IMG/VR virus record: IMGVR_UViG_3300010379_000036
Location: 1 to 29,311 of that record
Source of the DNA: a virus
Length of the DNA stretch: 29,311 nucleotides
Direction: 5' to 3' (one strand)
Shown here: positions 1 to 29,311 of the stretch, one piece after another
Layout: each line of letters begins with the position of its first letter
How positions within the stretch are numbered: position 1 is the stretch's first letter
The notes under the pieces: generated by a model
What the model was told of the DNA's origin: nothing
Databases searched by the model: none
What the model saw: only the letters and a program-made list of their open reading frames with translations
Position numbers and translations under genes: made by a program

Positions 1-336
1 CACCCGGCGAAGCAGGTCAGTGCGCTCCGCGACGTCATCGACCAGGTCGGCTGGGCCGGAACGCTCCTGTTTAACGAGCGCACCAAGCGACTGATCGATG
101 GCCACGCCCGCAAGGAACTTTGGAAGGGCAAAGGCAAGGTGCCAGTGTTAATCGGCTCCTGGAGCGAGGCCGAGGAAAAGCTCATCCTCGCAACCTTGGA
201 TCCACTCTCGGCAATGGCCACGACCGATACCGGGAAGCTCGCGGCCGGCATGGACCTGAAGCCGCAACAGGAAGGCGGCCAGCGCCGGGAGAAGAAGCCG
301 CGCGCTGACCCGGTACAGACATCTGCACTCGAATGA
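1..336 (+). CDS. ParB-like nuclease/partition-domain protein, 3' part
   Basis: The reading frame is open from base 1 to a TGA at 334-336, so only the last 111 residues are present. The fragment contains QVSALRDVIDQVGWAGTLL, then NERTKRLIDGHARKEL, then VPVLIGSW and EEKLILATLDPLSAMATTD. This succession (search loop, D-G-H-x-R-x-E box, P-V-x-x-x-x-W strand, L-A-x-L-D-P-L helix) is the pattern of ParB/Srx-like domains found in phage DNA-modification and partition proteins. Residues after about 85 are a polar, proline-containing tail. The 5' end lies outside the window, so fusion to a DNA methylase, common for such domains in phages, cannot be judged. It is the first of two ParB-like proteins here; the other starts at 4695. 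Confidence 0.7.
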   Translation, partial: HPAKQVSALRDVIDQVGWAGTLLFNERTKRLIDGHARKELWKGKGKVPVLIGSWSEAEEKLILATLDPLSAMATTDTGKLAAGMDLKPQQEGGQRREKKPRADPVQTSALE

Positions 337-347
337 GCGAGCCGGGC

Positions 348-557
348 TCATTCCTCCCTCTGTTGCCGCGGCTTCGGGCCACGCGGCCTGGGCTTGATCA
401 GCCCGCGGCTGGTGGGGAGCTTGACGCCGCGGCATATGATCCTTACCGCGTAATCGTTCAGCGTCTGGCCCCGCGCGGCTGCGGCGCTGCTGAGCAGGCT
501 ACGCAGCTCGGGCGTAATCCGCAGCTCCAACCGTTCGGCCCCCGGCGTTGTCGGCAT
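348..557 (-). CDS. Small ribbon-helix-helix (CopG/Arc or DUF1778-like) DNA-binding protein
   Basis: This 69-residue protein reads MPTTPGAERLELRITPELRS, then LLSSAAAARGQTLNDYAVRI. A beta-strand of alternating residues (LELRIT) followed by two short helices is the ribbon-helix-helix pattern, and TLNDYAVR resembles the second helix of DUF1778/CopG antitoxins. The basic C-terminus (RGLIKPRPRGPKPRQQREE) is unusual and may touch DNA. The ATG at 557 was chosen because a perfect AGGAGG lies six bases upstream; a longer frame from 797 has no such site and runs through the promoter region. The gene faces a plus-strand gene across a long inverted repeat (581-670), the usual arrangement for an autorepressor. 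No toxin-like partner is visible, so a phage regulator is more likely than an antitoxin. Confidence 0.75.
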   Translation of the reverse strand: MPTTPGAERLELRITPELRSLLSSAAAARGQTLNDYAVRIICRGVKLPTSRGLIKPRPRGPKPRQQREE

Positions 558-580
558 ATCTCGCCTCCTGGGGCAAACTG

Positions 581-670
581 TACCAATGCTACCGGGAGAT
601 TTCCAGACTTTTTTCCAAAAATGCCTTGCGAACTCGAAATACTCCCGGTAGAATAACGAATAGATTGGTA
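581..670. promoter_or_regulatory. Inverted-repeat operator between divergent genes
   Basis: CTACCGGGAG at 589-598 is repeated exactly in inverse at 642-651 (CTCCCGGTAG). Flanking this pair, TACCAAT (581-587) is mirrored by ATTGGTA (664-670). The dyad centre is near 620-625, midway between the RHH gene start at 557 and the small membrane gene start at 688. RHH repressors typically bind short repeated motifs of this kind, so autoregulation is the inferred role. Confidence 0.6.
626..654 (+). promoter_or_regulatory. Predicted sigma70-type promoter for the accessory operon
   Basis: TTGCGA (626-631) and TAGAAT (649-654) are separated by exactly 17 bases, close to the TTGACA/TATAAT consensus. The right operator arm CTCCCGGTAG (642-651) overlaps the spacer and the -10 box, so a bound repressor would exclude polymerase. 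The first gene downstream starts at 688 with an AAAGGAG site. Confidence 0.5.
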
Positions 671-687
671 GAGCAAAGGAGACAAAC

Positions 688-822
688 ATGGAAATCGAAA
701 TCGCAGCGACGGTGGCAGCCCTGATCGTACTGGCGGGCGGACTCGGGCTCGGCTGGACGTTGGTCACTCTGGCCAGGGGCCTCTGGGCCGTGGGCACCTT
801 GCTGATTCGCGGACACTGGTAA
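688..822 (+). CDS. 44-residue single-pass membrane protein
   Basis: This short frame begins at ATG 688, seven bases after a strong AAAGGAG (675-681), and ends with TAA at 820-822. The product is an acidic N-terminus (MEIEIAATVA), one hydrophobic stretch of about 22 residues (ALIVLAGGLGLGWTLVTLA), then a second apolar stretch and a basic end (LLIRGHW). This is the profile of a small inner-membrane protein with its N-terminus outside or periplasmic. It is the first gene behind the operator-controlled promoter and is followed by 77 bases before the next start. No family is recognised. A role as a phage-encoded membrane effector or toxin partner of the divergent RHH gene is possible but unsupported beyond position. 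Confidence 0.55.
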   Translation: MEIEIAATVAALIVLAGGLGLGWTLVTLARGLWAVGTLLIRGHW

Positions 823-899
823 GCCTATGCCAGGCCACCGGGCGATCTCAGGTGGCGGCCAACCCCGGCCCTGATCCGGGGCACGAAAGGACAACTCCC

Positions 900-1151
900 G
901 TGGCAAAATATCAAGTCAGCTATTCCTGCGGTCACATCGAAACCGTCAACCTCCTTGGGCCGCACAAGCAACGCGAACGCAAACTCGAGTGGTACAGATC
1001 CCACGGGCTGTGCTCTCCCTGCTGGCACGCCCGCCGACAGGAAGAACGCGATCGCGCCTCGGGCGAGGCGGCCATGGAGGCCTTCGCCTTGGGCTTTGCC
1101 CCGCTCGAAGGCAGCGCCAAGTCCAGAAACACCACGCTTGGGATTGCCTGA
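900..1151 (+). CDS. Short Cys-rich (zinc-ribbon-like) protein, paralogue A
   Basis: The 83-residue product starts at GTG 900, eight bases after AAAGGA. The in-frame ATG at 852 was rejected because it lacks a Shine-Dalgarno site and because the GTG gives an N-terminus (VAKYQVSYSCGH) matching the paralogue at 1453 (MAKYAITHSCGH). Residues about 9-12 (SCGH) and 36-40 (LCSPCWH) supply Cys and His ligands for a likely zinc site, and between them both proteins share GP...RERKLEW. The C-terminal part (EAAMEAFALGFAPLEG...) differs and is short. The paired copies suggest a local duplication within the operon. The function is unknown; zinc ribbons in phage early operons often bind nucleic acid or RNA polymerase, but nothing here establishes that. 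Confidence 0.7.
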   Translation: MAKYQVSYSCGHIETVNLLGPHKQRERKLEWYRSHGLCSPCWHARRQEERDRASGEAAMEAFALGFAPLEGSAKSRNTTLGIA

Positions 1152-1188
1152 AAGTATACGGGCGCCAATTTCCGAAAGGACCCCAGTC

Positions 1189-1449
1189 ATGACTCTTGAA
1201 GAAGCGATCTGTAAGCACGGCAACCGCCATTACGACGGTCTGCTCGTAAAGCTGCAACAAGACGGATTCCGGTGCGTCGGCCAACACCTCGGCGGCGCCG
1301 GGTGGATCATCGGAGCCGATGGACCGCCCTACGCGGACATGCCGGATCGTCACTGGATTTGCCCACCACACCTCCTTGGCAGAGTGATCTTCGTAGATCA
1401 CTGGGGCGGTGGTTGGGCTTTGCCTCTTGAAACTCCGAAGGAGACCTAA
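1189..1449 (+). CDS. Hypothetical protein, 86 residues
   Basis: The start ATG 1189 follows GAAAGGA by eight bases, the same spacing as in the gene before, and the TAA at 1447-1449 lies three bases before the next start. The protein begins MTLEEAICKHGNRHYDGLLV and contains a Gly-rich centre (GQHLGGAGWIIGADG) and an aromatic C-terminal half (HWICPPHLLGRVIFVDHWGGGW). It carries two Cys and several His, but in no recognisable metal motif. I do not recognise a family. The start site, tight spacing and typical codon use make it a real operon member. It sits between the two Cys-rich paralogues, so the duplication either spanned it or it was inserted later. Confidence 0.65.
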   Translation: MTLEEAICKHGNRHYDGLLVKLQQDGFRCVGQHLGGAGWIIGADGPPYADMPDRHWICPPHLLGRVIFVDHWGGGWALPLETPKET

Positions 1450-1452
1450 GCA

Positions 1453-2115
1453 ATGGCGAAATACGCAATCACCCACTCCTGCGGCCATACTCAGACCCAC
1501 GCGCTTTTTGGTCCCGGCCGCGACCGCGAGCGCAAGCTCGAATGGCTGGCTGGCACGCTCTGCTCCGACTGCTGGCAGGCCGAGAAGGATCGCCAGCACG
1601 CTGCGGAAACGGCCGCTGCTCAGGCCCAGGCTCAAATCGCTGGACTGCCTGCGCTTACGGGCACGCCGAAACAGGTCGGCTGGGCCGAGGCATTGCGCGC
1701 CCAAGCGTTGAATAGTCTTGATGAGTTCGCCGAAACAATCAGATCCTACCAGTTACCGGCGGACATTCACCAAGGCATCGAGCGCGCCCGGCGCGAATTG
1801 ATTTTCAGGGACGTGGTGTGTAAAGGGCGCCGTCTGGCCATCCCCGGTGTCTTCGGGTACGACAGCGCGGAAGGCACGATTGAGTCACTGCTATGGGCGC
1901 TCCACGATCAGCCTCAATTGCTCGAAGAGGTCCGGGATCTGACGGAATTGGCCCTATCCGAGCTGCGCTCGGAATCCAGCGCCAAGTGGTGGATCGATCA
2001 CCGCGACGATAGAAAGAATCCGCTCGCCGAGAAACTGGTGGAGCGGATTGAATTGGCCTGCCCTGGAGTCAGGGCGTTTCTCGCCTCCTGCAAAGAGGAG
2101 GCAGCCAATGGATAA
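1453..2115 (+). CDS. Zinc-ribbon-like protein with C-terminal TPKQ...WID helical domain, paralogue B
   Basis: Of 220 residues, 1-50 repeat paralogue A: SCGH near residue 9, GPGRDRERKLEW, and LCSDCW near 36. The central part contains LPALTGTPKQVGWAEALRAQ and, near residue 175, SSAKWWIDHRDD. The pair T/S-x-K-Q-x-x-W-A-E with A-K-W-W/F-I-D is, in my recall, a recurrent signature of uncharacterised bacterial and phage proteins. The start is supported by AAGGAG nine bases upstream. The stop overlaps the next start (ATG at 2108 inside the last codons), implying translational coupling. The Cys pairs suggest zinc binding; the helical domain has no known activity. Confidence 0.7.
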   Translation: MAKYAITHSCGHTQTHALFGPGRDRERKLEWLAGTLCSDCWQAEKDRQHAAETAAAQAQAQIAGLPALTGTPKQVGWAEALRAQALNSLDEFAETIRSYQLPADIHQGIERARRELIFRDVVCKGRRLAIPGVFGYDSAEGTIESLLWALHDQPQLLEEVRDLTELALSELRSESSAKWWIDHRDDRKNPLAEKLVERIELACPGVRAFLASCKEEAANG

Positions 2116-2728
2116 CCTCGATTTCTCAGCGCTGAGCGACGACCAGCTCCTAGCGCTGCTGCGGGCGACGCTTCAGGAATGCGTGGCCCGCAATCCGGCC
2201 GTCGAGGCTGCCGCGCGTGCCGCGGTGATTGACGAGTCGGAACGGGCGCGCATCGTCGCCAGCGCTTCCGCGGCTGAGGCAGCCAAGTTGCGGGCCATGG
2301 AGCGCGAGCGGATCGCCAAAGAGGCAGCTGCGCGGGTAAGACAGGAGCAGGAGGCAACACTAGCTGCGGGGGAAAAGGCTCGGCGTGAAGCTGCGGCGCG
2401 CGAGGCGCTAGCCAAGGCAGAGAAAAAAGAGTGTAACCAAAAGCAATGGCTAGCACGCGCGGCGGAGTTGGTCGGCCGGGCGGCACACGACGTGACGATT
2501 GTCTGCCTGCACGACACCTATAACGACAGTTCAAAAACCCGCGTGTTAATCAACGCCGGCGGAAGTTCGCGGTACAGCCGCGACCACCTGGCCGACTACA
2601 GCCAATCGACCAATAAGCTCTCCACGAAACAGAGCCTGGTCGGCAAGAAAAAGGACCTCCTGGCCTTCTGTGCCGAGCTGGCCGCGTCTCCCCAGGGAGT
2701 GCTATCTGGGTCGGAGTTCGCCTGGTAG
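2108..2728 (+). CDS. Coiled-coil protein, 206 residues, unknown function
   Basis: The chosen start, ATG 2108, follows AGAGGAGG and overlaps the preceding stop by eight bases; an in-frame start 60 bases earlier would lie deep in the previous gene. The N-terminus (NLDFSALSDDQLLALLRATL) resembles a short helical docking segment. Residues about 35-110 are Ala/Arg/Glu-rich heptad-like sequence (RMERERIAKEAAARVRQEQE style), predicting a long coiled coil. The C-terminal 90 residues form a compact domain with HDVTIVCLHDTYND, NAGGSSRYSRDH and a Lys-rich turn, ending in GSEFAW. No enzyme motif is evident. Its place before the PP-loop operon core suggests co-expression but not a function. Confidence 0.6.
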   Translation: MDNLDFSALSDDQLLALLRATLQECVARNPAVEAAARAAVIDESERARIVASASAAEAAKLRAMERERIAKEAAARVRQEQEATLAAGEKARREAAAREALAKAEKKECNQKQWLARAAELVGRAAHDVTIVCLHDTYNDSSKTRVLINAGGSSRYSRDHLADYSQSTNKLSTKQSLVGKKKDLLAFCAELAASPQGVLSGSEFAW

Positions 2729-2736
2729 GAGGCCGC

Positions 2737-3105
2737 ATGCTCTACGCCATGAAACTCGAAGCCATCGCGGACCACATTCTCTACGAGCGGCGCATGTGCC
2801 GAAAATACGGCGTCGCTTGGCAGCCGAAGCGGATGATCGAATATCAGATTCGGCCGGCCTGGGTCGCCCGCATCATCGGCTTTCAGCCCGACGGCCGCGA
2901 GATCAGGCAGTTCCTGCGCGGCCGGCGGGATTATAGCCAGGCGACCAGCACCGGCTCGCGTGGCATCTGGATCCACTATCTGCTCGATGATGGGATTTAT
3001 GAAGTGAACGAGCCGGTGAAGTGGGGTCAGTGCCGGCGTTATTTCCTGCGTGTGCGCAACGGCGCGGCCACGGAAGTGGTCAGGAGGGGTTATGTCAGAC
3101 CTTAA
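2737..3105 (+). CDS. Hypothetical protein, 122 residues, upstream of the IbrA-like gene
   Basis: AGGAGG overlaps the previous stop (2726-2728) and sits five bases before ATG 2737. The product is basic and rich in Arg, Tyr and Trp, including RRMCRKYGVAWQPKRMIEYQ, then GFQPDGREIRQF and GIWIHYLLDDGIYEVNEP. Its 3' end overlaps the start of the PP-loop gene by 14 bases, so the two are probably translated as a coupled pair. I recognise no family. The strand-rich, aromatic C-terminal half looks like a small beta-domain (perhaps SH3- or OB-like), but this is only an impression from the residue pattern. Confidence 0.6.
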   Translation: MLYAMKLEAIADHILYERRMCRKYGVAWQPKRMIEYQIRPAWVARIIGFQPDGREIRQFLRGRRDYSQATSTGSRGIWIHYLLDDGIYEVNEPVKWGQCRRYFLRVRNGAATEVVRRGYVRP

Positions 3106-4324
3106 ACGTGGGCTCGGCGTTGACGTCTTGCAGGCCGCTCACCAGCGCCTGGCATTGGTGTTTGACCGTTTTCCGAAAATTTATGTGTCCTTCAGCGGCG
3201 GCAAGGACAGCTCGGTGCTGCTGCACCTGGCCATCGCCGAGGCAAGAGCGCGCAAGCGGCGCATCGGCGTGCTGTTTATCGATCTGGAAGCGCAATATCG
3301 GCTGACCATCGAGCACGTGCGCGAGAGTTTTGCGGCGGACGCCGACGTGATCGAGCCCTATTGGGTTGCCTTACCGATTCACCTGCGCAACGCGGTCAGC
3401 CAGTTCCAGCCGTTCTGGGTGTGCTGGGATCCGGAGCGGGAAGCGGACTGGGTGCGGAAGCCGGACAAGCTATCGATCACCGATCCGCGCCGCATTCCCT
3501 TTTTCCGGCATGCCATGGAGTTCGAGGAATTTGTTGCCGAGTTTGGCCACTGGTACGGGGATGGGAAGCCTACCTGTTGCCTGGTGGGCATTCGTTCCGA
3601 CGAGAGCTTGAACCGCTGGCGCGCCGTTGCTTCTGCGGGGACAACGCGCTTCGAGGGTTACAAGTGGACAACATGGAAACTCGGCGCTGTTTTCAACGCT
3701 TATCCCATTTACGACTGGCGGACGCGCGACATCTGGATCTATAACGCGCGGACCGATGCGCCCTACAATCGCCTCTATGACCGGTTTTATCAGGCTGGTC
3801 TGACCATCCACCAAATGCGCATTTGCCAGCCCTACGGCGACGATCAGCGTAAGGGTCTCTGGCTATTTCACATTGTCGAGCCGGACACCTGGGCCCGCGT
3901 GCTGGCGCGCGTCAACGGGGCCAATCAGGGCGCTCTCTATGCGCGCGAAAGCGGCAACATCCTCGGCGTGCTGAAGATCACCAAGCCGGAAGGTCATTCT
4001 TGGCAAAGCTTCGCAGAGTTGATCCTCGACAGTCTGCCGCCGCGGCTGCGCGAGCATTTCCACAACAAAATAGCAACATTCATTCACTGGTACGCCGCGC
4101 GTGGCTACGCGAACGGCATTCCAGACGAGGCCGACCCGAAAGAGGAGGCAAGCAAGCGCGCGCCGTCTTGGCGGCGCGTGTGCAAGGCGCTCCTGCGCAA
4201 CGACTACTGGTGCAAGGGCTTGTCCTTCACGCAGCAAACTAGCGGCAATACCAGCTACGACAAGTATCTGAAAATCATGCGCAAAAGGAGGGGGAAATGG
4301 CGGATCTACGAATCACGCGACTGA
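3092..4324 (+). CDS. DUF3440 / IbrA-like phosphoadenosine-phosphosulfate-reductase-family PP-loop ATPase
   Basis: The 410-residue protein starts at ATG 3092 behind AGGAGGGG. Residues 35-40 are SGGKDS, the PP-loop that binds ATP and adenylylates a substrate in the PAPS reductase/ATP sulfurylase superfamily. It is followed by IGVLFIDLEAQY (about 58-69) and LVGIRSDESLNRW (164-176), matching the DUF3440 pattern, and YPIYDWRTRDIW (204-215). The ECGxH redox motif of true PAPS reductases is not visible, so ordinary sulfate reduction is unlikely. In E. coli the homologue IbrA works with IbrB, and relatives travel with ParB-like proteins on mobile elements; DndC of DNA phosphorothioation is a more distant relative. 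Here a GNAT gene and an IbrB-like gene follow in overlapping order. Family assignment is firm; the substrate is unknown. Confidence 0.88.
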   Translation: MSDLKRGLGVDVLQAAHQRLALVFDRFPKIYVSFSGGKDSSVLLHLAIAEARARKRRIGVLFIDLEAQYRLTIEHVRESFAADADVIEPYWVALPIHLRNAVSQFQPFWVCWDPEREADWVRKPDKLSITDPRRIPFFRHAMEFEEFVAEFGHWYGDGKPTCCLVGIRSDESLNRWRAVASAGTTRFEGYKWTTWKLGAVFNAYPIYDWRTRDIWIYNARTDAPYNRLYDRFYQAGLTIHQMRICQPYGDDQRKGLWLFHIVEPDTWARVLARVNGANQGALYARESGNILGVLKITKPEGHSWQSFAELILDSLPPRLREHFHNKIATFIHWYAARGYANGIPDEADPKEEASKRAPSWRRVCKALLRNDYWCKGLSFTQQTSGNTSYDKYLKIMRKRRGKWRIYESRD

Positions 4325-4710
4325 CGAACGAGGATGCAAAGTTTTATGCGACGTTGGGCCCGTTCCTGGCCAAGCGCGAGGTGCACAAGGTGATCAGCGC
4401 GCCGCCCTGGGACGACGCCGGCAAAACCTGGTTCGTGTGTTGGCGCAACGGAAAAGTGGCTGGCTTCGCAGGCGTGGTTATCGATGGCGAAAAGGCAAGC
4501 TTCTGTTCGGATTACACCCCTGAGGTAGTCGTTCGCGAGCTACTGATCCGGGAGCGCTCCAAATGGGCCAAGGCGCAGGGCGCTCACCAGGTCTCGGCCG
4601 TGGTCGGCACAGCGGACGAGGAGACTTACGTGCGCCACGGTTTTGAGGTGGCGCGCAAGTTAAAAAACTTCACGGTTATGCGCAAGGAGCTGAAATGGGC
4701 ATCAGTTTGA
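4297..4710 (+). CDS. GNAT-fold N-acetyltransferase-like protein
   Basis: The 137-residue product begins at ATG 4297, 28 bases inside the preceding gene and behind AAAAGGAGG. It shows the GNAT order: an N-terminal MADLRITRLTNEDAKFYATL, a central strand pair around VCWRNGKVAGFAGVV and GEKASFCSDYTPEVV, a helix with LLIRERSKWAKAQGAHQVSA (the acetyl-CoA-binding region, though the classic Q/R-x-x-G-x-G/A is weak), and a C-terminal YVRHGFEVARKLKNFTVMRK resembling the terminal YxxxGF motif. Its position between IbrA-like and IbrB-like genes, overlapping both, implies it belongs to the same complex or pathway. It could modify the adenylylated product or a protein partner; the weak CoA motif leaves open an inactive structural role. 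Confidence 0.7.
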   Translation: MADLRITRLTNEDAKFYATLGPFLAKREVHKVISAPPWDDAGKTWFVCWRNGKVAGFAGVVIDGEKASFCSDYTPEVVVRELLIRERSKWAKAQGAHQVSAVVGTADEETYVRHGFEVARKLKNFTVMRKELKWASV

Positions 4711-5357
4711 TCGGCAGCGCCTTGATCGAGCGCGGCAAGGCTATCGCCGAGGATGTGGCCACGCTGCCACCAGACGAGGCGGTGCTTGTTCTCAACGCGA
4801 TTCGCCTGGCCCTGCACGCTGCCAGTCCCATGCGTGCCGAGCCAGTGGATTGCGTGCAGTGGGTTCCGGCAGAGGATGTCGCGGCCAATGATTACAACCC
4901 GAACACCGTGGCGCCCCCGGAGATGCGCTTACTGGCGACATCCATCGAGGAAGACGGCTACACGATGCCGATCGTCACATGGCTGGACCAGGAGCGGCGC
5001 GAGGTCGTGGATGGCTTCCATCGGCGGCGCGTGGGCGTCGAGAACCAGACCGTGCGTGCCCGCGTTCGCGGCCTGCTGCCGGTCACTACCGTCAATCAGG
5101 AGCGAATCGACCGCGGCGATCGCATTGCGGCGACCATCCGTCATAACCGCGCGCGCGGCAAGCACCAGGTCCAGGCCATGAGTGAAATCGTCCAGGAGCT
5201 GGCGCGGCGGAATTGGTCCAACGGCAAAATCTCCAAAGAGCTTGGCATGGAGCCGGACGAGGTATTGCGTTTGAAGCAAATCACGGGATTGGCGGAAATG
5301 TTCGCCGATCAGGAATTCTCTGAAGCTTGGGAGGCCATCGATGGGCAAGCTGACTAA
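4695..5357 (+). CDS. IbrB-like ParB/Srx-family protein with helix-turn-helix
   Basis: The protein has 220 residues; ATG 4695 overlaps the previous gene by 16 bases and follows AAGGAG. After a helical N-terminus, residues 66-112 hold the ParB-like core: DYNPN (66-70), LLATSIEEDGYTMPIVTWLD, and VVDGFHRRR (104-112), the counterpart of the nucleotide-binding GEHR/GERR box of ParB. RHNRARGKHQ (149-158) corresponds to the second ParB box. Residues 160-200 (IVQELARRNWSNGKISKELG) form a helix-turn-helix. This matches IbrB, the partner of IbrA. ParB-family members are now known to bind or hydrolyse nucleotides such as CTP or ATP, so a switch or nuclease/ATPase role on DNA is plausible. The DNA target is unknown. 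Confidence 0.82.
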   Translation: MGISLIGSALIERGKAIAEDVATLPPDEAVLVLNAIRLALHAASPMRAEPVDCVQWVPAEDVAANDYNPNTVAPPEMRLLATSIEEDGYTMPIVTWLDQERREVVDGFHRRRVGVENQTVRARVRGLLPVTTVNQERIDRGDRIAATIRHNRARGKHQVQAMSEIVQELARRNWSNGKISKELGMEPDEVLRLKQITGLAEMFADQEFSEAWEAIDGQAD

Positions 5358-5928
5358 TCCGCTACAGGCCTTGATCGGCAAGGCGGCAAACTGTCTGCCG
5401 ACCTGCACCGGCGAGGTGCAGCGCGTCCGCGCTCGCTTGGAAACGCCAGGAGCCGGGACAGTGATCCTTTGCGACGCGTCGGCTTCGATGGCCGAGCGCG
5501 CCAGCAATCGCCCGAAAATTGAAATCCTGCACGATGCCTTGCGTGAGTGCCCGGCGGAAGCGGTGTATCTGGCGTTCGCCGCCGATGTGCGCCAGTTTCA
5601 GCGTGAAGAGCGGCTTGAGCCTAATGGCTGCACCGCCATGCATCTGGGGCTTCGTCGCGCAACCGCCTTTGCCCCCATGCAAACCATCGTAATATCGGAT
5701 GGATGCCCGGACTCGGAGCAATCAGCCCTAGACGCCGCTGAACATCTGCCGGGACGGATCGACGTGATTTACTGCGGCCCAGACTCGGACGCTCAGGCCA
5801 TGGATTTTATGCGCCGATTGGCGCGCGGTCAGGTGATTGTTTGCGATGTAATGCGGATGAGCCGCCCGGAGCTGGGCAGCGCGCTGAAAAGCTGCCTGGC
5901 GCTGCCGGCGCCGCGGGAAGGCGGATAA
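5341..5928 (+). CDS. von Willebrand factor A (MIDAS) domain protein
   Basis: The 195-residue product starts at ATG 5341, 17 bases inside the IbrB-like gene, behind GGGAGG. Residues 40-50 (TVILCDASASM) contain the D-x-S-x-S metal-ion-dependent adhesion site; a Thr near 98 (NGCTAM) and the Asp of IVISDG (120) complete the usual five-ligand arrangement. The strand-helix alternation (VYLAFAADVRQF, TIVISDGCPD, IDVIYCGPDSDAQAMDFM) is that of a Rossmann-like vWA fold. About 35 N-terminal residues precede the domain and no signal peptide or membrane segment is visible, so it is cytoplasmic. vWA proteins often pair with ATPases or act as assembly scaffolds, and the overlap places it in the IbrA/GNAT/IbrB operon. 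Family call is strong, function inferred. Confidence 0.82.
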   Translation: MGKLTNPLQALIGKAANCLPTCTGEVQRVRARLETPGAGTVILCDASASMAERASNRPKIEILHDALRECPAEAVYLAFAADVRQFQREERLEPNGCTAMHLGLRRATAFAPMQTIVISDGCPDSEQSALDAAEHLPGRIDVIYCGPDSDAQAMDFMRRLARGQVIVCDVMRMSRPELGSALKSCLALPAPREGG

Positions 5929-5929
5929 C

Positions 5930-6364
5930 ATGCAAATTGAAATTCACAACCACGGCCCGCTCATCCTCGCCTCCAATTACTGGGAGAGTGACTGCGAGCG
6001 GACCGGCAAGATTTTTCTGTCGCCCAACGCCGGCGCCGTCCGCCTGCTCTGGCCGCGCTCGCTGCGCCAGGCCATCGAGGACATGCGCGCGGCACAGTAC
6101 GCGGTTTGTTCGCTGGGCCCCTGGCCGGAGCAACGCCTGGATCAGGCCGTCGAGATCCTCTGGGAGGACGGCTCCGACAGCCCGTACTCCGTGCACCTCT
6201 CACCGGCCAGTTGCGGAGCGCTCCCTGGCGAGCCCGCCGCCGGCCGCGAATGGGTGATTAGTGTGTGGGATCTCAAAAAGAACCGGCCGCACAAGGCGCT
6301 CGAGCGCATCTGCCACTGGCGGCGCGTGCCGGCGATTCCCTGGCTGAAGCCATGGGCGGGATAA
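5930..6364 (+). CDS. Hypothetical protein, 144 residues, last gene of the accessory operon
   Basis: ATG 5930 lies one base after the vWA stop, with a weak GAAGG upstream. The sequence opens MQIEIHNHGPLILASNYWES and includes GKIFLSPNAGAVRLLWP, LRQAIEDMRAAQYAVCSLGP, DGSDSPYSVHLSPASCG and WDLKKNRPHKALERICHWRR. The high Trp content and short strands suggest a small mixed alpha/beta fold. I do not recognise the family. It ends the repeat-free operon; beyond it there are 106 non-coding bases before the terminase gene. Close coupling to the vWA gene suggests expression with it, but nothing indicates a biochemical role. Confidence 0.6.
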   Translation: MQIEIHNHGPLILASNYWESDCERTGKIFLSPNAGAVRLLWPRSLRQAIEDMRAAQYAVCSLGPWPEQRLDQAVEILWEDGSDSPYSVHLSPASCGALPGEPAAGREWVISVWDLKKNRPHKALERICHWRRVPAIPWLKPWAG

Positions 6365-6430
6365 TAGCTTGGCACGTCGAGCGCGCCGAAGGCCAAGAGC
6401 CGAGCGTGCGTGGCTAGAATTTCTTCGCTC

Positions 6431-6451
6431 TCGCCACTCGCCACTCGCCAC
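6431..6451. repeat. Three tandem TCGCCAC heptamers
   Basis: TCGCCAC occurs three times in perfect tandem in the 106-base gap between the accessory operon and the small terminase gene. The unit is 7 bp, the same period as the CAGGNNN elements further right, but of unrelated sequence. The rest of the gap (6365-6430 and 6452-6470) shows no gene; CTTGGC near 6367 and GCCAAG near 6390 could form a small stem. Confidence 0.8.
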
Positions 6452-6470
6452 TATCTGCTACTCTCGGGCC

Positions 6471-6971
6471 ATGCGTGGCCGCAAACCCATCCCGAACGCC
6501 CTGCACGATCTGCACGGCAACCCCGGCAAGCGCCGGCGCAACCTCGAGCCCAAGCTGCCGCCGGGGCTGCCCAGCTGCCCGGACCACCTCGACAAGCAAG
6601 CCAAAACCGAATGGCGCCGCCTGGTCAAGGACCTGCACGCCGCCGGCCTCCTCAAACGCATCGACCGCGCCATGCTCGCCGCCGCCTGCCAGTCCTATAG
6701 CCGCTGGGCCCGGCTGGAACGGATTGTCCAGAGCACAGGCGAGGTCATCCAAACCGGCAGCGTGTTGACCGACAGCGACGGCAACGTCCTGGAGGATACG
6801 CGCCAGTTCAAGCCCAATCCCTACCTCGGGGCCCTCAACCGCGCGCTCAAGCAAATGCACTGCTTCTACTCCGAGTTCGGCATGAGCGCCGCCAGCCGCG
6901 CCAGGTTGCACCTCGAGGGACAGGCCAGCAGCAGCGAACACGATGAGCTGAAGCTGTTCGTGGGCTCTTAA
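6471..6971 (+). CDS. Phage terminase small subunit, P27 family
   Basis: The 166-residue protein starts at ATG 6471 with MRGRKPIPNALHDLHGNPGK, the hallmark N-terminus of P27-family small terminases (R-K-P-x-P-x-x-x-x-x-x-x-G-N-P-G-K-R). CPDHLDKQAKTEWRRL, LLKRIDRAMLAAACQSYSRW and YLGALNRALKQMHCFYSEFGM follow in family order. Small terminases recognise the packaging site on phage DNA and deliver it to the large subunit. An in-frame ATG at 6369 was rejected because the added residues are encoded by the tandem-repeat spacer. No strong Shine-Dalgarno site precedes the ATG, a feature of many genes in this module. The length is typical. The large subunit follows after a palindromic heptad element. 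Confidence 0.92.
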   Translation: MRGRKPIPNALHDLHGNPGKRRRNLEPKLPPGLPSCPDHLDKQAKTEWRRLVKDLHAAGLLKRIDRAMLAAACQSYSRWARLERIVQSTGEVIQTGSVLTDSDGNVLEDTRQFKPNPYLGALNRALKQMHCFYSEFGMSAASRARLHLEGQASSSEHDELKLFVGS

Positions 6972-7041
6972 CCAGGAGGCAGGAACCAGGAGGCAGGAAC
7001 CAGGAATCATCCCTGACCCCTGTCTCCTGCCTCCTGTTCCC
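6972..7041. repeat. Palindromic CAGGNNN/CCTGNNN heptad element 1
   Basis: The left arm is five consecutive 7-mers starting CAGG (CAGGAGG CAGGAAC, twice, then CAGGAAT). The right arm is the complement class (CTGACCC CTGTCTC CTGCCTC CTGTTCC). It starts at the base after the small terminase stop and is followed by CCCTTTTTG, so it could act as a hairpin terminator or attenuator before the large terminase. Confidence 0.85.
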
Positions 7042-7050
7042 TTTTTGCAC

Positions 7051-8670
7051 ATGAGTATGGACAAGATCACCAAACAATGGATGCGCTCGGCCGCCGATGA
7101 GCGCGCCGTCGACGCCGGCTGCCGCTTCGATCTCCAGGCCGCCGATCGCGTCCGCCAGTTCGCCGCCAAGTTCTGCCGCCACGCCGAAGGCCAGTTCGCC
7201 GGCAAGCCCTTCGAGCTGTTCGATTGGGAATGGCTGGACGTGGTCGGCCCGCTCTACGGCTGGAAAGATGCGGCCGGCATCCGCCGTTACTCGAAGTTTG
7301 CCGGCTGGGTTCCCAAAAAACAGGGCAAGAGCAGCCTGGCCGCCGTGCTCATCGTCTACATGCTGCTGGCCGACGGCGAGGCAGCCGCGGAAATCTATGG
7401 GGCAGCGCGCGATCGTGGCCAGGCAGGCGTCGTGTTCAAAGTCGTCCAGAACATGGTCAACCAGTCTCCGGCCCTGCTCCAATACCTGAAGGTAATTCCC
7501 AGTGTCAAGCGCATCGTTTTCGAGCAACGGGCCAGCTTCTATACCGTGCTGTCGGCGGAGGCGCGCAAGACCGGCCACGGCGTCAACGGCCATTTCGCCG
7601 TCATCGACGAGCTGCACGTCGTTACGGCCGAACTCTACAACACGCTGCGTTACTGCGGCGCCTCGCGCCGCCAGCCGATCTTTTTCGAGATCTCGACCGC
7701 AGGCAACGACAAGACGTCCCTCGGCTACGAACGCTACCTCTACGCGAAGAGCGTGCGTGATGGCAGCAACACGGACGATACCCGCCTGCTCGTCTACATC
7801 ACCGAAGCGGATGGCAACGACGTATGGGAAGATGAAAAGCAGTGGCGCAAAGCCAACCCCTCCCTCGGCCACACGATTGCCCTGGACAAGTTCCGCGCGG
7901 ACTTCAGCGAAGCCAAGAACGGCACGCCCAGCGACCGCGCCGCCTTCCGCCAGCTCCGCCTCAACATCTGGCAGGATGCTACCAGCGGCTACTTCGACAT
8001 GCAGCAATGGGACGCCTGCGGCCGCTTCGCCGTCTCTCTGGAAGCCCTCCACGATCGCGATTGCTACGGCGGCCTCGATCTCGCCAACACGCTCGACATG
8101 ACTTGCTTCGCGCTCGCCTTCCCCGATGAAGACGGCGGCTATACCTTGCTGCTCTGGTGCTGGGTCCCCGAGGACATCAACCAGGAGCGCGAACGCACCA
8201 ACCGCCGCACCTATTACGACTGGATTCAACAGGGGCTGATCCGCAAGACCGAGGGCGACGAGCTCGACTATGCGCGCGTCCGCCGCGATGTCCGGGAGAT
8301 CGGCGAGCACCACAACATCAAGTCCATCGGCTACGACCCGTGGAACGCCGGCCAGATCGCCCAGGAGCTCCAGTCGGACGGCTTCGTGATGGAAAAAGTC
8401 CCACAATGCATCGCCAATTTCAACGAAGCGCTGGTGGCGATGTCCCGGCTGCTCAAAGCCGGCACGCTCCGCCACGGCGCCAACCCCGTGCTGCGCTGGA
8501 TGGCCGGCAACACCGTCGTCCGCGCCGATGGGCTAGGCTGCGTGATGCCCGCCCGCAAAAAGTCCACGGACAAAATCGATGGCATCGTTGCCGAGGCCAT
8601 GGCCATCGGCCAGGCCATCGGCAAGACCAAAGACGATGACTGGTACGAACCGGGCATGTTGAGAGATTAG
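7051..8670 (+). CDS. Phage terminase large subunit
   Basis: This is the DNA-packaging motor. Of 539 residues, the N-terminal ATPase carries the Walker A-like motif WVPKKQGKSSLAA near residue 90, Walker B HFAVIDELH near 190 and a coupling segment FFEISTAGND near 215. The C-terminal RNase H-like nuclease shows YGGLDLANTLDMTCFAL near 345, with the first metal-binding Asp, IGYDPWNAGQIAQEL near 425 and the final acidic STDKIDGIVAEAMA near 510. The order and length fit HK97/lambdoid-type large terminases of the Terminase_1 family. The start is uncertain: TTG 7045, ATG 7051 and ATG 7057 are in frame and none has a clear ribosome site; ATG 7051 was chosen. The frame is intact. Confidence 0.94.
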   Translation: MSMDKITKQWMRSAADERAVDAGCRFDLQAADRVRQFAAKFCRHAEGQFAGKPFELFDWEWLDVVGPLYGWKDAAGIRRYSKFAGWVPKKQGKSSLAAVLIVYMLLADGEAAAEIYGAARDRGQAGVVFKVVQNMVNQSPALLQYLKVIPSVKRIVFEQRASFYTVLSAEARKTGHGVNGHFAVIDELHVVTAELYNTLRYCGASRRQPIFFEISTAGNDKTSLGYERYLYAKSVRDGSNTDDTRLLVYITEADGNDVWEDEKQWRKANPSLGHTIALDKFRADFSEAKNGTPSDRAAFRQLRLNIWQDATSGYFDMQQWDACGRFAVSLEALHDRDCYGGLDLANTLDMTCFALAFPDEDGGYTLLLWCWVPEDINQERERTNRRTYYDWIQQGLIRKTEGDELDYARVRRDVREIGEHHNIKSIGYDPWNAGQIAQELQSDGFVMEKVPQCIANFNEALVAMSRLLKAGTLRHGANPVLRWMAGNTVVRADGLGCVMPARKKSTDKIDGIVAEAMAIGQAIGKTKDDDWYEPGMLRD

Positions 8671-8687
8671 GGGATAGGGGCCACGCC

Positions 8688-8903
8688 GTGATTATCAGTT
8701 GCCTGTTCGGCCGGGAGGCCATCGCCCTGGTGGCGTCCTATCTCCACGAACGGGCGCCCACAACCTTGGTCGGCCTACTGGCCGCCGAGGACCACGATGG
8801 CCAATTGCCCCTAGGCGTTACAATCGCGTGGTCCTTCGGCACGCCCCCCATGCACGTGGCCCGCGACATCGCCACCTGCTTCGCGGGCGAGGTGAAGAAG
8901 TAG
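8688..8903 (+). CDS. Hypothetical protein, 71 residues
   Basis: A GTG at 8688, 17 bases after the terminase stop, opens a frame to TAG 8901-8903. The product, MIISCLFGREAIALVASYLH then ERAPTTLVGLLAAEDHDGQL, has an amphipathic N-terminal helix and ends FAGEVKK. Upstream is AGGGGATAGGGG, a purine-rich tract rather than a clean ribosome site. Codon use fits the neighbouring genes, but the start is uncertain. No family is recognised. Small genes at this place between terminase and portal often code HNH or connector factors, yet no such motif is visible. Confidence 0.45.
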   Translation: MIISCLFGREAIALVASYLHERAPTTLVGLLAAEDHDGQLPLGVTIAWSFGTPPMHVARDIATCFAGEVKK

Positions 8904-8931
8904 AACAGGAGCAAACGGAGGAAGCGGCGAT

Positions 8932-9222
8932 ATGCGCGTTGGGATCATAAAGACGAGTCCGGAACTGACCCAGCAGGTAATCGATGCGCTGCCCAACGAT
9001 TGGGAGTTGCTTGGCAAGCGAACAGGCTGGCCGCAGTTGCAAGGCAAGGTCGGCCTCAAACTCCGTTGCGACTGCTTTGATGACGTGCCGGATAATACCC
9101 TCGATAAGGACCTTCCCATCTATGGCACGATTTTCTTCAATTCGCTCGGCATTGCAGTGTTCGAATCTTTGGCCGAGGAATCCAAGCAGGAAAGCTGGCG
9201 CGACCGGCCGCCGCTCTTGTAG
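8932..9222 (+). CDS. Hypothetical protein, 96 residues
   Basis: ATG 8932 follows ACGGAGGA by about ten bases. The product begins MRVGIIKTSPELTQQVIDAL and continues PNDWELLGKRTGWPQLQGKV, GLKLRCDCFDD and PIYGTIFFNSLGIAVFESLA. The predicted fold is mixed alpha/beta with a single Cys-x-Cys. I do not recognise the family. The good ribosome site and plus-strand placement between terminase and portal make it likely to be a real late gene of the element; its third-position composition is less GC-biased than that of the terminase, which may point to separate acquisition. Confidence 0.55.
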   Translation: MRVGIIKTSPELTQQVIDALPNDWELLGKRTGWPQLQGKVGLKLRCDCFDDVPDNTLDKDLPIYGTIFFNSLGIAVFESLAEESKQESWRDRPPLL

Positions 9223-9435
9223 CATAATCCGCATGCATGGGCCCTCGTCGAGATTGTCCCCGAGTCTGAGGCCGCACTTTGGACGCGGGACGCACACGGT
9301 CGCACCGTGGTTTCGCCGGGGGCCCACCCTCCGTTGCCTCCGTTTCCTCCTGTTCAATCTGCTCTACTGATCCCAGACGCGAGAGCGTCGCGCCCGCGCG
9401 TAGCTACGTGACGGGAAGGGAACGAGGCCCCATCC
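9223..9435. other. 213-base intergenic region with a hairpin and a shared repeat fragment
   Basis: No gene is supported here. CACGGT-CGC-ACCGTG at 9295-9309 is a perfect six-pair stem with a three-base loop. Near 9360-9385 the string CTGATCCCAGACGCGAGAGC closely matches CTGATTCCTAGACGCGAGAG near 21800, where both are preceded by CTGCTCT or similar. This is a further dispersed repeat family with two copies in the window. Confidence 0.5.
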
Positions 9436-9696
9436 ATGAGAGCCCTTGCCGCCAAGCTGCTTGCGCGCGCCCGCGACATCGTTCGCCGGCGTTGGCCTCC
9501 GCTACGGCGCCTGCTCCTGCTCGCTTCCCAACTCCTCACACTCCGCGACTACCTGGGCCTGGCCGCCCTGGCCGGCATGATCGCCGGCTGGTGGATGATC
9601 TGGCCCGCTCTCGGTCTCATTATCCCCTGCACGATCCTGTTCGCACTGGTGACCCACAGCCGCCTCCGGGAGGAGGGGCGCGGCGAGAGGGACTAG
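9436..9696 (+). CDS. Small membrane protein, 86 residues
   Basis: ATG 9436 is preceded by GGGAAGGGAACGAGG, a plausible though imperfect ribosome site. The N-terminal 30 residues are strongly basic (KLLARARDIVRRRWPPLRRL). Then come two hydrophobic segments, YLGLAALAGMIAGWWMIW and ALGLIIPCTILFALV, and an Arg/Glu-rich tail. The pattern fits a two-pass inner-membrane protein with a positive cytoplasmic N-terminus. Placed just before the portal it could be a holin-like or assembly factor, but no lysin is nearby and holins normally lie elsewhere, so this is only a possibility. The stop codon is immediately followed by a heptad element. Confidence 0.55.
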   Translation: MRALAAKLLARARDIVRRRWPPLRRLLLLASQLLTLRDYLGLAALAGMIAGWWMIWPALGLIIPCTILFALVTHSRLREEGRGERD

Positions 9697-9822
9697 GAGT
9701 CAGGAGCCAGGAATCAGGACTCAGGAGACAGGAGTCAGGGGTCAGGAATCACTGCTGCCTCCTGCCTCCTGATTCCTGCCTCCTAATTCCTGCCTCCTGA
9801 TTCCTGACGCCTGCCTCCTGCC
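9697..9822. repeat. Palindromic heptad element 2
   Basis: Left arm heptads (AGGAGTC AGGAGCC AGGAATC AGGACTC AGGAGAC AGGAGTC...) run to about 9750. The hinge is AATCACTGCTG, and the right arm (CCTGCCT CCTGATT CCTGCCT CCTAATT CCTGCCT CCTGATT CCTGACG) runs to 9821. It is among the longest copies and fills nearly the whole gap before the portal gene. Confidence 0.88.
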
Positions 9823-9837
9823 GTTCGCCCCTAAACC

Positions 9838-12246
9838 ATGCTCGATCTGATCTACGGCCGGCCCAAACCGAAAGCCTTCTACGCCGACTGGCAGCCGATG
9901 GGCAGCGGCTTCTCGCGCTACTGGTGGGGCGGCCAGATGCGCACCCAGGCCGGCGTCGTCGTCGACCACGGCCTGGCCCTCACCCTGGCCGCCGTCTGGT
10001 GCGCCACGCGCATCCTCTCCGAAATCCCGTCGATGCTGCCGTTCAACCTCTACGAACGGCTGCCCGATGGCGGCAAGCGCATCGCCCTCGATCACGAAAT
10101 CCACCACATCGTGAGCTGCCAGCCCAACCAATCGATGACAGCCATGCCGTTCTGGGAATCGCGGGCCGCCCACACCGTCAACTGGGGCAACGGCTTCGCC
10201 GAGATCGTCCGCGATCGCCGCGGCAACCTGGCCGAGCTGCACCCGATCCACCCCAGCCGCGTCAAGCCGCGCAAGAAGGCCGATACGGAAGTCTCGGCCG
10301 AATTCCCCTACCTGGTGCGCAACAACGATGGCTCGGAAACGCCGATGCGCGCCGACGAGATCCTGCACATCCCCGGCTGCATCAGCGAGGAGGGCATGTG
10401 GGGCAAGGGCTGCATCCCCTATGCCCGCGAGGATACGGGCACGGGGCTCGCCATGGGCCGCCATTCGGCCACCTACTTCAGTTCCGGCGCCACAGCCCGC
10501 GGCGTGCTCAAGGTCCCCGGCATGAAGGACCGCGATGCGCGCGCCAGTTTCCGCGCCGAATGGAAGGATGTGCACGGCTCCCCGGATTCCGGCGAAGTGA
10601 TCCTCCTGCCTCCGGAAGCGGATTTCACGCAGATCTCGATCTCCAACGAAGCCAGCCAGTTCCTCGAGAGTCGCAAGTTCAACGTCGAAGAGATCTTCTG
10701 CCGCTGGTACCGGCTGCCCGCCCACTTCGCCGGCCTGCTCGATAAAGCCTCGTATGCCTCGATCGAGATGCAGTCCCTCGAGTTCGTCGTCTACGGCCTC
10801 ATGCCCTGGCTGATCCGCAAGGAGCAGCATTGCAACTGGAAGCTGCTCACGCCCGAGGAGCGCAAGACCTACTTCTTCGAGCACGAGCTCACCGGCCTGC
10901 TGCGCGGCGATTTCGAAACCAGGATGAGGGGCTACCAGATCGCCCTGGGCATTGGCATCCTGTCGATCAACGAGGTCCGCCGCCTGGAAAACCGCGAAGT
11001 CCTGCCCGCCGAGCTCGGCGACGTGCACTTCGTGCCAGGCAACTGGACCACCGTCGAAAGGATGGTCTCCGGCCAGCTCGGCGCTGGCGACGACGCCGCC
11101 GGCCTACTACCGGCGCCCGCCGGCTCATCGGTCCCATCGGTCCCATCCGTCTCATCGCTCGCCTGGGGCGATCTCAAAGACAACGATCAAGCCCTCCCCT
11201 ACCCCGACGTCCCCCAAAAGGACAATTACAGTTGCGGCGCCGCCATCTCCATGTCCGTCGGTGGTCTCTTCAAGGTCGGTCCGAAAACCCTCGAGGAATG
11301 GAAAACCGCCCTGGGCACCACGGTGGAGCACAGCACCGAGCCGATGCGCATCGTGGAGTACTTCACCGAGCTGGGCCTGGCCGTCACGGCTTGCCACGAC
11401 CTCACCATCGACGATCTGCGCGCAGCCTGGCGGCAGGGCAAGGCCTCGATCTGTCCCATCCAGGAGTACGGCGTCCCCAGCAAACAGGCCAGCTTCAATT
11501 ACGGCCATTACGTCGGGGTCGCCGCGGTCTGGCCCGGTTTCGTGCAGGTGCAGGATCCGTCGATCGACAATGTGCTCAAAGGCCAGGACGCCGACCAGGC
11601 CCCCGGCCAGATGGTGATCGATTACCAGAGGTGGAACGCCGGCTGGCACGATGAGGACTGGCGGAAGAAGCAGTTCGTGCATTTCGCGATCATGATCGGC
11701 CGCCGCGCCGTGGATGCCGAAGACGACGACGATGAGGATGATGGAACAGGAGGCAACAAAGGAAACGGAGAGAAGGAGAAAGGGGATTCCAATGGGAACG
11801 GAACAAAAAATACCAGCGGAGGTAACAACGACGGCAAATCCGCTCCTAATAGCAACACTGCCGCCACCGCCGCCGCTGCTCAACGTCAAGGCGTACAGGC
11901 GGTCCTTGCAGATGTCCTGGGCCGCATGTTTGGGAAAGAGTCAAAGCAGGCAGCGCGGGCGGCGGCAGCTAAGGGGCAGGGCCTCGAAGCGTGGCTAGCC
12001 GGCTTCTATCCAGCTCATCGCGCCAATTTGCTCACTGCCCTGGAAGCCCCCGCCCTCCTCATGCGCAGCCAGGGCCAGCCGATCAACACCCAGGCGATCG
12101 CCGACGCCATCACGACCGAATCGATGGGCCTCTTGCGGGACATGTACAATCGAGACACCCGCGCCCAGTTCGCCGCCAAGCTGGAAACCTGGCCCACGGA
12201 ACGCGCCCAGGCCTGGGCCGAGAAAATCCTGAAAGGGGAGCTATAA
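9838..12246 (+). CDS. HK97-type portal protein with embedded C39-like cysteine peptidase domain
   Basis: At 802 residues this is about twice the usual 400-450 of HK97 portals. Residues 1 to about 415 are the portal core (LAAVWCATRILSEIPSMLPF, NWGNGFAEIVRDRRGNLAEL, KFNVEEIFCRWYRLPAHFAG, YASIEMQSLEFVVYGL). Residues about 450-620 read as a C39-type papain-like peptidase: NYSCGAAISM with Cys466 and an N/Q-x-x-C-G-A context, NYGHYVGVAAVW with His557, and VQVQDPS with Asp573, in the correct order and spacing. An acidic-then-Gly/Asn linker (about 625-682, lower GC) leads to a helical C-terminal region ending WAEKILKGEL. Portals form the dodecameric DNA gate. The peptidase could process head proteins or cell-wall peptides. 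An S49 protease gene follows, so the element has two proteases. One continuous frame, no intein motifs. Confidence 0.9.
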   Translation: MLDLIYGRPKPKAFYADWQPMGSGFSRYWWGGQMRTQAGVVVDHGLALTLAAVWCATRILSEIPSMLPFNLYERLPDGGKRIALDHEIHHIVSCQPNQSMTAMPFWESRAAHTVNWGNGFAEIVRDRRGNLAELHPIHPSRVKPRKKADTEVSAEFPYLVRNNDGSETPMRADEILHIPGCISEEGMWGKGCIPYAREDTGTGLAMGRHSATYFSSGATARGVLKVPGMKDRDARASFRAEWKDVHGSPDSGEVILLPPEADFTQISISNEASQFLESRKFNVEEIFCRWYRLPAHFAGLLDKASYASIEMQSLEFVVYGLMPWLIRKEQHCNWKLLTPEERKTYFFEHELTGLLRGDFETRMRGYQIALGIGILSINEVRRLENREVLPAELGDVHFVPGNWTTVERMVSGQLGAGDDAAGLLPAPAGSSVPSVPSVSSLAWGDLKDNDQALPYPDVPQKDNYSCGAAISMSVGGLFKVGPKTLEEWKTALGTTVEHSTEPMRIVEYFTELGLAVTACHDLTIDDLRAAWRQGKASICPIQEYGVPSKQASFNYGHYVGVAAVWPGFVQVQDPSIDNVLKGQDADQAPGQMVIDYQRWNAGWHDEDWRKKQFVHFAIMIGRRAVDAEDDDDEDDGTGGNKGNGEKEKGDSNGNGTKNTSGGNNDGKSAPNSNTAATAAAAQRQGVQAVLADVLGRMFGKESKQAARAAAAKGQGLEAWLAGFYPAHRANLLTALEAPALLMRSQGQPINTQAIADAITTESMGLLRDMYNRDTRAQFAAKLETWPTERAQAWAEKILKGEL

Positions 12247-12261
12247 AAGCGCCTCTTCATA

Positions 12262-12468
12262 GACAGGCGGCAGGATACAGGAATCAGGAGACAAGCATCA
12301 GGCATCAGGAGCCAGGCATCACTGACTCCTGCCCCCTGCCTCCTGACTCCTGGACTGCCCCCTGATCCCTGCCCCCTGACCGCTGTTCCTCCATTCCCTC
12401 CTGTCCACGAATGCAGGAGGCAGGGGGCAGGAGTCACTGATACCTGACTCCCGATCCCTGACTCCTAT
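12262..12468. repeat. Two adjacent palindromic heptad elements (3a, 3b)
   Basis: Element 3a has left heptads from 12262 to about 12319 (CAGGCGG CAGGATA CAGGAAT CAGGAGA...), hinge GCATCACTGAC, and right heptads to about 12387. Element 3b has left heptads at 12413-12436 (CAGGAGG CAGGGGG CAGGAGT), hinge CACTGA and right heptads to 12468. Together they fill the portal to protease gap. Confidence 0.87.
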
Positions 12469-12483
12469 TCAAAGGAGCCGCTC

Positions 12484-13398
12484 ATGCCCCCGGCAACATC
12501 CACCAAGCTCTGGCTCGCCGATCACCAGTTCCTCGCCGGCGCCTCGCTGCGGCTGCGCAACCTGCACGCTCTGCCCTGCCAGGCCGAAATCGACGAGGCC
12601 CGCGTCAAGGCCGCCGCCAAGCAGCTCCGCCTCGCCGCCGGCAAGGTCGCCGTCATTCCCATCCAGGGCGTGATCGAACAGAAGATGTCGCTGTGGGGCT
12701 GGCTGTTCGGCGGCTGCTCGACCGAGGATACCGCCGCCGCCCTGCACATGGCCCTGGCCAGCAAGGACTGCGGCGCCATCGTTCTCGACGTCGATTCCCC
12801 CGGCGGCGAAGTCTACGGGGTCCAGGAGCTGGCCGATCAGATTTTCGCTGCCCGCAGCGTCAAGCCGGTGCATGCCATCGCCAACAGTTGCATGGCCTCG
12901 GCCGCCTACTGGCTCGGCTCCTGCGCCGCGCAGGTCTGCGCCAGCCCCGGGGCCGACGTTGGTTCTGTCGGCGTCTACACCGTGCACGAGGATTGGTCGG
13001 GCGCCTACGGCGAAGCCGGCGTCAAGTGCACGATCGCCAAGACCCCGAAAAATAAGGCCGAATTCAACGACCTGGAACCGCTCTCCGACGACGATGAGGA
13101 GCGCCTGCAGGAAATCGTCAAAGGCGTCTACGAGAAATTCGTGAAGGCCGTCGCCCGCAACCGCGGCGTCCCCCCCTCCGACGTGCGCAGCAAATACGGC
13201 AACGGCCGCCTCCTCAAAGCCGACGAAGCGCTCTCCGCCGGCATGATCGACAAGATCATGACCATGAGCGATCTGCTGGACCGCCTCACGGGAGGGGCGA
13301 GAGGCGAGGGATCAGGGCTCAAGGGTCAGGGGACCAGCATGGAGGTCCTCCGCTTGCGGCATCAGGTCGCAAAAGATAGAAAGTGCCGTAGTATGTAG
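12484..13398 (+). CDS. S49-family (SppA-like) phage head maturation protease
   Basis: ATG 12484 lies eight bases after AAAGGAG. The 304-residue protein has KVAVIPIQGVIEQK (54-67), VLDVDSPGGEVYG (100-112, oxyanion-loop region) and NSCMASAAYWLGS, with the predicted nucleophile Ser139 in M-A-S-A-A-Y. Lys191 (TPKNKAEF) is 52 residues downstream, the spacing of the Ser/Lys dyad in SppA. VGSVGVYTVHEDWSGAYGEAGV and ERLQEIVKGVYEKFVKAVAR follow as in the family. In phages this enzyme, placed between portal and capsid, cleaves the scaffold or capsid N-terminal domain during head maturation. The last 35 residues (after DLLDRLTGG) are encoded by a heptad-repeat fragment and end in a TAG contributed by another repeat, so the natural C-terminus was probably replaced. 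Confidence 0.92.
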   Translation: MPPATSTKLWLADHQFLAGASLRLRNLHALPCQAEIDEARVKAAAKQLRLAAGKVAVIPIQGVIEQKMSLWGWLFGGCSTEDTAAALHMALASKDCGAIVLDVDSPGGEVYGVQELADQIFAARSVKPVHAIANSCMASAAYWLGSCAAQVCASPGADVGSVGVYTVHEDWSGAYGEAGVKCTIAKTPKNKAEFNDLEPLSDDDEERLQEIVKGVYEKFVKAVARNRGVPPSDVRSKYGNGRLLKADEALSAGMIDKIMTMSDLLDRLTGGARGEGSGLKGQGTSMEVLRLRHQVAKDRKCRSM

Positions 13399-13418
13399 CA
13401 CAAGCTGATAGCTTGTGC
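13398..13418. repeat. GCACAAGC...GCTTGTGC palindrome, copy 1
   Basis: GCACAAGC-TGATA-GCTTGTGC forms an eight-pair stem. The flanking TAG (13396-13398) is the stop codon of the protease gene. A half copy (GGCTTGTGCTACA) occurs at 13529-13541 inside the following micropeptide frame. Full copies lie at 21197, 26515 (two, inverted) and 29197. Confidence 0.85.
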
Positions 13419-13441
13419 GCCGCTCCCCGGAGGATCGAGCA

Positions 13442-13558
13442 ATGAACCGCCGCGAGGCCTTCAAAGCAGCCCTTGGCTTGACCGCCGGCCTGGGCACTCT
13501 GCACGAGCTGCCCGATAAACCGCCGCTCGGCTTGTGCTACAAAATGGGCTATGCGTGA
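13442..13558 (+). CDS. 38-residue twin-arginine-like micropeptide
   Basis: ATG 13442 follows CCGGAGGATCG. The product MNRREAFKAALGLTAGLGTL then HELPDKPPLGLCYKMGYA starts like a Tat signal peptide: RR near residues 3-4, a small-residue hydrophobic core, then a possible cleavage zone. Part of its coding sequence (GGCTTGTGCTACA) is a half-copy of the CACAAGC repeat. Its ATGCGTGA end overlaps the next start by eight bases, so it may serve as a leader for coupled translation. It may also be a remnant of a truncated exported protein. Confidence 0.45.
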   Translation: MNRREAFKAALGLTAGLGTLHELPDKPPLGLCYKMGYA

Positions 13559-13952
13559 GGACCCTCCTACCCTCTTCGGCAAGCCGATCGTGTTCACCGG
13601 TTCCCTCGAATCGAGCAGGCACCGCTTCGAGAAAATCGACCTCGACCCGGTCACGATGATCGCCAAGCTCAACGCCTGGGACGCCGATGGCTGGGAGTAC
13701 GTGCAGGGCTTCCCCGCTCTGCAGATGAGTCGAGTCGCCGGCGTGCCCATGAAGCCAAACGTGCTCTGCCTCCTGCGCCGCCGTAGTGAACTGCCCACGG
13801 CTGTGCAACAGGAGCGCATGGCCTGCGCCGCCGCCATGTGTGCAGGCTGCAAGCAGAATCTGCCCTACGATGAAGAGCACGGCGTGCACATCGAACCTGA
13901 AGGCACCGCCTTCTGCCGCGCCATCAGGATCCGCGAGCGCATGGACCAGTAG
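13551..13952 (+). CDS. Hypothetical protein with DUF4177-like core and C-terminal Cys cluster
   Basis: ATG 13551 overlaps the stop of the micropeptide. In this 133-residue protein, residues 28-65 read KIDLDPVTMIAKLNAWDADG then WEYVQGFPALQMSRVAGVPM and NVLCLLRRRS. The LN-x-W/L-x-x-x-G-W-E-x-V pattern with a closing hydrophobic strand is that of DUF4177-like small beta-alpha domains. The C-terminal 45 residues contain AMCAGCKQNLPYDEEHGVH and GTAFCRAIR, with three Cys and two His that could bind zinc. It sits between head protease and capsid, where accessory head genes are usual, but no virion role is shown. Its stop is followed directly by two heptad elements. Confidence 0.65.
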   Translation: MREDPPTLFGKPIVFTGSLESSRHRFEKIDLDPVTMIAKLNAWDADGWEYVQGFPALQMSRVAGVPMKPNVLCLLRRRSELPTAVQQERMACAAAMCAGCKQNLPYDEEHGVHIEPEGTAFCRAIRIRERMDQ

Positions 13953-14098
13953 TCAGGGATCAGGAGTCAGGGATCAGGAGTCAGGGATCAGTGATTCCTG
14001 CCTCCTCACCGGACGCAGGCTAAAAAGGGGTTCGCCAGGAGTGAAGGATCAGGAGACAGGGATCAGTGATTCCTGCCTCCTCACTCCTGGCTCCTGCT
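13951..14098. repeat. Two palindromic heptad elements (4a, 4b)
   Basis: Element 4a (13951-14008) has CAGGGAT CAGGAGT repeated, hinge GATCAGTGATTCC, and a short right arm. Element 4b (14036-14098) has CAGGAGA CAGGGAT, the same hinge ATCAGTGATTCCTGCCTCCT, and a longer right arm. The identical hinge and first right heptads suggest duplication of one copy. Confidence 0.86.
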
Positions 14099-14114
14099 AA
14101 CCGAGGCATTCACC

Positions 14115-14624
14115 TTGACCAACCAACTCCAACATCCCGCCCCGCCGATCAGCCAGGCCGAACTGGACGAAATGCGCGCCCTGATCCCGCCCGGCTTCCA
14201 ATCGCGCTGGCTGGCCGGCCGCTCGATCATGACCCACGAGCTGGCTGTCCATTACGTCGAGGACGTTCCCAGGCTGCTAGCCGAGATCGAGCGCCTGCGC
14301 CGCAGGAGCTTCGGAACCCTAGGGGAATTTCTCCGTGCCGTCCTGATTGCCGGCCAGGGTGGGCCCGTGGATCCCCGCTTGGAAGTCGCCAATGTCCCTC
14401 CTGCAATGGAAGGGGCCATCGACAAGCTGCGCTGGATCAGAGCCGAGGTCGATTCTCTTCTGCGCTGGGTAATACGCGGCGAATGGAGCCAAGATTCGTG
14501 GCGGAACCTGCAGAAGCATGTCACCCAGTTTGGCCAGTATTTCAAGCCGGCTTGCGTTCATGCCTACGGCCAAAGACTCGCCAGCCGGAGGGCCGGTCAT
14601 GCCCAAGACCAAAAGCGCTTTTGA
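14115..14624 (+). CDS. Hypothetical protein with a capsid N-domain-like segment
   Basis: The frame opens at TTG 14115, nine bases after GAGG, and encodes 169 residues; ATG 14172 is the alternative start. Residues 61-89 (LRRRSFGTLGEFLRAVLIAG, then QGGPVDPRL) closely resemble the delta-to-capsid junction of HK97-type capsid proteins, including this element's own capsid (RRRGFTTPREFLNCVMQAGL then RPDRADPRL at 111-139). Before it is LPRLLAEIERL-type helix, after it an amphipathic helical stretch with two Trp (DSLLRWVIRGEWSQDSWRNL). It could be a scaffold-like or decoy protein made from a capsid fragment, or a decayed duplicate. The 3' end overlaps the next gene by 26 bases. Confidence 0.5.
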   Translation: MTNQLQHPAPPISQAELDEMRALIPPGFQSRWLAGRSIMTHELAVHYVEDVPRLLAEIERLRRRSFGTLGEFLRAVLIAGQGGPVDPRLEVANVPPAMEGAIDKLRWIRAEVDSLLRWVIRGEWSQDSWRNLQKHVTQFGQYFKPACVHAYGQRLASRRAGHAQDQKRF

Positions 14625-15027
14625 TCTCCTGGTCGAGCATCTCGAAGCCCTGCCCCAAGTCCACGCCGCCATCTTGGAGCCCTTCGACTGGCCCGCCGTG
14701 CAGCAGCGCCTCGACCAGGCGGGCATCGACTACATCGCCAACCCCGTCCGCCTGCCGCGGCACATCGTTGTTGAAGACGATCTCACCCTGCAGGCCTGGG
14801 TGGTGCTCGCCAGCGCGGACGTCGGCGCCGGCCGCGACCGCAGTCTCTGCGGCCAAGGAGAAACGCCCAGCCCCCGAACCATCCTCGCCAAACGCTTCCA
14901 CGCCCGCGAAAGCGTCGCCAGCCCCGGTTGGCGCAAGATCATGGAAGCCAACCGCGTGCAGGTATCAGGGGTCAGGAATCAGGGATCAGGAATCAGGGCT
15001 CAGGCATCAGCAGTCACTGACTCCTGA
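14599..15027 (+). CDS. Hypothetical protein, 142 residues, C-terminus encoded by a repeat
   Basis: ATG 14599 lies behind CCGGAGGGCC and overlaps the previous gene. Residues 1-120 (MPKTKSAFDLLVEHLEALPQ, DWPAVQQRLDQAGIDYIANP, LPRHIVVEDDLTLQAWVVLA, RTILAKRFHARESVASPGWR) look like a compact helical then strand domain with good codon bias. From about residue 121 the frame runs straight through a CAGGNNN element, giving VSGVRNQGSGIRAQ and a terminal AVTDS. That tail is clearly repeat-derived; the ancestral stop was probably lost when the repeat inserted. No family is recognised. Position between head protease and capsid suggests a head-associated role. Confidence 0.55.
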   Translation: MPKTKSAFDLLVEHLEALPQVHAAILEPFDWPAVQQRLDQAGIDYIANPVRLPRHIVVEDDLTLQAWVVLASADVGAGRDRSLCGQGETPSPRTILAKRFHARESVASPGWRKIMEANRVQVSGVRNQGSGIRAQASAVTDS

Positions 15028-15049
15028 CCCCTGCCTCCTGGCTGCTGGA
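14959..15049. repeat. Palindromic heptad element 5 (overlaps a coding 3' end)
   Basis: Left heptads (ATCAGGG GTCAGGA ATCAGGG ATCAGGA ATCAGGG CTCAGGC) are translated as part of the gene starting at 14599. The hinge is CAGTCACTGAC, and the right arm CTCCTGA CCCCTGC CTCCTGG ends at about 15049. From 15050 to 15112 a G-rich tract with GGGGATAGGGGCG and T6 follows; no gene is seen. Confidence 0.85.
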
Positions 15050-15112
15050 TTGCCGACAGCGCCGACGGCGAGGCAGTAGGGGCGAGGGAAGAGGGGATAG
15101 GGGCGTTTTTTA

Positions 15113-15325
15113 CGCCGTAGGCGTTACACATCACAGCCCAGGGTCGCGGTACTCCGCGCACCCTGGGAAAAGCCGCCTTCAACGTGTTCTACCCCGAAGG
15201 GGTTGCACAGCGCGACAGTCGAATGTGGAACCCTTGCAGGGTTCTCCCAGCGGGCGCGGGCCGTTTCCCAGGGTGCGCGGCGTACCGCGACCGTGGGCAT
15301 GTTGTGTAACCGCTTCGGGGTAATT
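15113..15325. repeat. Composite cluster of planctomycete-type palindromic repeats
   Basis: CCCAGGGTCGCGG...CCGCGCACCCTGGG (15137-15167) has an inverted partner at 15267-15298 (CCCAGGGTGCGCGGC...CCGTGGGC). ACCCCGAAGGGGTT (15191-15204) has an imperfect inverted partner at 15308-15324 (AACCGCTTCGGGGTAAT). Between them GAACCC-TTGCA-GGGTTC (15228-15244) is another hairpin. The order of these blocks suggests serial insertion of repeats. No gene is present. Confidence 0.8.
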
Positions 15326-15545
15326 CGCGCTTCCTGCGCCGGCGCTTTTGACTCGCCGCTCCCGGCTACACTCAAACCGACGTTCGAGCCTTCAGCTCGC
15401 GCGACACAGTAGACCTCCCCGACGTGCCTTTAGCTGCCGGCGTGGCTACTCGGTCCAGTTTTGCAACTGGCCGATGGCAAGCCCAGCGCTCGGCGCGGGT
15501 CTCCCGACCCCGTCACTCCTGTCCATCGGCCGCGGAGACGAGCCG
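15326..15545. other. Non-coding leader before the capsid gene
   Basis: No gene is supported, although one frame stays open upstream of the capsid start. The stretch includes TTCGAGCCTTCAGCTCGCGC and CCAGTTTTGCAACTGG (a CCAGTT/AACTGG stem near 15451-15466), which could form small hairpins. A GGAG at 15533-15536 precedes ATG 15546. Confidence 0.4.
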
Positions 15546-16919
15546 ATGGAAGTCCTCGACAAACTCTATACCCGCCTCGAAGAGACCGACGCCACGATCG
15601 ACAAGCTCCTGGCCAACGAGAACCTGTCGGCCGACCAGCTCGCCGAGCACGACAAGCTGCAAACCAGCCGCAAGGCGATCCTGGCGGCCATCGACCGCGA
15701 AAACGACAAGATCAGCCGCCAGGAGGAGCGCCAGCGCCTCAAGGCCTCGCTGGATACCAACCGCCGCCGCATCGCCGAGGCCGACCGCACCCCCAATCCT
15801 CGTCGGATCGATCCGGACACTCCCGCCGGCACGCAGCTCAGTGTCCCCGCCACGCCCATCGATCACGAAGCCGAGCGACGCCGCGGCTTCACAACGCCGC
15901 GCGAATTCCTCAATTGCGTCATGCAAGCCGGTCTCCGGCCCGACCGTGCCGATCCGCGCCTGAGGCCCTTGCTAACGGTCGGCAGCGATGAAGCTTCTGG
16001 CACGAGCGATGCTTACGGCTCGTTCCTGATCCCGATGGGATTTAGCCCGGATTTTCTGGCCTTGACGCCGGAAGACGATCCCATGGCGTCGATGATCACG
16101 CGCGTGCCCATGACCACGCCTTCCGTGACCATCCCCGCACGTACCGACAAGAACCACACGACCAGCGTCGCCGGCGGTCTGACTGTCACGCGTCGCCCGG
16201 AAACCGTCGTCGGCACGGCCAGCCGCGGCCAACTCGAGCAGCTCGTACTCGCAGCGCACACTCTGTTCGGCCTCGCTTATGCGACGGAGGAGCTGCTCGT
16301 CGACAGCCCGTTGACTTTCATCGCCATTCTGGAGCGTGGCTTCAAGGAGCAGTTCCAATACGCGCTCATCAAGGAACGGTTGACCGGCAGCGGTGCCGGC
16401 GAGTTCGAGGGGGTGCTCAACGCCGGCAATCCCTACCTGGTTTCCGTGCCGGTCGAGAACGGCCAGGCCACGAAAACGATCACGCTCGCGAACATCTTGT
16501 TGATGATGTCGCGTTGCTGGGGCTACGGCCGTGCCCTCTGGATCGCCAACCACGACACCATTCCGCAGCTCGGCATTCTCAATCAAGCGGTAGGCGTGGC
16601 CGGCACCGGCATGATCTGGGAAACCAACGTCGAAGGGCCGATTCCCAACCGCCTTCTGGGCCGGCCGCTCATGTTCTCCGAATATGCCAGCACCCTCGGC
16701 ACCGCCGGCGATCTGCTCCTGGGCACATGGTCGGAATACTTGGAGGGCACCTATGCTCCTCTGGAAAGCGCGGAAAGCGTTCACGTTCGCTTTGTGAACC
16801 ATGAGAGAGCTTTTAAGTTCTGGATTCGCAATTGTGCGAGATGTTGGTGGCGCAGCCCGTTGACACCTGTCAACAGCACAGCCACGCTATCGCCCTTCGT
16901 GGTGTTGACGGGCCGTTAA
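15546..16919 (+). CDS. HK97-fold major capsid protein
   Basis: The 457-residue protein has an N-terminal coiled-coil delta (scaffolding) domain at about 1-80 (MEVLDKLYTRLEETDATIDK, DKLQTSRKAILAAIDRENDK), then a Pro-rich linker (80-110). This is where the preceding S49 protease would be expected to cut. The HK97 fold follows: RGFTTPREFLNCVMQAGL, YGSFLIPMGFSPDFLALTPE, MTTPSVTIPARTDKNHTT, LFGLAYATEELLVDSPLTFI (E-loop/spine region), GEFEGVLNAGNPYL, LGRPLMFSEYASTLGTAGDL, and a C-terminal strand TPVNSTATLSPFVVL. The order matches Phage_capsid family proteins. ATG 15546 follows GGAG and begins the coiled coil; the upstream extension is non-coding. The gene is intact, so coat function is likely conserved. 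Confidence 0.94.
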   Translation: MEVLDKLYTRLEETDATIDKLLANENLSADQLAEHDKLQTSRKAILAAIDRENDKISRQEERQRLKASLDTNRRRIAEADRTPNPRRIDPDTPAGTQLSVPATPIDHEAERRRGFTTPREFLNCVMQAGLRPDRADPRLRPLLTVGSDEASGTSDAYGSFLIPMGFSPDFLALTPEDDPMASMITRVPMTTPSVTIPARTDKNHTTSVAGGLTVTRRPETVVGTASRGQLEQLVLAAHTLFGLAYATEELLVDSPLTFIAILERGFKEQFQYALIKERLTGSGAGEFEGVLNAGNPYLVSVPVENGQATKTITLANILLMMSRCWGYGRALWIANHDTIPQLGILNQAVGVAGTGMIWETNVEGPIPNRLLGRPLMFSEYASTLGTAGDLLLGTWSEYLEGTYAPLESAESVHVRFVNHERAFKFWIRNCARCWWRSPLTPVNSTATLSPFVVLTGR

Positions 16920-16925
16920 GCGAAT

Positions 16926-17013
16926 TAGGAATCAGGAGTCAGGAATCAGGAGTCAGGAATCAATGCTGCCTGCTGACCCCTAGCCCCTGACGCCTGACCC
17001 CTGACACCTGACT
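16926..17013. repeat. Palindromic heptad element 6
   Basis: Left arm AGGAATC AGGAGTC repeated five times, hinge GAATCAATGCTGCC, right arm with CCCCTGA CGCCTGA CCCCTGA CACCTGA. The element occupies the gap between capsid stop and the next gene. Confidence 0.87.
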
Positions 17014-17029
17014 TTTACTTGGAGCAAGC

Positions 17030-17503
17030 ATGGCCAGCCAATTCCTCGCCCAGCATGTCGGCTCGCGGAACTTCATCGAGAGCATCGTGCACAGTCCGGG
17101 CGCCGCGACGGCCACGGTGCTCACGCCCAACAGCACGCCCACGCCCCAGTGGCGGAGCATGGAAAACTATGAGTATTTCCTGGTCTGCGTGGCCAACGCC
17201 GTGCTCACCGGCACCGGCCTCACGCTCCTGGAAATCGTCGCCGCCACCGACAGCCTCGGCACCAATATTCAACAAATCGTGACCACGGGTGCCCTGACGG
17301 GCTCCCTGGTCGACAACGGCGCCTCGATCGAAATCGAAGCCGGCCAGCTCGAAGAGGTCCGCGCCGCCGCCGGGCTGACGCTGCCTCTCCTGTGGGTCGC
17401 CGCGCGCATCACGATGAACAACAGCGCCGATATCATGGCCGCGACCTACGTGCGCAGCGGCGCCAAGCGGCCGTTCCTGAACCTGACGCCCTTGACCTTC
17501 TAG
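17030..17503 (+). CDS. Probable virion protein downstream of capsid, 157 residues
   Basis: ATG 17030 follows TTGGAG by about eight bases. The protein starts MASQFLAQHVGSRNFIESIV and is rich in small and Thr residues (AATATVLTPNSTPTP, TGTGLTLLEIVAATDS), with a final ARITMNNSADIMAATYVRSG. The low-charge, strand-prone composition resembles head decoration or stabilisation proteins, which usually follow the capsid gene. I cannot assign a named family. The frame is intact and bounded on both sides by heptad elements. Alternative reading: a small structural adaptor. No membrane segment or signal peptide is visible. Confidence 0.6.
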   Translation: MASQFLAQHVGSRNFIESIVHSPGAATATVLTPNSTPTPQWRSMENYEYFLVCVANAVLTGTGLTLLEIVAATDSLGTNIQQIVTTGALTGSLVDNGASIEIEAGQLEEVRAAAGLTLPLLWVAARITMNNSADIMAATYVRSGAKRPFLNLTPLTF

Positions 17504-17553
17504 GAGTCAGGAATCAGGAGCCAGGAATCAATGTGCCTGACCCCTGCCTCCTG
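17504..17553. repeat. Palindromic heptad element 7 (short)
   Basis: Three left heptads (AGGAGTC AGGAATC AGGAGCC AGGAATC), hinge AATGTGC and right CTGACCC CTGCCTC CTGAGG. The right end merges with GAGGAG, the ribosome site of the next gene. Confidence 0.83.
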
Positions 17554-17563
17554 AGGAGTAGTG

Positions 17564-17740
17564 ATGGCCGAACCCAAGAAACCCGAAGCCACGGCCGAGC
17601 GCATCGAAAGCCTGGCCAGGGAGATCTACTGCGCCCTGGTCGTGTCTTCGCACACCGCCCACAAGACGTTGGAGAGCCTGGCGGAGGATGCCTGGATCAA
17701 GGCCCGCGCCTTCTACAGCGGCAAGCGGGCTGAAAGTTAA
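17564..17740 (+). CDS. Small helical protein, 58 residues
   Basis: ATG 17564 follows TGAGGAGTAGTG; a GTG at 17561 is an alternative. The product MAEPKKPEATAERIESLARE then IYCALVVSSHTAHKTLESLA and EDAWIKARAFYSGKRAES is almost wholly helical and charged at both ends, 58 residues long, ending at TAA 17738-17740. It lies between a probable head protein and a beta-helix protein, and both flanks are heptad elements, so it is an isolated cistron. Similar short helical proteins occur in phage head modules, but no family is recognised. Confidence 0.6.
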   Translation: MAEPKKPEATAERIESLAREIYCALVVSSHTAHKTLESLAEDAWIKARAFYSGKRAES

Positions 17741-17843
17741 AGGAGTCAGGAATCAGGAGTCAAGAATCAATGCTGGCTGCTGACCCCTGAATCCTGACCC
17801 CTGACTCCTGCTTCCTGACCCCTGCCTCCTGACTCCTGTTCCT
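17741..17843. repeat. Palindromic heptad element 8
   Basis: The left arm AGGAGTC AGGAATC AGGAGTC AAGAATC ends at the hinge AATGCTGGCTG. The right arm is longer (about nine heptads: CCCCTGA ATCCTGA CCCCTGA CTCCTGC TTCCTGA CCCCTGC CTCCTGA CTCCTGT), so the arms are unequal. Confidence 0.87.
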
Positions 17844-17857
17844 AAGGACCCGACCCC

Positions 17858-18760
17858 ATGCCAAAAACCCATTTTTCTCCCGTCGGCGGCAACAAATGGA
17901 ACGCCCTCGCCTCCTTCTACGACGAGCTGCGCGCCCACGGCAATGTCTACTGGGTCAACAGCGTCACCGGCAACAACACCACCGCCACGGGCCTCTCGCC
18001 CGAAGATCCGTTCGCCTCGATCGCCTACGCCATCGGCAAGTGCGTGGCCAACAACAACGACCTCATCCTGGTGATGGCCGGCCACGTCGAAACCGTCATC
18101 GCCGCCGGCACGGTCAACGTCAACGTCGCCGGCGTCACGATTCGCGGCATCGGCACGGGCCGCCAGCGCGGCACGGTCAATTACACCACCGCCGCCGCCG
18201 CCTCGTTCAACATCACCGCCGCCGGCGTCACGGTGCAAAATCTGACCTTCACGGGCATGGGCGTGGCCGCGGTCACCTCGATGGTCAACGTCAGTGCCGC
18301 GGACTGCTCGATTTTGGGCTGCGAGTTCGAGCATGCCAACGCCACGAACCAGGCGGGCATCGTCATCAGCAGCACAGCCGCAGCCAATCGCCTGATCATC
18401 GATTCCTGCTCGTTCCACGGCTCCAACAACGCCGGCACGACCAGTGCGCTCAGCATCGTCGGCGGCGACGCAGCGCGCGTGAGCAACTGCCGTTTCTCGG
18501 GGGCTTATCACGTCTCGGCCGGCGTGATCCTCAACCAGACCACGGCGTGCACGAATATCGCGATCGTCAACAATTACATCCAGAACCTGACCGCCTCGAA
18601 CACGAAGTCGGTGGTGCTGGTGGCCGCGAGCACGGGCCAGATCAGCGACAACAACTGCCAGATCCTTTCCGGCACGGCGCCCTTCACGGCTGCCGCGGGT
18701 AGCTGGGTGGGATGTAACTATTACGCCGCGACAATCGCAACGGCCGGAACGCTGATTTAG
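17858..18760 (+). CDS. Parallel beta-helix (pectate-lyase-like) virion-associated protein
   Basis: The 300-residue protein starts at ATG 17858 after AAGGA. Residues 25-60 contain GNVYWVNSVTGNNTTATGLS then PEDPFASIAYAIGKC, the usual entry to right-handed beta-helix proteins. From 70 onward short strands repeat every 20-25 residues with turns: VNVNVAGVTIRGIGTG, FNITAAGVTVQNLTFTGMG, CSILGCEFEHANATN, RLIIDSCSFHGSNNAG, ARVSNCRFSGAY, IAIVNNYIQNLTASN, GQISDNNCQIL. Beta-helices are common in tailspikes, but this gene lies in the head block between capsid and connector. A capsid-surface fibre or decoration is therefore as likely as a receptor-binding spike. No catalytic residues can be assigned. Confidence 0.75.
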   Translation: MPKTHFSPVGGNKWNALASFYDELRAHGNVYWVNSVTGNNTTATGLSPEDPFASIAYAIGKCVANNNDLILVMAGHVETVIAAGTVNVNVAGVTIRGIGTGRQRGTVNYTTAAAASFNITAAGVTVQNLTFTGMGVAAVTSMVNVSAADCSILGCEFEHANATNQAGIVISSTAAANRLIIDSCSFHGSNNAGTTSALSIVGGDAARVSNCRFSGAYHVSAGVILNQTTACTNIAIVNNYIQNLTASNTKSVVLVAASTGQISDNNCQILSGTAPFTAAAGSWVGCNYYAATIATAGTLI

Positions 18761-18843
18761 TCAGGGAACAGGAGTCAGGAGACAGGAATCAGGAGGCACT
18801 GATCCCTGACCCCTGACTCCTGACTCCTGATCCCTGTCCCCTG
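18761..18843. repeat. Palindromic heptad element 9
   Basis: Left arm CAGGGAA CAGGAGT CAGGAGA CAGGAAT CAGGAGG, hinge CACTGAT, right arm CCCTGAC CCCTGAC TCCTGAC TCCTGAT CCCTGTC CC. It starts one base after the TAG stop, and its right end touches the GGAGAA ribosome site of the next gene. Confidence 0.88.
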
Positions 18844-18850
18844 GAGAATT

Positions 18851-19279
18851 ATGGCCTCCTCCGGAACACTCACTGGCGCCGTGCAAAGCCTGGGCAAAGG
18901 CCCGTTCCGGCCGATGACCAAGATCACGCTCGCCTGGATCTCGACCGCCGGCGGCGCCGTCAACCAGCTCGCCGTCGACGGCAACGGCAACGCCATTTAT
19001 GTCTCGGGCGAGCTGCTCCGGGTCGTGTTCGTCCCGGGCACGCCGACGCCCACAACCGGCTACGGCGTGCAGCTTACCGATCAAAACGGCATGGACGTCC
19101 TGGCGGGCCAGGGCGCCAGCATCAGCAGCGGTGCCCCCAGCCATATTTGCCCCGGCGTGAAAGTTTACGACGGCACCACGGCCAGCGAACGCCCGATCGC
19201 GATCGACGATCAACTCACCCTCGTGGTGAGCGCCGCCGGCGCCTCGAACCAAGGCTCCGTGGTCCTGTATCTGCGCTGA
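18851..19279 (+). CDS. Probable virion protein, 142 residues
   Basis: ATG 18851 follows CTGGAGAATT. The product MASSGTLTGAVQSLGKGPFR then KITLAWISTAGGAVNQLAVD, ELLRVVFVPGTPTPTTGYGV, DVLAGQGASISSGAPSHI and DDQLTLVVSAAGASNQGSVV is rich in Gly, Thr, Ser and Val with regular strand-length hydrophobic runs. This pattern fits an all-beta phage structural protein (decoration or tail-associated), and it lies immediately before the head-tail connector. No Pfam-like signature is recognised. The stop TGA lies within a perfect palindrome (CTGCGC-TGA-GCGCAG). Confidence 0.6.
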   Translation: MASSGTLTGAVQSLGKGPFRPMTKITLAWISTAGGAVNQLAVDGNGNAIYVSGELLRVVFVPGTPTPTTGYGVQLTDQNGMDVLAGQGASISSGAPSHICPGVKVYDGTTASERPIAIDDQLTLVVSAAGASNQGSVVLYLR

Positions 19280-19346
19280 GCGCAGCCCGAGACTCCGAAA
19301 TCGGCCTGGATTCGCAGGGGGGATCCGGGCTGAAATCGGAGCCTCG
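19271..19346. other. Hairpins around and after a stop codon
   Basis: CTGCGC-TGA-GCGCAG (19271-19285) is a six-pair stem with the stop codon as loop. Just beyond, CGAGACTCCGA (19288-19298) pairs with TCGGAGCCTCG (19336-19346) with one mismatch. There is no T-run, so these are more likely RNA 3'-end stabilisers or repeat remnants than intrinsic terminators. Confidence 0.5.
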
Positions 19347-19359
19347 AGTTGGGCTCGGC

Positions 19360-19443
19360 AGCAGGAATCAGGAGGCAGGAGACAGGAGACAGGAGTCAGG
19401 AGGCAGCAATCACTGTCTCCTGATCCCTGCCCCCTGATTCCTG
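19360..19443. repeat. Palindromic heptad element 10
   Basis: Left arm CAGGAAT CAGGAGG CAGGAGA CAGGAGA CAGGAGT CAGGAGG, hinge CAGCAATCACTG, right arm TCTCCTG ATCCCTG CCCCCTG ATTCCTG. It ends seven bases before the next start codon, leaving no room for a separate ribosome site. Confidence 0.88.
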
Positions 19444-19449
19444 AATGCA

Positions 19450-20109
19450 ATGTGGGGCAACGGCTTAACGCCATACATGGAGCCCAAGCAGCCGCGGTTT
19501 CGGCCGACGATGCTCGGTCCGCTGTCCATCATCACGCCGCCAGCGGACGGGCCCTACCTTGATATCGAGCTCACCAAGAAACATTGCCGCATCGAGGATG
19601 ACTACGACAACGACCTGGTCGAAGAATATATTCGCGTGGCCGCCAAGTGGTGCGAGCAGCAGATCCCCGGCCACCGCCAGCTCCTGCAAGCGACTTACCA
19701 GGTGCCCGTCGAAGCCTGGATCGATAGCCGCCGCCTGATGCTGCCCCGGCCGCCCCTGCAGCAGGTCAATCAAATCCAGTATTACGATTACAACGGCACG
19801 CTACAGGTCCTGGCCACGAGCTATTACCTGGTCGGCACGCCCTGGCGCGGAGCGGGCTTTATCCAGCGCGCCCCATTCCAGATCTGGCCGCCCTTCGAGC
19901 CCGATCGTCAGTACCCGATCCTCGTGACGTTCACCTGCGGCTACGTAACCGGCGTCGGCTGCGAGCCTTACCAAATCCCGGAAACGATCCGCCAGGCCAT
20001 GCGCCTGCACGTGCGCTGGCAGCACGCCAACCGCGGCGAAATCGAGACCCCCATGCCCAAAGCCATCCAGGACCACCTCGACCTCGAGGATTGGGGATCG
20101 TATGCCTAG
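19450..20109 (+). CDS. Head-tail connector protein (HK97 gp6-like)
   Basis: The frame spans 219 residues from ATG 19450 (ATG 19486 and 19510 are alternatives; none has a clear ribosome site). The core reads LTKKHCRIEDDYDNDLVEEY then IRVAAKWCEQQIPGHRQLLQ, the helical signature of gp6-like connectors (L-x-x-H-x-R-x-x-x-x-x-D-x-x-x-x-x-x-x-I-x-A-A). Strand-rich VEAWIDSRRLMLPRPPLQQV and QIQYYDYNGTLQVL follow, then VTFTCGYVTGVGCEPYQIPE and ETIRQAMRLHVRWQHANRGE, as in the family. Such proteins form the dodecameric or tridecameric ring under the portal. The order (connector, closure, gp10-like, DUF3168, tube) that follows is canonical. Confidence 0.85.
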   Translation: MWGNGLTPYMEPKQPRFRPTMLGPLSIITPPADGPYLDIELTKKHCRIEDDYDNDLVEEYIRVAAKWCEQQIPGHRQLLQATYQVPVEAWIDSRRLMLPRPPLQQVNQIQYYDYNGTLQVLATSYYLVGTPWRGAGFIQRAPFQIWPPFEPDRQYPILVTFTCGYVTGVGCEPYQIPETIRQAMRLHVRWQHANRGEIETPMPKAIQDHLDLEDWGSYA

Positions 20110-20112
20110 TCG

Positions 20113-20185
20113 CGTTTAACCGCCGGCCCTCAGGGCCGCGCGAACTTATAGCCCAGGTTGACGCGCGGGCCTGAGGCCCTGCGGC
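20113..20185. repeat. GTTTAACCGC...GGGCCGCGCG repeat, copy 1 plus inverted partial copy
   Basis: CGTTTAACCGCCGGCCCTCA then GGGCCGCGCG occupies 20113-20142, containing the GGCCCTCAGGGCC palindrome. At 20160-20185 a partial inverse (GCGCGGGCCTGAGGCCCTGC) follows, so the two halves can pair with each other. Together they fill the whole gap before the head closure gene. Confidence 0.85.
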
Positions 20186-20190
20186 AAAAC

Positions 20191-20571
20191 ATGGCAAATC
20201 GCGAAGCCGAGATCCTGGAAGCCGGCCGCCTCGACCGTAAGGTCTGGCTGCAGAAAGACGTGGGCACCGCCAAGGACAGCTCGAACAAGCGCATCCCCAA
20301 CTGGCAAAACGTCGGCACCCTGCCCCGCTCGGTCGCGATCGACGAGAAGGGCGGCAAGAAGCTCTTCTTCGCCCAACAAGTCCAGGGCGACTGGACGCAC
20401 GTGCTCACCCTGCGCTACTACCCCGCCCTGACCACGGCCAACCGCTGGCTCTACAAGGATCCCAATCAGGCCAACCGCATTTTCCAGATCGTCGCCGTGG
20501 TCGATGTCAACGAGGCGCATGTGAAGCACCTGTGCTTTTGCAAAGAAACGGGCGCCACGGTGGCCACCTGA
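20191..20571 (+). CDS. Head-tail adaptor / head closure protein
   Basis: ATG 20191 begins MANREAEILEAGRLDRKVWL. The upstream in-frame ATG at 20158 was rejected because the extra codons come from the repeat. The 126-residue protein reads AGRLDRKVWLQKDVGT, then PNWQNVGTLPRSVAIDEKGG, AQQVQGDWTHVLTLRYYPAL and NRIFQIVAVVDVNEAHVKHL. The motif order (R-I-x-L-Q, W-x-x-V-x-x-x-x-A-x-I, T-H-x-x-x-x-R-Y, R-x-F-x-I-x-x-V-x-D-x-x-E) is that of SPP1 gp16/HK97 gp7-type stopper proteins, which close the connector after packaging and dock the tail. It is intact and of normal length. Confidence 0.85.
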   Translation: MANREAEILEAGRLDRKVWLQKDVGTAKDSSNKRIPNWQNVGTLPRSVAIDEKGGKKLFFAQQVQGDWTHVLTLRYYPALTTANRWLYKDPNQANRIFQIVAVVDVNEAHVKHLCFCKETGATVAT

Positions 20572-20607
20572 GGGATGAGGGAACAGGGGCTAGGGGATAG
20601 GGCCGAG

Positions 20608-20637
20608 CGTTTAACCGCAGGCCCTCAGGGCCGCGCG
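20608..20637. repeat. GTTTAACCGC...GGGCCGCGCG repeat, copy 2
   Basis: This copy matches the consensus of the family (CGTTTAACCGCAGGCCCTCA then GGGCCGCGCG) exactly and ends 15 bases before ATG 20653. It is preceded at 20572-20602 by G-rich GGGAACAGGGG and GGGGATAGGG, a half element of the heptad type. Confidence 0.88.
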
Positions 20638-20652
20638 CAACCGAAAGCAACC

Positions 20653-21195
20653 ATGGAAATCGCCGGTTTCAAGATCGAAGCCAAGCTGATCGGCACGGAT
20701 GAGCTGCGCGCCCGCCTGGCCCGCCTCGACGACAATGTCCGCAAGAAAGCCCTCAAGACGGCGCTGAACAAAGGCGAGGTCGAGATCCTCAAAGTCGCCC
20801 GGCGGCTGGTACCTGTTTCCGACCCGGAAAAGGATCCCGAGCTCGAGGCAGGCCTGCTCAAGAAAGCCCTTGGCATCAAGGTCAAGACCTACAATTCCGG
20901 CATCATTGTCGCGATCATGGGCGCCCGCGGCGGTTTTAAACGCAACCGCCAAACGAAAGAAACCCAGCGACTCTTCTCGCGCGAGATCCGCACGATCAAG
21001 CAAGCCCGCACCGGCATCCTCGGCCGCCTCGGCCTGAAGCGCAAGATCGTCGAACGCCAGACGCCGATGTACTACGCTCATCTGGCCGGCCCGGGCCGGG
21101 AGCAAACCTTCATGACCCTGGCCGCCGAACAAGGCGCCGCCGCGGGCCAGAAGGCAGTATTAGATACGCTAATAAAGGCGGCGAATGAGGGGTGA
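20653..21195 (+). CDS. HK97 gp10-like tail/neck protein
   Basis: ATG 20653 begins MEIAGFKIEAKLIGTDELRA; the frame extends upstream to 20575 only through repeat sequence. The 180 residues follow the gp10-like order: an N-terminal beta hairpin (KIEAKLIGTDELRARLARLD), helix (VRKKALKTALNKGEVEILKV), ARRLVPVSDPEK, LKKALGIKVKTY, and MYYAHLAGPGREQTFMTLAA, with the conserved Y-x-x-x-x-x-x-G motif, then QKAVLDTLIKAANEG. Members form the tail terminator or neck of HK97-like phages. It has no strong ribosome site. The middle insertion (RGGFKRNRQTKETQRLFSRE) is longer and more basic than usual. Its TGA is one base from a CACAAGC palindrome. Confidence 0.85.
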   Translation: MEIAGFKIEAKLIGTDELRARLARLDDNVRKKALKTALNKGEVEILKVARRLVPVSDPEKDPELEAGLLKKALGIKVKTYNSGIIVAIMGARGGFKRNRQTKETQRLFSREIRTIKQARTGILGRLGLKRKIVERQTPMYYAHLAGPGREQTFMTLAAEQGAAAGQKAVLDTLIKAANEG

Positions 21196-21196
21196 T

Positions 21197-21223
21197 GTAG
21201 CACAAGCCGATGGCTTGTGCTAC
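21197..21223. repeat. GCACAAGC...GCTTGTGC palindrome, copy 2
   Basis: GTAGCACAAGCCGAT then GGCTTGTGCTAC is a near-perfect palindrome. It lies wholly between the stop at 21195 and ATG 21235, leaving 11 bases for ribosome binding. Confidence 0.9.
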
Positions 21224-21234
21224 GAATGCGAACC

Positions 21235-21651
21235 ATGGAAAAGATCCTCATCCAATTCCTGCTGGCCAACGCCCAAATCACGGGCCTGGCCAGCGGTCAG
21301 AACCTCCAGCCTCTCGCCGAGGATCAGGACTTGCCTCCCCCCTACATCGTCGTGCAAATGGTCAAGGGCCGGCGCACCACGACGCAAAAGGGCGCCGAAG
21401 GCACGCGCTTCCTGCACTTCTTTTTGATCTGTCACGGCACGACGCCCAAACAGGCCTCCGACATCCTCGAGGCGCTCGCTGCGATCGTCGATTGCGAAAG
21501 CGGCACGGTGACCGTCGATGCCGTCACCTACACGATCCGCGGCATCTTCGTGGAAGACGAAGAAACCGATTTCGACCCCCCGGTGCACGGCGACCAGGTC
21601 GGGGATCCTTCGGCGCACAAGCTCCTGTTGATGGTCAGCGAACCCCAGTAG
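21235..21651 (+). CDS. Tail completion protein, DUF3168-like
   Basis: The 138-residue product starts at ATG 21235 (MEKILIQFLLANAQITGLAS). Two upstream ATGs in frame (21217 and 21229) fall in or beside the repeat. DQDLPPPYIVVQMVKGRRTT corresponds to the conserved P-x-x-x-Y-I-V-x-x-x-V of DUF3168 proteins, and FLHFFLICHGTTPKQASDIL then EALAAIVDC to the strand plus helix of the fold; the C-terminus ends with a strand KLLLMVSEP. This family caps or terminates the siphovirus tail tube at the head end. Placement just after the gp10-like gene and before the tail tube is the standard order. Confidence 0.8.
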   Translation: MEKILIQFLLANAQITGLASGQNLQPLAEDQDLPPPYIVVQMVKGRRTTTQKGAEGTRFLHFFLICHGTTPKQASDILEALAAIVDCESGTVTVDAVTYTIRGIFVEDEETDFDPPVHGDQVGDPSAHKLLLMVSEPQ

Positions 21652-21779
21652 GCAGGAGTCGGGAGTCAGGCATCAGGAGTCAGGCATCAGGAATCAGGAG
21701 TCAGGAATCAGGAGTTAGGAGGCAGGGGTCAGTGATTCCTGTCCCCTGCCTCCTGTCCCCTGACTCCTGTCCCCTGCCG
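21652..21779. repeat. Palindromic heptad element 11
   Basis: The left arm runs for about ten heptads (CAGGAGT CGGGAGT CAGGCAT CAGGAGT CAGGCAT CAGGAAT CAGGAGT CAGGAAT CAGGAGT TAGGAGG CAGGGGT). The hinge is CAGTGATTCC, and the right arm runs six or more heptads. CCCCTTTTTGCTCTG follows at 21787, as after element 1. The remainder to 21894 has an AGACGCGAGAGC repeat fragment and no gene. Confidence 0.88.
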
Positions 21780-21894
21780 CATCCTCCCCTTTTTGCTCTG
21801 CTGATTCCTAGACGCGAGAGCCAGCGGTGTAGACGTCTGCACTCCCCCATTCCCTCGCCCCGCGCCCCTGTTCCCTCAGCCCTACACCACTGCC

Positions 21895-22323
21895 ATGCTC
21901 ATCGGCCTCGGCTGCGATTGTCAGATCAGCGTCAACCAGGGCGGCACCTATCAATCGATGGGCCTGATTCAGGATTTCGACCTCCCGGCGCCGGCCGGCA
22001 CCAAGGTCCTCAAATCCTGGATGCTGCAGCCCGATCTCTGGGAGCGCAACCGCCCCGGCATGATCGACCCGGGCGAGCTGCAGGAGACGTTCATTTTCTC
22101 GGCGGCCATGGCCGCCAACATCCTGAGCTGGTTGATGGTCGAGGACAGCTACTTCCTGTTCATTTTCAGCGACAAGACGCCGATCCAGACGCACGGCACC
22201 GAATGGGCTTTCCTCGGCTTCATCATGAAACCCTGGGGCGGCAAGGTGGCCATGAAAGAGGGCATCACGCAATCGCTGACGATCGCCCTCTCCGGTCCGA
22301 TCTCGATCACCCCAGCGGCGTAA
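21895..22323 (+). CDS. Major tail tube protein
   Basis: ATG 21895 opens MLIGLGCDCQISVNQGGTYQ. The 142 residues follow the siphovirus tube order: N-terminal strand, SMGLIQDFDLPAPAGTKVLK (strand plus loop), LWERNRPGMIDPGELQETFI, with the conserved P-G-M-I-D-P-G-E-L that precedes the F-x-F strand, then ILSWLMVEDSYFLFIFSDKT and WAFLGFIMKPWGGKVAMKEG ending SLTIALSGPISIT. The closing T-x-x-x-L-x-x-x-G is typical of TP901-1/lambda gpV-like tubes. No ribosome site is obvious before the ATG (CCTACACCACTGCC). The gene is intact and located directly upstream of tail chaperone genes. Confidence 0.78.
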   Translation: MLIGLGCDCQISVNQGGTYQSMGLIQDFDLPAPAGTKVLKSWMLQPDLWERNRPGMIDPGELQETFIFSAAMAANILSWLMVEDSYFLFIFSDKTPIQTHGTEWAFLGFIMKPWGGKVAMKEGITQSLTIALSGPISITPAA

Positions 22324-22329
22324 GGGATT

Positions 22330-22359
22330 CGTTTAACCGCAGGCCCTCAGGGCCGCGCG
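22330..22359. repeat. GTTTAACCGC...GGGCCGCGCG repeat, copy 3
   Basis: This consensus copy starts seven bases after the tube stop and runs into GAGGGA, a possible ribosome site for the next gene at 22372. Confidence 0.9.
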
Positions 22360-22371
22360 AGGGACTCGGAT

Positions 22372-22650
22372 ATGCCGGTTTGCAACAAGCTCGTCAAAAG
22401 CATCGACCTGGCCAGCTCTAAACTCGTGCTTACCCACCGCGAGCCACCCCCGCCCCACGACATCGACTATGACCTCTCCGAGCTCGACCGCGAGCATGTT
22501 CTGGTCTTCGGCGCTCCCGACGTCCTCGAATCCGTCAAACCCGGCTTCGAATGCCATGTCGAGTTCGAGGAGGAAAACGGCATCAAATACGTGGTCGCCC
22601 TCACGGCCATCGCTCCCGTACAGGCGACCAGGCACAAGCGGCGGAAGTGA
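22372..22650 (+). CDS. Hypothetical tail-region protein, 92 residues
   Basis: ATG 22372 follows CGAGGGACTCGG. The protein is MPVCNKLVKSIDLASSKLVL, then DLSELDREHVLVFGAPDVLE, VKPGFECHVEFEEENGIKYV and a basic end ATRHKRRK. Its charge pattern (acidic middle, Lys/Arg end) and alternating strands suggest a small beta protein. It lies between tube and chaperone genes, where tail assembly accessory proteins are common. No family is recognised. Its stop is followed by a heptad element of a different sequence class (AGTAGAC). Confidence 0.58.
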   Translation: MPVCNKLVKSIDLASSKLVLTHREPPPPHDIDYDLSELDREHVLVFGAPDVLESVKPGFECHVEFEEENGIKYVVALTAIAPVQATRHKRRK

Positions 22651-22742
22651 GTAGACAGTAGACAGCAAACAATCGCGCCCGCCGTCTACTGTCTACTGAT
22701 CTACTGCCTACTCGTTTAACCGCAGGCCCTCAGGGCCGCGCG
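22651..22742. repeat. AGTAGAC heptad palindrome followed by GTTTAACCGC repeat copy 4
   Basis: GTAGACAGTAGACAG (22651-22665) faces GTCTACTGTCTACTGATCTA and CTGCCTACT (22684-22711). It has 7-bp period and inverted arms like the CAGGNNN elements but a different unit. The fourth copy of the CGTTTAACCGCAGG family occupies 22713-22742. The gene at 22771 has its own GGAGGAA site after it. Confidence 0.87.
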
Positions 22743-22770
22743 GACCCTTTCCCCTGGAGGAATCCCAACG

Positions 22771-23181
22771 ATGCGCAAACGCGACGCCCTGAAAGGCCGG
22801 CCCGAGAAACTTGCCACCGAGCAGGTGCCCACGCCCGAATGGGCCGACGTCGGCATCGCCGACATGACCATCCGGGAAATGACCTCCCTCGAGCTCGATC
22901 GCTGGCAGATGGACTGCCACGAAAAGAAACGCAAGAAACTGGGCGGCAAACTCGCCTTCCGGGCCTCGGCCATTGTCCGCTGCGCCCTGGACGACGACGG
23001 CAGCAAAATGTTCCAGGAGAGCGACGCCAGCTGGCTGGCGCTCAAGGGCGCCTCGGTAATCTCGCGGATCTTCGCCGCCATCCGCCGCCTCAACAACCTG
23101 GACGACGACGACAGCGAGGACGGGACGCCGGAAAAAAACCCCTCCGCGAGCGACACCTCCGGCGCTTCGGCTACCGGCTAG
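22771..23181 (+). CDS. Tail assembly chaperone, G-type short product
   Basis: ATG 22771 follows CTGGAGGAATCCC. In the 136-residue product the N-terminal half reads MRKRDALKGRPEKLATEQVP then IADMTIREMTSLELDRWQMD, with the chaperone-like T-x-R-E-M-T-S-x-E-x-D/R core. RKKLGGKLAFRASAIVRCAL, CALDDDGSKMFQESDASWLA and SVISRIFAAIRRLNN complete it, the pattern of phage tail assembly chaperones (lambda gpG-like). After an acidic DDDDSEDG stretch comes PEKNPSAS, coded across a slippery heptamer. The zero-frame tail (SDTSGASATG) is low-complexity. The protein chaperones the tape measure protein while the tube is built. Confidence 0.82.
   Translation: MRKRDALKGRPEKLATEQVPTPEWADVGIADMTIREMTSLELDRWQMDCHEKKRKKLGGKLAFRASAIVRCALDDDGSKMFQESDASWLALKGASVISRIFAAIRRLNNLDDDDSEDGTPEKNPSASDTSGASATG
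23133..23139 (+). promoter_or_regulatory. Programmed -1 ribosomal frameshift site A_AAA_AAC
   Basis: In the zero frame of the gene at 22771 the codons are GAA AAA AAC from 23131. The heptamer A-AAA-AAC is the canonical X-XXY-YYZ slippery sequence, and the -1 frame beyond it is open for 119 codons to TAG 23493-23495. A stem (GGCGCT near 23159 with AGCGCTGG near 23182) begins about 20 bases downstream and could stimulate slippage, though the spacer is longer than usual. Confidence 0.8.
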
Positions 23182-23495
23182 CGCTGGCCGTGCACCGCCT
23201 CGATGTCGACGAGGTGATGGACAGCCTGTCGGTAAAGAAGCTCCGCGAGTGGCAGCATTACGAATGCCTGGAGCCCTTCGGCGCCCGCCGCGACGATTAC
23301 CGCATCGGCGTGCTGATCAGCCTGATCGGCAGCCTGCTCGGGCTCGAGGTGACTCCGGCGGAGATCTTCCCGGAGCTAGCGCCAGGCAAGCAATGCCGCC
23401 CACGGCGCCCGCGGCGGCCGCGCTCGCGGCGCCGGCTGAAAATCGCCCAATCCTTGTTGTTGGGTTTCGTGCAAATGACCGATGGACACGGCTAG
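23139..23495 (+). CDS. Tail assembly chaperone T-type extension, made by -1 frameshifting as a G-T fusion
   Basis: This -1 frame extension adds PLRERHLRRFGYRLALAVHR, then LDVDEVMDSLSVKKLREWQH and YECLEPFGARRDDYRIGVLI to the first 123 residues of the gene at 22771, a fusion of about 241 residues. R-F-G-Y-R-L-A-L-A, L-R-E-W and L-E-P-F-G-x-x-R-D-D are characteristic of the second tail chaperone gene of lambda-like phages (T, or gpGT). No start codon with a ribosome site serves this frame alone before the T domain; GTG and ATG codons in the 23190-23220 area are internal to it. The Arg-rich part (RRPRRPRSRRRLKI) near the end is unusual. Frameshifted production of a minor G-T fusion is required for tail assembly in lambda. 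Confidence 0.78.
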   Translation, partial: PLRERHLRRFGYRLALAVHRLDVDEVMDSLSVKKLREWQHYECLEPFGARRDDYRIGVLISLIGSLLGLEVTPAEIFPELAPGKQCRPRRPRRPRSRRRLKIAQSLLLGFVQMTDGHG

Positions 23496-23496
23496 G

Positions 23497-23574
23497 AGAC
23501 ACGAGTCAGGAAACAGGGATCAGGAGACAGGGATCAGGAAAAAGTGATTCCTGACTCCTGACTCCTGTCTCCTC
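23497..23574. repeat. Palindromic heptad element 12
   Basis: Left arm AGGAGAC ACGAGTC AGGAAAC AGGGATC AGGAGAC AGGGATC AGGAAAA, hinge AGTGATTCC, right arm CCTGACT CCTGACT CCTGTCT CCTCTGA. The tape measure start codon follows at 23582 with no separate ribosome site. Confidence 0.88.
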
Positions 23575-23581
23575 TGATCAC

Positions 23582-25324
23582 ATGGCAGCATCGATCGGCA
23601 GTCTGGCCTATAAGCTCACCGCGGACCCGACCGGGTTCGAAGGCGGCATCAGCCGCGCCATGAAGGCCGTCGACAAGTTCGCCCTGCAGGTCGGTAAAGG
23701 CTTCGCCTCGATCCCCAATGCCCTCGGCAAAATCGCCACGGCGCCGTTCAACGTGGTCCAGGGCATCCTCGGCCCCATCCAAAGCGCTCTCTCCGGCATC
23801 CCGGTCATCGGCGGCCTGCTGGCGGCGATCCCGCTCTCCGGAGTCGGTTTCCTGGCCTTCATGAAACAAGGCATCGCCCACATTCAGGAGCTCGTGCTCT
23901 GGTCCAGGCGCCTGCATGTTGCCACGGAGGATATCGGCGGCGTCTTCAACTTCTTTGGCGAGTCGATCGGCGCGCTCGACAAGGCGATGGTGAAATTCTC
24001 CGTGCAATTGAGCATGGCGCAGGGCGGCTCCGCGGCCGCGCGGCGCATGTTCGAGGGACTCGGCCTAAGTTGGCAAGCGCTCGCCAAGCAGGCGCCGCTG
24101 GACCAGCTCCGTAGCATCATGGATCATTTGGCGGCCATTCCGAATCCTGCCGACCGCGCGCGCGTCGGCACACAGCTCTTCAGCCGTGCTTATGCCGAGC
24201 TCGCGCCCGCGCTGGAGCGCGGCAGCAAGGCTATGGACAGCGTGATCGAGAAGAACAAGCTGCTAGGCGGCTCTTTTTCGGAGGCCCAAGGCGCCCTAGT
24301 TCTCCAGGCGGCCAAAGCATTCAAAGACATCGAGCTCGCCGTGCGCGGCCTGCAACAAAACCTTGCCATCGTCGCGGCCGGGCCGCTCGTCACGATCAAT
24401 GAGCTCCTGACGAAGTTCGTCACCAAGACAGAAGGCATCGCAGGGATCTTTACGACCATCGAAACCGCGGCGCGGAAGGTTTTCCGCTTCATTGGCAATG
24501 CCATTGGCGAGCTGATCGAGGAAATCAAAAAGCTCATGGACGATATACGGGGCCAGACGCCGAAGGGCATGATCGCCGATGCCGCGAGCGGTAAAGGGCT
24601 GCTCGGCCGCATCTTCAATCCGGTAGCATACGGCATGGCCGCGGAGGCCGCCGCGCAAAACCCCGCCGGCAAGGGCCCTGGATTAGGCGACCGGGCACTC
24701 GATGCCATGGACGATTGGATCGGCGGCCTGATGACGAAGGCAAAGAAATGGTTGGAGGGCGACTCAGGCGAGAAAAACGCCTTCAATCCCCGCTTTCAGA
24801 AGCAGCTAGACATTGCCGACACGCTGCGGTCTCCGCTGGCTGCCTTCCGCGCCGAAATGGAGAATCTCAATGGAATATTCCTGACCGCCCAGGAACGGGG
24901 CGAAACCTACGCCGGGGCCGTGCAAAAGACCAAGGACGCCTTCAGCTCGGCACTCGGGATCAAATTCAAATCGCCTCTGGACGAACTGTTCGACAAGGCC
25001 GATCAATTGGGGAAAGCCGCTGACGACGCGCTGATCAGCGATACCGAGCGCTTCGCCGGCCTCGGCCAGCTCGGCGAAGGTCTGCTGAAAGATCAGGCCG
25101 AGGTCAAGCTGCCCAGCTTCATGACGCTCGGCAGCCAGGATTTCGCCGAGCTGCAGGCCAAGCTCGAGGGCCAGGGCGCCAACAGCGTCCAGGACCGCAT
25201 CGCCGCCATCATGGAAGAGCAAAAAGCCAAGATGGACGAACAGATCCGCATCGGCCAGGAAATCGCCCGCGCCATCCGCGACAAGCAACAAACGGTGATC
25301 AAACAGGCGCCGATCAATGATTGA
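23582..25324 (+). CDS. Tape measure protein
   Basis: ATG 23582 begins MAASIGSLAYKLTADPTGFE then GGISRAMKAVDKFALQVGKG, the typical N-terminus of tape measure proteins (A-D-x-x-x-F-x-x-x-I). Hydrophobic segments at about 47-98 (IPNALGKIATAPFNVVQGIL, GGLLAAIPLSGVGFLAFM) match the membrane-active region of the family. The rest is long amphipathic helix (KDIELAVRGLQQNLAIVAAG, AARKVFRFIGNAIGELIEEI, ENLNGIFLTAQERGETYAGA, QDRIAAIMEEQKAKMDEQIR). At 580 residues and roughly 1.5 angstrom per residue, the predicted tail would be about 87 nm. The gene sets tail length and passes DNA across the host envelope. It follows the G/T chaperones as in lambda-like phages. Confidence 0.87.
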   Translation: MAASIGSLAYKLTADPTGFEGGISRAMKAVDKFALQVGKGFASIPNALGKIATAPFNVVQGILGPIQSALSGIPVIGGLLAAIPLSGVGFLAFMKQGIAHIQELVLWSRRLHVATEDIGGVFNFFGESIGALDKAMVKFSVQLSMAQGGSAAARRMFEGLGLSWQALAKQAPLDQLRSIMDHLAAIPNPADRARVGTQLFSRAYAELAPALERGSKAMDSVIEKNKLLGGSFSEAQGALVLQAAKAFKDIELAVRGLQQNLAIVAAGPLVTINELLTKFVTKTEGIAGIFTTIETAARKVFRFIGNAIGELIEEIKKLMDDIRGQTPKGMIADAASGKGLLGRIFNPVAYGMAAEAAAQNPAGKGPGLGDRALDAMDDWIGGLMTKAKKWLEGDSGEKNAFNPRFQKQLDIADTLRSPLAAFRAEMENLNGIFLTAQERGETYAGAVQKTKDAFSSALGIKFKSPLDELFDKADQLGKAADDALISDTERFAGLGQLGEGLLKDQAEVKLPSFMTLGSQDFAELQAKLEGQGANSVQDRIAAIMEEQKAKMDEQIRIGQEIARAIRDKQQTVIKQAPIND

Positions 25325-25466
25325 CAGGAGACAGGGGGCAGGAGGCAGGGGCCAGGAGACAGCGGCCAGGAGACAGCGGTCAGGAGGCAGGGATCAGCAA
25401 TGATTTCTGACTCCTGACCCCTGAACCCTGTCTCCTGACCCCTGACTCCTGCTTCCTGACCCCTAC
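25325..25466. repeat. Palindromic heptad element 13
   Basis: Left arm CAGGAGA CAGGGGG CAGGAGG CAGGGGC CAGGAGA CAGCGGC CAGGAGA CAGCGGT CAGGAGG CAGGGAT. The hinge is CAGCAATGATTTC, and the right arm has about eight CCTGNNN units. It begins at the base after the tape measure stop and ends six bases before the next start. Confidence 0.88.
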
Positions 25467-25471
25467 GAATC

Positions 25472-26518
25472 ATGGGCATCTTGTCCGTACAAGAAATCTG
25501 GGATCAATCGCTGACCGGCGACCGCGATCAGCGCGGCCAGCGCCGCCGGCCGCGCGCCTTCCGCGTGCGCACCACCAGCCTGGCCGACGGCGAGGTCATC
25601 GTGCTGAGCGCCGTCGATCCGCTCACCGGCCTGACGATCCCCAACATCTTCGATCCCTATGTCGATGCCAACGGCCACACCGATCCGCAGGCCATCTGCG
25701 CTTCGGCCCAGCCCCATCTGCAACGCGATCCGCGCGAATGGCTCGTCATCTGCACATACTCGAACTTCGTCGAAGGCTCCGCCGAGATGGCCGCCCAGGG
25801 CTACATCCAGCCCAACCCGCTGCTGCGCCCCGCCATTCCGCACTGGGGCCGGGAAGAAGCCCGCTGCGTCGCCAATTACGATCTCGGCTACGTCGATCTG
25901 CATGATCCTACCCAGAACCTCGATGCCAGGGCCGTCAACAACTCGACCGGCCAGAAGTTTTCGCCGGCGAACGAGATCGAGGATCCGCGGTCGACGCTGG
26001 CGCTCACCTGGAACATTCCCGCGCCGCTGCTGTCCCTGTCGGACGGCGGTACCTCGATGACCGCCCTGGGGATCCTGCTCCAGTACCAGAACACGCTCAA
26101 CCTCGATACGTTCCTCACCTGCCTGCCGTCCACGGTGAAGTGCAAGACGATCGATCCGGGCGAGACCAGGTTCGAAGAGGGTATCTATTTCCAGCCGGTC
26201 ACTGCCCATTTCGCGTTCCGCTTCGACACGATCGAGCTCACCGACGACGCCGGCGGCACGCAAACGATCGTGGGCTGGGAGATCGACGAGTATGTGCCCG
26301 ACATCGGCTGGTACGTGCTGGACACCACGACAGGCAAACCGAAGAAATACGTCGACCCGACCGGGCTCAATCCGGGCGGTCCCTATCCGCTCAACGGCGC
26401 CGGCCAGGTGCTGGTGAATCCGGGCGGCGGCGCGCCGCAGCAGTTTTACTTCCTGCACTACTACTTCTCGAAACGCGGCTTCTTCGCCGACCTGATGGCG
26501 GGCGTGGTCCTGGTGTAG
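25472..26518 (+). CDS. Probable tail-tip structural protein, 348 residues
   Basis: ATG 25472 opens MGILSVQEIWDQSLTGDRDQ then RGQRRRPRAFRVRTTSLADG. The body is strand-rich (EVIVLSAVDPLTGLTIPNIF, RDPREWLVICTYSNFVEGSA, HFAFRFDTIELTDDAGGTQT, WEIDEYVPDIGWYVLDTTTG), with a Pro/Gly-rich segment near 305-325 and an aromatic end QFYFLHYYFSKRGFFADLMA. No enzyme motif or named tail family is recognised. The place directly after the tape measure suggests a distal tail or baseplate hub component. Its TAG stop (26516-26518) is part of a CACAAGC repeat, so the original C-terminus may have been altered. The start lacks an obvious ribosome site. Confidence 0.6.
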   Translation: MGILSVQEIWDQSLTGDRDQRGQRRRPRAFRVRTTSLADGEVIVLSAVDPLTGLTIPNIFDPYVDANGHTDPQAICASAQPHLQRDPREWLVICTYSNFVEGSAEMAAQGYIQPNPLLRPAIPHWGREEARCVANYDLGYVDLHDPTQNLDARAVNNSTGQKFSPANEIEDPRSTLALTWNIPAPLLSLSDGGTSMTALGILLQYQNTLNLDTFLTCLPSTVKCKTIDPGETRFEEGIYFQPVTAHFAFRFDTIELTDDAGGTQTIVGWEIDEYVPDIGWYVLDTTTGKPKKYVDPTGLNPGGPYPLNGAGQVLVNPGGGAPQQFYFLHYYFSKRGFFADLMAGVVLV

Positions 26519-26569
26519 CACAAGCCGATGGCTTGTGACGAACCTGCACAAGCCATCGGCTTGTGCTAC
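26515..26569. repeat. Inverted pair of GCACAAGC palindromes, copies 3 and 4
   Basis: GTAGCACAAGCCGATGGCTT then GTG (26515-26537) and GCACAAGCCATCGGCTTGTG then CTAC (26546-26569) are head-to-head inverse copies of one another. They can form either two small stems or one long 23-pair hairpin. The left copy contributes a stop codon; the right copy ends 12 bases before ATG 26582. Confidence 0.9.
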
Positions 26570-26581
26570 AGGGGAATGATC

Positions 26582-26875
26582 ATGGCACAAATCAAGCTGA
26601 AACTCGTCACTCTGCGGCCCATCGCCGGCCAGACCGTGCAGGAGGCCTCCCTGAACGTGGTGCAGGACGATACGCTCGCAGCCGGCGAGCGCCTGGCCCA
26701 GCAAAAAGCCTGGGGCATCCTCAAACTCGGTACCGACCATCCGTTGCTGGTGAACGCCAAAGTAGGCGATCACTTTCTGCTCGAGTTGACGCCAACAACG
26801 GCGCCGCCGGCACCGCCCGCGGCAGTGACACGCCGCTTGCCCCGGCGCCTGCGCACGAAACTACCGCAGGAGTAG
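26582..26875 (+). CDS. Small tail-region protein, 97 residues
   Basis: ATG 26582 was preferred over the in-frame start at 26528, which lies in the repeat, and over the ATG at 26576, six bases upstream. The product MAQIKLKLVTLRPIAGQTVQ then EASLNVVQDDTLAAGERLAQ and KVGDHFLLELTPTTAPPAPP has a compact beta-alpha start, a helix (AAGERLAQQKAWGILKLG) and a Pro-rich, basic C-terminal tail (VTRRLPRRLRTKLPQE). The function is unknown; it may be a tail chaperone or fibre accessory factor. Flanked by repeat families on both sides. Confidence 0.55.
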   Translation: MAQIKLKLVTLRPIAGQTVQEASLNVVQDDTLAAGERLAQQKAWGILKLGTDHPLLVNAKVGDHFLLELTPTTAPPAPPAAVTRRLPRRLRTKLPQE

Positions 26876-26965
26876 GTCAGGCAAGTAAACAGGAGACAGG
26901 AATCAGGAGTCAGGAATCAGAAGTCAGTGATTCCTGCTTCCTGACCCCTGACTCCTGACACCTGA
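26876..26965. repeat. Palindromic heptad element 14
   Basis: Left arm CAGGAGA CAGGAAT CAGGAGT CAGGAAT CAGAAGT, hinge CAGTGATTCC, right arm CTGCTTC CTGACCC CTGACTC CTGACAC CTGAG. AGAGG follows as a ribosome site for the gene at 26978. Confidence 0.88.
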
Positions 26966-26977
26966 GCAGAGGTTCCC

Positions 26978-28177
26978 ATGGCCGACATGCCCGCCGGTTA
27001 CACCTTCGGCGCCCAGGCGATCCGCAGTCTGCAAGAGACTGCCCGGCAGACGAAGCGCGCGGCACTCAACCGTCCGCACGATCAATACGCGGCGCCGCCG
27101 GATGTCAGCTCGCCCGAAATCCATCCCATCTTGTGCACCAGCGGGACTCCTGACCCGACAACGAATTATTATGCAGGAACGGTCCTGCAATGCAGCGTCG
27201 GCAATCCGCCGCCGGTCCAGAATCTGCTCGGAGCATGCTGGCTCTGGCCTATCAACGGCGAAGCGCTTGCAGCAAACGTGATCTATCATTGCCGGCTCTA
27301 TGGACCCAATCCAGGTGACGGCAAGCCCGTCTTTGCGCCCATCGGTTACGAGTCCACGGCCACGATCTTCGTTGAAGTCAACGGCGGCGTTTCGCCAACC
27401 TCGGCTTACATTTTCGATGGTCTGCTGGTCTCGACCACGCCAAATTCCCCAACCTTCAATGCTCCAGCCGGAGCCATTTGGATAGCTTCATACAACGAGC
27501 ACGTGCTCCAGCCCTCCTTTGCCTACCGAGCCACGCCTAACGGGACGTACACTGCCATCCCCTTTGGCGGAGGAGCCGCAGTCCAACGACCACTATATAT
27601 GGTGTTGCTCGAGCAGGACGCCTCGGCGAGCCAGCCAGGGATCGTGAACCTCAATTCCCAAACGATGGGGAACGGAACCAAGCTTTTCCAGGACAGCGTG
27701 GAGGTCAACACGCTTCTGGCAGGAACGAGCCATTTCATAGTTCACAACGACACTTCGGCGCCTTTGCCAGATGGAACGACCAATGTTTTCATCGTGAACC
27801 CAGGCGCCCAGGTGACTGGTGTCCAAGGAACCTTGAATGTTCTCACTCAGCTTTTCCTCGGCTACGGTGGGGCAGGACTTCCTCCCGGCTCTATTCCTGT
27901 AGCACAAGTCTCCTACAGTGGTCATCGGTTTATGGTCGATGTGCTGAGCGAGATAACTACTGTCATTTTGGTTATGGGGCCTGATGCTTACCTTGGTTCT
28001 TATCTCGGAGACAGCAACTCATCTCTTCTGTTCAACGGGGTCATTATCGCAGGAGAAGGGTTCGCTGTCGGACCAGAGTCAATAACTTCAGGTGCAACGC
28101 CTGGAGTTTCAGGGTCTTTCACTGCCGGTGCTCACACCGTGACAGTCACGAAGGGAATCATCACAAGTATCGTCTAA
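26978..28177 (+). CDS. Probable tail fibre / receptor-binding protein
   Basis: ATG 26978 follows AGAGGTTCCC. Of 399 residues, the first 50 are helical and basic (ADMPAGYTFGAQAIRSLQET then ARQTKRAALNRPHDQYAA), as in many fibre attachment regions. The rest is Gly/Thr/Asn-rich beta sequence (NPPPVQNLLGACWLWPINGE, FVEVNGGVSPTSAYIFDG, TTNVFIVNPGAQVTGVQGTL, LLFNGVIIAGEGF). The end, GSFTAGAHTVTVTKGIITSI, matches the closing hairpin common to phage tail structural proteins. Codon third positions become clearly less GC-rich after about 27140 than in the head genes, consistent with module exchange at the host-recognition end. Its stop TAA (28175-28177) directly abuts the convergent stop of the next gene. 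Confidence 0.65.
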   Translation: MADMPAGYTFGAQAIRSLQETARQTKRAALNRPHDQYAAPPDVSSPEIHPILCTSGTPDPTTNYYAGTVLQCSVGNPPPVQNLLGACWLWPINGEALAANVIYHCRLYGPNPGDGKPVFAPIGYESTATIFVEVNGGVSPTSAYIFDGLLVSTTPNSPTFNAPAGAIWIASYNEHVLQPSFAYRATPNGTYTAIPFGGGAAVQRPLYMVLLEQDASASQPGIVNLNSQTMGNGTKLFQDSVEVNTLLAGTSHFIVHNDTSAPLPDGTTNVFIVNPGAQVTGVQGTLNVLTQLFLGYGGAGLPPGSIPVAQVSYSGHRFMVDVLSEITTVILVMGPDAYLGSYLGDSNSSLLFNGVIIAGEGFAVGPESITSGATPGVSGSFTAGAHTVTVTKGIITSIV

Positions 28178-29107
28178 TCACAGCCCTGAAGAGCGTCCGT
28201 CCAAAGCAAATGAGTACGGATTTGCATAGGGAGGCGTTCCGCTTGCACTCGGCGTCACATCCACCGGATGTGCCGCGATGAACCCGCTCGGCATGATGCA
28301 GATGAGCGACTGCAGTGGGTCATTCGGGTCGCGCGTGTAATCCTTCACCCACAGGAAGATCCCGCTGCCAGCAAACGGCATCTGACCGCTCGGGTAGAAG
28401 ATCAAATCCACCAAGCCGCTGACCAATGGCGGAAGATTCCCTCCGTAGGTCGCATTCGTGGCGAGGTCGATAGCCACGTCCTTGGGGAGTTGCAATTCGG
28501 GTTCGCCTTGCATTGGTCGCGCCTGCCGAATGATCCGGTAAGTGGTTACCAGCGATAGCGGCCAAGGCGGTGCGTGCTCGAGTGTCAACGTGAGTGGATC
28601 GGGCACATCAGCGATCCGCGTCACAAAGCCGCCGCCATTGAATTCGATGTGATCGCCAATTTGCACGGGCCAGAGGTTTGCCGGACTTGGAGTATAGGGT
28701 GGCGCCGCCTGGCGAAAGGAAAAATCTGGATACGGAGCAAGCGGCGGCACTGGCAAGGGCTCAAGGGTCGCGGTCGTTCCGCTTGCTGAAATGCGTCGAA
28801 TCTGGGTTGGTGCAGTTGGAGTTGGCGAATAGACCACCTGAAAATCATTTACCTGCTGCACATATTGCAGGTTGTACACCAACCCATTCGCGTCGGGCAC
28901 CATGCGCAACCCGCAAGGAGTTCCGTCGCTCTTGGCCCGCTGCTTGGCAATAAGCAACCATCCCTGAAGCTGCTCCGCGCCGCGCGATGCATTGGTGTGC
29001 TCGATGGCACGCGGGATGAGCGCTATCGCAACGGTCGTCAGAATGAGCACCAGGGTCAGGACGACCAGTAGTTCGACCAGCGTATAGGCGCGACGACAGT
29101 GGGCCAT
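28178..29107 (-). CDS. GspH/FimT-like prepilin-type pseudopilin
   Basis: The 309-residue frame starts at ATG 29107 with GAGGAG seven bases upstream; a longer frame from 29170 is not preferred. The N-terminus, MAHCRRAYTLVELLVVLTLV then LILTTVAIALIP, is a class III prepilin leader: basic residues, then a cleavage position with Ala at -1 in place of the usual Gly, Tyr at +1, conserved Glu at +5 and a hydrophobic helix. The next segment, SRGAEQLQGWLLIAKQRAKS, is GspH/FimT-like. The long C-terminal region (about 250 residues) contains IGDHIEFNGGGFVTRIADVP and TYGGNLPPLVSGLVDLIFYP, a planctomycete-style enlarged minor pseudopilin. It is likely a host gene at the right margin of the element. Regulation is not visible. 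Confidence 0.85.
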   Translation of the reverse strand: MAHCRRAYTLVELLVVLTLVLILTTVAIALIPRAIEHTNASRGAEQLQGWLLIAKQRAKSDGTPCGLRMVPDANGLVYNLQYVQQVNDFQVVYSPTPTAPTQIRRISASGTTATLEPLPVPPLAPYPDFSFRQAAPPYTPSPANLWPVQIGDHIEFNGGGFVTRIADVPDPLTLTLEHAPPWPLSLVTTYRIIRQARPMQGEPELQLPKDVAIDLATNATYGGNLPPLVSGLVDLIFYPSGQMPFAGSGIFLWVKDYTRDPNDPLQSLICIMPSGFIAAHPVDVTPSASGTPPYANPYSFALDGRSSGL

Positions 29108-29311
29108 GAGGGAACTCCTCGCAAAATCGGAATTGTTACCGGAGACACAAGACACACATTTTGCCTCCACTTTAGTGCGCAGTCAACCAGTTTCCGGCAC
29201 AAGCTATCAGCTTGTGCTACGGCCGCGCCGTCTGCTCCTTTGCGCGACAATGGAGTCTTGCAACATGCGACAAGCGTGTTGGCTTCCTAAAGTACCCCGG
29301 CGGCGTAGCCG
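29108..29311. other. Region upstream of the pseudopilin, no gene seen
   Basis: On the plus strand the stretch runs from the pseudopilin's ribosome site through a CACAAGC palindrome at 29197-29220 to the window end. No start codon with a ribosome site or convincing coding frame is seen on either strand, and no clear attachment-site repeat was found matching other parts of the window. Confidence 0.4.
29197..29220. repeat. GCACAAGC...GCTTGTGC palindrome, copy 5
   Basis: GCACAAGC-TATCA-GCTTGTGC then TAC is the same family as at 13398, 21197 and 26515 but lies outside the virion module, upstream of a host-type gene. This supports the family being a host-wide repeat that also invaded the phage region. 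Confidence 0.88.

Follow-up and report, generated by a model that had tools for sequence, protein, structure and literature searches.

Most gaps among the capsid and tail genes of a tailed phage hold a palindrome made of degenerate heptads, an example of intergenic heptad repeats, which are widespread but little studied. The window, by which we mean the whole stretch of DNA analyzed, is the 29,311-base virus record IMGVR_UViG_3300010379_000036, and it carries 16 convergent CAGGNNN/CCTGNNN arrays between positions 6973 and 26967, 15 at gene junctions and one within an open reading frame. The elements have a common architecture, polarity and placement at gene ends, and several core families occur in one phage. 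At junctions orthologous with those of a sister phage one family has been replaced by another, and some sites are filled in only one of the two. Our preferred reading, which we hold at a probability of about 0.5, is that these are non-coding degenerate-heptad palindromes that spread by the copying of whole elements and persist in tolerated gaps at gene ends.

Heptad palindromes in the phage window

Each element runs from CAGGNNN units through a hinge to CCTGNNN units; lengths range from 52 to 137 bp and the ends vary among the 16 (Table 1). The original prediction had described about 16 such palindromes, and all 16 were recovered at the positions it gave. In-phase core pairs (CAGGNNNCAGG or CCTGNNNCCTG) occur 116 times in the window; 200 first-order shuffles gave 1.6 on average and at most 5. 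Of the 116, 106 lie entirely in noncoding DNA. Autocorrelation, which had been proposed as a check, gave a 7/14/21-bp signal confined to noncoding DNA, where identity at lags 7, 14 and 21 was 0.370, 0.354 and 0.347 and other lags were at background; lag-7 identity in coding DNA was 0.258. Together with period controls that returned 26 arrays of period 7, none of periods 5, 6 or 8 and one of period 9, this bears out the strict heptad phase claimed for a dispersed palindrome family. Two further contigs from the same metagenome carry the same elements, with one difference in 4,268 bp and none in 4,963, so the elements are no slip in the assembly of a single contig. The sole difference within this population (in the 4,268-bp contig, L001) is at 20426, outside the elements, and thus no element movement was caught within the population. 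Rfam models gave no match within the window.

The variable unit positions had been described as mostly purine, which is true of positions 5 and 6 (92% and 97% purine) and fails at position 7, where T occurs in 91 of 149 units. Left-arm triplets are mainly AAT, AGT, AGA, AGG and GAT; those of the right arm, read on the G-rich strand, are AGT, GGT, AGG, AAT and GAT. A hinge usually containing TCA-N-TGA had also been predicted; the strict form is present in just 7 of 16 elements and the shorter CANTG in 14, and the innermost cores are 11 or 18 bases apart in 11 of 16. The GG runs of CAGGNNN cores are spaced 5 nt apart and become GGG only where the triplet starts with G, so that, judged from sequence, these cores would not supply the tracts of at least three G that define a G-quadruplex.

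Gene calls in the window are simple open frames, and among the 12 elements whose distance to the upstream stop codon could be measured on them, eight overlap it or start no more than 1 nt after it and nine start within 6 nt. E1, E5, E11, E13 and E15 begin 0–1 nt past the stop, and in E2, E9 and E14 the TAG stop belongs to the first unit. The right arm, where measurable, ends 3–16 nt upstream of the next start. The proposed span from one gene's stop to near the next start therefore describes most elements, the exception being E7, which lies within an open frame (14066–15079) and so is not intergenic. The tightly packed early operon (900–6364) holds none, as had been predicted, and its overlapping or nearly touching genes are free of elements in the sister phage as well. 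Across 80 loci in other genomes, on crude ORF calls, the medians were 3 nt for the gap to the stop and 29.5 nt for that to the start. Arrays of other core families, which the original prediction had missed, are listed at the foot of Table 1. Connectors are also among the window's tailed-phage genes.

Table 1. Genes, CAGG elements (E1–E16) and arrays of other families in the window
Feature	Position	Description
TerS	6369–6971	
TerL	7045–8670	
Portal	9838–12246	
Protease	12484–13398	
Major capsid protein	15348–16919	
Tape measure protein	23582–25324	
E1	6973–7039	5 CAGGNNN and 4 CCTGNNN units; TerS–TerL junction; begins 1 nt past the stop at 6971
E2	9694–9823	First left-arm unit TAGGAGT, its TAG being the stop codon; upstream of the portal gene
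E3	12264–12381	First of two at the portal–protease junction
E4	12414–12467	Second at the portal–protease junction; 16 nt upstream of the protease start
E5	13954–14005	Begins 1 nt past the stop at 13952; hinge region almost the same as in E6
E6	14042–14099	Near-copy of E5, about 90 bp downstream of it
E7	14959–15043	Within open frame 14066–15079; site uninterrupted in the sister phage
E8	16926–17013	Junction between the major capsid protein gene and 17030
E9	17501–17556	First unit opens with the stop codon TAG
E10	17742–17841	Few left units, 8 right units; hinge common with E8
E11	18762–18846	1 nt past the stop at 18760; final unit CCTGGAG supplies GGAG upstream of the ATG at 18851
E12	19362–19446	AGTAGACAG element at the same position in the sister phage
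E13	21653–21779	Longest left arm of the set; AGTGG arrays there in the sister phage
E14	23493–23570	First unit includes the stop codon TAG; upstream of the tape measure gene
E15	25325–25461	Immediately 3′ of the tape measure gene stop
E16	26890–26967	Final CAGG element
AGTAGACAG-family convergent palindrome	about 22650–22713	Family frequent in the sister phage
AGTGGCG-family array, C-rich arm	6428–6455	Upstream of the likely true TerS start
AGGGGNN half-array	about 15075–15105	Immediately past a stop codon
AGGGGNN half-array	about 20568–20607	Gene junction
AGGGGNN half-array	about 8666–8682	

Family replacement in a sister phage and polarity across phyla

A 51-kb contig from another metagenome (G001; loci L003 and L121–L123) aligns with the window gene by gene, with 85% amino acid identity in TerL and mostly 80–87% nucleotide identity (about 83%) in coding DNA. 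This sister phage carries 49 heptad arrays, chiefly of the families AGTAGACAG, [TG]AGTGGN and [TG]AGGGGN. Eight aligned junctions have heptads in both phages, and the core family differs at all eight; heptads are present only in the window at four junctions (TerS–TerL, portal–protease, 13952–14093 and E7) and only in G001 at five. At 19362–19446 the flanks are conserved and the same spot holds a different family in each phage. E7 splits the sequence AACCGC(C/G)TG-CCG(G/A)CAGCGCC, which is uninterrupted in G001, so that the sister shows the empty form of the site that E7 fills; a G001 element at 13990–14080 is missing from window 9420–9440. The two phages share their core families in differing proportions, the window having a few arrays of G001's families and G001 at least one CAGG array. 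That other families occupy the same gaps in G001 means that elements are replaced much faster than the surrounding genes. More distant TerL relatives (L142–L146) had no arrays.

The original prediction had asked whether the elements might be found only in this assembly; a search located them in genomes of many phyla. The 3+3 CAGG pattern occurs in at least 117 stretches of named bacterial genomes, whose labels include Planctomycetes, Gemmatimonadetes, Pseudomonas, Alcanivorax, Chloroflexi, cyanobacteria, Acidobacteria and Bacteroidetes, with up to 86 match starts per genome among the genomes counted. A further 43 stretches with the pattern lie in viral contigs, where many loci have about one array per kb and several cores. 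The G-rich arm comes first in 16 of 16 window elements, and in 30 of the pattern-bearing genomes by 566 match starts to 1, a ratio that is biased because these genomes were chosen by the CAGG pattern and hence for its facing order. Other cores within the same loci, which played no part in the choice of genomes, gave 38 to 1. Across phyla and cores the G-rich-first polarity is near absolute.

AGKGG arrays were found in 17 of 102 Gemmatales genomes, with triplets largely particular to each species, and AGTAGACAG elements in 1 of 392 Planctomycetota genomes. When TerL was searched against the 102 Gemmatales genomes, the best match reached 54% along part of the protein. The arrays most like those of the window are in Gemmataceae (L011, L043 and L072), from which we would guess that the phage host is a planctomycete.

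Proposed copying of whole elements and competing readings

Several features suggest that elements are copied whole: the near-copies, among which E5/E6 rank highest, followed by E8/E10 and E8/E9; the CANTG hinge common to most of the set; and the expansion of the CAGG family in the window lineage. Copies would last only where nothing breaks, past a stop codon and ahead of the next ribosome-binding site, and the copying agent is probably of the host. For the phage, the elements would most likely amount to tolerated intergenic spacers whose influence on RNA ends is mild at most. Physical neighbors were not significantly more alike overall (P = 0.12), no target-site duplication was seen beyond a possible TG at E7, and the search for a donor and a copying enzyme found none. 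Copying alone leaves the strict polarity and the 7-bp phase unexplained.

One alternative, possible though in our judgment rather unlikely, is that transcribed hairpins cap or separate neighboring messages, whether as a stabilizer, an attenuator or a Rho-related site, and are selected junction by junction while their sequence drifts. The elements sit right after stop codons, they fold 2.1 to 9.5 sd more stably than dinucleotide shuffles (z −2.1 to −9.5), some palindrome is kept in both phages at most shared junctions, and the 3′ arm is C-rich and G-poor. The compensatory change that selection on a hairpin should leave was not seen, however. Within an element, left- and right-arm triplets agree at 1.315 of 3 positions, and between different elements at 1.427, so that likeness within an element is if anything lower; arm-swapped chimeras fold as well in sum as the natural elements (−736 ± 21 compared with −728 kcal/mol), and the antisense RNA folds better (−814). 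In some genomes single elements even have arms of different families, as in G096, where an AGGGGTT left arm faces an AGTGGAT right arm, and at two cyanobacterial loci (L013 and L047) TGA/TGT triplets are paired with GAA. The arms thus vary independently, and pairing at the variable positions is not what is kept; the kept features are core, phase and direction. Several junctions are, moreover, empty in one of the two sister phages. Transcripts of the elements are predicted to fold into imperfect hairpins, though the fold need not be what is selected. The intrinsic terminator role that had been suggested also fell away, since 7000–26990 contains 15 terminator-like sites compared with 16.5 in shuffles and none is listed within an element; promoter-like sites were likewise at the shuffle level, and both were set aside as candidates.

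We consider it somewhat less probable again that the arrays bind protein, with one subunit, for example of a ribbon-helix-helix protein, on each heptad core, a role under which core and phase alone would be retained. Such sites might work on a phage in the manner of the stoperators of cluster A mycobacteriophages, dispersed protein sites that can silence a prophage (PMC6550527), and on a chromosome in that of the 'global regulator' sites proposed for Geobacter and discussed below, where paired MTYCTGA heptads were read as regulator sites (PMC2700814). Four fixed and three loose positions, a strict 7-bp phase and convergent arms would all suit a protein of this kind, and avoidance of identical neighbors would guard the array against slippage. 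The model is attractive because of pSM19035, whose parS consists of 7–10 consecutive 7-bp WATCACW repeats that ParB/omega binds with one dimer each, with high affinity for direct or inverted (-><-) pairs (PMC9499535). That parS is, however, one defined centromere system located at promoters; stoperators, unlike the window arrays, are single asymmetric sites in one orientation (PMC6550527). Cores differ between the sister phages, mix within one arm and are many across phyla, so many binding proteins would be needed. Among unassigned proteins encoded by the window ORFs, Pfam revealed no ribbon-helix-helix or other DNA-binding family, and the only DNA-binding candidate in the window was a ParB-like protein (PHROGs).

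Polymerase slippage, in which the arrays would be microsatellites grown in place with a 7-nt unit favoring the slip, follows the hypothesis of Mrazek, as outlined at second hand in PMC4692102 and PMC4679880, and we regard it as improbable. Differing arm lengths agree with it, and had been called 'as expected from slippage' in the original prediction. In the window, however, adjacent units are identical in only 4 of 115 cases, compared with about 15.7 expected when units are shuffled within runs, and none of 2000 shuffles was as low, whereas units two apart are identical at a frequency of 0.247 compared with 0.138; an alternative reading of the units gave the same picture of depletion and alternation. 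With identical neighbors depleted and units two apart enriched, the arrays have a 14-bp rhythm without perfect tandem copies, which contradicts simple slippage in the window and rules it out as the full cause there. Nor do the units have the near-identical head-to-tail form of STRR or other simple tandem heptamers. In other genomes and viral contigs identical adjacent units are mildly enriched (0.194 compared with 0.150–0.157), a point in favor of slippage there, and the depletion is therefore a trait of the window phage lineage and not of the kind. Slippage also leaves the facing arms, the polarity and the whole elements with a common hinge unexplained; as the whole story in the window it is already disfavored.

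A more speculative proposal, to which we attach little credence, is that an unrecognized activity extends or copies DNA in 7-nt steps, adding purine-rich units in the 5′ to 3′ direction from both sides of a gap. The joined product would then always face inward, as in a head-to-head telomere fusion. Such an activity would explain the polarity, the independence of the arms, arms of mixed family, the many cores and fast replacement at the same site; no enzyme of this kind was found, and the hinge common to most window copies is evidence against a separate end-joining event for each.

Least probable are REP/BIME-like elements mobilized by a REP-associated tyrosine transposase (RAYT), a link the original prediction had raised: like REPs, these are short intergenic palindromes past stop codons, several G001 elements open with GTAG and close with CTAC, and a Y1_Tnp gene is present in 15 of 17 Gemmatales with AGKGG arrays compared with 51 of 85 others (an association that genome size may confound), but arrays do not cluster near 33 Y1_Tnp genes at 32 Gemmatales loci (0.028 arrays per kb within 1 kb, from 2 in 72 kb, and 0.038 beyond 1.5 kb, from 9 in 234 kb), none of these loci had a RAYT gene flanked by an element, and the 16 CAGG elements (52–137 bp) lack the GTAG or CGTC tag that REPs, stem-loops of 20–40 bp, carry at one end (PMC3733652). 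With the association across genomes weak and that by position absent, REP/RAYT was rejected.

Published heptad repeats and what the phage pair adds

The suggestion that this may be an undescribed element type did not survive comparison with the literature, as convergent heptad pairs have been published for Xanthomonas (PMC4692102) and Geobacter (PMC2700814); with the heptamers of Beggiatoaceae, these make the kind already known. Rehm et al. (2015; PMC4692102) described (GGGANTN)n heptads in Xanthomonas, where each genome has 70–75 convergent pairs that lie mostly between genes and near the ORF upstream. A Nostoc heptad, GGGGAYT, belongs to the same description. Like the window units, these have fixed and loose positions and lie in intergenic DNA close to the upstream ORF, and in Xanthomonas the same junctions hold altered repeats in sister species (PMC4692102). 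The window elements have the 7-bp unit, the G-rich-first opposed arms and the proximity to the upstream stop of this type. The Rehm heptads are chromosomal only, with none found on plasmids, and one core per genome is described; their GGG tracts were read as quadruplexes, whereas the window has mostly GG, and that paper describes neither family replacement nor arm independence nor neighbor avoidance.

In Geobacter metallireducens, Aklujkar et al. (2009; PMC2700814) presented class 3 'predicted global regulator binding sites', eight pairs on one chromosome, each of paired arrays of five MTYCTGA heptads, with the regulator reading offered there without a test. The unit, written CTGAMTY, fits the window's common right-arm unit (CTGACTC in CCTGACTCC), and the proBA gap of the sister species carries a different conserved sequence, like the family switch seen here. 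The TAACTGA repeats of Beggiatoaceae (MacGregor 2015; PMC4679880) resemble the window elements as many-copy intergenic heptamers, but are direct, almost never inverted, and mostly just upstream of start codons. REP/BIME elements with RAYT (Di Nocera et al. 2013; PMC3733652) occur in many phyla and are likewise short palindromes between genes, for the most part 3′ of coding regions, but lack the heptad phase. Of the original interpretation, then, the dispersed palindromes, their phase and their placement stand, and slippage, novelty of type, the REP/RAYT link and the terminator role do not.

Judged against the open-access literature searched, what is new here is phage carriage at about one array per kb, the switch of core family at orthologous junctions of sister phages, the finding that the polarity holds across cores and phyla, and the independence of the arms together with the 14-bp rhythm. 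Heptad repeats are common in bacterial intergenic DNA, and two small phages that can be aligned gene for gene, that carry an array roughly every kb and that differ in family at the same junctions, amount to a clean natural experiment. The pair distinguishes the conserved features (heptad phase, inward polarity and place) from those that are not (core sequence and arm pairing), and the question of origin is therefore directly testable in small genomes.

Heptad arrays of other cores and the start of TerS

Besides the 16 CAGGNNN/CCTGNNN palindromes (E1-E16), the same phage carries heptad arrays, that is, tandem degenerate 7-bp units, built on other cores (Table), and these often lie immediately 3' of a stop codon. 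TerS, a simple open-frame call at 6369-6971, probably has its true start near 6470, within 6369-6475, because homology to the sister phage G001 sets in at 6457, immediately downstream of a heptad arm. Within a Gemmatales genome, G096, a single element (contig C110, 54447-54516) has one arm of the AGGGGTT family and the other of the AGTGGAT family.

Table. Features of the window and of G001 (window orientation)
Feature	Window	G001	Remarks
Non-CAGG heptad arrays	22650-22713; 8666-8682; 15075-15105; 20568-20607; 6428-6455		cores AGTAGACAG, AGGGGNN, AGTGGCG
Motif resembling CGTTTAACCGCAGGCCCT(CAGGGC)	20108-20180; 20606-20625; 22712-22730	~12275-12290	
Short non-heptad palindromes		~16888-17045; 18940-18975; 19722-19800	CCTCGTTCCCAGGCTCTGCCTGGGAACG..., ACAGGTTTCCAACCTGT..., GGAGTGCGGCGGCTATACCGCCGC...
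Nested palindromes	15105-15323		~220 bp, around CCCAGGGT...ACCCTGGG
GroES-like gene, then AGTAGACAG palindrome		~18280-18520	3' of protease gene
Phosphoadenosine phosphosulfate reductase-like protein	3050-4324		early operon
ParB-like protein	4695-5357		early operon
Prepilin-type ORF	28178-29170 (-)		N-terminal methylation motif, prepilin-type; weak GspH match

Other junction repeats and genes

The CGTTTAACCGCAGGCCCT(CAGGGC)-like motif, which recurs 3' of heptad arrays or gene ends in the window and G001 alike, is possibly a further repeat family. Some junctions occupied by CAGG elements in the window are filled in G001 by short non-heptad palindromes instead. The window's nested palindromes share 77% identity with G001 42444-42668. 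The GroES-like gene and the AGTAGACAG palindrome that follow the protease gene in G001 are absent from the window. The prepilin-type ORF runs on the strand opposite that of the phage genes; it may mark the phage edge or represent a moron.

Strand asymmetry of E1-E16

Summed over E1-E16, the antisense RNA folds more stably than the sense RNA (-814 versus -728 kcal/mol), and position 6 of the heptad units has more A in left arms than in right arms. Together, the antisense folding and the higher A content at position 6 of left arms possibly reflect a strand-biased mutation pattern.

Follow-up and report, generated by a model that had tools for sequence, protein, structure and literature searches.

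The portal protein encoded in a 29,311-base virus record of IMG/VR, called the window here, looks to carry a catalytically competent C39-like cysteine peptidase on flexible linkers at the end of the portal core, as judged from its sequence and a structure model. The likeliest role of this domain, to which we assign a probability of roughly 0.4, would be that of a virion-cargo peptidase that is tethered in the head, freed by proteolysis and ejected together with the DNA.

The portal gene and its surroundings

The fusion gene lies in its expected place in a head module with the order small terminase subunit (TerS), large terminase subunit (TerL), portal, protease and capsid protein. The same TerL-portal-protease-capsid order is found in Javan3, and a similar one in the NatCom phages. 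The features of the module and of the portal gene are as follows.

6369..6971, + strand: terminase small subunit (PF05119, E 4.9e-24)
7045..8670, + strand: terminase large subunit, TerL (PF20441, E 6.5e-41; PF03354, E 1.9e-25)
9838-12246, + strand: portal-C39 fusion gene, a single uninterrupted ORF of 802 aa
9838..11082, + strand: HK97-type portal core, residues 1-415 (PF04860; TIGR01537, E 2.4e-60; phrog_12)
11083..11187, + strand: variable linker 1, residues 416-450, with a 9-bp tandem repeat at 11126-11157 (77% identity to the sister phage, indels)
11188..11709, + strand: predicted C39-like papain-fold peptidase domain, residues 451-624 (homology, profile and model matches)
11215..11217, + strand: Gln460, predicted oxyanion-hole residue (invariant with stand-alone phage C39 proteins; in register with PeiR Gln84)
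11233..11235, + strand: Cys466, predicted nucleophile (invariant with stand-alone phage C39 proteins; aligned to PeiR Cys90)
11506..11508, + strand: His557, predicted catalytic His in a GHY motif (invariant; aligned with the PeiR GHY motif)
11554..11556, + strand: Asp573, predicted third catalytic residue in a DPS motif (invariant; aligned with the PeiR DP motif)
11710..11922, + strand: acidic, then Gly/Asn-rich low-complexity linker, residues 625-695 (65% identity to the sister phage, dN/dS 0.27)
11923..12246, + strand: orphan C-terminal domain, residues 696-802, predicted helical, with the stop codon (76% identity to the sister phage, dN/dS 0.25)
12484..13398, + strand: S49-family head maturation protease, next gene after the portal (PF01343, E 1.5e-27; phrog_53, E 2.7e-74)
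15348..16919, + strand: HK97-fold major capsid protein (PF05065, E 1.3e-23; phrog_10, E 1.1e-18); the listed start may lie upstream of the true one

By every test made on its sequence, the 802-aa protein is an HK97-type phage portal. Residues 52-385 match Phage_portal (PF04860, E 4.9e-85) and residues 13-418 match the portal family phrog_12 (E 8.8e-93), and the curated portal cut-offs are exceeded with 286 bits versus 39.1 for PF04860 and 204.5 versus 112 for TIGR01537. These matches agree with the original prediction that portal sequence runs to about residue 415, and the S49 protease that it placed directly afterwards is encoded there as well. The full-length AlphaFold2 model (mean pLDDT 45.7) was too poor for domain placement. 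The portal crown points into the capsid interior (PMC10359639), and by analogy with portal biology the protein would form a dodecameric ring with its crown in the capsid lumen.

Among the other genes of the window, a PAPS reductase-like protein with DUF3440 is encoded at 3050-4324 (+; E 5e-16 and 5e-32), with unassigned small proteins downstream. A minus-strand prepilin-like gene (28178-29170; N_methyl motif, E 2.6e-5) closes the record; it was not found in the sister phage and may be either an accessory gene of the phage or host sequence from the border of a prophage. No endolysin was found with Pfam and PHROGs among the late or unknown proteins of both phages, a search that was not exhaustive, and PADLOC gave no match that would support an anti-defence reading of the portal.

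Nearly every gap between the structural genes holds palindromic arrays of 7/14-bp units, in which (CAGGAGT/CAGGAAT)n faces (ACTCCTG)n:

Palindromic arrays, first half of the series: 6970-7037, 9690-9822, 12263-12436, 13941-14103, 14958-15054, 16920-17012, 17502-17554
Palindromic arrays, second half of the series: 17727-17843, 18749-18844, 19338-19457, 21645-21783, 23476-23588, 25322-25464, 26884-26978

Long hairpins are formed by the three arrays that were folded, with a large margin over shuffled sequences (z -5.1, -5.1 and -7.2). Similar short repeats are common in some Planctomycetes. Two more families of intergenic hairpin repeats, GTTTAACCGCAGGCCCTCAGGGCCGCGCG and GTAGCACAAGCCGATGGCTTGTG, were found at 20113, 20608, 22330 and 22713 and at 13391, 21193, 26511 and 26539, respectively.

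The C39-like domain

Cys466, His557 and Asp573 had been proposed as a catalytic triad and lie exactly at the claimed positions and in the right order; Gln460 is present as well. In C39 enzymes an oxyanion-hole Gln is conserved six residues before the Cys, and Gln460 precedes Cys466 by this distance.

Searches with the bare domain against Pfam, PHROGs, NCBIfam and PDB sequences gave weak or empty results. PF11814 (DUF3335, 'Peptidase_C39 like') reached 22.3 bits, below the cut-off of 25, NCBIfam returned no match, and PF03412 and PF13529 were not among the Pfam matches listed for the portal protein itself. Matches to IpaD (E 0.04-0.1) were taken as chance. A tblastn search matched the domain over 94% of its length to a stand-alone protein of the 595-kb huge phage LR756511 (429897-430484; E 2e-9), which passes the Pfam cut-offs (Peptidase_C39_2, 5e-14; Peptidase_C39, 2.5e-13). 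Because this protein bridges the domain to the Pfam C39 families, we consider the domain C39-like; unlike the portal protein, its stand-alone homologues reach the gathering scores of PF03412 and PF13529. With hhalign, the domain was aligned to the stand-alone phage protein L006:5983-6492 at a probability of 99.3% over its full length. In addition, a profile of three sequences (window, sister phage and LR756511 protein) matched PeiR (7e-9) and ComA (1.9e-6) among the PDB sequences; in this profile the Cys column corresponds to PeiR Cys90, the residue mutated in structure 8z4n, and the motifs GHY and DP are aligned too.

L006:5983-6492 belongs with L010-L017 to a family of stand-alone phage C39 proteins. 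Its gene lies within 3 kb of a gene for a CHAP-domain protein (3329-3838) and is possibly part of a lysis module.

The AlphaFold2 model of the domain, built from six sequences, has a pTM of 0.70 and a mean pLDDT of 67, with low confidence in the loops near 104-115 and 139-147. Foldseek returned ComA (E 6e-6) and, more weakly, the PCAT1 peptidase domain and PeiR as its other best matches. When structures were compared, PeiR, ComA and PCAT1 matched the model at Z 15-16 over 134-147 residues, PeiR being the best match (Z 15.8); 3zua, a C39-like domain of the HlyB type, was also among the structural matches. The original prediction had named structure prediction as its check, and the model has a papain-like fold that resembles C39 peptidases, with Cys, His and Asp in register with PeiR. 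The claim of an embedded C39-type domain is thus borne out by the bridging homologue, hhalign, the PDB profile and the model, all of which agree. Its predicted fold and catalytic residues place the domain among the C39-like papain-fold peptidases. The C39 bacteriocin-processing peptidases proper do not include it, since it comes without an ABC transporter and is fused to a portal instead.

A sister phage and the distribution of the fusion

A second contig, IMGVR_UViG_3300010379_000008 (51,232 bases), encodes a portal of 814 aa with the same architecture. The two portals are 85% identical overall and 93% identical in the C39 domain, and all indels between them fall in the linkers and keep the frame. 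dN/dS (NG86) was 0.11 for the portal core and 0.12 for the C39 domain (95% 0.05-0.21), a simple estimate from one pair of phages, because only two phages carry the fusion. In the same comparison the acidic linker (0.27) and the C-terminus (0.25) were looser than core and C39 domain. The C39 domain is, by this estimate, under purifying selection as tight as that on the portal core, and the equal values indicate that it did not arise by faulty assembly and is not a functionless passenger.

Absence of the insertion from all related portals would, in the original prediction, have pointed to a cloning or assembly error; the sister contig, assembled independently, carries the same fusion. A false join between a portal gene and a C39 gene, by chimeric assembly or a mis-called frame, would suit a metagenomic contig and a bare domain below the Pfam cut-offs, but it is ruled out by this separate 51-kb contig, which has the same architecture at 85% identity and in-frame linker indels, and by purifying selection to either side of each junction, so that we give it next to no weight.

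The 5-kb contig L008 (IMGVR_UViG_3300030659_000090) has a TerL identical to that of the window, and its portal reads to residue 318 and ends before the C39 domain. This other record represents the same phage or one that is almost identical.

An alignment of portals found 600 virus-contig candidates, of which the best 80 were compared. None of these 80 has a C39 domain in its portal, and beyond the core their portals extend by no more than 57 residues (median 38). Among 50,697 phage records searched with the domain by tblastn, LR756511 alone gave a match, and there the match is a separate gene; both searches are biased towards close portals and do not amount to a full survey. The search for the same insertion therefore turned out as expected for the sister phage and for none of the other retrieved portals. 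Virus relatives identified by TerL, capsid, portal and C-terminal domain were the sister contig and the 5-kb contig only. A pattern search of a genome collection, which reaches sequences sharing short conserved peptides, gave no relative and hence no cellular homologue or host, and a plasmid collection held no match for the domain. Stand-alone C39 proteins were excluded from the full-length alignment, as MAFFT spread them over the portal.

An acidic, Gly/Asn-rich linker had been noted after the C39 domain and is present at residues 625-695. The GC3 of this linker is 0.52 versus 0.86-0.89 in the core and the C39 domain. The two phages share the stretch SGG-x-NDGK-x-APN (window SGG-N-NDGK-S-APN, sister SGG-D-NDGK-P-APN), which holds, at 661-662 of the window, the only Gly-Gly common to both downstream of the C39 domain. 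In the sister portal (L002:4660-7104) the linker after the C39 domain reads NAALATRHSPLTTTDAQR, and the window is shorter there. Similar peptides of the ATRHSPL type recur in translations of the gaps of the sister contig, so that the coding linker of its portal may have acquired an intergenic repeat.

The segment after this linker had been described as the normal helical C-terminus of portals, a description that did not hold: other retrieved portals end within 57 residues after the core and the tail matches the sister phage only. Residues 675-802 gave no meaningful E-value against Pfam, PHROGs, phages and plasmids. Helices are drawn in this region in the full-length model, at low confidence. 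On this evidence, the segment 696-802 is not the usual portal tail but an orphan domain peculiar to the two phages.

Possible roles and known systems

We infer a position inside the head, release, ejection, activity and a substrate along the following lines. The C39 domain would be virion cargo on the portal, held inside the head. While the head matures, either the S49 protease or the C39 domain itself could cleave the low-complexity linkers on both sides, and the freed enzyme of about 20 kDa would leave with the DNA. The peptide barrier that it might cut in the next host could be a host protein or, in line with its endolysin relatives, the cross-links of peptidoglycan. Where phage relatives of the bridging proteins carry an annotation, they are endolysins (Gordonia phage Lilbeanie lysin A, PeiR, Synechococcus S-CBP2 and S-CBS1). 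As candidate substrates, the original prediction had listed a head protein, a host precursor or toxin leader and a cell-envelope peptide. We favour a cargo role because published portal-enzyme fusions are interpreted as injected or wall-breaching (PMC5512222), because the full Q/C/H/D set is common to stand-alone phage C39 proteins and PeiR, because the crown faces the capsid interior (PMC10359639) and because variable flanking linkers fit a released module. Against it, the domain is internal and followed by an orphan helical domain, whereas a simple cargo would more likely be expected at an end of the protein.

The main rival is that the domain acts as an assembly enzyme, processing the portal or another head protein during maturation, which we consider possible but doubtful. 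For example, it could cut its own linker at the Gly-Gly of residues 661-662 (SGG-NNDGK) and free the helical C-terminal domain after this has played its part in assembly. C39 enzymes of ABC transporters cleave after Gly-Gly, and here a conserved Gly-Gly sits in an otherwise fast-changing linker, which is suggestive only. The placement between the portal and the orphan domain suits cleavage in cis, and substrates would be at hand, as the portal of HK97-type phages is ringed by scaffold towers within the prohead (PMC10275583). On the other hand, a Gly-Gly comes cheaply by chance in a Gly/Asn-rich linker. In classical C39 substrates a helical leader precedes the Gly-Gly, and none is found here. 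Moreover, an S49 head protease is already encoded next door, and close portal relatives do without the C39 domain. A portal that processes itself, its C39 domain cutting the linker at Gly-Gly independently of S49 and timed by assembly or DNA packaging, so that the ring would serve as its own protease for maturation or release, we regard as unlikely.

We think it still less probable that a non-cutting peptidase fold serves the portal crown as a structural element or binds DNA or scaffold there. In C39-like domains of the HlyB type the Cys is missing and the substrate is bound without being cut; 3zua, a domain of this type, was among the structural matches. A binding-only domain would be free to lose its catalytic residues, whereas both phages retain all four, in register with PeiR. 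The remaining probability goes to mixtures or to roles outside those considered. A free C39 protein made from an internal start at Met409 is not favoured, AAAGG directly abutting the ATG.

If active, the domain would place a protease right at the opening through which DNA passes into and out of the virus head, beside but separate from the head maturation protease, and papain-like peptidases would join the enzymes known to be borne by portals. The fusion would then offer a compact test case for portals that deliver enzymes into hosts versus portals that process themselves.

Among known systems, PeiR, the pseudomurein endoisopeptidase of a Methanobrevibacter virus (8z4h, 8z4n), has the same C39 fold, Q/C/H/D order and spacing around the Cys. 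It differs in being a stand-alone lysin that is not joined to a virion structural protein, and is 17% identical to the portal domain. The C39 domains of ABC transporters (ComA, 3k8u/5xe8; PCAT1, 4ry2) also share the fold and catalytic layout; unlike these, the portal domain has no ABC transporter, and cleavage of Gly-Gly leaders is a trait of the transporter enzymes. The stand-alone phage C39 proteins (LR756511 429897-430484; L006:5983-6492) are homologous over the whole domain but are separate genes, and in the portal domain more residues follow the DPS motif. In mycobacteriophages, the endolysin domain N5 has been matched to a C39-like peptidase (PMC3314691).

The original prediction knew of no described portal-C39 fusion, and none, whether with a C39 or another papain-like domain, came up in the open-access literature or, apart from the sister phage, in the sequence searches made. 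Fusions of portals to other enzymes (PBECR, 2H, InPase and lysozyme) have been published and were interpreted as effectors that are injected or as enzymes that breach the wall, and the four peptidase superfamilies listed for polyvalent proteins (zincin, assemblin-like, DD and LonC) include none that is papain-like (PMC5512222). Prophage MuF-Tox-PL1 proteins also carry a papain-like toxin domain on a head or packaging protein (PMC3482391), but on MuF rather than on the portal, and Tox-PL1 is a different papain-like family. The polyvalent portal fusions likewise place an enzyme on the portal, though different enzymes, and the present protein has an enzyme domain and a portal domain in one polypeptide, as in the definition of portal-effector fusions (PMC5512222). 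It fits these fusions in architecture and, by likeness, may share their function; the portal-C39 fusion is a known architectural theme with a new module, and in this form seems undescribed.

Follow-up and report, generated by a model that had tools for sequence, protein, structure and literature searches.

Does this virus make a single tail assembly chaperone from the gene for G, or do some ribosomes change frame near its end and produce a second, longer protein from the same start codon? A preliminary description of the window (the whole stretch of 29,311 nucleotides analysed here) had favoured the second answer, proposing a canonical A_AAA_AAC programmed -1 frameshift that yields G and G-T proteins as in phage lambda. 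From sequence comparisons, we consider it very probable that the window carries lambda-type G/GT programmed -1 frameshifting, with two products from one start.

The ORF for G starts with ATG, stops with TAG at 23179-23181, and its tail end reads GAA AAA AAC CCC TCC ... TAG. Bases 23130-23139 of the window are GGAAAAAAAC, and the heptamer sits inside a run of seven adenines (A7, 23132-23138). The zero-frame codons at the site are GAA (23131-23133), AAA (23134-23136) and AAC (23137-23139); therefore, the heptamer is in the X_XXY_YYZ phase, and both the site and its phase are as first described. From the heptamer to the last base of the G stop is 42 nt. Our heptamer pattern, which accepted any base at X and Y, also flagged an in-phase A_AAC_CCC at window position 23136. 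Codons of the -1 frame begin at 23139 and continue for 118 sense codons to a stop at 23493-23495. Thus, the frame is open as had been reported, but the reported 119 codons include the stop. Joining the 123 residues of G through AAC to these 118 gives a G-T fusion of 241 residues, the approximate length given earlier, and the motifs RFGYRLALA and LEPFG that had been noticed are both present in the -1 product.

Matches to protein families identify the two products. The zero-frame product matches phrog_344 (tail assembly chaperone) at E 1.1e-17, and the -1 product matches both Pfam PF06223 (Phage_tail_T; E 8.4e-8, 33 bits against a cut-off of 25.9) and phrog_337 (E 6.2e-10), the same two families that lambda gpT matches. 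G is different: lambda G matches PF06894 at 9.2e-62 and also phrog_42, whereas the window G matches neither PF06894 (at E up to 1) nor phrog_42. In a Pfam search of five records, T exceeded the PF06223 cut-off in three and fell below it in locus L024 and in Rhodococcus phage Shagrat. When the search was extended to E up to 1, PF06223 matches appeared in 6 of 14 control genomes (above the cut-off in one), and weak matches alone therefore mean little.

The neighbourhood also resembles that of lambda (Table 1). In both, the genes are ordered G, T and then tape measure, T overlaps the end of G in the -1 frame, and an in-phase heptamer is found near the G stop. The differences are that lambda uses G_GGA_AAG in place of A_AAA_AAC, and that the window has an extra small ORF before G, which separates it from the upstream ORF that weakly matches phrog_158. 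A weakly similar ORF occupies the same place in a related contig, G003 (E 4e-4 in that single comparison). The lambda-like reading of the preliminary description is thus supported as regards mechanism and T domain, by the order before the tape measure, the -1 phase, the slip site and the relatives described below, while G stands outside PF06894.

Table 1. Features of the window, with positions, strand and basis of assignment.
Feature	Position	Strand	Basis
Probable major tail protein	21895..22323	+	weak: phrog_158, E 0.057; position
Small ORF between probable major tail protein and G	22372..22650	+	no PHROG match
G-type tail assembly chaperone (136 aa), made by normal translation	22771..23181	+	ORF and phrog_344
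GAGGA, candidate internal Shine-Dalgarno-like stimulator	23116..23120	+	weak; 12 nt before heptamer
Slippery heptamer A_AAA_AAC, zero frame GAA AAA AAC	23133..23139	+	sequence, phase, relatives
T domain, -1 frame	23133..23495	+	PF06223, phrog_337, identity to relatives
Tail length tape measure protein	23582..25324	+	phrog_9483, E 1.2e-15; phrog_2854, E 3.6e-14
Hairpin gaps, first part	6972-7052, 9693-9815, 12263-12466, 13941-14103, 14958-15054, 16920-17012, 17727-17833		
Hairpin gaps, second part	18749-18844, 19361-19457, 21645-21783, 23494-23588, 25322-25460, 26884-26978		

The arrangement recurs in metagenomic relatives. One contig (IMGVR_UViG_3300009525_000052) is 100% identical to the window over 2601 bases. 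A second, G003 (IMGVR_UViG_3300010379_000008), holds loci L015 and L022; it shares blocks of about 80-88% DNA identity with the window on the terminase-to-capsid side, and in search matches its G and T are 38% and 47% identical to those of the window. Two more distant loci, L023 and L024, were found by patterns taken from inside T and not from the slip site. Identity to the window is 40% (L022), 37% (L023) and 27% (L024) for T, and 39%, 30% and 19%, respectively, for G. Despite this divergence, GAA AAA AAC is in phase at all four loci, window included, and T always lies in the -1 frame. The G stop of L024 comes directly after the heptamer, and the L024 T scores 22.4 bits, under the Pfam cut-off. 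Scans of viral contigs with G, T or the tape measure singly found the identical contig alone each time, and scans of genome contigs with two T alignments found no relative. Against named phages, tblastn at E 0.01 found no record for T and Shagrat alone for G (28% identical to the window G). At E up to 10, G retrieved 5 records and T retrieved 14; two Microcystis phages stood at 9e-3 in that run and were absent from the listing at E 0.01.

For a wider view, we compared 24 loci: the window, its three IMG/VR relatives, Shagrat, lambda (included for reference), and 18 named phage records, a non-random sample hand-picked for host spread from two match lists (10 of 21 and 8 of 52); the identical contig was left out of the count. 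T lies in the -1 frame in all 24, and an in-phase XXXYYYZ is found near the end of G in 20, counts that are not independent because several of the phages are close kin. The heptamer is AAAAAAC in the window, L022, L023, L024, Pmp3, Mcat20, Mcat32 and Psymv2; AAAAAAG in PHB09, Mcat14 and IME1369_02; GGGAAAC in Dubu, Rooney, Wentworth, phiSASD1, Mae-JY04, Yara and Dryad; GGGTTTC in Jflix2; and GGGAAAG in lambda. Additional in-phase matches to the pattern are AAAGGGC in Mae-JY04 and CCCAAAG in Pmp3. The Streptomyces phages Dubu and phiSASD1, annotated with a joined CDS, are like the window in having T in the -1 frame and a heptamer near the G stop, and Dubu, the one of the two that was tested, also has G in phrog_344 and T in phrog_337 and PF06223; they differ in that the heptamer is GGGAAAC with the G stop directly after it. 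Moraxella phages Mcat20 and Mcat32, Psychrobacter Psymv2 and Pasteurella Pmp3 share the in-phase AAAAAAC and the -1 frame of T, but their proteins are of low similarity (reached only through the L023 or P1312 T queries) and are annotated as separate genes. In fact, only 3 of the 20 named phage records (Dubu, phiSASD1 and Jflix2) carry a joined CDS and the other 17 list two separate genes, which makes it plausible, as had been suggested, that automated annotation would miss the fusion.

A canonical heptamer is lacking in 4 of the 24 loci, namely Shagrat, P1312, Madraxi and REQ1. These actinophage pairs keep T_TTC near the end of G (GAG GAT TTC or GA[G/A] TCT TTC), and at the same place Rhodococcus phage Jflix2 has the canonical G_GGT_TTC; the sites are at L004 3351-3357, L036 1180-1186, L048 and L049 880-886, and L050 868-874. 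The T_TTC pairs may slip by the A-site tRNA alone. Literature searches on slippery sites of Rhodococcus phages and on heptamers in metagenomic phage tails returned nothing.

How much weight can the heptamer bear? Counted on both strands, AAAAAAC occurs 4 times in the window where 1.7 occurrences are expected, and 4 or more are seen in 8 of 100 shuffles. In-phase XXX(AAA/TTT)Z sites number three in the 6219 codons of 24 window ORFs hand-chosen as probable genes. The probability of one such site is 0.013 in 20 random codons drawn from the codon usage of these ORFs, and 0.16 in the last 20 codons of G when G is resampled synonymously. Thus, the heptamer by itself is only moderately unlikely by chance and no more than suggestive of a programmed site. 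The main weight comes from the retention of GAA AAA AAC in all four divergent phages: conditional on the residues E-K-N, multiplying the four codon-usage probabilities together gives 7e-5, an approximate value in which the loci count as independent.

An in-phase A_AAA_AAC is also found at window 4662-4668, 14 codons short of where ORF 4297-4710 ends, and we weighed it as a further candidate programmed frameshift site. The -1 frame there is open for 231 codons and corresponds to the next ORF (4695-5357), which has its own ATG. Because this site has the same motif and an open -1 frame, the motif alone is no proof of programming. Neither ORF had a Pfam match at 0.01, and loci L014 and L015 held no convincing homologue (best E 0.55).

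Of the explanations weighed, we rank ribosomal frameshifting above a T that is initiated on its own, slippage by RNA polymerase and an error of assembly. T could be a separate gene read from its own internal start with no frameshift, which is how the 17 two-gene records annotate it, and T-frame starts do exist in the window past the heptamer (GTG 23190, GTG 23214 and ATG 23217). However, in the window and the three relatives closest to it, the first such starts lie at T residues 20, 25, 27 and 14, inside or beyond the conserved F-x-Y/H-x-LA motif, so that starts in these four phages cut into the FxYRLAL stretch or lie past it. By eye, the three window starts have no well-placed Shine-Dalgarno sequence, a GAGG lying merely 2 nt before ATG 23217, and a separate T would leave the conserved in-phase heptamer unexplained. 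Upstream of the heptamer, 12 of the 20 heptamer loci, including those of G003 and L024, have no ATG, GTG or TTG in the T frame after the last stop, and in Mcat20 and Mcat32 the heptamer is precisely where the T frame opens. At least one such start is present in the other 8, the window included, where ATG 22839 lies within G, 294 nt before the heptamer. The internal-start argument is not valid in every phage because lambda has a GTG at T residue 3 and IME1369_02 an ATG at T residue 8, early starts that would keep the whole T motif. Independent initiation of T in the window is highly improbable.

The A7 run raises two further explanations. RNA polymerase, and not the ribosome, could slip on it and insert one A in some transcripts, and an uninterrupted A7 (GAAAAAAAC) is indeed found in all four close loci as well as in Mcat20 and Mcat32. 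But A7 is short for efficient polymerase slippage, and homologous pairs have, towards the end of G, the heptamers GGGAAAC, GGGAAAG or GGGTTTC, which contain no long homopolymer; both points make polymerase slippage in place of frameshifting quite improbable. That the conserved A7 serves both ribosome and RNA polymerase, the level of G-T being set by the two slippages together, we consider improbable. Finally, the T frame could reflect a homopolymer error of assembly, given that the site is an A7 run in an IMG/VR virus record. Such an error is the least probable explanation, and a very unlikely one, as a second contig is identical over 2601 bases and the same A7 and phase occur in three divergent phages.

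Ribosomal frameshifting would thus operate in a siphophage-type tail module that makes two products from a single start. The majority of ribosomes would end G at its stop codon. A minority would slip back one base on A_AAA_AAC, with tRNA-Lys moving from AAA to AAA and tRNA-Asn from AAC to AAA, and would continue in the -1 frame to complete the G-T fusion of 241 aa. If the proteins act as in lambda, G would coat the tape measure, and the less abundant fusion would recruit major tail subunits through its T part. We infer the slippage, its rate and these binding roles; the sequence, phase, families and conservation are observed directly.

What might stimulate the shift? A GAGGA precedes the heptamer in all four close loci, at 12 nt in the window, 12 and 6 nt in G003, and 6 nt in both L023 and L024, and it is a weak candidate for a frameshift stimulator. 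Passages of PMC5009743 give 9-14 nt as the spacing of stimulatory Shine-Dalgarno sequences in -1 shifting, so the GAGGA spacings fit only in part, although counting there may differ. An acidic stretch of the protein may be the simple cause of GAGGA conservation. When downstream RNA folds were compared with shuffles in 8 segments of the four loci, none was significant (z -1.36 to +0.64).

The lambda G:GT mechanism and its wide conservation are described in passages of PMC5009743, where A_AAA_AAC is the g-t shift site of the archaeal virus HCTV-2, a halovirus, and where, in E. coli, it is much less shift-prone than A_AAA_AAG. This low shift-proneness counts against A_AAA_AAC, yet a low rate suffices. 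Sections of PMC3711429 list A_AAA_AAC among consensus heptamers and report measured frameshifting of 6% and 7% in two genes from a cluster of phage tail chaperones. According to PMC10885494, 3679 SEA-PHAGES genomes contain 2397 joined tail assembly chaperones, and 103 genomes lack a known slip motif close to the annotated site. Because frameshifted G/GT pairs are well known from lambda and many other phages, the finding is an ordinary one: a correct and well-supported member of this kind, in an uncultivated phage. An uncultivated phage lineage and its three relatives join a recoding system of wide conservation, and G and G-T of the window receive their correct annotation. The lineage holds A_AAA_AAC at a fixed place while T has diverged to 27-40% identity; knowledge of the mechanism is left as before.

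Other features of the window and its relatives came to light. Many intergenic gaps of the window contain hairpins in which AGGAGTC-like units of 7 nt are followed by their reverse complement (Table 1). On the two strands, tandem 7-nt pairs number 57 and 51 in the window (29.3 kb) versus 0 and 1 in L015 (21.6 kb). Where the window has the gap 12247-12471, L015 (16255-16414) holds an unrelated palindromic repeat, GTTCCCAGGCTCTGCCTGGGAAC; from this one gap, intergenic hairpins may be swapped as whole types between related phages. A 30-nt sequence, CGTTTAACCGCAGGCCCTCAGGGCCGCGCG, is present in four near-identical copies at 20113 (one base different), 20608, 22330 and 22713, one of the four lying just upstream of G. 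At about 17660-17908, between two blocks shared with the window, L015 has a reading frame, MKIRPLSDRVLVRR..., that looks GroES-like by eye, and the matching gap in the window is only about 80 bases. At the window end, the minus strand (28178-29170) encodes a pseudopilin-like protein with the N-terminal methylation motif PF07963, perhaps host flank or cargo. Upstream of the terminase, the ORF at 3050-4324 (424 aa) combines PAPS reductase and DUF3440 domains.
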